DNA from: Ascidia mentula
Lineage: Eukaryota; Chordata; Ascidiacea; Phlebobranchia; Ascidiidae
NCBI GenBank assembly: GCA_947561715.1
Contig: OX387198.1
Location: 5,952,001 to 6,016,000, forward strand
Length of the DNA: 64,000 nt
Direction of reading: 5' to 3'
Position numbers and translations under genes: made by a program. Shown piece after piece: positions 1 to 64,000 of the stretch. The notes under the pieces are model-generated. The model was not told where the DNA came from and made no database searches. It was given only the letters and a program-made list of their open reading frames with translations. Positions within the stretch are counted from its first letter, which is position 1; every line of letters begins with the position of its first letter.

Positions 1-224
1 CTGCCGTAATTCTAAATTTGCATATCTATGCTGTTGAGCACTCATAATTTAAATTATTTTAACTGCATAATTTAACTGCAGACAGTATAGTGCAAACACT
101 ACGTAAGGTCTCTCCAGTGCTGCAAACTAGTTGGTAAATTAACCAGCAGCCGATCAATGCATCTTATGGCTCTTTTGTTGTTACTTAAATTTTTCTTCAC
201 ACTGACACAAGATTGTCGTTGCAG
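1..224. other. Upstream flank of the pentraxin-like gene
   Basis: No exon can be assigned with confidence. A T-rich stretch from 157 reads as a leucine/phenylalanine-rich peptide that resembles a signal peptide, but it is in a different frame from the pentraxin exon that starts by 230, with no room for an intron between them. It is more likely the polypyrimidine tract ahead of the acceptor at 223-224. The true first exon probably lies left of the window. Confidence 0.4.
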
Positions 225-1089
225 TTCAGCCTGCTGTACATTTTGTGTTTCCCAACGCCACGTCGGAACCAAATTACGTGAAGTATTTGGGTTATGTTCC
301 TGGCTTTTCCAAAGCGGCCACAATGTGCGTTTGGGTTGAATTCGGCGACCTTTCCGAAATTTCTCCCATCGCCAGTTGCCTCACCAAGGACAAAACAACT
401 CACTTTCTGTTGGAAGTTAAACCCCCGAATAGCTTAGTATTGAATATGTACGGCTACACCCTGGACATCCCTGCCACGTTTGAAACAGCGAAACCTGTGA
501 GTTGTAAACATGTTCCACAATTGTACCAATTTTTTTTGTACTACTGAGCTATTAAATAAAAGTAATAGAGCCGACAATGTTTTTGTGGGCTACAGACAAG
601 GCCGCTGTTTTGGCCTGCTTTATTTCTTCAGTGTTTTATACGTGGCTTTTTCATACATTTCAGTATCATTTTTGTTTCTGGTTCGATGCCGAAAACAAGC
701 ACTTCGGTTTCAACTGCAATGGGAGGAAACTATTACACCGACCATATGTCAGCAGTGAAGCCCCCAGTGGCCCCGACTTCATTCTGGGCATGTACGAAAC
801 CGACAGTGGAGAGTATAAGAACCAGTTTAAGTAATAACTCAAAAAATTACCCAATTCAACTGCACTCAAACGCATTTTTGTATTGTGCAGAGGCGCCATA
901 GGGGGTGTGACATCATATGGAAGAGTGCTTACCCAAGAGGAAATGGATCGAATGGCATTTTCCTGTCTGAATCCAGCAGATTTCGCGCTCTCATGGGATT
1001 TGACCAAGTCTGAAATCCACGGCGCCGTTACTTACAAAACATCAAGCCTTTGCCCATACAAACTTGTCCAATCTTTCTGCCCGCTTTAA
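225..1089 (+). CDS. Pentraxin-like secreted lectin, 5' partial
   Basis: Three exons: about 225-496 (acceptor AG at 223-224; 228-229 is an alternative), 664-830 and 891-1089 (TAA stop), with compatible phases. The roughly 210 residues match the pentraxin fold in order: a VFP start with a Y-V strand, an 'MCVW' Cys segment, a second Cys with 'FWFD' and a Gly-rich strand, then 'ILGMYE', 'GAIGGVTSYGRVLT', an 'EEM' helix and a terminal 'ALSWDL...IHGAV' strand. The length is normal for one pentraxin domain. Pentraxins are secreted, Ca-dependent pattern-recognition lectins that bind phosphocholine or glycans. The signal-peptide exon is not found. A possible AATAAA lies near 1202. The family call is good; the ligand is unknown. 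Confidence 0.8.
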
Positions 1090-2093
1090 GTATGTTTTTA
1101 ATCTTCATTATAATGATCTGTCGTATACTGGATGTACTTGATCAGTTCTGTCACTTAAAAAAACCCCACATGCCATACATGCTACCAGATCTCTTTGTAT
1201 AAATAAATATTAACTGGTTTATGATTCATCAGAAAGCTAAGCAGTAGTTGTAAATTCGTTGTAAACACAGTTTGTGACTTGGAATTAAAATACTAAAAAA
1301 GGAACAATCCACTTTTAACAAAGGTTGTAGGCTTACACACAAAACCAAATCATAAACAAATTAAGTTCTCCTTTTAACAACGCGTTTCGGAAAGGACCTT
1401 GCAAGTTACCATCGCACAAAGGGGTCAAGGCGATTTATATTTTCGCGCGATGTTGGTGTTGAACGATCCTGCGTCAGAGATGTGATGCTCTCGGGTTTAA
1501 ACATCAACGGGAGACAGTTACTGAGCCATTTGCAAGTCCAGGAGCTTCTGATTTCTTTCTAGGTTTAAGTTAAAAACCTCTGGATTTCTAAAAGAACTTA
1601 TTATCAGCTATGTTTTTGCACATTTTACTGTCGATGATTACGTTGGTACTTTGCTTAAAATTAATTGACATAAAGATATATCTTGTTAGAACTTAGCGAT
1701 GCTGTTTACGGATATCGTGCGAGTTGGCGTACAATGTTGCGACAAAGAGATTGGAAGTTACGATCGTACAGGGGAAGTCACGACGAGGTGTGTTCGCGTG
1801 ACGTTGGCAATGTACGATCCGGTCATGTGTCGGAAATGTGAACGAACAACTATACCTATAACGGCTACCATTTAAGGCAATCATTGAATTTGCTCATCTC
1901 CTGCTTGCGTTAACAGTGACGCTCACATGATAGACCATGATGTTTGTGCTTACGTTTTACGCGCATGAGGGTTCATTCGGGTAAACCAAACATCCTGTGA
2001 GGGTGCGGGGGACATCCGATGTAAAGTGTTTTATGAACGAAGTTGTGTGCAGGCATCAGCTCAAAACAACCTTAGAAGTTAGTAACAGCTGGC
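1090..2093. other. Intergenic, no gene seen
   Basis: About 1 kb between the pentraxin gene and the next gene. The open frames are short and show no splice-consistent protein. The last 170 bp hold a block that also occurs upstream of the paralogue at 5581 (annotated separately). Confidence 0.6.
1925..2050 (+). promoter_or_regulatory. Conserved 5' block, copy 1 (promoter or 5'UTR)
   Basis: This stretch resembles 5420-5545, at the same distance (about 40-170 bp) before the start codons of the paralogous genes at 2094 and 5581. Shared words include 'CCAAACATCCTGTG' and 'CATGA.GGTTMATYCGGGTAA'. It is conserved better than the neighbouring intergenic DNA, so it is probably core promoter and/or 5'UTR duplicated with the gene. 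No specific factor site is claimed. Confidence 0.45.
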
Positions 2094-4558
2094 ATGGCGA
2101 GAACAGAAATTTGCTTCACTTTGGCTTTGGGTAAGTCGTTACACAACGTGCCTATTTTCCGTATAGGAAACTATTTGAGTGTTGAGTTGTTGATAAGCTA
2201 AAAGCAGTTTTTATAGCTTAAAAATTTATTATATCAAAGCCTATGATATAGACATCAAGTCAAATTATCCAATCAACTTGTAGCTAGATCATTAATGAGT
2301 GATATTTTAAATCAACCAAACCTATTTTGTGTTATATATTTTGAATATGTTTCCATTTCTTCTGGTTTAAAATCTAATTTATTCACCAGCTGCACTGATA
2401 AGTCCTTACACGACAAAACAGTGTGTACGTCTGTAGCTCAATATTTTTTATTCAATAACATATGTACGAATAAAAGTATACGGAAAAAGTTGATCTTCCT
2501 GCCTCAATTTTTGCTTGTATTGTGTAACATTTTCACGGCTCTGTGTAATTACAGCACTGTTTGTGTATGCTCACGGGTGCCAGCTCAACGTAACAGGACG
2601 TTATGGGACTGTGATGCAGAAAGCCACAACCAAAAAAGTTTGCTCTCTAGTCTTTATTCCGCCAACCTCGGACGGCGGAAATTACGCTCTTTCCATCACG
2701 ATTAACCACTGGAAGGCCGGGTTCACTTTCTTTGGCACTGGACCGAAGGTCGCAATTGTGAGGACTCCCACTGGTGAATAAGAAAAATACAGTTTTTGTG
2801 TATAGTTGTGAAGTCAACAATCAACACAATCAACACCTGGTTTGTGAGAAATATGTTTGTTTCGCTTCGTTTTTCAGGACAAACTTGGACACAAACTTCG
2901 GACTCAAACACTTCATATTGCGGAATTTACCAACGTCCTGGGACATCCTGCAATGCCGACATCACGAACTGTAATCGCACGACAAGCTCCACATGGCCAC
3001 CTAAAGTGCTCACAGAAATGTGCTATTTTAATGTACGGTTATTGTATGCGTGGGTGCAGTGCCCACAAGAATGCACAAATACCACCACTTCTCCTGCCTC
3101 ACCAAGTAAGTGCAAGAAGTATACTCTATAGAGTTATATAAAATTCTATAGAACTTTTAGCCAAAATGAAAAACATAGAGCATATTTCCTCAGAAACTGA
3201 GCAATTGTTGAGCAAAACTGCCCAACCTCAAATATTTAGAGACGACTAGTTTTCAGATTTTTTGTATGGCAGTAATTTTCTAACACCAAGATACATTGTT
3301 TTGTCATGGTCCGTATGCTGTTGTGTTTACTAAGACTTTTGATTTACTTTTCAGCGCTAAAGTTAAACCATACACACGAAAGACTACAAACAAACAACAC
3401 AATTACAACGGAACAAGCCACCACAGGGACAATGATGAAGCACCAACCAACCACCAGGTCAATCATCACCAACAAGCCCGTCGATCGCGTCCCAAACTCC
3501 AATACAACAGACCAAAGCGTACATTTCGTGGCTGTGACTGAGGGTAAAAGTTCCTGAGACATCTGTAGGTCTGGCCAAGATTGCTACTTAATCATCCAAC
3601 CAAGATGTTTTTTTGAATATGTATATTTCGCCTATGCGGCATCTTCATGTAAACATGCTAGTGTTGATGTCTGCTATCATTGCTAATCACTACGATTACT
3701 CTTGTTGCTTTACTATACTGAGGATGCCGCATAGGCGAAATATATATTTTTCAAAAAAAACATCTTGGTTGGATGATTAAGTAGAAATCTAGGCCAGTCC
3801 TAGTTATCACTTTTTGAAAGAATTTTAACGCTTTAACCAATCCAAGTCGTCAGTGGGAGATCCACGCTTTTTAAAAACATTTTTTTAGAGTGTGAGAACA
3901 TAAACTGTTTTATGTTGGTAATGCTCAACGTATAGAATGTACGCAGAAGCTACTATCTTAAATAGTATTTCTTGATGATGCAAAACGAATTGTAAAATTT
4001 CAGGGCCGACGGATGAAACAACACAGCGCTTGGAAGATGACAACAAATATTCTAACGGCACCGATTTTGTACCAACAAGTACAACGACAGCATCAAAATC
4101 ATCTTTTGATCTATTTTGGTCAAAACTAGGTAGGCTGCACTCAAACACTATAACGCTTAGTCATGTTCATTTAAACAATTTTTGTCTAACTGAATTCATA
4201 ATTTCATGCAAGAATGTAATACAAACTGTACATTATAGAATTCAGTAACCAACTGTTTATTATATCTAAATAGATGACGTCATCGAAAAACACAAAAAAG
4301 TATTCTTTTTCTGTACGTTGTTGCTTGCCGTCCTCCTTATTGTGTGCGTTGTATTACTGATTACGACGCAGCGGAAATTAAGGTTTGTTACATTTCGTGG
4401 AATGTCGGAATTTATGCATTAGTTTTTTGATCAATAATTCTCGCAAGAATATGTGTTATTATTTCCAAATGACAACTGAAACGTTTGTTACTACACGTAG
4501 CTTTTTTTCTTACAGCAAATTGAGAAAGAACAACTCAACTACGTCTTTGTTCACCTGA
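2094..4558 (+). CDS. Type I membrane protein, Cys-rich ectodomain and mucin-like stalk (copy 1)
   Basis: Seven exons: 2094-2130, 2555-2773, 2878-3105, 3355-3543, 4004-4129, 4274-4382 and 4516-4558; all junctions GT-AG, phase 1 until the TM exon; 316 residues. Order: signal peptide (about 1-20, ending near 'VYAHG'); ectodomain at about 20-150 starting 'CQLNVTGRYG', with a 'YCGIYQRPGTSC' motif and a closing 'LLYAWVQCPQEC'; a Thr/Ser/Asn-rich stalk to about 266, likely O-glycosylated; a TM helix about 274-295; and a 20-residue basic tail with no tyrosine motif. The Cys and Cys-Gly spacing is weakly CUB-like, but I do not recognise the family with confidence. The paralogue at 5581 has identical exon sizes for the ectodomain. 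Likely a cell-surface recognition or adhesion protein. Confidence 0.7.
3573..3795. repeat. Long inverted repeat (MITE-like) in intron 4 of the 2094 gene
   Basis: The left arm (3573-3647) and right arm (3719-3795) are near-perfect reverse complements over about 75 bp, including 'TACTTAATCATCCAACCAAG' and 'TTTCGCCTATGCGGCAT', with a central spacer of about 70 bp. This is the form of a foldback or MITE-type non-autonomous DNA element. No transposase is present. Target-site duplications could not be fixed. Confidence 0.75.
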
Positions 4559-5580
4559 CAACGTCGCAATGACAATTTGTTGCGAGTTAGCCTAAAGCTA
4601 CTGATGCGGTCCAATTGTTCACTATTTGGAGTGCGGTTGGCGAGGAATATTGGGATGATGTTATGATAAGTTTCCCAAACGTTTCAAACAAACTTCTGGT
4701 TTTGTGCCGAAGTCTTATATATTGACCCTCTATACTCTTGCTATGTTTATTATCGTGTGTGTTTACTGTTTTAAAAAATATTAACCTATTTTGGGGGCTA
4801 TTTTTTGTTTTTCTTTGTACAAAAAAGTGTTTTTTTTTCGAGTCCGCCTTTGTAATATGAAAATAAAACTTTTCAAATGGTTTTTCAGTGCATTTTCAAA
4901 ACTAAACGCAAACTGCAATTCTACTGCCTCCACTGTATGTAGTAAACATGATTGTTTAAGCGTCACATAGGGGAAAAACGTCTTGTTTACAACAAATCAT
5001 AGGCAAACTCAGCTTGCTTTTTCAAGTACAACCTTCAAGGAAGGTACCTGACAACTTCCTTTGAGCAAGGGAAGTCAAGGCGAAGTGTTATTGCGTGTTG
5101 TTCCCGCTTTAATAATTCAAAAACGAAACAGAGCTGCAAGTATAAACAACAAACTTAAAACATTCGACGAACCCAACATTAACAGTAAGTAGGGAAAAAC
5201 AGTGGCATGACTTCACTTATAAGCCCAAGAAATATTTTGTTTACATCTGTCAAAAGTAGCCAAAAATCACATAAGCTTTGTGCAAGCATTTCGGCAGCCA
5301 CTGCCAAATGAATCAATACGTTGCGATAAAAAATATAGGTTTCTGTTTAAAACACACATTCAATCAATAAATGCAATTAAGTCTGAAATTATTAGGTTAT
5401 TTTTACATGGACGTCCACGTCCGCATGATAGATGTATTTGCTTACGTATATGCATGAAGGTTAATCCGGGTAACCCAAACATCCTGTGTGGTGGAAAGGA
5501 AATCCGATGGGCGGCGCATTATGAACTAAGTTTTGTGCTGGCTACTACTCATAACAATCCAGCTATTAGTGATAGCAGAC
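4559..5580. other. Intergenic, no gene seen
   Basis: Contains a possible polyadenylation signal (AATAAA near 4862) for the gene ending at 4558. The last 160 bp carry the duplicated 5' block of the next gene. Nothing else is recognisable. Confidence 0.55.
5420..5545 (+). promoter_or_regulatory. Conserved 5' block, copy 2
   Basis: Counterpart of 1925-2050, about 35-160 bp ahead of the ATG at 5581. The shared core words ('AACCCAAACATCCTGTG', 'ATCCGATG') point to a duplicated promoter or 5'UTR and suggest that the two paralogues are co-regulated. Confidence 0.45.
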
Positions 5581-8350
5581 ATGTCGAGAGTGGAAAGTTT
5601 GATTCCTTTTGCTGTGGGTAAGTAAATAACATGTTAAGACATTTGCATGTTTGTGTGTTAATTAGGCGCAAGCAGTATTAGCGCATTAGAAACAAATGAG
5701 ACAATCATACTTGTTTCATGTCTAATCCAATGTACTGTAACCTCTACTTCAACATGCTAATTAATGTAACTGCTATCAAAACACTAACTTATTGCAAAGA
5801 CTTGCATTTATATAAGTTTAATACGGTTGTACGTCACCGCAGTATTGCTGGCCTCGGCCTATGGATGTCAACTCAACGTAACAAAACGTTATGGGACATT
5901 AATGAAGGAAGCAAAGGCTGAAACACACTGTGTTTTATACTTTACACCACCACCCCCAGACGGCCGGAACTACGCACTTTCCATCACTGTTAACTACTGG
6001 AGGGCAGGGTTCACCTACTTTGGGGCAGGGAAGAAAGTGGCAATTGTCAAGAACCCAAACGGTAACACATGAATTTCTACAAACTGTTCTTTATTCAGAG
6101 GTTGCTAATTGTACCAAAGAGTTGCATTGTATGAAACGTAACTTGCATTTCAAACGTTGAGTGAATTAATGGCGCCGGTAGCATTTTAACAACAAGAGAA
6201 CTAAAAAACAATCTGTACATGTCATTGTCTGTTTTTTTACGTTTATGTGGATGTGTCAAAACGATCCACTTCAAACGTATTGTTTTTAGGACAGACTTGG
6301 GCAGAAACCACAAACTCAGACTTTCCATACTGCGGAACTTATTACCGTCCAGGCACCTCCTGTACGGTTGAAATATTCAACTGTAATCGTTCGACTAGCT
6401 TGACGTGGCCACCTGAAGTTACATCAGAAATTTCCAACTTTAAAGTGCGACTGGCGTACGCATGGGTTCAGTGCCCAGGGAATTGCACGAACAATCCGGA
6501 TTCTTCTGCGTTGCCAGGTTTGTGTAATGTTTCAGCAACCAGCGCGATAATGAACATTTAGCATGTGTATTTACGAATAATTACATAAACAAAGTTTTCT
6601 TAATTAAGTCGATTACGATTGAAACACATGAAATTTCAACATCCCACAGGCACAATTTCTCTGTATTTCATCTCAATGTTATATTAACAGTGCAAGCTGC
6701 AGACAAATGCACTGTTTCGAACTATAAGGTCATATACTTTTATATTATTGGCTCCACTTTGCTTACCATATGGTTATAGTAACAATTCGTAACTCCATTA
6801 CGTTTAAAACCCAACTGTATTTATTTGCTAGAATCGAAAGCAAACATTACCCTTCAAAGACAACAAACGAACCAAACTATCCAGACAACGGGACAAATCT
6901 CCACAGTAGTAATGACAAAGCACCGTGCATCAACGACCTCTACAATGACCACAAACAACGTCGTCGATGGTTTACCAAACCCAACTACCATGGGTAAAGG
7001 TCCGCATTGCATCTGAGATGATTCTGAAACAATACATTGTTATTATACTTATTAGCACCGAAGCCAAACTTCACACTCCAAAGACTACAGGGAAACCAAA
7101 CAACTGATTCTACCACGAGGCAAGTCCTCACGGTAATAATGACGAACCAACAACCAACCGCCCGTTCAATCACCACCAACAAACCTGTCGGTCGTATGCC
7201 AGACTCCAATACAAATGCACAAAACGTAGATTTTGCGACTATGGGTGAAGGTAAACGTTCGTAAGCCATCTGTAAAGGATCCAAAGCAATACTCCGTTTT
7301 ATGTTGAAAGGTTTCAGCGCCGTGAAAGTACTAAAACGTTTGTTGTATAATTTTAAACCAACGCATGCGTAAAACTAAACGTATCATAAAATCTCAGCAA
7401 AACGGAACAATTTATTAAAAAATGTGTTCCTGGTTCAATATTTGTTGTTACTTTCGTTTTAGCAGGCGTCAAAACAGTAAACCATTCTCAATATGATGAA
7501 TCATCTCACACCACTACATATTTGGTACAAACGACTCCCATGACCATGAGAACATCTGGCGGTCGTAATGGGTCGATAAAACTAGGTATAACCAAATAGA
7601 AATAGAATATTAACACATAAACTAAAATATTACGATAAGCAATGTGGAGCCAATAATATGAATTGTGTATAAGCTGCAGACAGATGGCCACTGTCTTTTA
7701 GGTCGAAACAGTGGCCATCTGTCTGAAGCTTATACACAATAAAATAATACGCTCTACCAGTTGTAATGCTGAAGGTAACAATAGCAAGGTCAACCGCCGG
7801 GCCGCGTTATTATTTTTACCGTTTGCTTGATTCTTTTGTGTTCTGTTCATTGTATTTTAGTTTAGATTTTTTAAATCGCCTGGTTGCTAGTGCAAAGAGT
7901 TTGAGAATCATGGTACTAAAGAATAAACAAACCATGTGAAAAACAATAACAGTAAAATACACGTGTGTGTAAGATCTTCCGTGGGTTTTTGACAATACGA
8001 TGATATTAAATACACAATATATCCTCAATTGACCACCTGAATGTTTATTTTTAACAGATGACGTCATCGAAAAGCACAACAAGGTATTCTTTTTGTGCAT
8101 GTTGTTATTTGGAGTTCTCCTTCTTGTATGCGTCGTGTTCCTGATCATAACGCAAATGAAATTAAGGTGTGTTTCGGGTTTAAATAAACTATTGTCGCAA
8201 AGAGCCGGAAAAACGCTTTTTCGTAGGTATCAAAAATGTGCGCTGTGTCCTGCAGTCACAGTTACAACCGACACATGACGATAATATTTTTTCAGCAAAT
8301 TAAGAAAAATCCTGCACAACGACGTGTTTGTTGCCATGACGACACCGTGA
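5581..8350 (+). CDS. Type I membrane protein, Cys-rich ectodomain and mucin-like stalk (copy 2)
   Basis: Eight exons: 5581-5617, 5843-6061, 6290-6517, 6832-6993, 7056-7250, 7466-7585, 8058-8166 and 8296-8350; 374 residues. Signal peptide (exon 1 and the start of exon 2), then an ectodomain starting 'CQLNVTKRYG' with 'YCGTYYRPGTSC' and 'LAYAWVQCPGNC', exon for exon equal in length to the 2094 gene (219 and 228 bp). The Thr/Gln/Asn-rich stalk has two homologous mucin exons (6832-6993 and 7056-7250) where copy 1 has one, so the stalk grew by exon duplication. TM about 330-350 in an exon starting 'DDVIEKH' as in copy 1; the short tail has no tyrosine motif. Function not known. Confidence 0.7.
7662..7740. 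repeat. 33-bp-arm palindrome in an intron of the 5581 gene
   Basis: Arms 7662-7694 and 7708-7740 are reverse complements with a single mismatch, around a 13-bp loop. Part of the arm sequence ('AAGCTGCAGACA') and a 'GGCTCCAC/GTGGAGCC' pair also occur near 6690-6760 and 7643, which suggests remains of a larger foldback element. A transcript would form a strong hairpin. Confidence 0.75.
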
Positions 8351-8758
8351 TCACAATGTATATGAAAGAGTACTGCAAATGTAAACAGGCATGTCTTTCT
8401 TCTGCTGGAGTCACGTCAGCCACAAGCGGCGAAGCGATATTAGTAGTATTATTATTATTCTAAATGTGGTGCACCGATTGATATTGTACATTATTGTTTG
8501 AAATTTGCCTTGTAGAGAAAAAATGACCTCGTTTCGTTATTGATCAAAACTTGTTTAAGTTTTAAGCGCGAGTTTAAGATACGCAGTGCGTTACAAAATA
8601 TCGCTCTTAGTCCGCAATGACCTGCCCATTTCGTCAATGATTAACCGCTGCAGGGATTATCTTTTTTTATGGTTCACTTTCTCAATTCTGAGAAAAACTG
8701 TTCCGTAAGAATCTTTAGTTACTAACGCCATCGTCTTTGTGGCACAGCATACTGTAGG
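8351..8758. other. Intergenic, no gene seen
   Basis: About 400 bp between two genes on the same strand. It holds a short ATT/TAT repeat near 8440-8460 and no recognisable exon. Confidence 0.5.
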
Positions 8759-10900
8759 ATGTTTGTTAACCAGTGCATCTACCTTCTAATCATAGTTACA
8801 ACGTGTCGTTGCGGTAAGTTCAAATCAGGTTTAAAAGTGAAATTGTGCCCTGTATGAACAAATTTTTACGACACGAACATTGGTTTTAATAAGGCAAGAG
8901 TAAAGACTTAAATTGCGATGATGAAGAGTTTGATACGCAGCACGATATTGTTAAGTGTCTCGAAGAAAGTTCTGAGAAGATCGAATGGAAGCTTCATAAT
9001 AAAAATTCAGATGATATGCTTTCGATTATGGTCACAAAACTTGAGGATGCAACGCTCATCCTGCCAGGTAACAAAAAAATTGCACAAATACTTATTAAGA
9101 TTCCTTTGTTTCACATGTATAACAGACATTTGTTTTGAAGCAATGTTAGGATTTTTAAGTATGAAACCTGTGAGCATTAAGAGCATATTTGTCCTGATGA
9201 AAGTCAATCGTATGACGACCGAAATCAAATAAATAGTTTCTTTTGCCATAAGATTTCTAAAATTGACTAAATATTATGTCTTGTTGTGTCAGCATCAAGT
9301 TAGCACGGTGTGTGTTTATAAAATCACACTGCTTTGTTTGTAAAAATATATTTCCCCTGCAGGTTTCTCATTAACCTCTGTACAAACCGCATGGTGCGGG
9401 ATTTACACCAGAAGTGATATGATGGACGTTATTTTCTGTCAAGACAATTTTGTTCCTTCGGACACTTGCAAGGAAACCCATCATCTGAAGTTGGATCCAA
9501 ATAACCCATTTCTTTTAACTGCATGCCGCGATAAGAATTTCAACCTTGAATTCAGTTTTGCTTGGATTTCTTGCCGAAGAGCAGAAACCTTTTCGACAGC
9601 TCCAGTGGCAGAAACACGTTTTTCGGAAACGACCCAAAGTGATTCAATTTTAAACACAGGTATTCTGGCAATGTTTTAGACAAGAAACAAACATGATGTC
9701 ATTTCATTGAGGTTTTGAAAAATATCCGTCTAAAGTTTTAGACAACCGTAGACCGTTGCGCTGTTTGTGATGTTTTCACTTATTTGCTGGTAGTTGGTGG
9801 TCAACAGTTTTAAACCTTTGCTTTATGATCGTTAACGTGTTTTGAAACAAAATTGTTCTTCGGGACAACTTTAGAATAACGAGATGTTACACAAAATGCA
9901 CAGAACCATCCACAACTTTGCAAACCGGGCAACAAGATGATGCGTCTACTTGTGGAAATGTTGTTGAATCCTGCAATGTGACCACTGCGTTAGCGGCAAC
10001 ATTTGGTGGATTACTACTTTTAACATTAATTGCGCTTGGTCTGATGTCTACTCTTCTGTACAGGTGAATTTCGTTGAAAAATTTTTGTTAAATCGTTGTG
10101 TCCTCGAGAGAAGTTTGAATATTTTGGCTACCTTAGGTTGCTTCGAAGAATTTGAGCAGATGTCACACAGTGTTTCTAATTAACGGCAGTGACGTATTTG
10201 GGGAACAACTGCTAAATCGGAAGCACTGTGTGGCGTGGGAACAAATATTTAAAAGGCTTTTTGGTTTCGTTCGGATTGCGTGTTTGGAATGAGCACCTTA
10301 TGACAAGAAATATTTCGGGATATGTTTGCATTATGTTCGCCATTAGAAAACAAACACTAAGCTAACAATAATCGGTGAGCTGTGACAGTGCACATTGGGC
10401 CTTACTACCAGGCCACGTGTTTCGGTTTGTTGTTTACCTGACACATAGTCGACACCACTGTTGGTTTCCAAGCTTGACCATTAGTGGGTTCCACTGGGGA
10501 TTAATCTTATGTCAATGACACCTAGTTTCTTGCCCAACGGATCGATACCGAGTGCCAAGTCAACGGAAAACAGTTATAAAGGCCGTCTTCGGACATCAAT
10601 GGCACCGACAAGACCTGGGTCGAAGCTGTCAGCTGCTTACTGACAATATAACGTTTCCGGTCAAGTGCAGTACAAAGTAACTTTGTTTTGTTCACCTCCA
10701 GATCACTTAAGTGCGAAGAAAATCCTTTCAATTTATTTCGGGAAACCAAACGAAGTGGAAAAAACGCCCACAATTGCCCGTCGGAGGAAAACAAACAGAG
10801 CGACGCCGTCAAAACCGCGGAGAACCCGTACGAAGAACTCAACGAGAAAGTGGTGGTGGACAATCCGTTGTATCGGCCATTCGAGAAATCATCAACCTAA
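8759..10900 (+). CDS. Type I membrane protein related to the 2094/5581 family, with NPxY tail
   Basis: Five exons: 8759-8813, 8894-9067, 9363-9659, 9904-10063 and 10702-10900; 294 residues. Signal peptide 1-18; an acidic Cys-containing segment (19-76); a segment with 'WCGIYTR' and 'FSFAWISC' that matches 'YCGIYQR' and 'LLYAWVQC' of the two upstream genes, so the same family but diverged; a short Thr/Ser stalk; TM about 204-228. Unlike its relatives it has a 66-residue tail with 'NPYEEL' (Tyr about 272) and 'NPLYRPF' (Tyr about 286). NPLY fits the NPxY class (PTB-domain or clathrin-adaptor binding); the YEEL...YRPF pair is only half an ITAM because the second +3 residue is Phe. Probably the signalling or endocytic member of the trio. 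Confidence 0.65.
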
Positions 10901-11322
10901 CAATTCCGAGGAAAGACGCCTGTTTGCTGTAATAATCATAGTAAAGGGGTCATGCGGGGCAAGAGTCTGTTCCCCAATACAGGGGACCAGCTCGACTCTT
11001 GACTTCGTGACAAAACGTTTTATTACACAGTACGCTTTATTTGTCGTGGTTTCATGACATTGCAGTTTCCCGGAAAAAGGTATGAGCTTGAGTCATGACA
11101 GATATCTTTAAATGCGCCTGTAGAGGAAGCGCTTTGACGTTTACACAGAACCGAAAATGAATACCCTATGACGGGGCCAAGCTGTGCTTTACGATTTAAA
11201 ATACGTTGCGTAGAGGCAGAAAAAACGTCACAGCATTCAGCAGTTATATTCGGTACGAAGAAACCATTATCAGAAAAATGAAGCGTGGAACAGACAGAAG
11301 CGTTATAACATGTAATTCGACC
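10901..11322. other. Intergenic, no gene seen
   Basis: About 420 bp between the stop at 10900 and the signal exon at 11323. Several frames are open but none continues a neighbouring protein or has family-like sequence. Confidence 0.5.
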
Positions 11323-14300
11323 ATGATTAGTTACGTCAAGTCTTATGTACTTTTTTTGGAAATTGTATTGTTTTCGCAAGCATCAACAGGTACGACTTAT
11401 GGCAATAAGTACACATATATTTGAGAAATGAAAATAAACAACAAAGCTAACATTACTTCAGGCTGTGGCATTACCTTTGCTTCACTAAATGACACTATAT
11501 TAACTTTGTCCGATGACCTTGTTGATGCGAACACTGCACAAGAGAAATGTTCGTTGCTTGGTGGAAATCTTGCCTTGACTAATGACCAGAATATCAAAGA
11601 GTCACTAATCCAAATAATGACAAATAAATACACCACAGGTACGCTTTGGTGCTTTACGATTAAACAGTATCATTACATGCGAGAAACTAATAATAAAAAT
11701 GTGCAAGGTTTAACACGAGTTTGGATTTTTTACGACTTTGTGAATGGGGAAAGGTTTAGATTTCAATTGAATCAGACAGAGGTCAGTTACTGGAAAAGTG
11801 CGAAGCTACTTGGAGTTCTCTCGTACGTCGATTTCTATACAAGGTAAATGCCACAGCTGCAATTGCATAAAAGTTCCTTCCGTGTAAAATTTGTGTCCTT
11901 CAGCAATACATCAATGAGTCCAATGGAAGTTAATTTCTGTGAAGCACCTAAATGGCCAAGAAAAAAATGGGCAGTTAGTTTTGGCTTCAATTGCGAGAGA
12001 ACCGTTCCATCCTGGAATGGTAAGTAAATATGTGCACTATGTCTACTTCAATTAAATAATATTTTGATATGTGTATTGTTGTCAGCATACACGTTACAAT
12101 GATGAGGTTTTATAATATTTTGTCGATATAGGATGGCGATGGAGGTTTTCTTTGTTTGCATCCGAAAAACCACAAGTCGGGTTCAAGCAAATATATTTAT
12201 ACAAGGCTCAACCTTCTGACTTCTACATGCTAAGAAACGTCAAAAGACCATATCGTACATTTGTTGTTTACAATAATTCTGCATACATCCCAGGTAACGC
12301 TTTGTTTTATTCTTACGAGAAATCCTAATTTACTCTTTTAATCATACCTTGTTAACTGAACCAAGACATCAATGTTATGATCGGGGCTCGTTACAATTCC
12401 CAACTTGGTGGTTGGTTTTGGAGCGACGGATCTCCTGAAAACTATTCTGTTTCCAACGTTACATCCTGTCAGCAGGGGGCGCTCCATTATGGAGATGGTT
12501 GGGAGAAATCGAGTGTTGATTGTGTTGGACAACCAGCTTACTACGCCTGTCAATTTAAACGTAAGTGTACAGTTGAATATAAAGTATACAAAAACATTTC
12601 TAACACTATAGTTTTGGTTGCAATACGTTATAGTCATACACAGGTCCCTTTACAAAACAAGTTCCTATGTCTCTATCGTCATAAAAGGACCTGTAACTCG
12701 TTATACTAATTTCATTTTTACATTGTGGTGGAGAAACTTGAAAAGAAGTCAGTTCAACATAGTGTAAAATATTCACGTTTATAAATCCAACACTTTTCCA
12801 GTAAACTAATCATGTTTTCAAGTTACTGCTTCCATCACTCGGCTCCATGATTCCGTGATAGTGGTGAGTTGGACTGGACTGGATCGCTTCATTGCAAAAC
12901 ACAACCTTTCAGTCGAGGTAACTAAATCTTAAGTACAGATTATTTTGCTCTTGTTTGTGATTGATAATAAGATTAAATTGAAGAAATTATTTGAAAAACT
13001 AGCTTGCCAGGAAATTCTATTGTACGAACTGTATGCATAACTCCGCTCGAGAAATGTCTGTGCATTATGTAGGTGGAAATCGTTTCAGAGGGATTGAGTA
13101 AAACGATATACGTACCCTACACGAACCTATCGAAACAGATCGAAAACATAAGTTGTTCCACAAACTACACTCTAAGAGTAAGTGTCCTCGCAAATTGATG
13201 CCAAGACATTTATAAACTTCCACTGAGAATATCTCAAAAGTTACGTCTCTATGTTGACAATGAACCTCATATAACCTATAGAAAGGTAAAAACATATTTG
13301 GCAACTTAGGTATCTGCATTGATTTCTGGCTGCGTGCAAGCAAACATCACAAACTCGGTGTCAAGTCTGCCGAAAATGAACAGTGAAGGTTGGTTTGTTT
13401 TGGTGAATTTTAGTTATTTTGAACCGGATCGGTATTAAAAGTGTTATTTAAGTGTTACCAAGAAAATGTTGAATTTCAATAAGATGTCGATTTTTGACAA
13501 TACTCACCTTTGCGACTTATGAGCTCTCATCAGTGCAGCTGGTAACTGAGGTCTATACGAACCTGATAAGCCGAGGCATTCATTTGCCTTACAAATACGT
13601 TTTGGTTCTGCAAAGTTTAAAATTTGTTCGTCTGTATTCCAATCACCACCGCATTTCATGTTCTATTTTGTCTGGGAGATTTGTTGTTCACTAAAATATC
13701 TAGATAAAACGTGTGTTTAGAAATCTACGCTTGTTCCATAAAGTTTTCGAACTTAGAGCATGCGATCACCACTCTGCTTTGTCCTGCAAACTATTGGAGG
13801 CAGAAATCAAGATTGTGTGGCAACGGGGTGTGTTCGGATGGACCAGTTTGCTTGGCTGCCATGCTAGATCAGTGGATCGACAGTACGTATATCATGTGAC
13901 ATTTTCTTCAAAATACATTGGCCTGGACAAAGAAATCTTCAATGCCATTTTATCAGGGGTATTTTAATTCAAGTCATGACGAATAGAAATGACGACTTTC
14001 ACCTCATTTGTCATCTTTCGCAGACGGTGGTGGACCCGTGACGGTTCACAAGAGTGATGATAGTGCGGATAATCGATACATTGGCGGAAGCAGAAATGGC
14101 GTCACCAGCAATACATGCAGAAAAGCGGGGAGCTCGTACTCGTTTAAAAGTAAACATTGCTAATGTTGCATCACATAAATTATATACTTTTTACGAGGAG
14201 CGAATAGATTTTGTTTTGCTTAAAGACGATGTTTTGAGCATTAAATCCAATTACATTTTCCAGTGACGTGTTCAGTGAACGGTGATTCGGCCACAGACAT

Positions 14301-14536
14301 AACACAAGTCTTTTGTCCATATGGATGCGGAAAGGAACCTGTTTACGGAACTGGAACCTACAGCATCCAGTCATCGGTGTGTAGCGCTGCCATACACGCC
14401 GGGAAACTATCAGGTTTAACGTAGATAATAATCTCAGAGTTTGATTGTGAAATGTAGACTTTTCTATGCAGGAAATAGAGGTGAAGTGAGATTTTATGCA
14501 GCTCCAGGGCAAAAAAACTATGTTGGATCTACATAA
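11323..14536 (+). CDS. Secreted C-type-lectin-like/FN3/double-LCCL protein
   Basis: Thirteen exons: 11323-11389, 11462-11638, 11708-11843, 11904-12019, 12132-12293, 12366-12560, 12823-12917, 13073-13177, 13310-13388, 13721-13882, 14024-14149, 14264-14413 and 14472-14536; 544 residues. Order: signal peptide (1-22); C-type-lectin-like module (about 23-165; '[10 protein letters not shown]', 'VNFCEAPKWPRKKW'); second lectin-like module (about 166-284; '[10 protein letters not shown]', '[13 protein letters not shown]', 'AYYACQ'); FN3 (about 285-377; 'VSW', 'NYTLRVSA'); LCCL 1 (about 378-473; 'LLCPANYW', 'VCLAAMLDQW', 'NGVTSN'); LCCL 2 from 474 ('QVFCPYGCG', 'SSVCSAAIHAG'). No TM helix, so probably secreted. 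The ectodomain exons match the downstream receptors; the LCCL pair replaces TM and tail at a class-1 intron. The TAA at 14534 cuts LCCL 2 just before its final strands. Confidence 0.8.
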
Positions 14537-14596
14537 AACGGTGTGACGAGTCTTGCAAGTGGGTTTGCCAGTTCATCGTTTCAATTTAAGGGTTGA
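14534..14596 (+). other. In-frame stop inside LCCL domain 2, with conserved coding continuation
   Basis: The exon reads 'NYVGST', then TAA at 14534-14536. In the same frame the next 19 codons read 'NGVTSL' and 'SSFQFKG' before TGA at 14594-14596. These match the end of LCCL 1 ('NGVTSN', 'SYSFK') and the usual LCCL 'NGI.S...SF.F' ending. The stop therefore looks like a recent nonsense change, a programmed readthrough site or a sequencing error. The protein lacks the last strands unless the stop is read through. Confidence 0.7.
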
Positions 14597-15257
14597 TGAA
14601 ATTTTGCGTAGATATGCTGGCACTGCAACGGACACAGTGTTGTTAGCGCCATTCATGTGTATATCGTTGTACGACTGTGAACCGTGCTTTGTGCAATGGG
14701 ATTGCACACCAGCTCGCACTAACGTGCACGTTAGCAAGTAATGGTACACCAATTATTTCCTGTACAAAGTAACTCGTATATGTACAACGTCACAGTGCAT
14801 AGGAAATATCGTCGCGTTGGGCACGAATGAAAGCGATCGAAGGAAAGGTTAAATTATAAATCAAGTTCATAAATGTAATTTGTAAAGTTCAACTATGCCT
14901 ATAATGCATGACAAATTAAACGTCAGTATAACAATGCAACTAAAACAATGCAATACATGATCCATCTTGCATCAAATCGGTCAAATTTGAAAGCATTCTG
15001 ACAAAGTTTATTGATTGGATTGTACAGCTTCACCAGATGCTGTTACCAAACGTTAACAAGGCAGCATCATAATGCCTGATGAAATAGTTGTTGTCAACAT
15101 TTGTTTCACCCACGGCGTAGTTTCGCGTAGGCCGCCAGTAGGATGGTGATGTGCGTAATAGACAATGCATTCCCAAAGCCCTTTAAGTTGATTGAAGATA
15201 AGGTTAATATTCTATAACACTGGTGGTTGAGGAAAGCTTTCTACATTAGCAGTTGCA
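14537..15257. other. Intergenic, no gene beyond the LCCL continuation
   Basis: Apart from the 60 bp of LCCL-like continuation, no exon with family-like sequence or good splice sites was found before the signal exon at 15258. Confidence 0.5.
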
Positions 15258-18168
15258 ATGCATAAAACATTTGTGTATTTTCTATTAGTTTTGGATTATG
15301 CAGGGCTGGCAAAAGTAACATCAGGTAAGGCAAAGAGTCAAGGACATTTGAGATTGACGATCAGCGAATAACTGTTTTTGATAATAATTTAGATTGTGGC
15401 TTTGCCTCAACATCACTAAATGACACCCTATTAACTTTGTCCAATGATCTTGTTGATGCGAACACTGCACAAGAGAAATGTTCGTTGCTTGGTGGAAATC
15501 TTGCCATGACCAATGATCAGAATATCAAGGAGTCGATAGTTAAAGTAATGACAAATAAATATACAACTGGTACGCTCTGCGATTGACCTTAGACAAAACA
15601 TCATCAATACATTTGAACATACTAACAGTAAATGTGTACAAGGGTTAACAAGAGTTTGGACATTCTACGACTTTGTGGAGGGCGAAAGGTTTAGATTTCA
15701 AACAACTCCGGACGAGGTCAGTTACTGGAAAAGTGCGAAACAACTTGGTGTTCTCTGGTACCTCGATTTGTCTACAAGGTAAATGTCGTAGCAACAAATC
15801 TTTGCGAAAAACTTTCTGCAGTGTAATAATTTGTGTTTTTAGCAAAACATCAATGAGTCCAATGGAAGTTTTCTTCTGTGAAGCACCTGAATGGCCAAGA
15901 AAAAAATGGAAACTTAGTTTTGGCTTCAATTGCGAGACTAATATTCCAATGTGGAATGGTAAGTAAATAGGTGCACTATGTCTGCTTCAATTAAATAATA
16001 TTTTAATGTGTGAATTGTTGTCAGCATACACTTTACAATTATGAGGTTTTATAATATTTTGTCGGTATAGGATGGCGATGGAGGTTTTCTTTGTTTGCAT
16101 CCGAAAAACCACAAGTGGGGTTCAAGCAAATACATTTATACCGGACACAATCTTTTGGATACTACATGATAAGAAACGTCAAAAGACCATATCGTACATT
16201 TGTTGATTACAATATTTCTGTATACATCCCAGGTAACGCTTTGTTTTATTCTTACGAGAAATTCCAGTTAATTTTTGGCATTCTTTGTTTACTAACCCAA
16301 GATATCAATGTTATTATCGGGGCTCGTTACAATTCCCAACTTGGTGGTTGGTTTTGGAGCGACGGATCCCCTGCAAACTATTCTGTTTCCAACGTTACAT
16401 CCTGCCAGCAGGGGGCGCTCCATTATGGAGATGGTTGGGAGAAAGCGAGTGTTGATTGTGTTGGACAACCAGCTTACTACGCTTGTCAAATGAAATGTTA
16501 GTAACAGTGTGTATGAAAAAATGTTTTGAGTTTTGTGCTTAAAACGATTTAATATGTAGCAAAGTGATATATCATCCGCAATTATCTAAACATAAAATAA
16601 CGCAGTAATCTTTCATGCAATGGTATGATTGACAGGATCGCCCCACTGCGCATGTCCTCACTTGTCGATCACAGCTAACGTATCGCGATCAGTTTACAGG
16701 CTTCGCAGCCCAAATGTTTTTCAGATGTCGCTACCACTTGTCGTTAAAAATTGACTGACTTAGCTAGGCTGCAATGCCTGGGCTGGTTAGCTCAACTTTT
16801 TAAAACTAAGGGTGTTATTTTGTTGCACAAACAAGTTTTTGAAAGCTAAATAACGCGTTCGTAACAAATGTGAAATGTTGGTTTAATATATTGTTTAATA
16901 AAAGCACACCTTCCCATTTCAACTGAGCATATAACCATTTTTAAATCCAACGTATGTAAAGTCAGTTTCACATAAATACTTTGCAGTTGTTGCATCAGTG
17001 ACGAAAGTCGCAGGCAATTCCCCTCTTGTTGTTATTAGCTGGAATGGATTGACATCGCTTGTCAGGAATCATAACCTTTCTGCTAAGGTAACCTTGACAT
17101 GCATAATTTCCCAGTAATGTACATTTCCCAGACTTGATATATTTTTAGGTAGAAATCACTGTGTTGGAATTAATGCACTCTGTTTACGTGCCGTACGAAA
17201 ACGCATCAGTTCAATTAACAAACCTGAACTACTCAACAAACTACACTTTTCGGGTTGGTATTGAAGAGCATGTAGTATTGCCGTGTCTAATAAGAGGCAA
17301 ACGAAAGCAAATTCTCTCTTGTTTCATCAACAATTTTATTCATGTGAAATCATATAAATATCCGTCGCTTTATTGTTATCAATAGGTGTCAGCGTTGGTT
17401 TCTGGCTGCGTGCAAAAAAACGTCACGACATTCGTGTCAGTAACAACATCGGGCATTCCCACAACGACTCACTTCAACCAGAGCAGTAAAATGACGATTA
17501 AGTATACAAGCGTTTGTTAATTAAGAATTAATATTTCTTGCAGTAACAACATCAACCGGATTCTCCAAATCCAACACTAACAATGTCGAAAACTATATTC
17601 CCGGTTTGATAATTGGAGTGATTTCGGCTCTGATTGTTCTCGCAGCCATCCTAGTATTTGGTCTATTGTTCTATAAACGAAGGTGAATGCGACTGATTAC
17701 ACATTTTACCTACGATATAAAGGGTAATTAGAATCGCATGGCATGTTTCATTTCGCTTCGTTATGCGATGTGTAAGTCCTATTTCCTAATTAGAAGTTTT
17801 GGTTCATCAAAGAACGCCACGTTGGTTGTTTGGTTTTAATAAAAACATTTATCCGCGAACTTGTAAACGTTTTGACGGATTCAAATACAGATACGACATG
17901 TCCAAACTAACCATTTTGGAACAAGCAAAAAATCAATCATGCTGTCCAAAAACAGCAGACCTTGCCAATGAATCACATCAGCGAGTAACGGAAGAGGAAG
18001 GCTATCTTTCATCAAACAGTTAGTAGCGAGGTTTATTTTTTAATTGCCATTAAACTATGAGAATGTTAAACGCGCTTGACAGAGCATCGAACAACTGACC
18101 AGATTACGTATGACAATGTCCCACCTTCCTCTCATCAACCAAATCACGCGTACGAGAGTATGAAGTGA
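15258..18168 (+). CDS. Lectin-like/FN3 receptor with ITIM-like tail (intact copy)
   Basis: Twelve exons: 15258-15324, 15393-15569, 15643-15778, 15843-15958, 16071-16232, 16302-16496, 16987-17087, 17149-17253, 17386-17485, 17544-17682, 17891-18018 and 18083-18168; 503 residues with no break. Signal peptide 1-22; C-type-lectin-like module 1 about 23-165; module 2 about 166-284; FN3 about 285-386 ('VISWNGL', 'NYTFRVSALVSGC', 'TTSGIP'); TM about 405-430, then 'KRR'. The tail has Tyr434 ('RYDMSK'), Tyr471 ('EEGYLSS'), Tyr485 in 'ITYDNV' (fits the ITIM consensus I/V/L/S-x-Y-x-x-I/V/L) and Tyr499 in 'AYESMK' (YxxM, the PI3K p85 SH2 site type). ITIMs recruit SH2 phosphatases when phosphorylated, so an inhibitory surface receptor is likely. 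No ITIM receptor with this ectodomain is known to me. Confidence 0.8.
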
Positions 18169-19275
18169 CGTAACAGCTTTCTTTACAGGATGGATTTAAA
18201 TTTTTCGAAACTCAGTCAAGGATATGGTGATAAATTCTAAAGAACCATTTTAGATTTATAAATCTTTTCCAATACGTTTAGTATTTGTAATGTTTTCCAT
18301 TCTGCGCAGTTTTGAGCAGGATTTCTTCAATGCCATTTTGTTTGCAAATAAAAGATTTGATTTTAACCTTCATATATACAAGATGATCATTTTCTGGCTG
18401 TATAATCAAAAACATTTACTGTTGGATGTGATTTTTTTGAGGTGTTTAGTTGGGACTGGAAGCAGAAGGAGGATGGCTCAATGTAATTCTTAGGCCTAAT
18501 TTAGTCACAATCGCGACTCACCACCGCCCTACCAAGTTAACCGACAGCAAAATATCATCGTTTGGAAATAACATTTCATTGTTTTTCGTGTTTGTGCAAG
18601 TTCTACTTCCAGTCGCATTAAAGTATTATAGTTCTGCTCATGGCGTTGTGATTTGTTGCAGTGACCAGCCTGAATATTTCAAACCACACGCTTTGTTATG
18701 GATTAAATATGGCTTTTGTCGAATAATAATTTAGATTAGAGGTTACGCACGGCGTTCGTAAAATATAAAATAATTTTGGTAAAGATCATGAATACCTAAC
18801 ATGAGTCAATGGTGCTGATTCAAAAAGTTATGCTTCTTAAACATTTAACCCGTGTTTCCATCCCACAACGAAGCGTGGGATATAAAATATTCACGTGAGT
18901 CGCTGCGTGGAATTACAACAATAAAGCGATTGCAGCTTTTTTGTAAGCACTTCAGAAAAGAGACAACAACGCACGCTCACAGATGGTTTTAACCGGCCAA
19001 AAATTAATGCGTAAAGACACACTGCACGCTTCGGTGCACACAGTTTGTGGCCCATTTAACGAGTTCGCCACAACAACATGTTTCATGTTGTATTGTTTAG
19101 CAAACCTTGGAAAACAAGCCCCATACCACACATTTTGAACTTCGTTTCGGTGCTGCGCTTGAAGTGCACTTTAGAGCTAATCTTGTCTAGACGGTAAACT
19201 GTATGTTTTGCTGAGTTAAACCAATATAACCAGTTTGTCCGTTGATTAAGAAGTCAGTTGATAGTATGTTATTTT

Positions 19276-19286
19276 TGCGCAGGCGT
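19276..19286 (+). promoter_or_regulatory. NRF1-like GC motif, orphan copy
   Basis: TGCGCAGGCGT inside a block 'GCGCAGGCGTAAACG....ATTTCCCG' that recurs at 19889 and 26041. No gene starts about 430 bp downstream of this copy, so it may be left over from a duplication. Confidence 0.35.
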
Positions 19287-19888
19287 AAACGCATCGGCAA
19301 TTTCCCGTCCATTGAGCAAAAGCGTAAGAAACCTTCAGATCAGAAAGTGCTGTAAGATGCGTTTGGCTCGTGGTGTTCACTTAGACAGGGAACAAAGGAA
19401 GAATAAGTACCAATTTTGTTTGAACGAGTTTATTGGGACAAAAGTTGTACCAGGCCTAATTTAAGCCTAGTAAATTCAGTGTCACACCGAAATCACTGAC
19501 AACAACAACAACATCATCATTTGAAAATTACTTCCTATTTGACGAATATCTTTGGTTTCTGTCTTTGTGCAAGTTCTCTAAACTTCCCAATTATTACAAA
19601 GCAGCGCATAGTGTTGTGATTTGCTGCAGTAACCTATGTGAATATATTTTAAATCCCACGCTTTTTTATGGAACATGCACCGTGAAAACTCTTGTAACCC
19701 GTTAAGCGTTGCGCTTAAACTTTAACTTCGGAAGGGGAGTTACTGAGTCTTGATGTATGAGCGTTGTGTCTTTGGTTGCATTAAACCAGTATAACGAGGT
19801 AGTCTGTAAGTATAAACGTATCGTATTTATTAAAACTCAGCGCCAGTTGAGAAGTTGTTAAAGCAGCCAATTGATAGTGTGTTATTTT

Positions 19889-19899
19889 TGCGCAGGCGC
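19889..19899 (+). promoter_or_regulatory. NRF1-like palindrome upstream of the 20318 gene
   Basis: TGCGCAGGCGC fits the NRF1 binding consensus (GCGCANGCGC) and is followed by a conserved 'AAACGG.A..GCGATTTCCCG'. It lies 429 bp before the ATG at 20318. The same block lies 427 bp before the ATG at 26468, which argues for a shared promoter element. Confidence 0.45.
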
Positions 19900-20317
19900 A
19901 AACGGAACCGCGATTTCCCGCCCATCCGGCAAAACGTATGAAACATTTAGATAAGAAAGTTTTGCACTGAGCGGGTAGCTAAGCAGTATAGCAGTAGTTT
20001 TGAAACACTCCTACTAGTTGCAACGTAGGTTTGGCAAAATCTGTGAAACGCGACATAAAGCAGCAGAACTAATATCAGTTTGGACATGCAGCATTCAAAA
20101 ACAAACATTTAAATAAATTAAATCTGCTTAAAATTACCTTCACCAAATCCACTGCTCTACTGTAAGTAGTTGTTACTTTTAAACCTGCATACAAAGTACA
20201 ACGTGCAAGTGGGTATGACAAGTTTGTTTGATTATATCATTTGTAAGAACGAATGCAAGTTTTACAGTACCTTAAATGTTAAGTAGAACTACCAAATGTA
20301 GATATATATTGTACACA

Positions 20318-23300
20318 ATGTTCACCAAGTTTGTGTCTGTTCTGCTCGTTTTAGAAAATGTGGGGATGTCAATGGCAAGAAACGGTGAGCCTTAAAAGAC
20401 AATAAAATTCGATAAAAAGGACCAACAAGTAATTGCGTTCATCTTTTTTTAGATTGCGGCCTCGTGTCAACAGCATTCAATGACACCATATTAACTTTGT
20501 CCGATGATCTTGTTGATGCGAACACTGGACAAGAGAAATGTTCTTTGCTTGGTGGAAATCTAACCATGACTGATGACCAGAATATCAACGAGTTATTAAT
20601 TCGATAAATGACAGATAAATATACATCAGGTACGCTGTGAGAGCCTATTTAAATGGAAGCCGTATCAATACATTTGTACAAACCAACAGTGTAAATGTAT
20701 AAGGTTTAACACGAGTTTGGACTTTCTACGACTTTGTGGACGAGGAAAGGTTTAGATTTCAAAAAACTCCGATCGAGGTTAGTTACTGGAAAAGTGCGAA
20801 AAAACTTGGACCTCCAGTTCTCTGGTACCTGGATTTATCTACAAGGTAAATGTCAAAACAATAACAATGTAGGGAATATTTTTACACATTTAGTGATCAA
20901 CTACTTTGTTAGTTCTTCCTGGATATAAAAAGTATCCGTAAAATTCCGTCCATGTAATTGTTTGTGTTCTTTAGGAAAACACCAATGAGTCCAATCGAAG
21001 TTTTTTTCTGCGAAGCACCTACGTGGCCAAGAAAAAAATGGGGATTGGGTGTGGGCAAGAATTGCGATGGGGGTGGTGAGTAAACGTTACTACTACTCTA
21101 ACGTAATGTTCCAATATAAGGCATGTTGTTTGTATACGTGATTGTAAAACGTTACTTTTTGTGCATTGTTTCAGGTTGGGTATTGCGCTTTTCTTTGTTT
21201 GCTTCAGAAAAACAACAAGCAGGATTTAAGCAAATATATTTATATGAAAGTGAAACCAAGGGATATCAAATGATAAGAAATGTCAACAGCTCATACAGAA
21301 CGTTTGTTAATTTCCGTAGATCTGCATTTATCCCGGGTAACATTTTAACTCGTTTGAAAAATCACGAATAAGATTTATTTATTGTTCACAGACATCAATG
21401 TTATGATCGGGGCTCGTTACAATTCCCAACTTGGTGGTTGGTTTTGGACCGACGGATCTCCTGTAAACTATTCTGTTTCCAACGTTACATCCTGCCAGCA
21501 GGGGACGCTCTATTATGGAGATGGTTGGGAGAAATCGACTGTTAATTGCGTTGGACAACCAGCTTACTACGCCTGTCAAATTAAATGTTAGTATGTAACA
21601 AAGTGTGTAAAAATTACCTAAATTTTGTGTTATTAAAGATTTTATTATGTAGCAAAGTGATGTATCATCCACAAATAGGTAACAAAACATAAAATAACGC
21701 AGTAATATTTCATGCAATGGCATGATTGGCAGGATCGCCCCACTGCGCATCTCCTCACTTGTAGATCACAGCTAAAGTATCGCGATCAGTTTACAGGTTT
21801 CGCAGCCTAAAATGTTTCAGATCTCGCTCAGGCTTGTCGAGAAGAACTGGCTGACTCAGCTAAACTGCAATGCCTGGGTTGTGAATCTGGTTAGTCCATC
21901 GTCGTGAGATACAAGTTTACCAGGAGCTTGATTTTTCGGATCTCGCTCCGACTCTTGTTGCTATGCAAAACTTTTTTAAATTAAGGGTGTTATTTTGTTG
22001 CACAAAACAAGTTTTTCTAAGCTAAATAACGCTTTGGTAATCAATGTAAAATATTGGTTTAATATATTGTTTGGTAAAAGCACATCTTCCCATTTTAACT
22101 GAGCATATACCAATTTTAAAATCCTCAACATATGTAACGTCAGTTCAACTTAAATACTTTTTAGTTGTTGCATCAGTGACGAAAGTCGCAGGCAATTCCC
22201 CTCTTGTTGTGATTAGCTGGAATGGATTGACATCGCTTGTCAGGAATCATAACCTTTCTGCTAAGGTAAACTTGACCGACATGATTCCTCAATAATTTAC
22301 ATTTTCCAGACTTGATATCATTTTAGGTAGAAATCACTGTATTGGAATTAAGCCACTCAGTTTACGTGCCTTACGAAAACGCATCAATTCAATTAACAAA
22401 CCTGCATTACTCAACAAATTACACTTTTCGGGTTGGTATTGAAGAGCATATAGTATTGCCGTGTCTAATAAGAGACAAACGAAAACACAATCTCTCTTGT
22501 TTCACATACAATTTCAAACATGTCTAAGCATATAAATGTCAGTCACTTTATTCTCAATAGGTGTCAGCGTTTCTTTCTGGCTGCGTGCAAGAAAACGTCA
22601 CGACATTCGTGTCGGTAACAACATCGGGCATTCCCCCAACGGCTCACTTCAACCAGAGCAGTAAAATGACGATTAAGTATACAAGCGTTTGTTAATTAGG
22701 AATTAATATTTCTTGCAGTAACAACATCAAACGGATTTCCCGAGTCCAACAGTAACAATATCGAAAACTATATTCCCAGTTTACTAATTGGAGTGATTTC
22801 GGCTATGCTTGTTCTCGCATCGATCCTTGTATTTGGTCTATTGTTCTATAAGCGAAGGTGAATGCGACTATTTACACATTTTACGTACGATGTAAAGGGT
22901 AATTAGAATCGCATGACATGTTTCATTTCCCTTCGTTGTGCGATGTGTACGTCCTATTTCTTAATTAGAAGTTGTGGTACATCAAAGAACGCCACGTTGG
23001 TTGTTTGGTTTGTTTAGTTTTAACAAAAACATGTATCCACGCACTTGTAAATGTTATGACGGATTAAAATACAAACAGGTACGACATGTCCAAACTAACC
23101 ATTTTGGAACAATCAAAAAATCCATTAGGCGATCCAGGAAAATCTCACCTTGCCAATGTATCACATCAGATAGTAACAGAAGAGGAAGGCAACCTTTCAT
23201 CAAACAGTTAGTAGCGAGGTTTGTTTTTCAATTACCGTTAAACTATGTGAATGTAAAATGCACTTGACAGAGCATCAAACAACTGACCAGATTACGTATG

Positions 23301-23356
23301 ACAACGTCCCCCCTTCCTCTCATCAACCAAATCACGCGTACGAAAGTATGAAGTGA
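20318..23356 (+). pseudogene. Lectin-like/FN3 ITIM receptor copy with early nonsense codon
   Basis: Twelve exons with the same structure as the 15258 gene: 20318-20384, 20453-20629, 20704-20845, 20975-21075, 21175-21336, 21392-21586, 22165-22265, 22327-22431, 22561-22660, 22719-22857, 23079-23206 and 23271-23356. All junctions and phases are intact, but exon 2 has an in-frame TAA at 20605-20607 (CGA TAA ATG, where paralogues have CGG TTA ATG or similar), about 73 residues into the protein. Downstream reading is otherwise open: FN3 '[13 protein letters not shown]', TM 'LLIGVISAMLVLASILVFGL', tail with 'ITYDNV' and 'AYESMK'. The membrane-distal tail tyrosine is lost ('EEGNLSS' for 'EEGYLSS'). 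The otherwise intact structure suggests a young or polymorphic null allele. Confidence 0.75.
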
Positions 23357-24226
23357 CGTAACAGCTTTCTTTACGGGATGGATTTAAATTTTTCGAACAT
23401 CAGTCAAGGATATGGTGATAAATTCTAAACAACCATTTTTTTAATATTTTCCAATACGTTCAATATTTGTAATGTTTTCCATTCTGCGCAGTTTTGAGCA
23501 GAATTTCTTCAATGTCATTTTGTTTGTAATTAAAAAATTTGATTTCAACCTTCATATATCCAAGATGATCATTTTCTGGCTGTACAATAAAAAACATTTA
23601 CTGTTAGTTGTGTTTGACTCGAGGTGTTTATTCGGACTGGGAGCAGAACTAGGCTGGGTCAATGTAATTTATAGGCCTAATTTAGTCCCAGTACACGACT
23701 CAACGCCAAGTCCAGCGACAGCAAAATATCATCGTTTGGAAATAACATTTTATTGGCGCAAAGCTTTGTTTTTCGTGTTTGTTTAAATTCTGCTTCCAGT
23801 CGCATTAAAGTATTATAGTTCTGCTCATGGCGTTGTGATTTGTTGCAGTAACCAGCCTCAATATTTCAAAACTCACGCTTTGTTGTGGATTAAATATGGC
23901 ATTTGCCCTCATGCTTCTTAAACGTTTAACCTGTGTGTTCATCTCACAACCAAGCGTGGGATATAAAATATTTACGGGAGTCGAAAGCGGTACACTAAAA
24001 AACACAACACCAAACACTACACACAACACTAAAGCGGTTGCGGCTATATTTGTAAGCACTTCAGAAAAGAGGCAAAGCGAATTTTAGATGGCGAAAAATT
24101 CATGCAAAAGAGCACTCTGCACGCTTCGGTGCACGCAGTTTGTGGCCCGTTCAACGAGGTCGCCACAACAACATGTTTTACGTTGTCATGTTAAGCACAC
24201 CTTGGGAAATAAGCCTTATACTACAC
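23357..24226. other. 3' flank, duplicated, no gene
   Basis: Resembles the 3' flank of the 15258 gene (18283-18740 and 18880-19170), including the shared word 'GCACGCTTCGGTGCAC'. No exon recognised. Confidence 0.5.
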
Positions 24227-24745
24227 CTTGTGTTTGGTCTATTGTTCTATAAACGAAGGTGAATGCGACTGAGTGCACATTAACTTACAATGTAATGCGT
24301 ATTGTAAATAGGTAATCAACTTACAATTAAATAACAAGTGTCATTTGTCTTGGCATTGCGACGTGCTTATATTGTTTATTAAGTAGAGCATTCAGAGCAG
24401 TCAACAACCTGAAACGTGTAGTTTGGTTGGTCTATTTTTATTAAAATGTTATGTCGGACTTAAATACAACCAGACACGACATGTTCAAACCAATTAATTT
24501 TCAACAAACAATAAATCAATCTGGCTCTTTAGAAAAATCTTTCCATAACAATATATCACACAACCCAGCATCAAAAGTGGAAGGCCAGCTTTCGCCAAAC
24601 GGTAGGTAGATTTTTATTTTAATAGCTGTAACTGTGTAATCATATACAATACTTGACAGAACATCAAACAACTGGCCAGATTACGTATGACAACGTCCAA
24701 CCTTCCTCTTGCCAACAAAATCACGTGAATGAAAGTATGAAGTGA
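24227..24745 (+). pseudogene. Relic of an ITIM-receptor TM end and tail
   Basis: 24227-24258 matches the end of the TM exon ('LVFGLLFYKR'). 24474-24601 matches tail exon 11 (128 bp, same phases; begins 'RHDMFK' where intact copies have 'RYDMSK'). 24660-24745 matches the last exon, keeps 'ITYDNV' but reads 'VNESMK' in place of 'AYESMK', so the YxxM tyrosine is lost. No lectin, FN3 or complete TM exon precedes it. It is a decayed 3' fragment from a further duplication, sitting between two full copies. Confidence 0.75.
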
Positions 24746-26467
24746 CGTAACAGCTTTCTTCAAAGGATGGATTTTTGTGACCAATTTTAGTTTACGTCCA
24801 AACATGAATTCAGGATATAATAACATTGGTCACAAAAACGGTCAGATTAGGTCATTATCGTTCTCTTTATCCCATTGAAATAAGGCATTACATGGGTATG
24901 CGCATTTGTTCAACGCGTCTCGTTTCAAAGTGCAAAGAAACGATTACTTTTTTTCTCACGCGATTCGATCTCGTTTCCAATGTGATATTAAATTGTTTTT
25001 TTTTTTTTTAAATTGTTTTGTTTTTTACGGTGTGCCAACCGCTAGTCTTTGGACAACCCTTCATTTCACTAAAAATAAGTCGCCTCGTCTCTCTTCAGTT
25101 AATATAAGATGTATGATTTCTCGTGTAACTCATTCTGTTCTAGTCTACTTCGTTTTCAATAAGCTTTGCGTTTTGACTCTGTATACTCATGTGCGTTGGA
25201 AGTGTATATATCATCATCTGACTAATCTTAATATAATAAATAGTGGCGTAGTTTTTGCATCAGGTAGGAAACATAACAAATGTACTGGTCGAAAAGGAAC
25301 TGTTCGTCAATTCCTAAGTATCACTAAGACCCAACTTTAGGTTGTCACCCGACACACAGGTGGCAACAGTTTGGAAATCTTCTCCAATGTGTTTTACTTT
25401 TTCGTTTGTAAAGTTTTTTTCCATTCTGTGCAGTTTGACGTAGAATTTCTTCAATGTCCTTGTGTTAAGCATAAAGTAAATTGAAACCTCATGTACCCAA
25501 GATGATTATTTACGTGCGGTTTAATATAATGTCTTCACTGTCAGGTGTGTTTGGCTCGTGGTGTTTATTCGGACAGGAAACAAAGAAAACATGTGTCTGT
25601 GTTTTCAAAGCTTTACTGTAAGATTTCCATGTTTCGAAATCTATGATAACAATTCCTTTCCTTTCAAATTATTATCATGCAGTGCATAGTGTTGTGATTT
25701 GATGTAGCAACCTATGTAAAACGAGTGTTCATCCCAAAGCGTGAGTGAAAAAATATTCATGTGAGTCGCTGCAGCAAATCACAACGCAATGCTTAAGTTG
25801 TAATGTTTAGCAACTCATGTGAAATAAACCTACTACACATTTTGACGCCAAACCTTCGCTCCGTTTCGTTGTTTTATATTCTAAATTAGTCTTGTCCAGA
25901 CATTGAACGTTATATATTTTGTTGGATGTAACTTGTATACCGAGGTGGTCTGTACATACAAACCTATCGTTGTTATCAAAACCCAGCGCCATTTCAGAAA
26001 TTGTTGATACAGTCAGTTGCTGGTAGGCCTATATTATTTTTGCGCAGGCGTAAACGGAACTGCGATTTCCCGACCAGTAAGCACAACTAAAGAAACATTT
26101 AGATAAGAAAGTCTTGCATGGAGCTAGTAGCTAAGCAGTAAGGAAAAAACTTTGAAACACTCGTGTTAGTTTTAAAATATCAGTCAACATTAGTTACTCA
26201 TAACAAAGGCAAAAAATGCCCTCAGTTTGGATATATAAAACTTTAAATGAAAAATTTAGATGATTTGAGGTACATAAAGATGTCATTGTATCAAATCCAT
26301 TATTTTACTGTCAGAAACAGTTGTTTTCACACCTCTAATACAGTACGAAGTACAAATTCGTGTTATACGATATGTTTCATAAACGCTAGTAAAAACGAAT
26401 GCAAGTTTTATGTCAAATAAGTAAATTATGAAATACCAAATGTAGATGAAATTGTTTCCAATACGCA
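24746..26467. other. Intergenic, no gene; promoter-side duplication
   Basis: 24750-25400 shows nothing recognisable apart from a T-run near 24995-25009. 25420-26467 resembles 19340-20317, the 5' flank of the previous copy, including the NRF1-like block. Confidence 0.5.
26041..26051 (+). promoter_or_regulatory. NRF1-like motif upstream of the 26468 phosphatase gene
   Basis: TGCGCAGGCGT followed by 'AAACGGAACTGCGATTTCCCG', 427 bp before the ATG. The spacing matches the 19889 copy, so the ITIM-type and phosphatase-type genes seem to share upstream control sequence. A weakened version lies near 38801, 413 bp before the gene at 39214. Confidence 0.45.
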
Positions 26468-29400
26468 ATGTTCACCAAGTTTGTGTCAGTTCTACTCATT
26501 ATACAAAATGTGGAAGTGTCAATGGCAACAAACGGTAAGCCTTTAAAGACATTAAATGTTAATCAAAAGGACCAACAAGACATTGCGTTTACCGGTGTTT
26601 AGATTGCGGCCTCATATCATCATCATTCAATGACACCATATTAACTTTGTCCGATGATCTTGTTGATGCGAACACCGCACAAGAGAAATGTTCGTTGCTT
26701 GGTGGAAATCTAACCATGACCGAAGACCTATATATCAACGAGTTATTAATTCAATTAATGAACAAACAATATACCAAAGGTGTACGAATTTTCTACCTCA
26801 TAAACAAACAACTTGTCAACAAAGACATTTCAGGTTCAACACGACTTTGGATATTCTATGATTTTGTGGGCGGGGAGACATTCAGATTTCAAAACTCTTC
26901 AACTTCAACTAACGTCAGTTACTGGAAAAGTGCAAAACAACTTGGTGTACTTTGGTACATAGATTTCTTCACAAGGTAACTTGTTAAGGCAGCTAGTATT
27001 ATATGACAACGTTTGGGAAAATCTGAACCTACCTGAAGGTTCCTGATAACCGATTTCGGGAATTATTCCCCATTCCCAACCCATAGTTGTAACGATTTCC
27101 ATCCTTATGGGAAAATATGTTTTCTGGGTTAATATGTTTCATGTGAGACAAATATATTTCGCTATGAAGCATTTTTAGTGTCTGTAAAAACAACGTAAAA
27201 AAATAAAGCACAAACACTAAAAGCTCATCGCTGTCTTAAGAACTGCGATAACTTTGTCATTTAGAAGCCATGATGGAAATGAGGAAGAAATATTTTTCTG
27301 CGACGCACATAAAGGGGACAGAAGAAAATGGAGAGTGGTAGTTGGCAATAACTGTGACGGGCATGGTACACATTTTGCTGTAGTTTGCACATAATCCGAA
27401 CATTTTGTTAAATCTTTTTCTAAAGAAAATTGACTTACCAGTTAGCCGTATTAAGTTGTAACATAAGAAACATTTATTTCATTACCTTGAACAAACTTAA
27501 CACCACGTTAACATTTTCTGATTACAGGATGGCATTTACAATTTTCCTTGTTTGCTTCAAAAACACTTCAACCGGGATACAAAGAAATATACGTGTACGA
27601 AAACAACATCTATTCTACAATGCTACGAACTGTTAACCATCCCTACGGCACCTTTAATCAGTCTCGACAATCCACATTTACTCTAGGTTGAGATAAGCTT
27701 CGTTAAAGTCGTAACCATTCATTAGAAATAACAATCTTGTTATCTTCGTTTTAAGATATTAATGTTATTATCGGTGCTCGTTACAATTTCCAACTTGGTG
27801 GTTGGTTTTGGATCGATGGATCCCCTGCAAACTATTCTGTTTCCAACGCTACATCCTGCCAACAGGGGGCGCTCCATTATGGAGATGGTTGGGAGAAATC
27901 GAGTGTTGATTGTGTTGGACAACCAGCTTACTACGCCTGCCAATTTAAACGTAAGTATCACGGTAATGCTACTATGTAAAAAGCAAGTAATGTTAGTGAC
28001 ATTTGAAAATATTTTTTTTGAGTTGTTCCAGTTTGTCTCAAATTTTGGCGTAGTTTTACGTCTATGTATCTACAGTTTATATTGTTTTAATTCATTGCAC
28101 CTGTGCTTGCAGTTATTGCTACTGTGGAAAAATATCCATGCAACTCATCCATTGTTGCTATAAGATGGACTGGACTGGATCAATTTATTGAGAATCAAAA
28201 TCTTTCGGCTCAGGTAACTTGGTTCGTGACAGTGAAGTAACCAGCATAACGTGTTTTGCGAAATTGTGAATGTTGGTGAATCATCCGTTGATCTATATAA
28301 CGAGTTTTTTTGTTAAAAGATTTTTCCAACCAAACACACTCTGCATTCGGACTTTCTTTTTCGTCTCTTTTTCCAGGTGGAGGTTAACTTGGTTCAATCA
28401 CAACAAACTTTTCTCTTGCCTTATGCGAATCTATCCGTTCAGATTGAAAACTTAAACATGTCAACGAACTACAGTGTAAAAGTTAGTAATTTTTCTTATA
28501 TTTTATGTCGGTAAAAGAAGAACAATGTAGTGAAACTGAGACAGATTTTTGCAGCAGAATCACAAACATCTTTGAAATTATCAAAAAAGTCATTAAACGA
28601 TGTCATTAATAGGTATCAGCGTTTCTTTCGGGTTGCGCAAATACTAATGTTTCTACATTTCTGGAGGTGTCGACTTCAGGGATTCCCCCAGAAAGCTGCT
28701 TTCAGAACGGTAACAAAATGGAGAGGTGATTTAATGTTTAAATGTAACTGTGCCCGACAGGAAGTTACAACGCTACTGGCAACAACAACAACAACGACGA
28801 CAACAACAAAGGCAGCAACAACAACAATAACAACGGGAGAAACAACAACAACAACACAGTCCTGATACTTTGTGTTATTTTGGTGATTATTGCCGTTGTG
28901 GCAGCAATCTGTATCGGATTTTGGTATAAACGAAGGTACGGTTATGAATACTTATGAAGGAATCTTGTAACAGTTACGCATCATAAGCATTTGCAGAATT
29001 GGTACTTCAAATGTAATTTTTTAATGCGTTTTAATCATTCCTTCTTCGGTTCACTGAAAAGGGCTTTTAATATTATGGAAACCCTGTTGCAAGCCTCTAT
29101 TATGTTTGTAGAAAATCAAACCAAAGCAAACCTGAAACCAAAGAATTTACACCTCCTACGGCAGTTGGTGGGAATGAAGGTAATGTTGGTCATTTACTAT
29201 TATTCTGTGTTGATGTAAACGGCCCTGCCTTTTTCAGAAAAACACTTTGGCCAATAGGAATTATAAATATGAGTAATGGTGCAGCTTTTATCAATGCCGC
29301 AAAATATTACACGCACACAAACATTACATAAAAGAAAAAATAGTTAACGCACGATTTAAACATTTTCTTGCCGCTTAGATGCAGTTCAGCCAAATGGAGT

Positions 29401-32400
29401 TTACCAAAATTTGTCGGTTGACGCAGACACCTCCAAAAACAACAATCAGAAAAAACTATTCAAAGTTTACGAGACCAACATTGCAGCGGATTTTCATTTG
29501 TTTAACGAAGAGTTTAGGGTGGGATGTAGTTTTTAAAATCTGTTTTTGAAGCGATAGCACAATCGGAAAATATACAAAGACCCAACGTCTCCATCAAATG
29601 ATATGGCTAGATAATCTTCGAACTTTAATGGCCTAAAGGTTACTTTACTTCATACAGCCTTCTCCATTCGCACAGGAAACTGTGTAATGCGTGGGTTTCA
29701 CTGATTAGGCCTTTCATTGGCTTCATTCCACAGCTCTATAGTTAAAGAATAGGATAAGTTTGTTTGGACAGTAGCTGGATGCCTAAGGCAGTTAATTCTA
29801 CATAGGTTGGTGTAAAATCAACACACGTTCTTTCGTGCAGGTTCTTCAAAAACAAAGCAAAGAAAGTCAACAACCTTATGCGGTTTCGCAACTTCCCGAA
29901 AACGCCACGCGAAACCGATACAAAAATATTTACCCGTGTAAGACATAAATGACTCAAAACAGCATATTTGCAGTTTGATACAAACTTTTTTGACAGACGA
30001 CCATGCCCGAGTAGTACTGGTGGAAAGGGAAGAAAACGATTACATCAACGCTGCTTATATAACGGGGTACAGCAACGAGAAGAAGTTTATCGCTACCCAA
30101 GGCCCTAAGCAGGAGACGATCAATGATTTCTGGCTGATGGTTTGGCAAGAAAACTCAACAATAATTGTGATGCTCACTGGTCTGATAGAAAAGGGAAAGG
30201 TTGGTCCTTTCGCCAGATTTGCGTCGAACTAGATATGCAGAGAAAGCTAAATATGCGCATAAAAGTGCACTGCGTGGAATAGGGAATTGCTAATCGGGTG
30301 AAATTGCCAGCAGAATATTTGTAGGTTGCCATCAGTACAACGAAATAATAAATTCTTGCCACAAACACCTACAAAAAATAAGTGTAATAAGATACTGGTT
30401 TTGTCGGGCATTTGTGTACATAAACTAGTTCGTCGACACTAAAATCGACCAACAAATCATCTCATGCCATGCATAGACGTGTAGTAATATATGAAGCGCT
30501 CTCACTGGGCGTGGGCACAAAAAGTTTTTGTTGCAAAAACAACGACAGTATCACATGTTGTTCCACCAACTGGGTATCGACGTCATAATAACAGCACACC
30601 ACTGTATGTTGACTGGGACACCGGGACAAACCATTAAACCACGACACACGAAAAATGTAAAACCATGCAGTATCTGTGATGATGAAAATACATTCCAAAA
30701 CACCTTATTTATCAACTTAAGAAACTTAATTGTCAACAATGTCCCTGTAGAGTCCTAGACCGACTGAGTTTGCCTGACAAACAAACGAATATGCAAGAAA
30801 GTAAGAAAAGGAAAACAAAAAATATCAAAAATCTTCAATACTAACAAACGATCCATATACTAATTCGGTTTGTCCTGCTGATTCATTTCCTTAACCTACT
30901 ATAAATGCGTGTTTGCAGGCAAAGTGCGAACAATATTGGCCAAGTGTGGGATCACATTTGGAAGTAACGGCTGATTATGGAATTCAAACAGACCAAGAAG
31001 TTCTCTTAGGTGGAATATACATGCGAAAATTTATTTTATGCCAAGGAGAGGTACGGCACATGTGGATTCATTGTGGGTTTCAGATACATATGGGCTTGTT
31101 TCAGGAAAAACGTATCGTTACCCAACTCCAATACACAACCTGGCCAGACCATGGAGTTCCTGTCACTACAACAAACATGATCTACCTACGTAAGATGGTG
31201 AAAGATTTACACAAGACTTCAGCTCCTGTAATTGTTCACTGCAGGTACAGAAAACAGAAGATAAGAATTATTAGTTTTTATCATGACAAGCAAGCGAACT
31301 GAAATGCTATTAAGTATACAGTATAAAAACAAAATAAGTTTTTTTTTTCATTTTCCTGCTTGTGTTGTGGATATTAGCTGCCACACAAAATTCGGGTAAA
31401 GTAATGTTGCATCGAACGTGACTCAATCGCCACGTGCTTTCTTTTAGTGCTGGTGTTGGTCGGTCTGGAACTTATATTGCCATGGATATTTTGTTCGATG
31501 AGTTGGACGACAAAGGAACTGTCGACGTCCCGCAGACTGTACTAAGGATGAGGGCAAACAGAACAGATATGATCCAGAACCGGGTACGTAACCAATGCGT
31601 GATTAAACTTAAGGTGTGATAAATATTTTGCTTTCGATCTACAGAAACAATACATATTCCTGTATAAGTTGTTAGTGGAAAGAGAGGGTCTACAGATGGA
31701 AACAGACAGAGATGTAATTGAACTTCAGTCAATGACTTCTGATGAATTGTAAGAACCCAATAAAAATAAATGTTCAACAATTAAAGTCGTTAACTCATTG
31801 CACTTCTAGTGCATGCAACTTTTAGTAGATGTACTTTAAGAGCCTTTTTGCCCGTTTGCAGAACAAGAATTCAAGAATCTGAGTACAAAATCTTGTCCGA
31901 TTGGCGATACGGAGAGGAGTGGCTTGAAGGAAACCCGAAGTTAACCACCTGTATGATTACGTTTATTTTATGCCTCTGTTTTTCTAGAATTGACTACCAT
32001 TATTCTTACACACAAATATAGACAAAAACACTGCCCTCGGAATTTGGGATAAAGATATTGACGGACTAAGGAGTTTCAATGCATCGTTCATACATGTAAT
32101 AATATAAATTGTTGTTTTTGACAAATATTGGCGATAAATATAAAAAACACAAATATACATGGACTATTTGCCAGGAAATGGACGCTTCTGAGTGTTTTAT
32201 TGCTGCCCAAACCCCACCAAATGACCAGATGGAGTTATTTTGGAAAATGGCTGTACAGAATGGCACGCGTATGTTTGTGGATTTGAACATGGCAGCGAAG
32301 GTATAACCGGTACACAACAAAAAAACATTTGGGGATTAAATGACATATTTTGTACTTTTTCTAGGTTTCTCAAGATAAACCTTTACGATATGGCGACGTT

Positions 32401-33399
32401 ACTCTTATTGTGGAAGAACTTTCGGAAAGTCACTTGTATAAATTAGCCACAATTGTGATTACATCTTCATCAAAATCTTTCGTACGTTTGACAAACTAAA
32501 ACGTAGATTGTATTTAATGATGAAGAAAGTTTTGTAAAATGCGTTTGCAAAATGCCACTTTTTTAATGTTTAAAAGTCATGTCAAAATTTGAAGTGAATA
32601 TCATTGTAAAATATAGTTTAAAACACCTAAAGGTTTTTACCACTTGCGTTCAGACTGACACTCTGATGACATTGGTACAAGTAAAGGGATGGAGTGAAGT
32701 TAAGAAACCTCTAAAGGAAGTGGAGTTTTTTGAAGTGATTGAAGCCGTGCAAGCGATGAAGAGAGATAGGAACTGTCGTTGTGTGTTGGTCATGTGCAGG
32801 TAAACATAAACCTAAATATTTACGAATATATCAATAAACCCTTAAGCCTAAAAGAAATAAGAAAAGCCTGTAACCATTAACGTAGCCACGTGGAAAGACC
32901 CATATCCTTTTCAAAGTTTTAGAAAAACATTCAAACCTCGCCAAAATGTCACGCTGACTGCGCTACTAGCCATAACGCATTACTTCTTTGTCTCTTTAAA
33001 TTTGCGGTATAGTCATTTAAGTGTTTTATGTTTTCGTGTAGAAATTTGATGGTACTGCACACAGTTTTCCAGAGTACAGTAAACAAATCTTTACACACTA
33101 TTACATTTGATATTGTTGCAGCAATGGCAGAACGAGGACTGGTACTTTTATTGCTCTGACAAGAATAATTGAGCGTCTGAAGACTCAGCAAAGGGTGGAC
33201 GTTTTCCGAACTGTGAAAGATTTACGAGACATGAGACCAAACATGCTGGATGAGGAAGTAATTACGTTTTAACTACTTCCTCATATACCGCTGTTAAACT
33301 ATATTGCATGACTTTTATTTTAAGGTGCTCTACAAGTGTTGCTACTCCGTGGTTTTGAAATACTTGGATGATTTCAGCACATACTCCAACTGCAAATGA
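26468..33399 (+). CDS. Receptor protein tyrosine phosphatase with lectin-like/FN3 ectodomain (copy 1)
   Basis: Twenty-five exons, 1033 residues: 26468-26534, 26603-26779, 26834-26975, 27265-27365, 27528-27686, 27756-27950, 28113-28213, 28377-28481, 28613-28709, 28761-28935, 29112-29179, 29379-29518, 29841-29937, 29997-30199, 30919-31050, 31105-31244, 31448-31583, 31645-31748, 31862-31950, 32022-32095, 32175-32300, 32365-32481, 32654-32799, 33122-33257 and 33325-33399. Signal 1-22; lectin-like modules to about 280; FN3 281-381; Asn-rich stalk 382-413; TM 414-437; D1 about 530-780 with '[14 protein letters not shown]', 'TTWPDHGVP' (Asp668) and '[10 protein letters not shown]' (Cys699), so catalytically complete; D2 about 800-1033 with Cys963 in '[10 protein letters not shown]' but WPD replaced by 'GWSEV' and His by Met, so probably inactive. 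D1 should dephosphorylate phosphotyrosine at the membrane. Very likely functional. Confidence 0.85.
28782..28857 (+). repeat. AAC-rich microsatellite coding the Asn stalk
   Basis: Inside exon 10 of the phosphatase gene, AAC/ACA repeats code runs of Asn ('[12 protein letters not shown]', '[13 protein letters not shown]') directly before the TM helix. The homologous exon at 41215 instead has a 12-residue repeat. Such repeats change length easily, so the stalk is probably length-variable among alleles. Confidence 0.75.
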
Positions 33400-34541
33400 C
33401 GAACTTTCAGTTGTCGAAAATTTGATATCTTTTGCATCATTACTAATCAATCATTTTCGATGTAATGTTCTGTTTTTTTATTTATGTTATGTGATTATAC
33501 GCAATTTTGATTTGTTTTGTTCACACGGTAATTTATAATGTGCTCTTTTAACTGTTGTTTTGTTTATATTCATGTAAAATTATGTAGAAACTGTAGTTCT
33601 TTGATCCGCTTCCCTTTAAATAAGTATCAGAAAATTAAATGTCCTGAAACCAAACAAATCTTTTGTAAAAAGGGATGTCCAAATGATTTTTGGCGTTAAA
33701 TCTGCTTCTACATTAAAAAATATCGAGGTCCTTTAAAATTATCTTTATCACACGTACCAACTTATAGTTACAGTCGTTCAAAACTTATGAATTCAGAGTT
33801 AGATCATAATTTAAGCAGGAAACAGGAGAAGTGGTTCATTCAAACATTTTCCCGGGACTTTCTCGTTTACCTCTCGTCTTGCAGGTCCCTGCTAGTAACT
33901 ATAGAAACGTTGGAGTGGCTATGAACTAATGAAAATATAATCTCAGTTTAACAAATAGTGTGTTTTAGTCTTCCTTGTGTAGTTTATTATTTGCACAACA
34001 CGTCTGCTCCCACAGCCCAGTCGATCTCACAGCCAAGCACTTTCGACTGTAAAGATCCTACGTAAATGCAGGTAGAACAGTTTGCAACCACAGTCATACA
34101 ACAATGAAGGAAAATACAAGTATTGTCGCTTTTTGCCAAAATTATTTTTCCATCTAAAATGTAAGTAAGCACTTCAAAGCTATGGGCTGTCATACAGTCT
34201 TGTGAGAAACGGCATGCAGTAGCCAAAAACAAGACACACTCAAATAGTTTGTAGAAGTCAAAAAATTTTGTTCGTGTTTTACTTTCGCAGATGACCGTCT
34301 GTAACCCTGTCGCTGACGGTTAAATTGGCGAATGAGTCACACCAGCCCAATGCGTGGCATAATGCAGGCAGAAACAGGGGTTTGTCATTTGCATAACTTT
34401 TGCTTACAAATACAATCGTGGAAAGCGTCATTAAAGCGCGACTCAAATACATCTCCATTCGCAAGCTATTTGTTTTTTGGTCAGGTCAGTTTTTAGGTTT
34501 GGTCTCAAACACTACGCTGAAGGTAATCCTAAATTTCTGAG
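33400..34541. other. Intergenic, no gene seen
   Basis: About 1.1 kb with no recognisable exon; several T-rich stretches follow the phosphatase stop. Short open frames on both strands are not supported by splice sites or similarity to other sequence in the window. Confidence 0.5.
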
Positions 34542-37298
34542 ATGATACATAAAAATTTTGTGTGTTTTCTGTTAGTTTTGGGATCTGCATGGCTTGTAAA
34601 TGTAAAATCAGGTAAGGCGACTATAGGCATGACATTTGAGAAGGGCGATCAACGTACAAAATTGACAATATTTCAGACTGTGGTTTTACCGCAACATCGT
34701 TGAATGACGTCATATTAACTTTGTCCGATGATCTTGTTGATGCGAACACTGCACAAGAGAAATGTTCGTTGCTTGGTGGAAATCTTGCCATGACCAATGA
34801 CCAAAACATCAACGAGTTGTTAGTTGAATTAATGACAAATAAATATACAACAGGTACGCTCTGCGAGTGACCTTAGACGAAACATCATCACCTAACAGTT
34901 AATTGTCAAAAGGTTTAACACGAGTTTGGACTTTCTACGATTTTGTGGACGGGGAAAGGTTTAGATTTCAAACAACTCCGGACGAGGTTAGTTACTGGAA
35001 AAGTGCGAAACAACTTGGAGTTCTTTGGTACCTCGATTTATCTACAAGGTAAATACAGCAAGCTCAATTCTGAGAAAAATTTTTCGCTCATTAAATATAT
35101 TGGAGATATAATTACCTAGTTGGTTATCCTTTGTAGTTGATTTAAAAAAGTGTCGTCAGTGTATTAGCTGTTTTCTTTAGCAAAACAGCAAGGACTCCCA
35201 ATGAAGTTTTTTTCTGCGAAGCACCTTATTGGCCAAGAAAGAAATGGGGGATCAGTGTCGGCAAGAATTGCGTAGAATACACTCCAGAGTGGAATGGTAA
35301 AATATCTCAATATGTGGTTCATTTCAGCATAAGTTATGAAGTAATGATACTTTTGTACATTTCTTCAGGATGGCGATTGCGATTCTCTCTGTTTGCATCA
35401 GAAAAACAAAAAGCCGGATTCAAGCAAATTTTTATATACAGCAGTAAAATCAACGGATACAACATCATCAGAAACGTTAATAGTTCATACAGAACGTTTG
35501 TTACTTTCTATGATTCTACATTTACCCCAGGTAAGGTTTATTTACTTAAAAAAATGGAATTAGAGATTAAGCGTGTGTTTTTTCAGACATCAATGTTATG
35601 ATCGGGGCTCGTTACAATTCCCAACTTGGTGATCTCCTGCAAACTATTCTGTTCCCAACGTTACATCCTGTCAGCAGGGGGCGCTCCATTATGGAGATGG
35701 TTGGGAGAAATCGAGTGTTGATTGCGTGGGACAACCGGCTTACTATGCCTGTCAATTGAAATGTAAGATTAAAATACCTCACAAACATGAAACACAGTTG
35801 AATTGAATTGCACACTTCGCAGTTGTTGCCTCAGTTTCGAATTTTTCCAGCAATTCCTCCGGTGTTGTTATCAGCTGGAATGGATTGGGATCCTTCATTA
35901 CCAGTTATAACCTTTCTGCTGAGGTAACTCTTATTTGCACTTCTTTATTTTCCATTATTTATTTCCAATGCTAAGAATTCTATCATTTTAGGTAGAAATC
36001 ACTGTATTGGAGTTGATGAACTCTGTTTACATTCTGTACGAAAACGCATCAGCTCAAATAACAAACCTGGACCACTTTAGCAACTACACTTTCCGGGTTA
36101 GTAGCCTGCAGTGCATAAATGCAAAAGCGAAAATGACCTTTTACTGAAAAAGGATTTATCATAACCGTGCGATCTCTATAGGTGTCCGCGCTAATTTCCG
36201 GTTGCGTTCAAGAAAATGTCACCACAGTTTTGACAGTTACATCTTCGGGTATTCCCCCAACACGTTGTTTTACGCAGGGTAATTGTTGAGTTTCTCTAGC
36301 TGAACTTTTTTTTGAGTGAATAAACTTTTTCTTTTGCAGGCATATCTTTCTCCGACATTGCTAATTGCCACAAAAACCTTACTATCATTATTCTAATTGG
36401 AGTGATTCCAGGTTTTTTTCTGGTGCTTACAGCTGCCCTTGTGTGTGTTGTGTTCTATAAGCGAAGGTACGCTATGCTACACAAACCATTCCTACAGCAG
36501 AAAGCGTTGTTTAAGCATAGACACATAGATGCTTATTTTGGATGGTTACGAGTGGCAACGAAACACCCTTTGCCTGCGTGATGTCATAACGTGATATATA
36601 TACAACCAGGTGCCACAACTCCAAATCAGCGGCTTCTGACCAATCAATACAACCTTGTGAATTGGACGATCCACAGAATAATTCTGCCAATCATTCACAT
36701 CGCTCAATCACGATCGAGAGAGGACACGAAGCACCAATCAGTCAGTAGAATATACACCTCTGTTACCTCATCCACACTACACTGTAGTTACTAGTTAGTA
36801 GCACATTACATGATTCCTAATCAGAGTGCCGTGTCACTCTGAGGTTATATTTTAACCTTCAGGGGTGCCGCGGGATTTTTCTTTATTTACACAATGGTAA
36901 TTTTTCACCATACGGTTTATCGGTTGTGCAATTCTATATCACGATACCATTGTTTAGTGTTTATAATGATATTAGCCTCCATCAACAATCAGACATGAAG
37001 GCTTATTGCTTCACAAGTGGCGGTAGTCCATTGGTGTGACGCCATTGAGTGCCGCAATATCTTCATAAATTCCATAGGGTTGCTGTAAGCAAATAAAAGT
37101 TTGGAATGTATTCGCATATACACCTCGGTATTTGTACCTTATACTATGCGTTGTATTTGAGTTAGCGTAAAAGTGCGGATATTTTGCTTGGCAGAAATTC
37201 AAACGATACCAGAATATCCAACAGAGGGCTTGGTTACTTATACCAATGTTTCACCTTCGCCCGATGAAACAAACAACGTTTACGAAAGTGTGCAGTGA
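34542..37298 (+). pseudogene. Lectin-like/FN3 ITIM receptor, alternative tail, 19-bp frameshift deletion
   Basis: Exons 34542-34611, 34677-34853, 34913-35048, 35181-35296, 35369-35530, 35587-35762, 35823-35923, 35992-36096, 36182-36278, 36340-36466, 36610-36740 and 37195-37298. Exon 6 is 176 bp where all complete copies have 195: 19 bp are missing at about 35630, removing 'GGWFWSD' and shifting the frame to TGA at 35757-35759. Everything downstream is otherwise open: FN3, TM ('LIGVIPGFFLVLTAALVCVV') and a tail unlike that of the 15258 gene except at its end, 'LVTYTNV' (ITIM fit) and 'NVYESVQ'. The exon 11 donor (GTCAGT at 36741) is chosen by phase and is the least certain. Probably null on this haplotype. 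Confidence 0.75.
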
Positions 37299-38126
37299 CG
37301 TCATTACTTTTCTTCATTTGTTTTTATATCATTTATGGTTGCAAAGATAGCTTATCTTTAAGTGGATTAAAAGACAATGTGGGCATATTTTTTCAATGCA
37401 AAACATTTTTGTCGTTATTTTGCATTGCGTGCAATTTGTGGCATAATTTTATTCACATAGCGTTCGTTGCAGCAAAACTCAACTTCAATACTGCTATATT
37501 TAAATTGTCAATTGCTAGTGACGTGTTAAGTTAATCAGAACAAAATAGTTTTTCGTATCTCGACCTGGGCAAAACTGAACACTGGATGTTGATAAAGAGA
37601 CGAACAAAATCTTGTTTTGCTCATAAACTAATGATCAATTTCTTTAATGTTTTCCTAATATAAATTCTTTCTAGATGACAAAAATAATTCTGTAACACAT
37701 TTTTCGTTCCGGGATACACAATTTTTATTCCTGAAACAGAACTTTTGAGAGCATATTACACCAGTCATTTAACCGTACGAAATTCTAAGCAGTGCAAATA
37801 AATGAGGTTACGGGCATTTACAATGAGCTGTAAATAATATATATTGTGTTTAAACCCGTATGTTCCAATGTTGTCATTGGACAAAGCAGAGGGTATTTAT
37901 TAAAAAGCGTGACGTTTCGATTAAGGTCGCTCTGGATCCAACTGTTTGTTTTGACCTTTTTCACATGCTGTAACCGGGCTGTAACTTTCACAGCCTTCTA
38001 TACTCCCACAGGAAACTGCGTGACGAGTGGGTGCGCCGTTGGAGTTTATACAAGGATGCGAATACGTTTGTGTGGCCAATAGCTGAATACTAACGCCATA
38101 GTTTTGCATGGTTTGTCTTACCACAG
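37299..38126. other. 3' flank of the 34542 copy, with phosphatase intron relic
   Basis: No gene. Part of 37300-37550 is repeated at 48084-48265. 37960-38050 resembles intron 12 of the phosphatase gene near 29650-29700 ('CACAGGAAACTGYGT'), so DNA from a phosphatase copy starts here. Confidence 0.5.
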
Positions 38127-38223
38127 GTTCTAAATAAACAAAGCAAGGATGGCCAGCAGGCTCATACGGTTTCACAACTTCCCTAGAACGCCACGCGAAA
38201 CAGATACAAAAATATTTACCTGT
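38127..38223 (+). pseudogene. Relic of phosphatase juxtamembrane exon 13, with stop
   Basis: Exactly 97 bp, as in exon 13 of both phosphatase genes, still flanked by AG and GTAAGT. It reads 'KQSKDGQQAHTVSQLP', then TAG at 38184-38186 where the intact genes have Glu, then '[11 protein letters not shown]'. No other phosphatase exon follows nearby. The copy at 48366 has the same TAG, so the mutation came before that duplication. Confidence 0.8.
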
Positions 38224-39213
38224 GTAAGTGACAAAGAGCGATACATTTATCACAACAACCTTGCTTGTGATAACACTTATAAAAAAACAGTGCATGGTCA
38301 ATATGCCTTCGAAATCCACAACGTTTTGACAAAAATGAAACGAAACCAAAAGATACGTTGAATGATCTCAATGTTCATAGCCTCGTTAATCGTTTGCCAT
38401 CGCAGTATTTTGACCAGGTCATGAAAGTTTATTGGGTTTACCGTAACCAGGGCAGGTTCCAGGAAATGCGAGATCCGATTACAAAAATGAAAGGAGGCCC
38501 TGCGGTTTCACATGAGAAAGATTACTCTGGTAAATTTACTTGCAACCAATCACATAATATTACTCTTTTTTACCTTTATGTTGTAAGAGAAATTCGTCAA
38601 ATTGCCACAGATTTACAATATTATTACTTTATATTGTAAATCTGTGGCAATCATGATGTTATTTTACGTTTTTTTGACAAGGCAAAATGACACCCATTCA
38701 ACTATACGCTGCTGTACATAGCAAAATGTTTTCAGGCATTTGACCTTTGTGTATTGGGAAGGGAAGTTTTCTAGTATTGACAAATGGTTAATGAGTGTTT
38801 TTCTCAGGCGATGACGCAAACGTGATTTCCCGGTTGCAGAGGCAACTGACCTGCGTAGCGCGGTATCTTCTAGTGTAAGGAAGTAAAGTTAAAGTATAGT
38901 GCTTGCGACACTTGCAGCGTAAGCTATGCGTAGTGTTAGGCGGGAAGCAAAACCAGCGAAAACTCCTAGAGTAAGGCATTGTTTTGTTTTGTTCGGAAGA
39001 GCTGTAGCGACAAAAGGTCAACAGGCATGCAACGTTTTGCAACTAGGAGTGAAGTTGTTGCTTATTTGATGGTACCAGACAATAAAATTCATATATTACA
39101 TCACCAAGCATGTAATATATAAAATGTAATATATGAAACGTAATATATAAAAGAGACATTACACTAACGTAATTTTATGTTTTACAGAATGTAATGTAAC
39201 ATTGTGAGACAAG
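38224..39213. other. Intergenic, unrecognised open frame and promoter side
   Basis: An open stretch at about 38358-38530 ends at a good donor (GTAAAT) but matches nothing I recognise. A hairpin follows (annotated). Near 38801 is a weakened copy of the NRF1-like block. 39095-39160 is an AT-rich run of repeated 'TAATATATRAAA' units. Confidence 0.4.
38601..38651. repeat. Perfect 21-bp-arm hairpin
   Basis: Arms 38601-38621 and 38631-38651 are exact reverse complements with a 9-bp loop (TATTACTTT). It could be the remains of a foldback element or an RNA hairpin. It is not followed by a T-run and does not sit at the end of a known gene. Confidence 0.8.
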
Positions 39214-42200
39214 ATGTTTTGTAAATTTGCATTTGCTCTGTTACTTTTTGGAATAACATTTGTGCCAAAGGTTACAGCTGGTAAGCCTTTATCGAAACAA
39301 ACAACAGAAATAATATTTGAAATCATCTCCTAACTGTAAAAAATGGTCATAGTATATAAATAACTTTTTTAGATTGTGGTCTCACTTCAACGGTTTTAAA
39401 TGACACCGTATTAACTTTGTCCGATGAACTCGTTGATGCGAATGCTGCACAAGAGAAATGTTCGTTGCTTGGTGGAAATCTAACCATGACTGATGACCAA
39501 AATATCAACGAGTCGTTAATTCGGTTAATGACAGATAAATATACATCAGGTACGCTGTGAGAGCCTATTTAAATGGAAGCCGTATCAATACATTTGTACA
39601 AACTAACAGTTAATTGTCAAAAGGTTTAACACGAGTTTGGACTTTCTACGACTTTGTGGACGGGGAAAGGTTTAGATTTCAAAAAACTCCCGACGAGTTC
39701 GATTACTGGAAAAGTGCGAAAAAACTTGTACCTCCAGTTCTCTGGTACCTGGATTTATCTACAAGGTAAATGTCAAAACAATAACAATCTAGGGAATATT
39801 TTGACACATTTATTGATCAACAACTTCGTTAGTTGTTCGTGGAGAGGAAAAATATCCGTAAAATTCCGTCCATGTAATTGTTTGTGTTCTTTAGAAAAAC
39901 AACAATGAGCCCAGTCGAAGTTTTTTTCTGTGAAGCACCTGAGTGGTCAAGAAAAAAATGGGGAGTGGGTGTTGGCAAGAATTGCGCGGGGAGTGGTGAG
40001 TAAACGTTACTACTTCACTAACGTAATGTTCCAATTTAAGGCATGTTGTTTGTACAAGTGGTTGTAAAACGTTACTTTTTGTGCATTGTTTCAGGTTGGG
40101 AATTGCGCTTTTCTTTGTTTGCTTCAGAAAAACAACAAGCAGGATTTAAGCAAATATATTTATATCAAAGTGAAATCATGGGATATCAAATGTTAAGAAG
40201 TGTCAACAGCTCATACAGAACGTTCGTTGTTTTCCGTAAATCTGCATTTATCCCGGGTAACATTTTAACTCGTTTGAAAAATCACAAATAAGATGTATTT
40301 ATTGTTCACAGACATCAATGTTATGATCGGGGCTCGTCACCATTCCCAACTTATTGGTTGGTTTTGGAGCGACGGATCTCCTGCAAACTACTCTGCTTCC
40401 AATGTTACATCCTGCCAGCAGGGAGCGCTCCATCATGGAGATGGCTGGGAGAAATCGAGTGTCGATTGCGTGGGACAACCAGCTTACTACGCCTGTCAAA
40501 TGAAACGCAAGTGCTTTTGCAATCAAATACTAAAATAGATTGTTTCAGACGCATTGTTTAAAATAATAGCGGTGTTTCATGTTGAAACGTGCATATATTA
40601 CTAATTGTAATACTAATTGATTCAACGTTTGCCCATTTGTTTGTAGTTGTCGTGTTTGTGAAAAAATATCCGTGCAATTCTTCTATTGCTGATATAACTT
40701 GGAGCGGACTGGAGCAATTTATTGGAAGTCAAAACCTTTCGGCCGAGGTAACTTTAACTACAGTGCATTGGTAATATTCGCTGATGGGCGAAAACTTGTT
40801 GCAGCTTTCGTATTTTTTTTTGTTTTTCAGATGGAAATTACCGTGGTTGAGATGCGACAGACTTTTTACGTGCCGTATGCTAATCTATCGATTCAAATCG
40901 AAAATTTAAACATCTCCACGACCTACAATATCAGGGTTGATACAAATCGAAAATCGTTTACCTCTGTGCCGTAATGTCTTTACACAATGCCATACAATAT
41001 AGAAATGTAATTCGAACCCCAGACATGTACCAATAATAATGCCTTCTTTTTGTCTGCAGGTCTCAGCATTTCTAACCGGTTGCGTAAAAACAAATGTCTC
41101 CACTGTACTTGAGATTTCGACTTCGGGTATTCCCCCAGAAAGCTGCTTTCCGCAAGGTAACAATACCACAAGATTATTTCTTGCGCTTTTTTACCATTGA
41201 TTGTGCCCTGGCAGACACTACCGTCGAGTCCGGTAGCAAAACTATCGTCGAGTCCGGTAGCAACACTACTGCAGCAATCTCCACCAACAATTCACCCACA
41301 GTGATGTTGGTTTGCATAATATTAGCTCTTTTCATTATTGTGGGAATCATTGTCGGATTCTGGTACTACAGGCGAAGGTGGAGATCATACTATTTTGTAG
41401 ACAAATTTTGTAGACGTTGCCATTAATGATCTGTGACAATTGATCCCTTATTTTAATTAAATCATAAAGTAAGGCGTATCACTGCCTTGTTGCTAAGTTT
41501 TCTTTTTCGATATTTTGATTCAAAACAAAAGTGCCATTATTTACCTTTATCAGACAATATCGGCAAACGAAATCGGATGCAATAGAAATTACAACAACGC
41601 CTCCTCTTGGCCATGGTGAAGGTACGGCGTTTTTCATTTCTCTGTCTGCAACCTATTTGTGTACATTACAGCAAACATCGAACATCTTAAAACTGCATAA
41701 GAAATATTTGTAACTTTGCATCAAAACGCACAGCAAATGGAAAGGCAAAAATTCTGTATTCTGCTTTTGTTTTTTGTTCAGATGCGTCTCAGTCCAACGG
41801 CATTTACCAAAACGTCTCGTTCGTGGTCGACGCTACTAGTAAGAACAATCCTAAATCTAGAGGGCTTTTTAGCGTTTACCAGAAAAATGCTGCGGCGGGT
41901 TTTCGTTTTTTCAAAGGAGAGTTTCAAGTAAGTTGATCCACAAACGAAGCTATTTGCTTTACTGTTTTAATGCGAAAGAACCGCCCATTCTTAATCTTAA
42001 AGAAGAGGGAATGCAATGTTTTTATCACAAAACTTTAAGTGTATACCTACCAAAAATAGAAGATGCCAGAAAGAAATTTAATGGAATACGATGTTCGATA
42101 GCGGTGTGGTTTTATACTAGGACTAGACTGTACTAATTACAGGAAGTTGACAAACAAAGCAAGGATAGACAACAATCTTATACGGTTTCGCAACTTCCCG

Positions 42201-45200
42201 AAAACGCCACGCGAAACAGATACAAAAATATTTACCCGTGTAAGTGACAAAAATGACTCAAAACAATTTTGCTGTAGTTATTGATGCAATCCTGTTACAG
42301 ACGATCATGCCCGAGTAATATTGAAGGAAAAGGAAGACAACGATTACATCAACGCTGCTTATATACCGGGTTACAGCAACAAGAAGAAGTTCATCGCTAC
42401 CCAAGGGCCTAAGCAGGAGACGATCAATGATTTCTGGCTGATGGTTTGGCAAGAAAACTCAACAATAATTGTGATGCTCACTGGTCTGATGGAAAAGGGA
42501 AAGGTTGGTCCTCTAACGTGATCGGGCCAAGACTGGCATTTGTATACGTCCTAGATCAAAATGCCACCAAATCCTCGGAACCTATACACGTGCATAAACA
42601 AGAAAGCGAACGTAACGTAAATATTGGAAACCGCTTCGCCGTGAAATTTCTTTTTCGAACATTAGCTCTTGTCAGTTTTTATGAGACAAACATCCCCTTT
42701 TATTTGCAATTCCCCCTTCAGTGACGATTAGAATTAAGTTGACATTCAAATCTGTTTCTAGTCAAAATGCGAACAATATTGGCCCAACGTCGGTTCTCAC
42801 CTAGAAGTAACCCCAGGTTTAAAAGTACAAGCACAGCAAGAAGTGCTTTTGGGTGGAATCTACGAAAGGAAGTTTCTACTGTGGCACGAAGAGGTAACAC
42901 ATTTTGTAATTAATCGCTGAATACAAACCCGAAACTCATTGTTTTCTTTGTAGTTTGCATCCATAGAAGTAAGTGTTTTCTCACAACCTGAAAGTATTGT
43001 GCTATGTCCACTGACATGGAAAGTATTGTCTTATGTCTGCTGACATAGAAAGTATTGTGTTATGTTTACTGGCATTAAAAATACTGTGTTTGTACACCGA
43101 GGTTGCACGTCACGAGACCTTTCTTACAAGTACATCCGCTTATAGTGCGGGTTGTGTATTAACAACGTTATTCAAAATATTTCAGGAAAAACGTATCGTT
43201 ACCCAACTCCAATACACAACCTGGCCAGACCATGGAGTTCCTGTCACTACAACAAACATGATCTACCTACGTAAGATGGTGGAAGATTTGCACAAGACTT
43301 CAGCTCCTGTAATTGTTCACTGCAGGTAGAGCAACACATAAAGTTTTAGGTTTTGAACCGTATCCGAGTAGAATGTTGCGCTGCAAGAAGCATTACTGTG
43401 ATAGAATTTTAGTATATGGCTCGTGTAAAAATTGCTTCTTTGGTAGCCTATATGTTGTTTGGGGTTGTCTAAACCTGCTTCAATGTAACCGAATGCTGCT
43501 TCAATAATGTACGATAACCCGCGTTGGTGTTTTAGTGCTGGTGTTGGTCGGTCTGGAACTTATATTGCCATGGACAGCCTGTTTCACGAATTGGACGACA
43601 AAGGAAATGTCGACGTCCCGCAGACTGTACTACGGATGAGGACAAATAGAATCGACATGATTCAGAACCTGGTACATAAATCTACCGCAAAGGCATAGTA
43701 TTCTAAAAATAAACGTACTTTCGTTTACAGAAACAATACATATTCCTGTATAAGTTGTTAGTGGAACGAGAGGGTCTAGAAGTGGAAACAGACAGAGATG
43801 TAATTGAACTTCAGTCAATGAGTTCTGATGAAATGTAAGAACCCAATAAAAAATATTGGCTAAGAGTGTGATAATTTATTGCCTGATCCGGTGGCTCATC
43901 AATCTGTTTAATTTGCTTAATGTGTCCGAATTCAATGCTAATTATAACTTTACACGTGAATTTTTAGGACAATGATGCAAAAATCTGAGTACAAAGCCTT
44001 GTCTGGTTGGCGATACGGAGAGGGTTGGCTTGAAGGAACCCCCGACTTAACCACTTGTATGATTACATTTAATTTATGCCTTTTTTAATGACTAACATTA
44101 TTTACACATACAAATGTAGACAAAAACACTGCCCTCGGAATTTGGGATGAAGATATTAACGGAGTGAGACATTTCAATGTATCGTTCATAAAGGTAAAAA
44201 AACATTCGGTTTGGCAAATAATTTCACATACAAGCAAGTATGCCATATTTGTTAGGAACAAGACACTTCAGAGTGTTTCATAGCTGCCCAAATTCCACCA
44301 AATGACCAGATGGAGTTATTTTGGAAAATGGCTGTACAAAATGGCACGCGTACGGTTGTGGATTTGAACATGGCATTTCAGGTACAACCGGTTTAAACTT
44401 TAGAAACAAAGGGAGTTTTATCTATGTATACATTTTATATAGGTGTCCAAAGACAAACCTTTACGTTGCGGTGAAGTTACCCTTACTGTTGAGCAACTCA
44501 CGGAATATCACCCGTATAAAATGGCCACACTCATGATTTCATCGTCATCGAAATCCTTTGTAAGATTGAAGGAAACGAAACTAGGCTACTGTTATAGAAA
44601 CAATAGGGCCAATAACGATAAGTGAGCGACAGGCAATGCCATCGTGTTTTAATCGCCTGACTGGTTCTCCTCCAAACCGTCACTATAGTCACCCAGCTGA
44701 TGAAATCTATTAGACCCAGAAACAGAGGCACTGTCTTTAACTAATATTGCCTAATATTCTTACATTACTATATCATACATTAGGTTTATAGGCTTCCCAG
44801 CGATGGCATTGCAGCTTAGTTAAGTCAGCCACTTTTTTTCTGACAAGTCGGAGCACTGCGTTACTATTACAAAATTTATTTTGCGTACCTTATATCGTTT
44901 ACCCTAAACACTCAGGTTGACCAGCCGATGACATTCATACAAGTAAAGGGATGGAGTGAAGTTAAGAAACCACCAAAAGAAGTGGAGTTTGTTGAAGTGA
45001 TTGAAGCCGTGCAAGGGATAAAGAGAGATAGCAACCGTCGTTGTGTGTTGGTCATGTGCAGGTGAACTAACAGGGCCCAGAATATAGCTTTTAAATTAAA
45101 GAGGCATTCTATGATATCCAGTCATTGTAGGAATTTCAGCAAATGAACGATTTTCAAATGTTATGCGTGTAATACCTATTTTGTAGCAATGGCAGAACGA

Positions 45201-45473
45201 GGACTGGTACTTTTATTGCTCTGACAAGAATCCTTGAACGCCTTAAGACTCAAAAACGAGTGGATGTTTTCCGAACTGTAAAAGACTTACGAGACATGCG
45301 ACCAAACATGCTGGATGACAAAGTAGGCCAATTGTTTCGTATTTCCCTGTTTCGTTATTAGCTGGCTGGATTATCTTGTTTACCATTTATTGTCTAAGGA
45401 GCTCTACGTGTATTGCTACTCTGTGGTTCTGAAGTATCTGGATGGTTTCAGCACATACTCCAACTACAAATGA
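39214..45473 (+). CDS. Receptor protein tyrosine phosphatase with lectin-like/FN3 ectodomain (copy 2)
   Basis: Twenty-five exons, 1032 residues: 39214-39280, 39373-39549, 39624-39765, 39895-39995, 40095-40256, 40312-40506, 40647-40747, 40831-40935, 41060-41156, 41215-41377, 41554-41621, 41782-41927, 42143-42239, 42301-42503, 42762-42893, 43186-43325, 43536-43671, 43731-43834, 43968-44056, 44120-44193, 44256-44381, 44443-44559, 44916-45061, 45187-45322 and 45399-45473. Same order as the 26468 gene. The stalk carries a repeat ('[17 protein letters not shown]') in place of the Asn runs. Juxtamembrane '[10 protein letters not shown]' is a possible tyrosine site. D1 is complete ('TTWPDHGVP' Asp about 667; '[10 protein letters not shown]' Cys about 698). 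D2 keeps Cys in '[10 protein letters not shown]' but has 'GWSEV' for WPD, so it is probably a pseudophosphatase. Intron 6 appears to use a GC donor (40507). No break found. Confidence 0.85.
42990..43085. repeat. 29-bp minisatellite in intron 15 of the 39214 gene
   Basis: Three diverged tandem units starting 'GAAAGTATTGT' at 42990, 43019 and 43048. The other phosphatase gene lacks it at this place. Confidence 0.7.
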
Positions 45474-46178
45474 AAGGACTTTTTTCATACATGCTGTTTT
45501 GTTATCTTTTTACAACTATTCGAACATTTTTGAGAAAATATTATCGTCCTGCTTTTTGTACAATCCTCTGTAAATTTTAAATGTCAATTGCGATAAAAGT
45601 TACCACTGTTTTACACAATGCAAATAATCCCTTCAGTTACGATCCTTTTTTTTTGTTCAAACGCTTTCTTTTTTTATTGTGTGCTTGTAAAAATAATTTT
45701 CTACTGTACGTTGAACTGTTGTCGTGCATGTGAAATTAATGTGGTCATATTTTGTTGCACTGCCTTGACTGGATTTCGAATTGGCACTCGACCATATAGT
45801 AAACCTGTTTAACTTCCATTTATAAGAACAATATGGTCGCAAGTAAGTTGTGTTCGGGGATTAATGAAAAAATATAGCGTTCGCAACCAGGAGAGCAACG
45901 AGATTTTGCTGTTGGTCAAACATAATGCGTTGTAGGAAGGCGAAAAAATGTCGGTAAACCCATACCACATACCCGCAACAAAGACAAAAGACTAAATATC
46001 TTAACGTCACTTACTGTTCGCCATGCAAAATATTGGACAATTTTCAGAAAAACAGCAAAACTTTCGTAACGCACGGTCAACGATAATGAGTTGAAATCAA
46101 GTCGTTAGCATACAAGAGAAACCTACGTACCCTGGCACAGCACCATCGCAGACTGATTAATTGTGCCCAAATGTCGCC
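45474..46178. other. Intergenic, nothing recognised
   Basis: 3' flank of the phosphatase gene and left flank of the retroelement fragment. Short frames only. Confidence 0.45.
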
Positions 46179-46589
46179 CTATCCCGAAAACACGTCACGT
46201 TTCGCTAGTTTTGTAATTGTGGAACACGAGTTACTCGAGATTAATCGTGTATTTGGAAAAAAAGATATGTAAACGAATTCACGTGCGGATTCGCCAGGTA
46301 ATTGCACGCGCCTTATCAGCTCTGCGCGTCGGCGCTCTGCGTGTTGACCAGTAGCCCTTTGGCGCAATGCGCGTTCTTTGAGGTCCTTATAGGAAACCTC
46401 GAACAAGTTTGCGTCTTTTTCTTGTCTTGTCCATTTCAAGTCGTTGTCAATGCTTGCCAGGAACAGGTGTCGTTTCATTTCTTCTGAGGCCTCGACGCTC
46501 GTACAATATGACTCAAATACATTAAAATACTGTCCTAGGTCAGCTCCCGGCCGTAAAGGCGGAGGTTGCATTAAAACATTAAAAGCCAT
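46179..46589 (-). mobile_element. Truncated gag-like ORF of an LTR retrotransposon
   Basis: Minus-strand ORF of 136 residues. It has the pattern of a Ty3/Gypsy-type gag N-terminal/capsid region: 'LGQYFNVFESYC', 'EMKRHLFLASI', 'YKDLKERAL', then 'RVQLPGESAREFVY', the common 'R.Q..GES...FV' motif. Family-like sequence stops near 46280; the remaining residues look like unrelated read-through. No protease, reverse transcriptase or integrase is present, so the element is deleted just inside gag. Family assignment is by pattern only. Confidence 0.65.
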
Positions 46590-46699
46590 TGTTAAGAAAA
46601 ACCAACCTTTAAAATATCATAAAACCAAAATACACGTAGGGAGTCTTCCCAGTAAAACCAGCCGGGTGTGGTGATAGGGTCCTGGCGTGCTCGCCAAGT

Positions 46700-47339
46700 T
46701 GTTACGGAATTATTTCGGCAGCTTTGCAATTAAGCGGTTAGATGTTTTTGGGTGGCGATGTTATCCCCCAATTAACCCTGCTACCTAATTAGGTACTTTG
46801 CACAAAACTGCCTCCCTAATTCTGATACTGCCCAGAACCCTGCAATAACGGCTCACCACAAAGCAAAAGTAACCCAGGCTGATTTAACTTATTGGACGTC
46901 GTGTTAAACTCAAAGCGACTTAAAAACAATACAAGACATTCTGGCAAAGATCCCGACAACTCACACAACAACGAGATGTTCACAACGCGACGCCCAGAAG
47001 AAGACTCGCACGTTTTAGGGAAATCGTTCGCAGCACCAAAAACACTAACCAATCAGGATGCGCCTTTCCGACACGCGGCACATCCGGGGCATACAAAAAT
47101 AAACGGAGCGTAAAATAATAGGAAGAAGAGGGGAGACGGAGGTAATAAAATAGTGTGGTGAAAATAGGTGCGAGACTTAAAAGCAATATATGTGGGTAAA
47201 ACAATGTAATATATAAAGTGGTAACAACGAAAGAAAACAGTGAAATTACAAGGTGCCAGCAAGAAAGGTGAAAACAATGAAATACATACAATAACTAACA
47301 AAAGTGAAAGGTGACGTGAAGGAAAGAAAATTCGTGACA
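46700..47339 (-). mobile_element. LTR of the gag-bearing retroelement
   Basis: On the + strand this starts TGTTACGGAA and ends TTCGTGACA, so the ends are imperfect inverted repeats of the TG...CA type. Beyond 46700, toward gag, the minus strand reads 'TTGGCGAGCACGCCAGG', which is where a primer-binding site would lie. The 640-bp block interrupts sequence that is collinear with 36549 onward: the duplicated segment resumes at 47340 with 'GAGTGGCAACGAAACACC'. A second LTR was not found. Confidence 0.6.
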
Positions 47340-48083
47340 GTTTCGAGTGGCAACGAAACACCCTTTGCCTGTGTGATGTCATAACGTGATATATTTACAA
47401 CCAGGTGCCACAACTCCAAATCAGCGGCCTCTGACCAATCATCACAGCCTTGTGAATTGGTCGATCCACAGAATAGTTCTGCCAATCATTCACATCGCTC
47501 AATCACGAACGAGGGAGTCCACGAAGCACCAATCAGTCAGTAGAATATATACCTACCTCACACTACGCTATAGTTACTAGTTAGTAGCACATTACATGAT
47601 TCCCAATCAGGGTGCGGTGTCGCTCTGAGGTTATATTTTAACCTTCAGGGGTGCCGCGGGATTTTTCTTTATTTTCACAATGGTAATTTTTCACCATACG
47701 GTTTATCGGTTGTGTAATGCTATATCACGATACCATTGTTTATTGTTTATAATGATATTAGCCTCCATCAACAATCAGACATGAAGGCTTATTGCTTCAT
47801 AAGTGGCGGTAGTCGATTGGTTTGACGCCATTGAGAGCCGCAATATCTTCATAAATTCCATAAGGGTTCTGTAATCAAATAAAAGTTAGGAATCAATGTA
47901 GTCGCATATACACCTTGATATTTGTACCTTATACTATGCGTTGTATTTGAGTTAGCGTAATAATGCGGATATTTTGCTTGGCAGAAATTCAAACCAGAAT
48001 ATCCAACATAGGGCTTGGTTACTTATACCAATGTTTCACCTTCGCCCGATGAAACAAACAACGTTTACGAAAGTGTGCAGTGA
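47340..48083 (+). pseudogene. Duplicated alternative ITIM tail, frameshifted
   Basis: Near-identical copy of 36549-37298. Tail exon 11 is at 47405-47535 (131 bp, same donor). The last exon, 47985-48083, has lost 5 bp near its start (AAACCAG for AAACGATACCAG), which shifts the frame; the 'Y.NV' and 'VYESVQ' region is still visible out of frame. No ectodomain or TM exon precedes it, because the retroelement lies on the left. A relic of a segmental duplication. Confidence 0.75.
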
Positions 48084-48365
48084 CGTCATTACTTTTCTTC
48101 ATTTGTTTTTATATCATTTATGGTTGCCAAAGATGCAAAACATTTTTGTCGATATTTTGCATTGCGTGCAATTTGTGTCATAATTTTATTCACATAGCGT
48201 TCGTCGCAGTAAAACTCAATTTCAATACAGATATACTTAAATTTTCGATTGCTAGTGACGTGTGTTAAGTTATTGATTTTTCGAAAAACAAAATATACGA
48301 ATACGTTTGTGCAGACAGTAGTTGCATACTAATGGCATAGTTTTGCATGGTTTGTCTTATCAGAA

Positions 48366-48582
48366 GTTCTAAATAAACTAGGCAAAGATGGTTAGCAGGC
48401 TCATACGGTTTCATACCTTCCCTAGAACGCCACGCAAAACAGATACAAACATATTTACCTGTGTAAGTGACACAGAGAGACACAGTTATCACAACATTTT
48501 GGTTTGAAACAACCATGTTTGTGATATACATTTCACCAACGCTGCTTATATACCGGGTTACAGCAACGAGACGAAGTTCATT
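48366..48582 (+). pseudogene. Phosphatase relic, exon 13 plus start of exon 14
   Basis: 48366-48462 is a 97-bp copy of exon 13 with the same TAG stop as 38127-38223, and its acceptor AG is mutated (GAA precedes it). 48535-48582 matches the '[10 protein letters not shown]' part of exon 14, then breaks straight into intron sequence ahead of an ITIM-receptor FN3 exon. This is a clear recombination junction between a phosphatase copy and an ITIM-receptor copy. Confidence 0.75.
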
Positions 48583-48601
48583 TAACATCAACAATTTGCA
48601 G

Positions 48602-49785
48602 TTGTTGCATCAGTGACGAAAGTTGCAAGCAGTCCCTCTGTAGTTGTTATTAGCTGGAATGGAATGCGGTCCCTTATTGAGAATCAGAACCTTTCTGCCA
48701 AGGTAATTCTTAACTAACACGTTTCCTCAATGATTTCCTATAACCATATTATTTCAGGTTGAAATCAATTCATTCGAGTTAATGTACTCTGTTTACGTGC
48801 CATACGAAAACGCATCAGTTCAATTAACTCACCTTAACTACTCAACAAACTACACTTTTCGGGTTGGTATTTTTCGATATCTAAAAGATCAAATAACATT
48901 ATCGTCCCTAATAGAGACAAATAAAAGTAAAGTATATCTTGTCTCACCTAAAATTCAAAACATGTCCAAGCATATAAATGTCCGTCGCTTTATTGCCGAT
49001 AGGTGTCAGCGTTGATTTCCGGTTGCGTGCAAGAAAACGTCACGACATTCCTGGAGGTTACAACATCGGGTATTCCCCCAACGACTCACTTCAACCAGAG
49101 CAGTAAAATAACAATTAATTATATAATCGTTTGTTAATTTAGAGTTCAATATATTTTAGTAACAACTTCAACCGGATTTCCTGAGTCCAACAGTAGCAAT
49201 GTCGAAAACTATATTCCCAGTTTACTAATTGGTGTGATTTCGGCTCTGCTTGTTCTCGCAGCCATCCTAGTGTTTGGTCTATTGTTCTATAAACGGAGGT
49301 GAATGCGACTATTTACACATTTTACCTACGATATAAAGGGTTTTCAGAATTGCATGGCATGTTTCATTTCCCTTCGTTGTGCGATGTGTACGTCCTATTA
49401 CCTAATTAGAGCTTTTGGTAGATCAAAAAACGTCACGTTGGTTGTTTGGTTTTTATAAAACATTTATCCACGAACTTCTAAACGTTATGACGGATTCAAA
49501 CAAAACCAGATACGACATATCCAAACTAACCGTTTTGGATCAAACTAAAAATCAATCAGGCGGTCCAAAAAAAGCTGACCTTGCCGATGTATCACATCAG
49601 CGAGTAACGGAAGAGGAAGGCTACCTTTCATCAAACAGTTAGTAGCGACGTTTTTTTTAATAACCGTTAAACTATGAGGATGTTAATCGTACTTGACAGA
49701 GCATCAAACAACTGACCAGATTACGTATGCCAACGTCCCACCTTCCTCTCATCAACCAAATCACGTGTACGAAAGTATGAAGTGA
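48602..49785 (+). pseudogene. Headless ITIM receptor (FN3-TM-tail only)
   Basis: Six exons equal in size and phase to exons 7-12 of the 15258 gene: 48602-48702, 48758-48862, 49003-49102, 49160-49298, 49510-49637 and 49700-49785. All are open: FN3 'VISWNGM', 'NYTFRVSALISGC'; TM 'LLIGVISALLVLAAILVFGL'; tail 'RYDISK', 'EEGYLSS', 'ITYANV' (ITIM fit) and 'VYESMK'. The lectin exons and signal exon are missing; the left neighbour is phosphatase relic sequence. As it stands it has no start. The intact coding suggests recent decapitation, or use as a donor for gene conversion or trans-splicing, which is untested. Confidence 0.75.
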
Positions 49786-51021
49786 CGTAACAGCTTTCTT
49801 TACAGAATGAATATACATTTTCTGAATCTTATACTTCACAATCGAGAACATGGTAAAAAAATTCCAAAAAGCCAATTAAGTTTGGAAATCTTTTTCAAAA
49901 TGATTACATTTTGGTTAGTAATGGTTTTATCCTGCAGTTTGGCCTAGGATTTCAATGTCATTTTGTTGGTAATAAAAATTGTGATTTCAATCTCCATGTA
50001 TCCAAGTTGATCATCTTCTGGCTGTATAATAAAAAAAATTACTGTTAGGTGTGTTTTTCTTGGGGTGTTTATTTGGACAGGGAACAAAGAAAGGATGTGT
50101 CAGTATTTTTTAATGCTGAACTGCAAGATTTTCGTCCTTCCAAATCCATTAAAACATTCCGAAAATGTTTTCCAACTCTTTCTGAACGAGTTTAAAGAGC
50201 CGAAACTTCGAAAGGCCTAATTTAATTCCAGTACGCGACTTATCACCGTCCTACCGAGTTAAGTTACAGCAAAAGATCATCGTTTGGATATAACATTCCA
50301 CATTCCAAAGCTTTGTTTTCAGTGCTTGTGCATGTTCTATAATTTTTCAAAGCATTATAATCCTGTGCTTAGTGTTGTGATTTGCCAACGTCAATATCTC
50401 AAACAGCACGTTTTGGTGGGGAACAAAATACTAATTTTGTTGAAAAATAATTTTAGGTAGAGGTTACGCGCAGCGTTCGAAAAATACGTGATATGAGTCA
50501 ATGCTGCTGATTCAAAATGTCATGCCTTTATTAACCCGTGTATTCATCCCACAACAAAGCGTGGGATGTAAACTATTCGAATGAGTCGCTCCAACCTAAC
50601 ACAACACAATGCTTTGCGTTGTTATGTTTAGCAAGCCATGGGAAATAAGCCTTAGTACTCATTTCCATACCAACCTTCGTTTAGATGGGTTGTTTTATTC
50701 TCTGCATTAGCCAGACAACGAAAGCTGTCTATATGTAAATATAAACGTATCGTACAGTGCCAGTTCAGAAGTTCTGCAGCAAGTTGGTATAGAAACCGCC
50801 ATAGAGCAAAGGCTTAAGAAACCTTCAGATAAGATAGTGCTATGTTAAGCTGGTAGCTAAGCAGTAAAGATTTAGTTTTAAAACACTGGAGTATGTTTCA
50901 AACCTGTACATACAGATTGTACGATAAGATTGTTTGCAATGTAAGCACGAGCGACGAATATATGTGTTACAAACAACCAAGTTAAAATAGATTTACCAAA
51001 TGTAGATATTCATAGTACACA
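49786..51021. other. Intergenic, duplicated flanks
   Basis: 49880-50060 resembles the 3' flanks at 18283 and 23456. 50800-51020 resembles the 5' flanks at 20250 and 26400. The NRF1-like motif seen upstream of the other copies is not visible here. Confidence 0.5.
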
Positions 51022-52273
51022 ATGTTCATTAAGTTTGTGTCTGTTTTGCTCATTTTAGAAAATGTGGGGATGTCAATGATGGCAACAAACGGTAAGCCTT
51101 AAAGGCAATAAAAGTCGATGAAAAGGACCAACAAGACATTGCGTCATCTTTGTTTAGATTGCGGCCTCATATCATCATCATTAAATGACACCATATTAAC
51201 CTTGTCCGATGATCTTGTTGATGCAAATACTGCACAAGAGAAATGTTCGTTACTTGGTGGAAATCTAACCATGACTAATGACCAGTATATAAACGGGGCT
51301 TTAATTCAATTAATGAACAAACAGTATACCAAAGGTTTGTCAATTTTGTACATCATAGCCAAACAACTTGTCAATAAAGACATATGTCTATTTAAAATAT
51401 TTTAGGTTTGACACGACTTTGGATTTTCTATGATTTTGTGGGCGGGCATACATTTAGATTTCAAAACTATTCAACTAAAGTCAGTTACTGGAAAAGCGCA
51501 AAACAACTTGGTGTACTTTGGTACATAGATTTCTTCACAAGGTAACTTGTGAAGGCACCCAGTATTATTTGACAACGTTTGACAAAATTTAAACTTACTT
51601 AGAGGTTATACGAGAACTTTATCATTCAGAAGCCATGATAGAAATGAGGAAGAAATATTTTTCTGCGAGGCGCTTAATGCGGAAAGAAGAAAGTGGAGAG
51701 TGGGAGTTGGCAATAACTGTGAACAGCGCAAACCTGAATGGAATGGTACAAATATTGCTGTTGTTTGCACATGGCCAAAACTTTATTTGAAACGTTTCTG
51801 TCAAAAAAATTGATTTACCAGTTAGCTGTAAACTTATAACATCAGAACAATTTATTTTAATTATAAAACCAAGTTTAACACCACGTTAACATTTTCTGAT
51901 TACAGGATGGAATTTAAAATTTTCCTTGTTTGCTTCAAAAACACTTCAACCGGGATACAAGGAAGTATACGTATACCAAAACAATATCCATTCTAATATG
52001 CTACGACATATTAACCATCCCTACGGAATCTTTATTGAGTCTCGACAATCCACATTTACTCCAGGTTGAGATAAGCTTCGTTAAAATCTTGAACATTCAT
52101 GAGAAATAACAATCTTGTTTTCCTCGTTTTGAGATATCAATGTTATGATCGGGGCTCGTTACAATTCCCAACTTGGTGGTTGGTTTTGGAGCGACGAATC
52201 TCGTGCAAACTATTCTGTTTCAAACGTTACATCCTGCCAGCAAGGGGCGCTCCATTATGGTAATGGTTCATAA
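51022..52273 (+). pseudogene. Lectin-like receptor cut off inside the second lectin module
   Basis: Exons 51022-51091, 51158-51334, 51406-51541, 51630-51745, 51906-52064, then 52134 onward. Signal peptide '[16 protein letters not shown]', lectin-like module 1 and the start of module 2 are open and closest to the 26468 phosphatase gene ('[15 protein letters not shown]', '[13 protein letters not shown]'). Exon 6 runs to 'GALHYGN' and then sequence similarity ends at about 52262; TAA follows at 52271-52273. The rest of the gene is missing and repeat DNA begins. A secreted fragment of about 280 residues could be made, but the last Cys pair is lost. Confidence 0.75.
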
Positions 52274-52289
52274 TGCAATTTTCCATTAA

Positions 52290-53220
52290 CTCTGAAATAC
52301 CGTTAGCAAAACCGTTCCGAGTAACAAAATTTCGTTCCAAATTGAACAATTTCGTTTCGGAACAAAAATTTTGTTCCGAATTTTGTTACAAGTTACGAAA
52401 ATTTCTGGTATGTCGTAACAAAATTTTTTGAACAGAAAAATATCGTTAAATTGGCTGTAACAAAAAATTTTGTTACCATATTTTTTTTTCATTAGATGGC
52501 GACAGAGAGAATTTTTTTAACATATTTTCAAGATTTTGAATGTTAAATTCGTACATAGATGCTGAAAACATACCAATTAGATCTCGTTACCAAAAGCGTT
52601 AGCTGTAACACAATTTTGATACAAAACTGTCAATTGGAAGAAACTACGTCACAAAAATGTTACTGGGAACAAAATTTTGCTACGAAAAGTGTAAGCTGGA
52701 ACAAAATTTTGTTACAAAAAGTGTTAGTTGTAAGAAAATTTCGTTACAAAAAGTGTTAGCTGGAACAGAATTTCGTCACAAAAAGTGGAAGCTGGAACAA
52801 AATTTCGTTACGAAAAGCGCTAGTTGGAACAAAATTTCGTTACGAAAAGCGTTAGTTGGAACAAAATTTCGTTACGAAAAGCGTTAGTTGGAACAAAGTT
52901 TCGTTACAAAAAGTGTTAGCTGGAACAGAATTTCGTTACAAAAAGCGTTAGTTGGAACAAAATTTCGTTACGAAAAGCGTTAGTTGGAACAAAATTTCGT
53001 TACAAAAAAGTGTTAGCTGGATATGGTGGCCTATACATTTTTCCATAAGAAAAAAAAATTCGTTTCGAATTTCGTTTTCCCGAAACAAATTTTGTTTTGA
53101 AATAATCAATTTTGTTTCCAAAAGCAAAATTCGAAACAGAGTTCAAAACGAATTTCAGAAAAGGTGGTTATGGTCAAAAACGAAATTCGAAACAAATTTT
53201 TTGTAAAAACTTTTTTTTAA
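52290..53220. repeat. 32-bp tandem repeat and degenerate relatives
   Basis: Between about 52560 and 53020 a unit of about 32 bp ('GTTGGAACAAAATTTCGTTA' plus 'CGAAAAGCGTTA') recurs about 14 times with variants. The flanks (52290-52560 and 53040-53220) hold looser GGAACAAAATTT/AAATTTTGTT words. The phrase 'GAAACAAAATTCGTTT' links it to the 77-bp satellite that follows. Confidence 0.75.
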
Positions 53221-53369
53221 AAGTGAATATCGCTTGATGGAAACAAAGAGCTGATATTTAATATAATGACATCAGTATTCAAAAACATATTTTTGTAAAC
53301 AAATTTTGTTAACAAATCAAAGACCGTTTTGAAATGCCCAAATTTTGAAGTATCAAAAATGAAACTGTA

Positions 53370-56300
53370 AAAACAAAATTTGTTTTCGAAACAAAATTTG
53401 TTTTCGAAACAAAATTCGTTTACAAATGCCTTTAGTACGTTACTCACTATGTTGTAAACAGTGGGAAACAAATTATGTGTTCGAAACAAAATTCGTTTAC
53501 AAATGCCTTTGGATCGTTACTATCTATGTTGCCCATAGCGGAAACAAAATTTGTTTTCGAAACAAAATTCGTTCACAAATGCCTTTGGATCGTTACTATC
53601 TATGTTGCCCATAGCGGAAACAAAATTCGTTTTCGAAACAAAATTCGTTCACAAATGCCTTTGGATCGTTACTATCTATGTTGCCCATAGCAGGAAACAA
53701 AATTTGTTTTCGAAACAAAATTCGTTTACAAATGCCTTTGGATAGTTACTATCTATATTGCCCATAGCGGGAAACAAAATTCGTTTTCGGAACAAAATTC
53801 GTTTACAAATGCCTTTGGTTCGTTACTCACCATGATGTCTATACCGGGAAACAAAAATTCGTTTTCGAAACAAAATTCGTTTACAAACGCCTTTGGATCG
53901 TTACTATCTATGTTGCCCATAGCGGGAAACAAAATTCGTTTTCGAAACAAAATTCGTTTACAAATGCCTTTGGATCGTTACTATCTATGTTGCCCATAGC
54001 GGGAAACAAAATTCGTTTTCGAAACAAAATTCGTTTACAAATGCCTTTGGATCGTTACTATCTATGTTGCCCATAGCGGGAAACAAAATTTGTTTTCGAA
54101 ACAAAATTCGTTTACAAATGCCTTTGTATCGTTACTATCTATGTTGCCCATAGCGGGAAACAAAATTTGTATAGGAAACAAAATTCGTTTACAAATGCCT
54201 TTGGATCGTTTCTATCTATGTTGACCATAGCGGGAAACAGAATTCGTTTTCGAAACAAAATTCGTTTACAAATGCCTTTGGTTCGTTACTCACCATGATG
54301 TCTATACTGGGAAACAAAAATTCGTTTTCGAAACAAAATTCGTTTACAAACGCCTTTGGATGGTTACTATCTATGTTGCCCATAGCGGGAAACAAAATTC
54401 GTTTTCGAAACAAAATTCGTTTACAAATGCCTTTGGATCGTTACTATCTATGTTGCCCATAGCGGGAAACAAAATTTGTTTTCGAAACAAAATTCGTTTA
54501 CAAATGCCTTTGGATCGTTGCTATCTATGTTGCCCATAGCGGGAAACAAAATTCGTTTTCGAAACAAAATTCGTTTACAAATGCCTTTGGATCGTTGCTA
54601 TCTATGTTGCCCATAGCGGGAAACAAAATTCGTTTTCGAAACAAAATTCGTTTACAAATGCCTTTGGATCGTTACTATCTATGTTGCCCATAGCGGGAAA
54701 CAAAATTCGTTTTCGAAACAAAATTCGTTTACAAATGCCTTTGGATCGTTACTATCTATGTTGCCCATAGCGGGAAACAAAATTCGTTTTCGAAACAAAA
54801 TTCGTTTACAAATGCCTTTGGATCGTTACTATCTATGTTGCCCATAGCGGGAAACAAAATTCGTTTTCGAAACAAAATTCGTTTACAAATGCCTTTGGAT
54901 CGTTACTATCTATGTTGCCCATAGCGGGAAACAAAATTTGTTTTCGAAACAAAATTCGTTTACAAATGCCTTTGGATCGTTACTATCTATGTTGCCCATA
55001 GCGGGAAACAAAATTCGTTTTCGAAACAAAATTCGTTTACAAATGCCTTTGGATCGTTACTATCAATGTTGCCCATAGCGGGAAACAAAATTCGTTTTCG
55101 AAACAAAATTCGTTTACAAATGCCTTTGGATCGTTACTATCTATGTTGCCCATAGCGGGAAACAAAATTCGTTTTCGAAACAAAATTCGTTTACAAGTGC
55201 CTTTGGATCGTTACTATCTATGTTGCCCATAGCGGGAAACAAAATTCGTTTTCGAAACAAAATTCGTTTACAAATGCCTTTGGATCGTTACTATCTATGT
55301 TGCCCATAGCGGAAACAAAACTCGTTTTCGAAACAAAATTCGTTTACAAATGCCTTTGGATCGTTACTATCTATGTTGCCCATAGCGGGAAACAAAATTT
55401 GTTTTCGAAACAAAATTCGTTTACAAATGCCTTTGTATCGTTACTATCTATGTTGCCCATAGCGGGAAACAAAATTTGTATAGGAAACAAAATTCGTTTA
55501 CAAATGCCTTTGGATCGTTTCTATCTATGTTGACCATAGCGGGAAACAGAATTCGTTTTCGAAACAAAATTCGTTTACAAATGCCTTTGGTTCGTTACTC
55601 ACCATGATGTCTATACTGGGAAACAAAAATTCGTTTTCGAAACAAAATTCGTTTACAAACGCCTTTGGATGGTTACTATCTATGTTGCCCATAGCGGGAA
55701 ACAAAATTCGTTTTCGAAACAAAATTCGTTTACAAATGCCTTTGGATCGTTACTATCTATGTTGCCCATAGCGGGAAACAAAATTTGTTTTCGAAACAAA
55801 ATTCGTTTACAAATGCCTTTGGATCGTTGCTATCTATGTTGCCCATAGCGGGAAACAAAATTCGTTTTCGAAACAAAATTCGTTTACAAATGCCTTTGGA
55901 TCGTTGCTATCTATGTTGCCCATAGCGGGAAACAAAATTCGTTTTCGAAACAAAATTCGTTTACAAATGCCTTTGGATCGTTACTATCTATGTTGCCCAT
56001 AGCGGGAAACAAAATTCGTTTTCGAAACAAAATTCGTTTACAAATGCCTTTGGATCGTTACTATCTATGTTGCCCATAGCGGGAAACAAAATTCGTTTTC
56101 GAAACAAAATTCGTTTACAAATGCCTTTGGATCGTTACTATCTATGTTGCCCATAGCGGGAAACAAAATTCGTTTTCGAAACAAAATTCGTTTACAAATG
56201 CCTTTGGATCGTTACTATCTATGTTGCCCATAGCGGGAAACAAAATTTGTTTTCGAAACAAAATTCGTTTACAAATGCCTTTGGATCGTTACTATCTATG

Positions 56301-57380
56301 TTGCCCATAGCGGGAAACAAAATTCGTTTTCGAAACAAAATTCGTTTACAAATGCCTTTGGATCGTTACTATCAATGTTGCCCATAGCGGGAAACAAAAT
56401 TCGTTTTCGAAACAAAATTCGTTTACAAATGCCTTTGGATCGTTACTATCTATGTTGCCCATAGCGGGAAACAAAATTCGTTTTCGAAACAAAATTCGTT
56501 TACAAGTGCCTTTGGATCGTTACTATCTATGTTGCCCATAGCGGGAAACAAAATTCGTTTTCGAAACAAAATTCGTTTACAAATGCCTTTGGATCGTTAC
56601 TATCTATGTTGCCCATAGCGGAAACAAAACTCGTTTTCGAAACAAAATTCGTTTACAAATGCCTTTGGATCGTTACTATCTATGTTGCCCATAGCGGGAA
56701 ACAAAATTTGTTTTCGAAACAAAATTCGTTTACAAATGCCTTTGGATCGTTACTATCTATGTTGCCCATAGCGGGAAACAAAATTTGTTTTCGAAACAAA
56801 ATTCGTTTACAAATGCCTTTGGATCGTTTCTATCTATGTTGCCCATAGCGGGAAACAAAATTCGTTTTCGAAACAAAATTCGTTTACAAATGCCTTTGGA
56901 TCGTTACTATCTATGTTGCCCATAGCGGGAAACAAAATTCGTTTTCGAAACAAAATTCGTTTACAAATGCCTTTGGATCGTTACTATCTATGTTGCCCAT
57001 AGCGGGAAAGAAAATTCGTTTTCGAAACAAAATTCGTTTACAAATGCCTTTGGACCGTTACTATCTATGTTGCCCATAGTGGGAAACATAATTTGTTTTC
57101 GAAACAAAATTCGTTTACAAATGCCTTTGGTTCGTTACTCACCATGTTGTACATAGTGGGAAACATAATTTGTTTTCGAAACAAAATTTGTTTACAAATG
57201 CCTTTGGATCGTTACTATCTATGTTGCCCATAGCGGGAAACAAAAACTCGTTTTCGAAACAAAATTCGTTTACAAACGCCTTTGGACCGTTACTATCTAT
57301 GTTGCCCATAGTGGGAAACAAAATTCGTTTTCAAATGACTTTGATCCGTTACTCACCATGTTGTACATAGTGGGAAACAT
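53370..57380. repeat. 77-bp satellite array, about 52 copies
   Basis: The unit holds 'GGGAAACAAAATTCGTTTTC', 'GAAACAAAATTCGTTTACAA', 'ATGCCTTTGGATCGTTACTA' and 'TCTATGTTGCCCATAGC'. Period 77 was measured from successive CCCATAGC positions (54764, 54841, 54918). Marker variants recur exactly 1309 bp apart (CCTTTGTATCG near 54121 and 55430; TATCAATG at 55061 and 56370), i.e. 17 units, so a block of 17 was duplicated recently. Open frames across it are by-products. Confidence 0.9.
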
Positions 57381-57382
57381 AA

Positions 57383-58690
57383 TTGAACATTTTTATATCA
57401 AGCGACTTGAAATTTTGCACACAAATACTAAATGCCAGCACAAAACAAGCAGTGAAAACCAAATTGGCCTATGTCTTTTAGTATTTTATTTGCGACGGAA
57501 AACGCATGTTTGACGCTATGGTGGCTAAGGTTCGTCGAAATTAACTCAAATTGACAGTTGCCCGCTTGCAATTTGAACATTTTTATATCAAGCGACTTGA
57601 AATTTTGCACACAAATACTAGATGCCAGTACAAAACGAGCAGAGCAAACCAAATTGGCCTATATCCTTTAGTTTTTTATTCGCGACCGAAAACGCATGTT
57701 TGGCACTATGGTTGCCAAGGATCGGCGAAATTAACTCAAATTGAGAGTTGCCCGCCTGCAATTTGAACATTTTGATATCAAGCGACTTGAAATTTTGCAC
57801 ATAAATACTAGATGCCAGTGCAAAACGAGCAGTGAAAACCAAATTGGCCTATGTCTTTTAGATTTATATTCGCGACCGAAAACGCATGTTTGACTGTATG
57901 GTGGCTAAGGTTCGTCGAATTTAACTCAAATTGACAGTTGCCCGCCTGCAATTTGAACATTTTTATATCAAGCGACTTGAAATTTTGCACACAAATACTA
58001 GATGCCAGTGCAAAACGAGCAGTGAAAACCAAATTGGCCTATGTCTTTTAGCTTTTTATACGCGACCGAAAACGCATGTTTGACTGTATGGTGGCTAAGG
58101 TTCGTCGAATTTAACTCAAATTGACAGTTGCCCGCCTGCAATTTGAACATTTTTATATCAAGCGACTTGAAATTTTGAACACAAATACTAGATGCCAGTG
58201 CAAAACCAACAAGAAAAACCAAATTGGCCTATGTCTTTTAGTTTTATATTCGCGACCGAAAACGCATGTTTGACACTATGGTGGCTAAGGTTCGTCGAAA
58301 TTAACACGAATTGAGAGTTGCCCGCTTGTAATTTGAACATTTTTATATCCAGCGACTTGAAATTTTGCACACAAATACTAGATGCCAGTACAAAACGTGC
58401 AGTGAAAACCAAATTGGCCTATATCCTTTAGTTTTATATTCGCGACCGAAAACGCATGTTTGACGCTATGGTGGCTAAGGTTCGGCGAAATTTACTCAAA
58501 TTGACAGTTGCCCGCTTGCAATTTGAACATTTTTATATCAAGCGACTTGAAATTTTGCACACAAATACTAGATGCCAGTACAAAACGTGCAGTGAAAACC
58601 AAATTGGCCTATGTCCTTTAGTTTTATATTCGCGACCGAAAACTCATGTTTGACGCTATGGTGGCTAAGGTTCGTCGATTTTTACTCAAA
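57383..58690. repeat. 190-bp satellite, subtype A, about 7 copies
   Basis: The unit includes 'TATATCAAGCGACTTGAAAT', 'CAAATACTAGATGCCAGT' and 'CGCGACCGAAAACGCATGTT'. The repeated 74-residue minus-strand frames at 57618, 57808, 57998 and 58188 are 190 bp apart and only reflect the repeat. Confidence 0.9.
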
Positions 58691-61600
58691 TTGACAGTTG
58701 CCCGCTTGCAATTTGAACATTTTTATATCAAGCGACTTGATATTTTACACACATATATTACAGCCTAGTCCGAAACGAGCTGTAAAAACCGAATTCGCGT
58801 ATGTCTTTTAGTTTTTGATTCCTGGGCGAAAAGGCATGTTTCAAACTCTATCGGGCTAGGGTTCGGCGGATTTAATTAATTTTGCCAGTTGTCCGCCTGC
58901 TATTTAAACATTTTTAAGTTTAGCGACTTGATATTTTACACACAAATATTACAGCCTAGTTCGAAACGAGCTGTAAAAACCGAATTCGCGTATGTCGTTT
59001 AGTTTTTAATTCCTGGGCGAAAACGCATGTTTCAAACTCTATCGGGCTAGGGTTCGGCGGATTTAACTAAATTTGCCAGTTGTCCGCCTGCTATTTAAAC
59101 ATTTTTAAATCAAGCGACTTGATATTTTACACACATATATTACAGCCTAGTCCGAAACGAGCTGTAAAAACCAAATTCGCGTTTGTCTTTTAGTTTTTAA
59201 TTCCTGGGCGAAAAGGCATGTTTCAAACTCTATCGGGCTAGGGTTCGGCGGATTTAACTAATTTTGCCAGTTGTCCGCCTGCTATTTAAACATTTTTAAA
59301 TCAAGCGACTTGATACTTTATACACATATATTACAGCCTAGTCCGAAACGAGCTGTAAAAACCGAATTCGCGTATGTCTTTTAGTTTTTAATTCCTGGGC
59401 GAAAAGGCATGTTTCAAACTCTATCGGGCTAGGGTTCGGCGGATTTAACTAATTTTGCCAGTTGTCCGCCTGCTATTTAAACATTTTTAAATCAAGCGAC
59501 TTGATATTTTACACACATATATTACAGCCTAGTCCGAAACGAGCTGTAAAAACCGAATTTGCCTATGTCTTTTAGTTTTTAATTCCTGGGCGAAAACGCA
59601 CGTTTTAAACTACGACGCTCAATTTGGGCGGATTTAACTAAATTTGCCACTTGTCCGCCTGCTAATTAAACATTTTTAAGTTTAGCGACTTGATATTTTA
59701 CACACAAATATTACAGCCTAGTCCGAAACGAGCTGTAAAAACCGAATTCGCGTATGTCTTTTAGTTTTTAATTCCTGGGCGAAAACGCATGTTTCAAACT
59801 CTATCGGGCTAGGGTTCGGCGGATTTAACTAATTTTGCCAGTTGTCCGCCTGCTATTTAAACATTTTTAAATCAAGCGACTTGATATTTTACACACATAT
59901 ATTACAGCCTAGTCCGAAACGAGCTGTAAAAACCAAATTCGCGTATGTCTTTTAGTTTTTGATTCCTGGGCGAAAAGGCATGTTTCAAACTCTATCGGGC
60001 TAGGGTTCGGCGGATTTAACTAATTTTGCCAGTTGTCCACCCGCTATTTAAACATTTTTAAATCAAGCGGCTTGATTTTTTTTAAACATATATTACAGCC
60101 TAGTCCGAAACGAGCTGTAAAAACCGAATTCGCGTATGTCTTTTAGTTTTTAATTCCTGGGCGAAAACGCACGTTTTGAACTACGACGCTCGGTTTGGGC
60201 GGATTTAACTAAATTTGCCACTTGTCCGCCTGCTAATTAAACATTTTTAAGTTTAGCGACTTGATATTTTACACACAAATATTACAGCCTAGTCCGAAAC
60301 GAGCTGTAAAAACCGAATTCGCGTATGTCGTTTAGTTTTTCATTCCTGAGCGAAAACGCATGTTTCAAACTCTATCGGGCTAGGGTTCGGCGGATTTAAC
60401 TAAATTTGCCACTTGTCCGCCTGCTATTTAAACATTTTTAAATCAAGCAACTTGATATTTTACACACATATATTAGAGCCTAGTCCGAAACGATCTGCAA
60501 AAACCAAATTCGCGTTTGTCTTTTAGTTTTTAATTCCTGGGCGAAAAGGCATGTTTCAAACTCTATCGGGCTAGGGTTCGGCGGATTTAACTAATTTTGC
60601 CAGTTGTCCGCCTGCTATTTAAACATTTTTAAATCAAGCGACTTGATATTTTTTACACATATATTACAGCCTAGTCCGAAACGAGCTGTAAAAACCGAAT
60701 TTGCGTATGTCTTTTAGTTTTTAATTCCTGGGCGAAAAGGCATGTTTCAAACTCTATCGGGCTAGGGTTCGGCGGATTTAACTAATTTTGCCAGTGGTCC
60801 GCCTGCTATTTAAACATTTTTAAATCAAGCCACTTGATATTTTACACACATATATTACAGCCTAGTCCGAAACGAGCTGTAAAAACCAAATTCGCGTATG
60901 TCTTTTAGTTTTTGATTCCTGGGCGAAAAGGCATGTTTCAAACTCTATCGGGCTAGGGTTCGGCGGATTTAACTAATTTTGCCACTTGTCCGCCTGCTAT
61001 TTAAACATTTTTAAATCAAGCGACTTGATTTTTTTAAAACATATATTACAGCCTAGTCCGAAACAAGCTGTAAAAACCGAATTCGCGTATGTCTTTTAGT
61101 TTTTAATTCCTGGGCGAAAACGCACGTTTTAAACTACGACGCTCGGTTTGGGCGGATTTAACTAAATTTGCCACTTGTCCGCCTGCTAATTAAACATTTT
61201 TAAGTTTAGCGACTTGATATTTTACACACAAATATTACAGCCTAGTCCGAAACGAGCTGTAAAAACCGAATTCGCGTATGTCTTTTAGTTTTTAATTCCT
61301 GGGCGAAAACGCTCGTTTTAAACTACGACGCTCGGTTTGGGCGGATTTAACTAAATTTGCCACTTGTCCGCCTGCTATTTAAACATTTTTAAATCAAGCG
61401 ACTTGATATTTTACACACATATATTAGAGCCTAGTCCGAAACGATCTGTAAAAACCAAATTCGCGTTTGTCTTTTAGTTTTTAATTCCTGGGCGAAAAGG
61501 CATGTTTCAAACTCTATCGGGCTAAGGTTCGGCGGATTTAACTAATTTTGCCAGTTGTCCGCCTGCTATTTAAACATTTTTAAATCAAGCGACTTGATAT

Positions 61601-64000
61601 TTTACACACATATATTACAGCCTAGTCCGAAACGAGCTGTAAAAACCGAATTCGCGTATGTCTTTTAGTTTTTAATTCCTGGGCGAAAAGGCATGTTTCA
61701 AACTCTATCGGGCTAGGGTTCGGCGGATTTAACTAATTTTGCCAGTTGTCCACCTGCTATTTAAACATTTTTAAATCAAGCGACTTGATATTTTTTACAC
61801 ATATATTACAGCCTAGTCCAAAACGAGCTGTAAAAACCGAATTCGCGTATGTCTTTTAGTTTTTAATTCCTGGGCGAAAAGGCATGTTTCAAACTCTATC
61901 GGGCTAGGGTTCGGCGGATTTAACTAATTTTGCCAGTTGTCCGCCTGCTATTTAAATATTTTTAAATCAAGCGGCTTGATTTTTTTTAAACATATATTAC
62001 AGCCTAGTCCGAAACGAGCTGTAAAAACCGAATTCGCGTATGTCTTTTAGTTTTTAATTCCTGGGCGAAAACGCACGTTTTGAACTACGACGCTCGGTTT
62101 TGGCGGATTTAACTAAATTTGCCACTTGTCCGCCTGCTAATTAAACATTTTTAAGTTTAGCGACTTGATATTTTACACACAAATATTACAGCCTAGTCCG
62201 AAACGAGCTGTAAAAACCGAATTTGCCTATGTCTTTTAGTTTTTAATTCCTGGGCGAAAAGGCATGTTTCAAACTCTATCGGGCTAGGGTTCGGCGGATT
62301 TAACTAATTTTGCCACTTGTCCGCCTGCTATTTAAACATTTTTAAATCAAGCGACTTGATATTTTACACACATATATTAGAGCCTAGTCCGAAACGATCT
62401 GTAAAAACCGAATTTGCCTATGTCTTTTAGTTTTTAATTCCCGGTCGAAAACGCTCGTTTTGAACTACGACGCTCGGTTTTGGCGGATTTAACTAAATTT
62501 GCCACTTGTCCGCCTGCTAATTAAACATTTTTAAGTTTAGCGACTTGATATTTTACACACAAATATTACAGCCTAGTCCGAAACGAGCTGTAAAAACCGA
62601 ATTTGCCTATGTCTTTTAGTTTTTAATTCCTGGGCGAAAACGCATGTTTCAAACTCTATCGGGCTAGGGTTCGGCGGATTTAACTAATTTTGCCACTTGT
62701 CCGCCTGCTATTTAAACATTTTTAAATCAAGCGACTTGATTTTTTTAAAACATATATTACAGCCTAGTCCGAAACAAGCTGTAAAAACCGAATTCGCGTA
62801 TGTCTTTTAGTTTTTAATTCCTGGGCGAAAACGCACGTTTTAAACTACGACGCTCGGTTTGGGCGGATTTAACTAAATTTGCCACTTGTCCGCCTGCTAA
62901 TTAAACATTTTTAAGTTTAGCGACTTGATATTTTACACACAAATATTACAGCCTAGTCCGAAACGAGCTGTAAAAACCGAATTCGCGTATGTCTTTTAGT
63001 TTTTAATTCCTGGGCGAAAACGCTCGTTTTAAACTACGACGCTCGGTTTGGGCGGATTTAACTAAATTTGCCACTTGTCCGCCTGCTATTTAAACATTTT
63101 TAAATCAAGCGACTTGATATTTTACACACATATATTAGAGCCTAGTCCGAAACGATCTGTAAAAACCAAATTCGCGTTTGTCTTTTAGTTTTTAATTCCT
63201 GGGCGAAAAGGCATGTTTCAAACTCTATCGGGCTAAGGTTCGGCGGATTTAACTAATTTTGCCAGTTGTCCGCCTGCTATTTAAACATTTTTAAATCAAG
63301 CGACTTGATATTTTACACACATATATTACAGCCTAGTCCGAAACGAGCTGTAAAAACCGAATTCGCGTATGTCTTTTAGTTTTTAATTCCTGGGCGAAAA
63401 GGCATGTTTCAAACTCTATCGGGCTAGGGTTCGGCGGATTTAACTAATTTTGCCAGTTGTCCACCTGCTATTTAAACATTTTTAAATCAAGCGACTTGAT
63501 ATTTTTTACACATATATTACAGCCTAGTCCAAAACGAGCTGTAAAAACCGAATTCGCGTATGTCTTTTAGTTTTTAATTCCTGGGCGAAAAGGCATGTTT
63601 CAAACTCTATCGGGCTAGGGTTCGGCGGATTTAACTAATTTTGCCAGTTGTCCGCCTGCTATTTAAATATTTTTAAATCAAGCGGCTTGATTTTTTTTAA
63701 ACATATATTACAGCCTAGTCCGAAACGAGCTGTAAAAACCGAATTCGCGTATGTCTTTTAGTTTTTAATTCCTGGGCGAAAACGCACGTTTTGAACTACG
63801 ACGCTCGGTTTTGGCGGATTTAACTAAATTTGCCACTTGTCCGCCTGCTAATTAAACATTTTTAAGTTTAGCGACTTGATATTTTACACACAAATATTAC
63901 AGCCTAGTCCGAAACGAGCTGTAAAAACCGAATTTGCCTATGTCTTTTAGTTTTTAATTCCTGGGCGAAAACGCATGTTTCAAACTCGATCGGGCTAGGG
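58690..64000. repeat. 191-bp satellite, subtype B, about 28 copies, runs off the window
   Basis: Related to subtype A (shared 'CAAGCGACTTGA', 'ATGTCTTTTAG', 'TTGTCCGCCTGC' regions) but diverged: 'ATTACAGCCTAGTCCGAAAC', 'TTCCTGGGCGAAAA', 'TCTATCGGGCTAGGGTTCGG'. Spacing of CCTGGGCG at 58821, 59012, 59203 and 59394 gives 191. Marker variants repeat 1711 bp apart (CGACTTGATTTTTTT at 61021 and 62732; TTTAAATATTTTT at 61951 and 63662), i.e. a nine-unit higher-order repeat. Confidence 0.9.

Follow-up and report, generated by a model that had tools for sequence, protein, structure and literature searches.

One lectin-like ectodomain design of the ascidian Ascidia mentula is joined to phosphatase, tail and secreted LCCL outputs, and its head carries almost no trace of output class, whereas the stalk follows that class in the main array. 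The common design had been proposed in a first-pass annotation of the 64,000-nt stretch of DNA analysed here (hereafter, the window), and it gains strength from our finding that heads appear to have been passed repeatedly between phosphatase, two tail and secreted bodies. The window represents the opening part of a 355-kb tandem array with at least 48 copies of exon 6 of the ectodomain, and a second, older array with at least 28 copies of this exon lies 1.6 Mb away.

A shared exon layout with four outputs

We built models by hand, with splice sites, for six genes of the window starting at 11323, 15258, 20318, 26468, 34542 and 39214 (genes A to F; all features of the window given below are on the forward strand). 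Exons 1-9 present the same order and phases in all six, with near-constant sizes (67/177/136-142/101-116/159-162/195/95-101/105/79-100 bp), as first described; gene E deviates with an exon 1 of 70 bp and, owing to a deletion, an exon 6 of 176 bp. After exon 9 the genes split as anticipated into double LCCL without a transmembrane (TM) segment (A), TM plus tail (B, C and E) and TM plus tandem protein tyrosine phosphatase (PTP) domains (D and F), except that the tail of E is of a second type and that the name ITIM given to the tails is only formally right. The initial count of three outputs was dropped, since four classes were found, two of them tails: T (TM and tail), U (TM and second tail type), P (TM and tandem phosphatase) and L (double LCCL).

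Only genes B, D and F read intact, and four of the seven copies in the window are damaged. Gene A (class L; 11323-14536) continues from exons 1-9 into four double-LCCL exons without a TM segment; the first of these more likely starts at 13721 than at 13757, as in the first model, and an in-frame TAA (14534-14536) lies about 20 codons before the second LCCL domain would end. It is followed by gene B (class T; 15258-18168; 503 aa), with exons 1-9, a TM exon (17544-17682) and two tail exons (17891-18018 and 18083-18168) that encode the motifs ITYDNV and AYESMK. Gene C (class T; 20318-23356) has the layout of gene B and an in-frame TAA in exon 2 (20605-20607), and orphan class T exons 10-12 stand without an ectodomain at 24209-24742. 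The two phosphatase genes have 25 exons each: gene D (class P; 26468-33399; 1033 aa) encodes the ectodomain, a TM segment, a juxtamembrane YQNL and tandem PTP domains, and gene F (class P; 39214-45473; 1032 aa) presents a GC donor after exon 6. Between them, gene E (class U; 34542-37298) joins the ectodomain and a TM segment to the second tail type (VTYTNV and VYESVQ), and 19 nt missing from its exon 6 break the frame. Downstream of gene F, we detected orphan tail exons of class U, one of which contains a stop, with pieces of phosphatase exons 13/14 (47406-48582), a headless orphan block of class T exons 7-12 (48604-49782) and a seventh copy (51022-52270). This last copy has exons 1-5 and breaks off within exon 6 at about 52270, ahead of satellite arrays with units of 32, 77 and 191 bp (52584-64000).

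The six-gene pattern is beyond chance, judging from the 38 copies found in the annotated 264 kb of the main array, 34 of which contain all of exons 2-9. These copies comprise 19 of class T, eight of class P, five of class L and four of class U, with two lacking a class. Three of the class L copies are short, without exons 4-8, and broken, so that the class rests on two full-length copies, one of which (gene A) stops early. Close to LCCL copies lie three inverted partial blocks of exons 5-9 with a phosphatase-type stalk (C2:6.0442-6.0449, 6.1247-6.1254 and 6.2064-6.2073 Mb); these were excluded from the counts, and the scan for orphan exons covered the forward strand. Paralogues of the LCCL part were found on the opposite strand at C2:6.816-6.832 Mb and also on other contigs, which suggests that another family was the source from which the LCCL output was acquired.

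Domains and tail motifs

The HMMER check against Pfam suggested at first reading detected the tandem PTP domains and placed LCCL above its cut-off but left Lectin_C and fn3 below theirs on whole proteins. LCCL matched in two stretches each in gene A (80.2 bits) and in the intact copy at C2:6120283 (108 bits; cut-off 22.6), and PTP matched in two stretches in gene F (372.7 bits). Lectin_C reached 17.8 bits in A, 17.4 in B and 16.6 in the intact LCCL copy g22, with no match in F; on a test peptide that links exons 2 and 6 directly, it exceeded the cut-off of 22.6 (27.4 bits in B and 23.6 in D). Because this peptide passes, exons 3-5 apparently form an insert of about 135 residues, and the head (exons 2-6) looks like a C-type-lectin-like domain split by it. 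The stalk (exons 7-9) is FN3-like only: fn3 stayed below its cut-off of 25 bits on whole proteins (18.7 in B; none for A or F) and on stalks (22.2 in B and 15.0 in D; no match in A).

The calcium/sugar site of C-type lectins is marked by EPN or QPD plus WND. By eye, these motifs are absent from exon 6 in an alignment of ten sequences, where it reads DGSPxN[YF]S and GWE[KQ]SSV. We dropped sugar binding on these grounds, as the absence argues against canonical sugar binding and not against the fold. Searching the PDB with the profile of the ten-sequence alignment A1 yielded nothing significant that makes sense: the top match, dethiobiotin synthetase (E = 0.0066), was taken as chance, and the next, KLRG1, was weak (E = 0.15).

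All eight phosphatase genes present in the first domain (D1) the PTP loop HCS[AT]GVGRSG, WPDHGVP and the Q-loop, and seven of them the NRYKN loop, which is missing in g11 owing to the model. The second domain (D2) reads CSNGRTRTG, without a WPD motif. With a signal peptide and TM segment identified by eye and a D1 that looks intact, class P is predicted to encode tandem receptor tyrosine phosphatases (RPTPs).

The motif YQN[LV] was found ahead of the phosphatase in six of these eight genes, and [IV]TYxNV in all 27 last-exon matches of classes T and U in the main array; in the tail motif, position +1 varies (D/A/V/P/T/M) and the Asn at +2 is kept. The ITIM consensus is [SIVL]xYxx[ILV], and Grb2-type sites keep Asn at +2 with a variable +1. 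The initial description of the tails as ITIM-like holds in so far as the consensus fits the 27 matches, but three tails of the older array break it with PTYMN[VI] (proline at -2). As YxN[V/L] also occurs before the phosphatase, we no longer use ITIM as the defining motif and prefer to read the site as TYxN, a docking motif with YxN as the shared core. Tails of the older array present additional YxN sites: among the four motif-bearing tails, three have QYENI, and VYEN or VYDN stands at the end. The tail motif cannot tell activating from inhibitory. Since tails and phosphatase genes share the YxN core and the fit to ITIM is formal, the opposed signalling proposed in the first-pass annotation is something that we infer.

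Exchange of heads between outputs

We compared heads (exons 2-5 in the identity and tree comparisons) with stalks (exons 7-9). Across 27 copies, leaving out frame-broken copies and g14, g15 and g24, the mean amino-acid identity of heads was 70.2% between classes P and T, 69.8% within T and 70.1% within P. The corresponding values for stalks were 44.7%, 86.6% and 76.3%. The head of gene F, a phosphatase gene, is 85% identical to that of gene C, a tail gene, and only 59% to that of gene D, another phosphatase gene. For the head, we thus find one trait of paired receptors, a shared ectodomain with different signalling parts.

Trees were built for 33 of the 38 copies, without the two unassigned and the three short LCCL copies. 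Output class changes three times, the minimum, on the tree of exons 7-9 versus eight times on the tree of exons 2-5. A head tree following output was rejected, as forcing the class grouping on the tree of exons 2-5 gave p-AU values of 1.3e-39 (P) and 1.8e-24 (T); head types tested on the stalk tree gave p = 6e-10, for groups named after inspecting the head tree. Class is still more clustered on the head tree than expected from shuffling (none of 200 shuffles was as low), and for P alone 92 of 500 shuffles were as low. Among 32 copies, the nearest relative comes from another class in 11 by head introns and in one by stalk introns; the lengths of introns 2-5 track the head and that of intron 6 mostly tracks the class. 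Exons and introns show the same split, with a switch near exon 6, which indicates that heads were exchanged between signalling bodies. Exon 10 begins in phase 1 in all 31 scored copies, so that the outputs are exchangeable in frame.

In five modelled copies of the older array, the sizes of exon 2 (177 bp) and exon 6 (195 bp) are kept throughout and those of exons 5 (162 bp) and 7 (101 bp) in four; other exon sizes vary, partly owing to automatic models. Among four genes of this array, tail/phosphatase pairs share heads at 81% and 84% identity, against 54-55% between genes with the same output. The stalks of the second pair are also alike (77%), so that its output switch lies beyond the stalk and not at exon 6. 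A second array of lectin-RPTP genes in this genome (C72:16.91-17.20 Mb) resembles the main array in its tandem copies with a C-type lectin domain upstream of PTP exons. It differs in that the lectin domain is unsplit (44.2 bits), Ig-like segments stand in place of FN3 (by eye, in open frames of copy L035) and the D1 PTP exons are 23-51% identical to those of the main array.

Constraint and damage

Across 29 copies, dN/dS is 0.40 in the head (with a maximum of 0.53 in exon 4), 0.21 in D1 and 0.39 in D2. The dS of exon 6 is 0.14 versus 0.53 for exons 2-5 and 0.87 for exons 7-9, indicating that exon 6 has been homogenised. Fifteen of the 36 class-assigned copies fail to read through in the models, some possibly through model faults (in g08, g13 and g15 the model alone may be responsible); g11, which has real stops, and g24 were counted as broken. 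The models that read through represent 12 of 19 copies in class T, six of eight in P, one of four in U and two of five in L, leaving at least one intact copy in every class, with reservations for g14 (short exon 6), g28 (weak exon 3 acceptor) and gene A (early end).

Interpretation

We lean towards the view that these genes form a germline ascidian receptor family of interchangeable parts, acting as directly antagonistic paired receptors in immunity or allorecognition. Each gene combines a lectin-like head encoded by exons 2-6 with the FN3-like stalk of exons 7-9 and with one output out of four. Heads have been exchanged between outputs, presumably by gene conversion or unequal crossing-over with the near-identical exon 6 as the probable anchor, so that like-headed receptors with different outputs exist; these presumably meet the same ligand. 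The tail forms may dock SH2 proteins on phosphorylated TYxN (Grb2/Gads-type, or SHP-type if the motif is an ITIM), the phosphatase forms, with a similar YxN site and an intact-looking D1, would strip phosphate from the same cluster, and the LCCL form would compete as a soluble protein. More tentatively, we propose a mix-and-match germline system in which recombination near exon 6 continually re-pairs heads with a tail for phosphotyrosine docking, with a phosphatase or with a body that makes the receptor soluble; each head specificity would then obtain a signal docker and a matching eraser, and antagonism would be enzymatic and direct, not via recruited SHP.

Against an immune role, the heads are under overall purifying selection, whereas a receptor for pathogens or allorecognition would be expected to show diversifying selection. 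Functionless chimeras would likewise arise if the copies of a tandem array crossed over unequally at random, which speaks against our preferred reading, as do the damaged copies and the residual clustering of class on the head tree. It is conceivable, if rather doubtful, that the array simply evolves by birth and death, with head exchange as a by-product of unequal crossing-over, outputs that are not functionally paired and classes that do unrelated jobs. The broken copies, orphan exon blocks, three inverted partial blocks and homogenised exon 6 are consistent with this process; the intact-reading copies of all four classes, the constraint on D1 and heads, and the occurrence in the older array of tail and phosphatase genes with like heads argue against it. 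We consider it unlikely that the family consists of classical ITIM paired receptors, whose T and U tails would recruit SHP and inhibit like KIR or SIRP, the PTP forms being a second inhibitory output without opposition: the main-array tails all match the consensus, but the proline at -2 and further YxN sites in the older array speak against it, as does the variable +1 with a kept Asn at +2, which is the pattern of Grb2-type sites. Least probable in our view is a developmental or gamete adhesion family, in which RPTPs of the alpha/epsilon type with lectin heads would control Src-family kinases where cells touch and the tail and secreted forms would act as modulators. RPTP alpha and epsilon are indeed the closest solved relatives of the PTP part, but the copy number, turnover and lesions would seem to resemble a recognition family more.

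RPTP alpha and epsilon have short glycosylated ectodomains, and RPTP alpha binds Grb2 through a pYxN site. Class P shares with them a TM segment and tandem PTP domains with an active-looking D1, but its D2 is without a WPD motif and its lectin-FN3 head is common to non-phosphatase receptors. Paired receptors are usually associated with vertebrates, where Ig or NK-lectin ectodomains are combined with ITIM/ITAM tails. KIR, PIR, SIRP and the lectin receptors of the NK complex present paired outputs on a common ectodomain, and we know of no phosphatase or LCCL output among them. The resemblance to NK receptors lies in a C-type-lectin-like domain without the calcium-site motifs, along with the weak KLRG1 match. 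As far as they are described in the accessible text of the reports, Siglec-11/16 (PMC5701461) and the large Xenopus CEACAM family of more than 80 genes (PMC5112662) are vertebrate paired receptors maintained by gene conversion, which keeps alike a ligand-binding region common to receptors with different signalling parts; theirs are Ig-type ectodomains with inhibitory versus activating motifs, in contrast to the split C-type-lectin-like head with RPTP and secreted LCCL outputs described here. Botryllus FcoR is likewise a large ascidian multigene family (53 loci reported) of type I TM proteins with varying tyrosine motifs in the tail, Y-x-x-I/L/V among them, but its ectodomain consists of Ig (V and C2) and sushi domains, it is paired with fester genes, and the accessible text mentions no phosphatase or LCCL output (PMC12065747). 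The first-pass annotation saw no match to Botryllus allorecognition, and we agree: fester and FcoR have Ig/sushi ectodomains in that text (PMC12065747), and no Ig or sushi family occurs among the Pfam matches of genes A, B and F (E up to 10, usual HMMER filters).

We found no description of such a lectin-head/phosphatase/tail/LCCL family in one open-access library of papers. Queries with gene B and alignment A1 found no relatives in a public protein collection that is perhaps poor in animals, so that confinement to one species does not follow. What is new here is a paired-receptor logic in an invertebrate chordate, with an unrelated ectodomain design, a receptor phosphatase output and two arrays of different divergence. 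The array preserves in nature how heads have moved from one output to another, and the family is a concrete candidate for the recognition of self/non-self or of microbes by ascidians. Should tail and phosphatase forms with like heads share ligands, a single gene array would encode the kinase/phosphatase balance by which immune synapses are controlled, and this balance could be tested head by head.

Structure of the genes in the window

Manual gene models that include splice sites and phases confirmed that exons 1–9 are common to six genes of the window, A (11323), B (15258), C (20318), D (26468), E (34542) and F (39214), and that the exons following exon 9 are specific to each output: LCCL in A, a transmembrane segment (TM) and tail in B, C and E, and a TM with tandem phosphatase domains in D and F. 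Reading frames are intact in B, D and F; A and C each carry a nonsense codon, and E a 19-nt deletion. A seventh copy (51022) is truncated ahead of satellite DNA, and orphan exon blocks were found at 24.2–24.7, 47.4–48.6 and 48.6–49.8 kb of the window. The satellite arrays beyond the truncated copy (52584–64000) have units of 32, 77 (51 copies) and 191 bp (35 copies).

Pfam profiles exceeded the cut-off over two stretches for both the phosphatase (372.7 bits in F) and LCCL (80.2 bits in A). Among solved structures, the phosphatase part most resembles RPTP alpha and epsilon (E about 4e-116). The PTP loop, WPD and Q-loop are present in the first domain (D1) of all eight phosphatase genes modelled in the array; the second (D2) is without WPD and is probably non-catalytic. 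The lectin–FN3 ectodomain proposed by the first-pass annotation was recovered in part: Lectin_C and fn3 were below cut-off or absent in Pfam, but Lectin_C rose over the cut-off in both test genes when exon 2 was joined to exon 6. We therefore interpret exons 3–5 as an insertion that splits a C-type-lectin-like domain. The inserts of two genes were tested, and neither matched a Pfam family over the cut-off. The calcium-site motifs of C-type lectins are absent from exon 6 in an alignment of ten sequences, read by eye. Below, the head denotes exons 2–5 and the stalk the FN3-like exons 7–9.

Extent of the array

Searching the 195.8-Mb genome with the ectodomain of B, we counted at least 48 exon-6 places, two of them partial, at 5.964–6.319 Mb of contig OX387198.1 (hereafter C2), at least 28 further places in an older array at C2:4.176–4.349 Mb, and at least four outside both; all C2 places among the matches listed lie on the plus strand. 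We annotated 264 contiguous kb (the window, C2:5952001–6016000, and the adjoining 200 kb) exon by exon using tblastn and splice-site refinement, the part at 6.216–6.33 Mb being known from search matches alone. This yielded 38 copies, 34 with exons 2–9 complete: 19 with TM and tail (class T), eight with TM and tandem phosphatase (P), four with a second tail type (U), five with double LCCL (L) and two unassigned. In the models, no class lacks a copy with an intact reading frame. The class L copy at C2:6120283 is complete (562 aa), and the early stop of gene A is therefore a lesion of that gene. These counts are based on the genome sequence of one assembly with automatic models for most copies, and allelic variants, sequence errors or faulty models may account for part of the broken copies.

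Three inverted partial blocks, left out of the count, lie on the minus strand at C2:6.0442–6.0449, 6.1247–6.1254 and 6.2064–6.2073 Mb. Each contains ectodomain exons 5–9 with a phosphatase-type stalk near an LCCL copy, and one stands beside a diverged class U-like last exon. In the class P copies at C2:6090434 and C2:6193911, the TM exon encodes extracellular poly-asparagine next to the TM, of very different length between copies.

Exchange of heads between outputs

We built separate trees of the head, exon 6 and the stalk for 33 copies. On the stalk tree each of the four classes forms one group, requiring the minimum of three class changes (support of the P group, 94/80). The head tree requires eight changes, and the poorly resolved exon 6 tree seven. 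Grouping the phosphatase genes on the head tree was rejected (p-AU 1.3e-39), as was grouping class T (p-AU 1.8e-24); imposing the larger head division on the stalk tree was likewise rejected (6e-10, with groups named after the head tree was seen). Class labels on the head tree are nevertheless more clustered than in shuffles: none of 200 was as low with all classes together, and for single classes 92 of 500 (P) and 22 of 500 (T) were. This residual clustering mainly reflects classes U and L, whose heads form one group each, and near-copies.

Amino-acid identities among 27 copies agree between and within classes for heads (P–T 70.2%, T–T 69.8%, P–P 70.1%) but not for stalks (44.7%, 86.6% and 76.3%, respectively). 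Gene C (tail) and gene F (phosphatase) are 85% identical in the head and 51% in the stalk, and the two phosphatase genes D and F 59% and 66%. Intron lengths are fingerprints: introns 2–5 measure 74/129/99/55 in both F and C, and intron 6 measures 140 in F versus 578 in C. The nearest relative belongs to another class for the head introns of 11 of 32 copies (among these g25, whose match is weak at 59%) and for the stalk introns of a single copy (F, 51%). Class tracks intron 6 length in most copies; it is 471–591 bp in class T, with 146 bp in three copies (g13, g19 and g26). Together, the tree, identity and intron evidence places the switch of the main array near exon 6. This exon has a dS of 0.14, compared with 0.53 for the head and 0.87 for the stalk, and its near-identity everywhere makes it a natural recombination anchor. 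All 31 copies scored enter exon 10 in phase 1, so the outputs are interchangeable in frame.

In 40 kb of the older array, about 1.6 Mb away, we found both phosphatase and tail outputs. Sizes of exons 2 and 6 are kept in all five modelled copies and those of exons 5 and 7 in four. Four genes were compared: tail/phosphatase pairs have heads 81% and 84% identical, and heads of same-output genes are 54–55% identical. The first pair are neighbors, and their stalks (45%) differ as those of the main array do. In the second pair, whose genes are separated by about 10 kb, the stalks are similar (77%), which places the output change there beyond the stalk. Between the arrays (six versus four aligned sequences), heads are 39–49% and exon 6 71–75% identical.

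Selection on heads and outputs

We estimated dN/dS between paralogues from 29 copies, some broken; gene conversion makes the values approximate. Exons 2–5 gave 0.40, the highest being exon 4 (0.53, and 0.83 inside the larger head group), and these 29 copies give no strong indication that the heads, taken together, are under diversifying selection. The stalk gave 0.33, D1 0.21 and D2 0.39. These values support a coding function of the modelled exons. Exon 11 of class T, the membrane-proximal tail exon, reached 1.45 between copies; it has two clearly different sequence types and may itself be swapped.

Tyrosine motifs of the outputs

The last exon of class T encodes ITYxNV (x = D, A, V or P) in all 22 matches, orphans included, and that of class U VTYTNV in 5/5. 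YQN[LV] precedes D1 in six of eight phosphatase genes; the exceptions, CQNL and YQSL, are in copies counted as broken. Among five non-phosphatase loci of the older array, PTYMN[VI] occurs in three and PTYMNP in a fourth, and no such motif was found in the fifth; the four motif-bearing tails also carry QYENI (at three loci) or QYETI (at one) and, at the end, VYEN or VYDN. Of the two older phosphatase genes, one has PTYQNL and the other VTYPNL.

The tails had been described as ITIM-like, and main-array tails may be read so, but the invariant core is Y-x-N. Since SH2 domains of the Grb2 family prefer asparagine at +2, SH2 docking appears the better first guess for these tails. According to a review (PMC12065747), Gads and Grb2 are expressed in Botryllus, LAT and SLP-76 are given as not found in ascidian genomes, and the core motifs of Botryllus FcoR are likened to LAT and SLP-76 sites, which fits receptor-borne docking sites.

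Other loci

LCCL-type exons form large families at C2:6.816–6.832 Mb and on three other contigs (C52, C1 and C70). At about 80% identity to the LCCL output exons of the array, the C2 group is a likely donor. Upstream of gene A, two adjoining genes of one family (window 2096–8350, plus strand) encode a cysteine-bearing ectodomain, a Ser/Thr-rich stalk, a TM and a short tail; the first, spliced by eye, matched no Pfam family over the cut-off. A third gene (8750–10900, plus strand), which may be related to them, adjoins the receptor array; its last exon apparently ends, by eye, in ENPYEELNEKVVVDNPLYRPFEKSST, with YxxL-like and NPxY-like tyrosine motifs.

The mitochondrial COX1 frame contains 18 AGA/AGG codons, two upstream of the likely start. 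Several fall at what we take to be conserved glycines (IMIGGFGNW, GTGWTVYPPL, LPGFGM), indicating the ascidian mitochondrial code. In the nuclear genome, glycosyl hydrolase family 6 is matched twice above the cut-off of 27 (32.0 and 27.8 bits); among animals this family is, to our knowledge, confined to tunicates. Both signs mark the animal as an ascidian.

A further tandem array, at 16.91–17.20 Mb of contig C72, combines exons for a C-type lectin domain (44.2 bits), for Ig-like segments (read by eye in one copy, L035) and for PTP, mostly at 7–8 kb per copy. Interleaved among many of the copies is another lectin exon, diverged and oriented the opposite way. Receptor phosphatases with a lectin head therefore seem to be a recurrent feature of this animal and no accident of one cluster.

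A proposed paired receptor system

A single head design is joined to four outputs, the heads have been exchanged between them, head and phosphatase are constrained, and like-headed tail and phosphatase genes occur in two arrays. We found no description of this receptor family in the one open-access collection searched. In the vertebrate paired receptors Siglec-11/16 (PMC5701461) and Xenopus CEACAM (PMC5112662), ligand-binding regions are kept matched by gene conversion, a direct parallel to the ascidian head exchange. Similar heads would bind similar ligands, tails would dock SH2 proteins, phosphatase forms would oppose the tail forms, and soluble LCCL forms might act as competitors.
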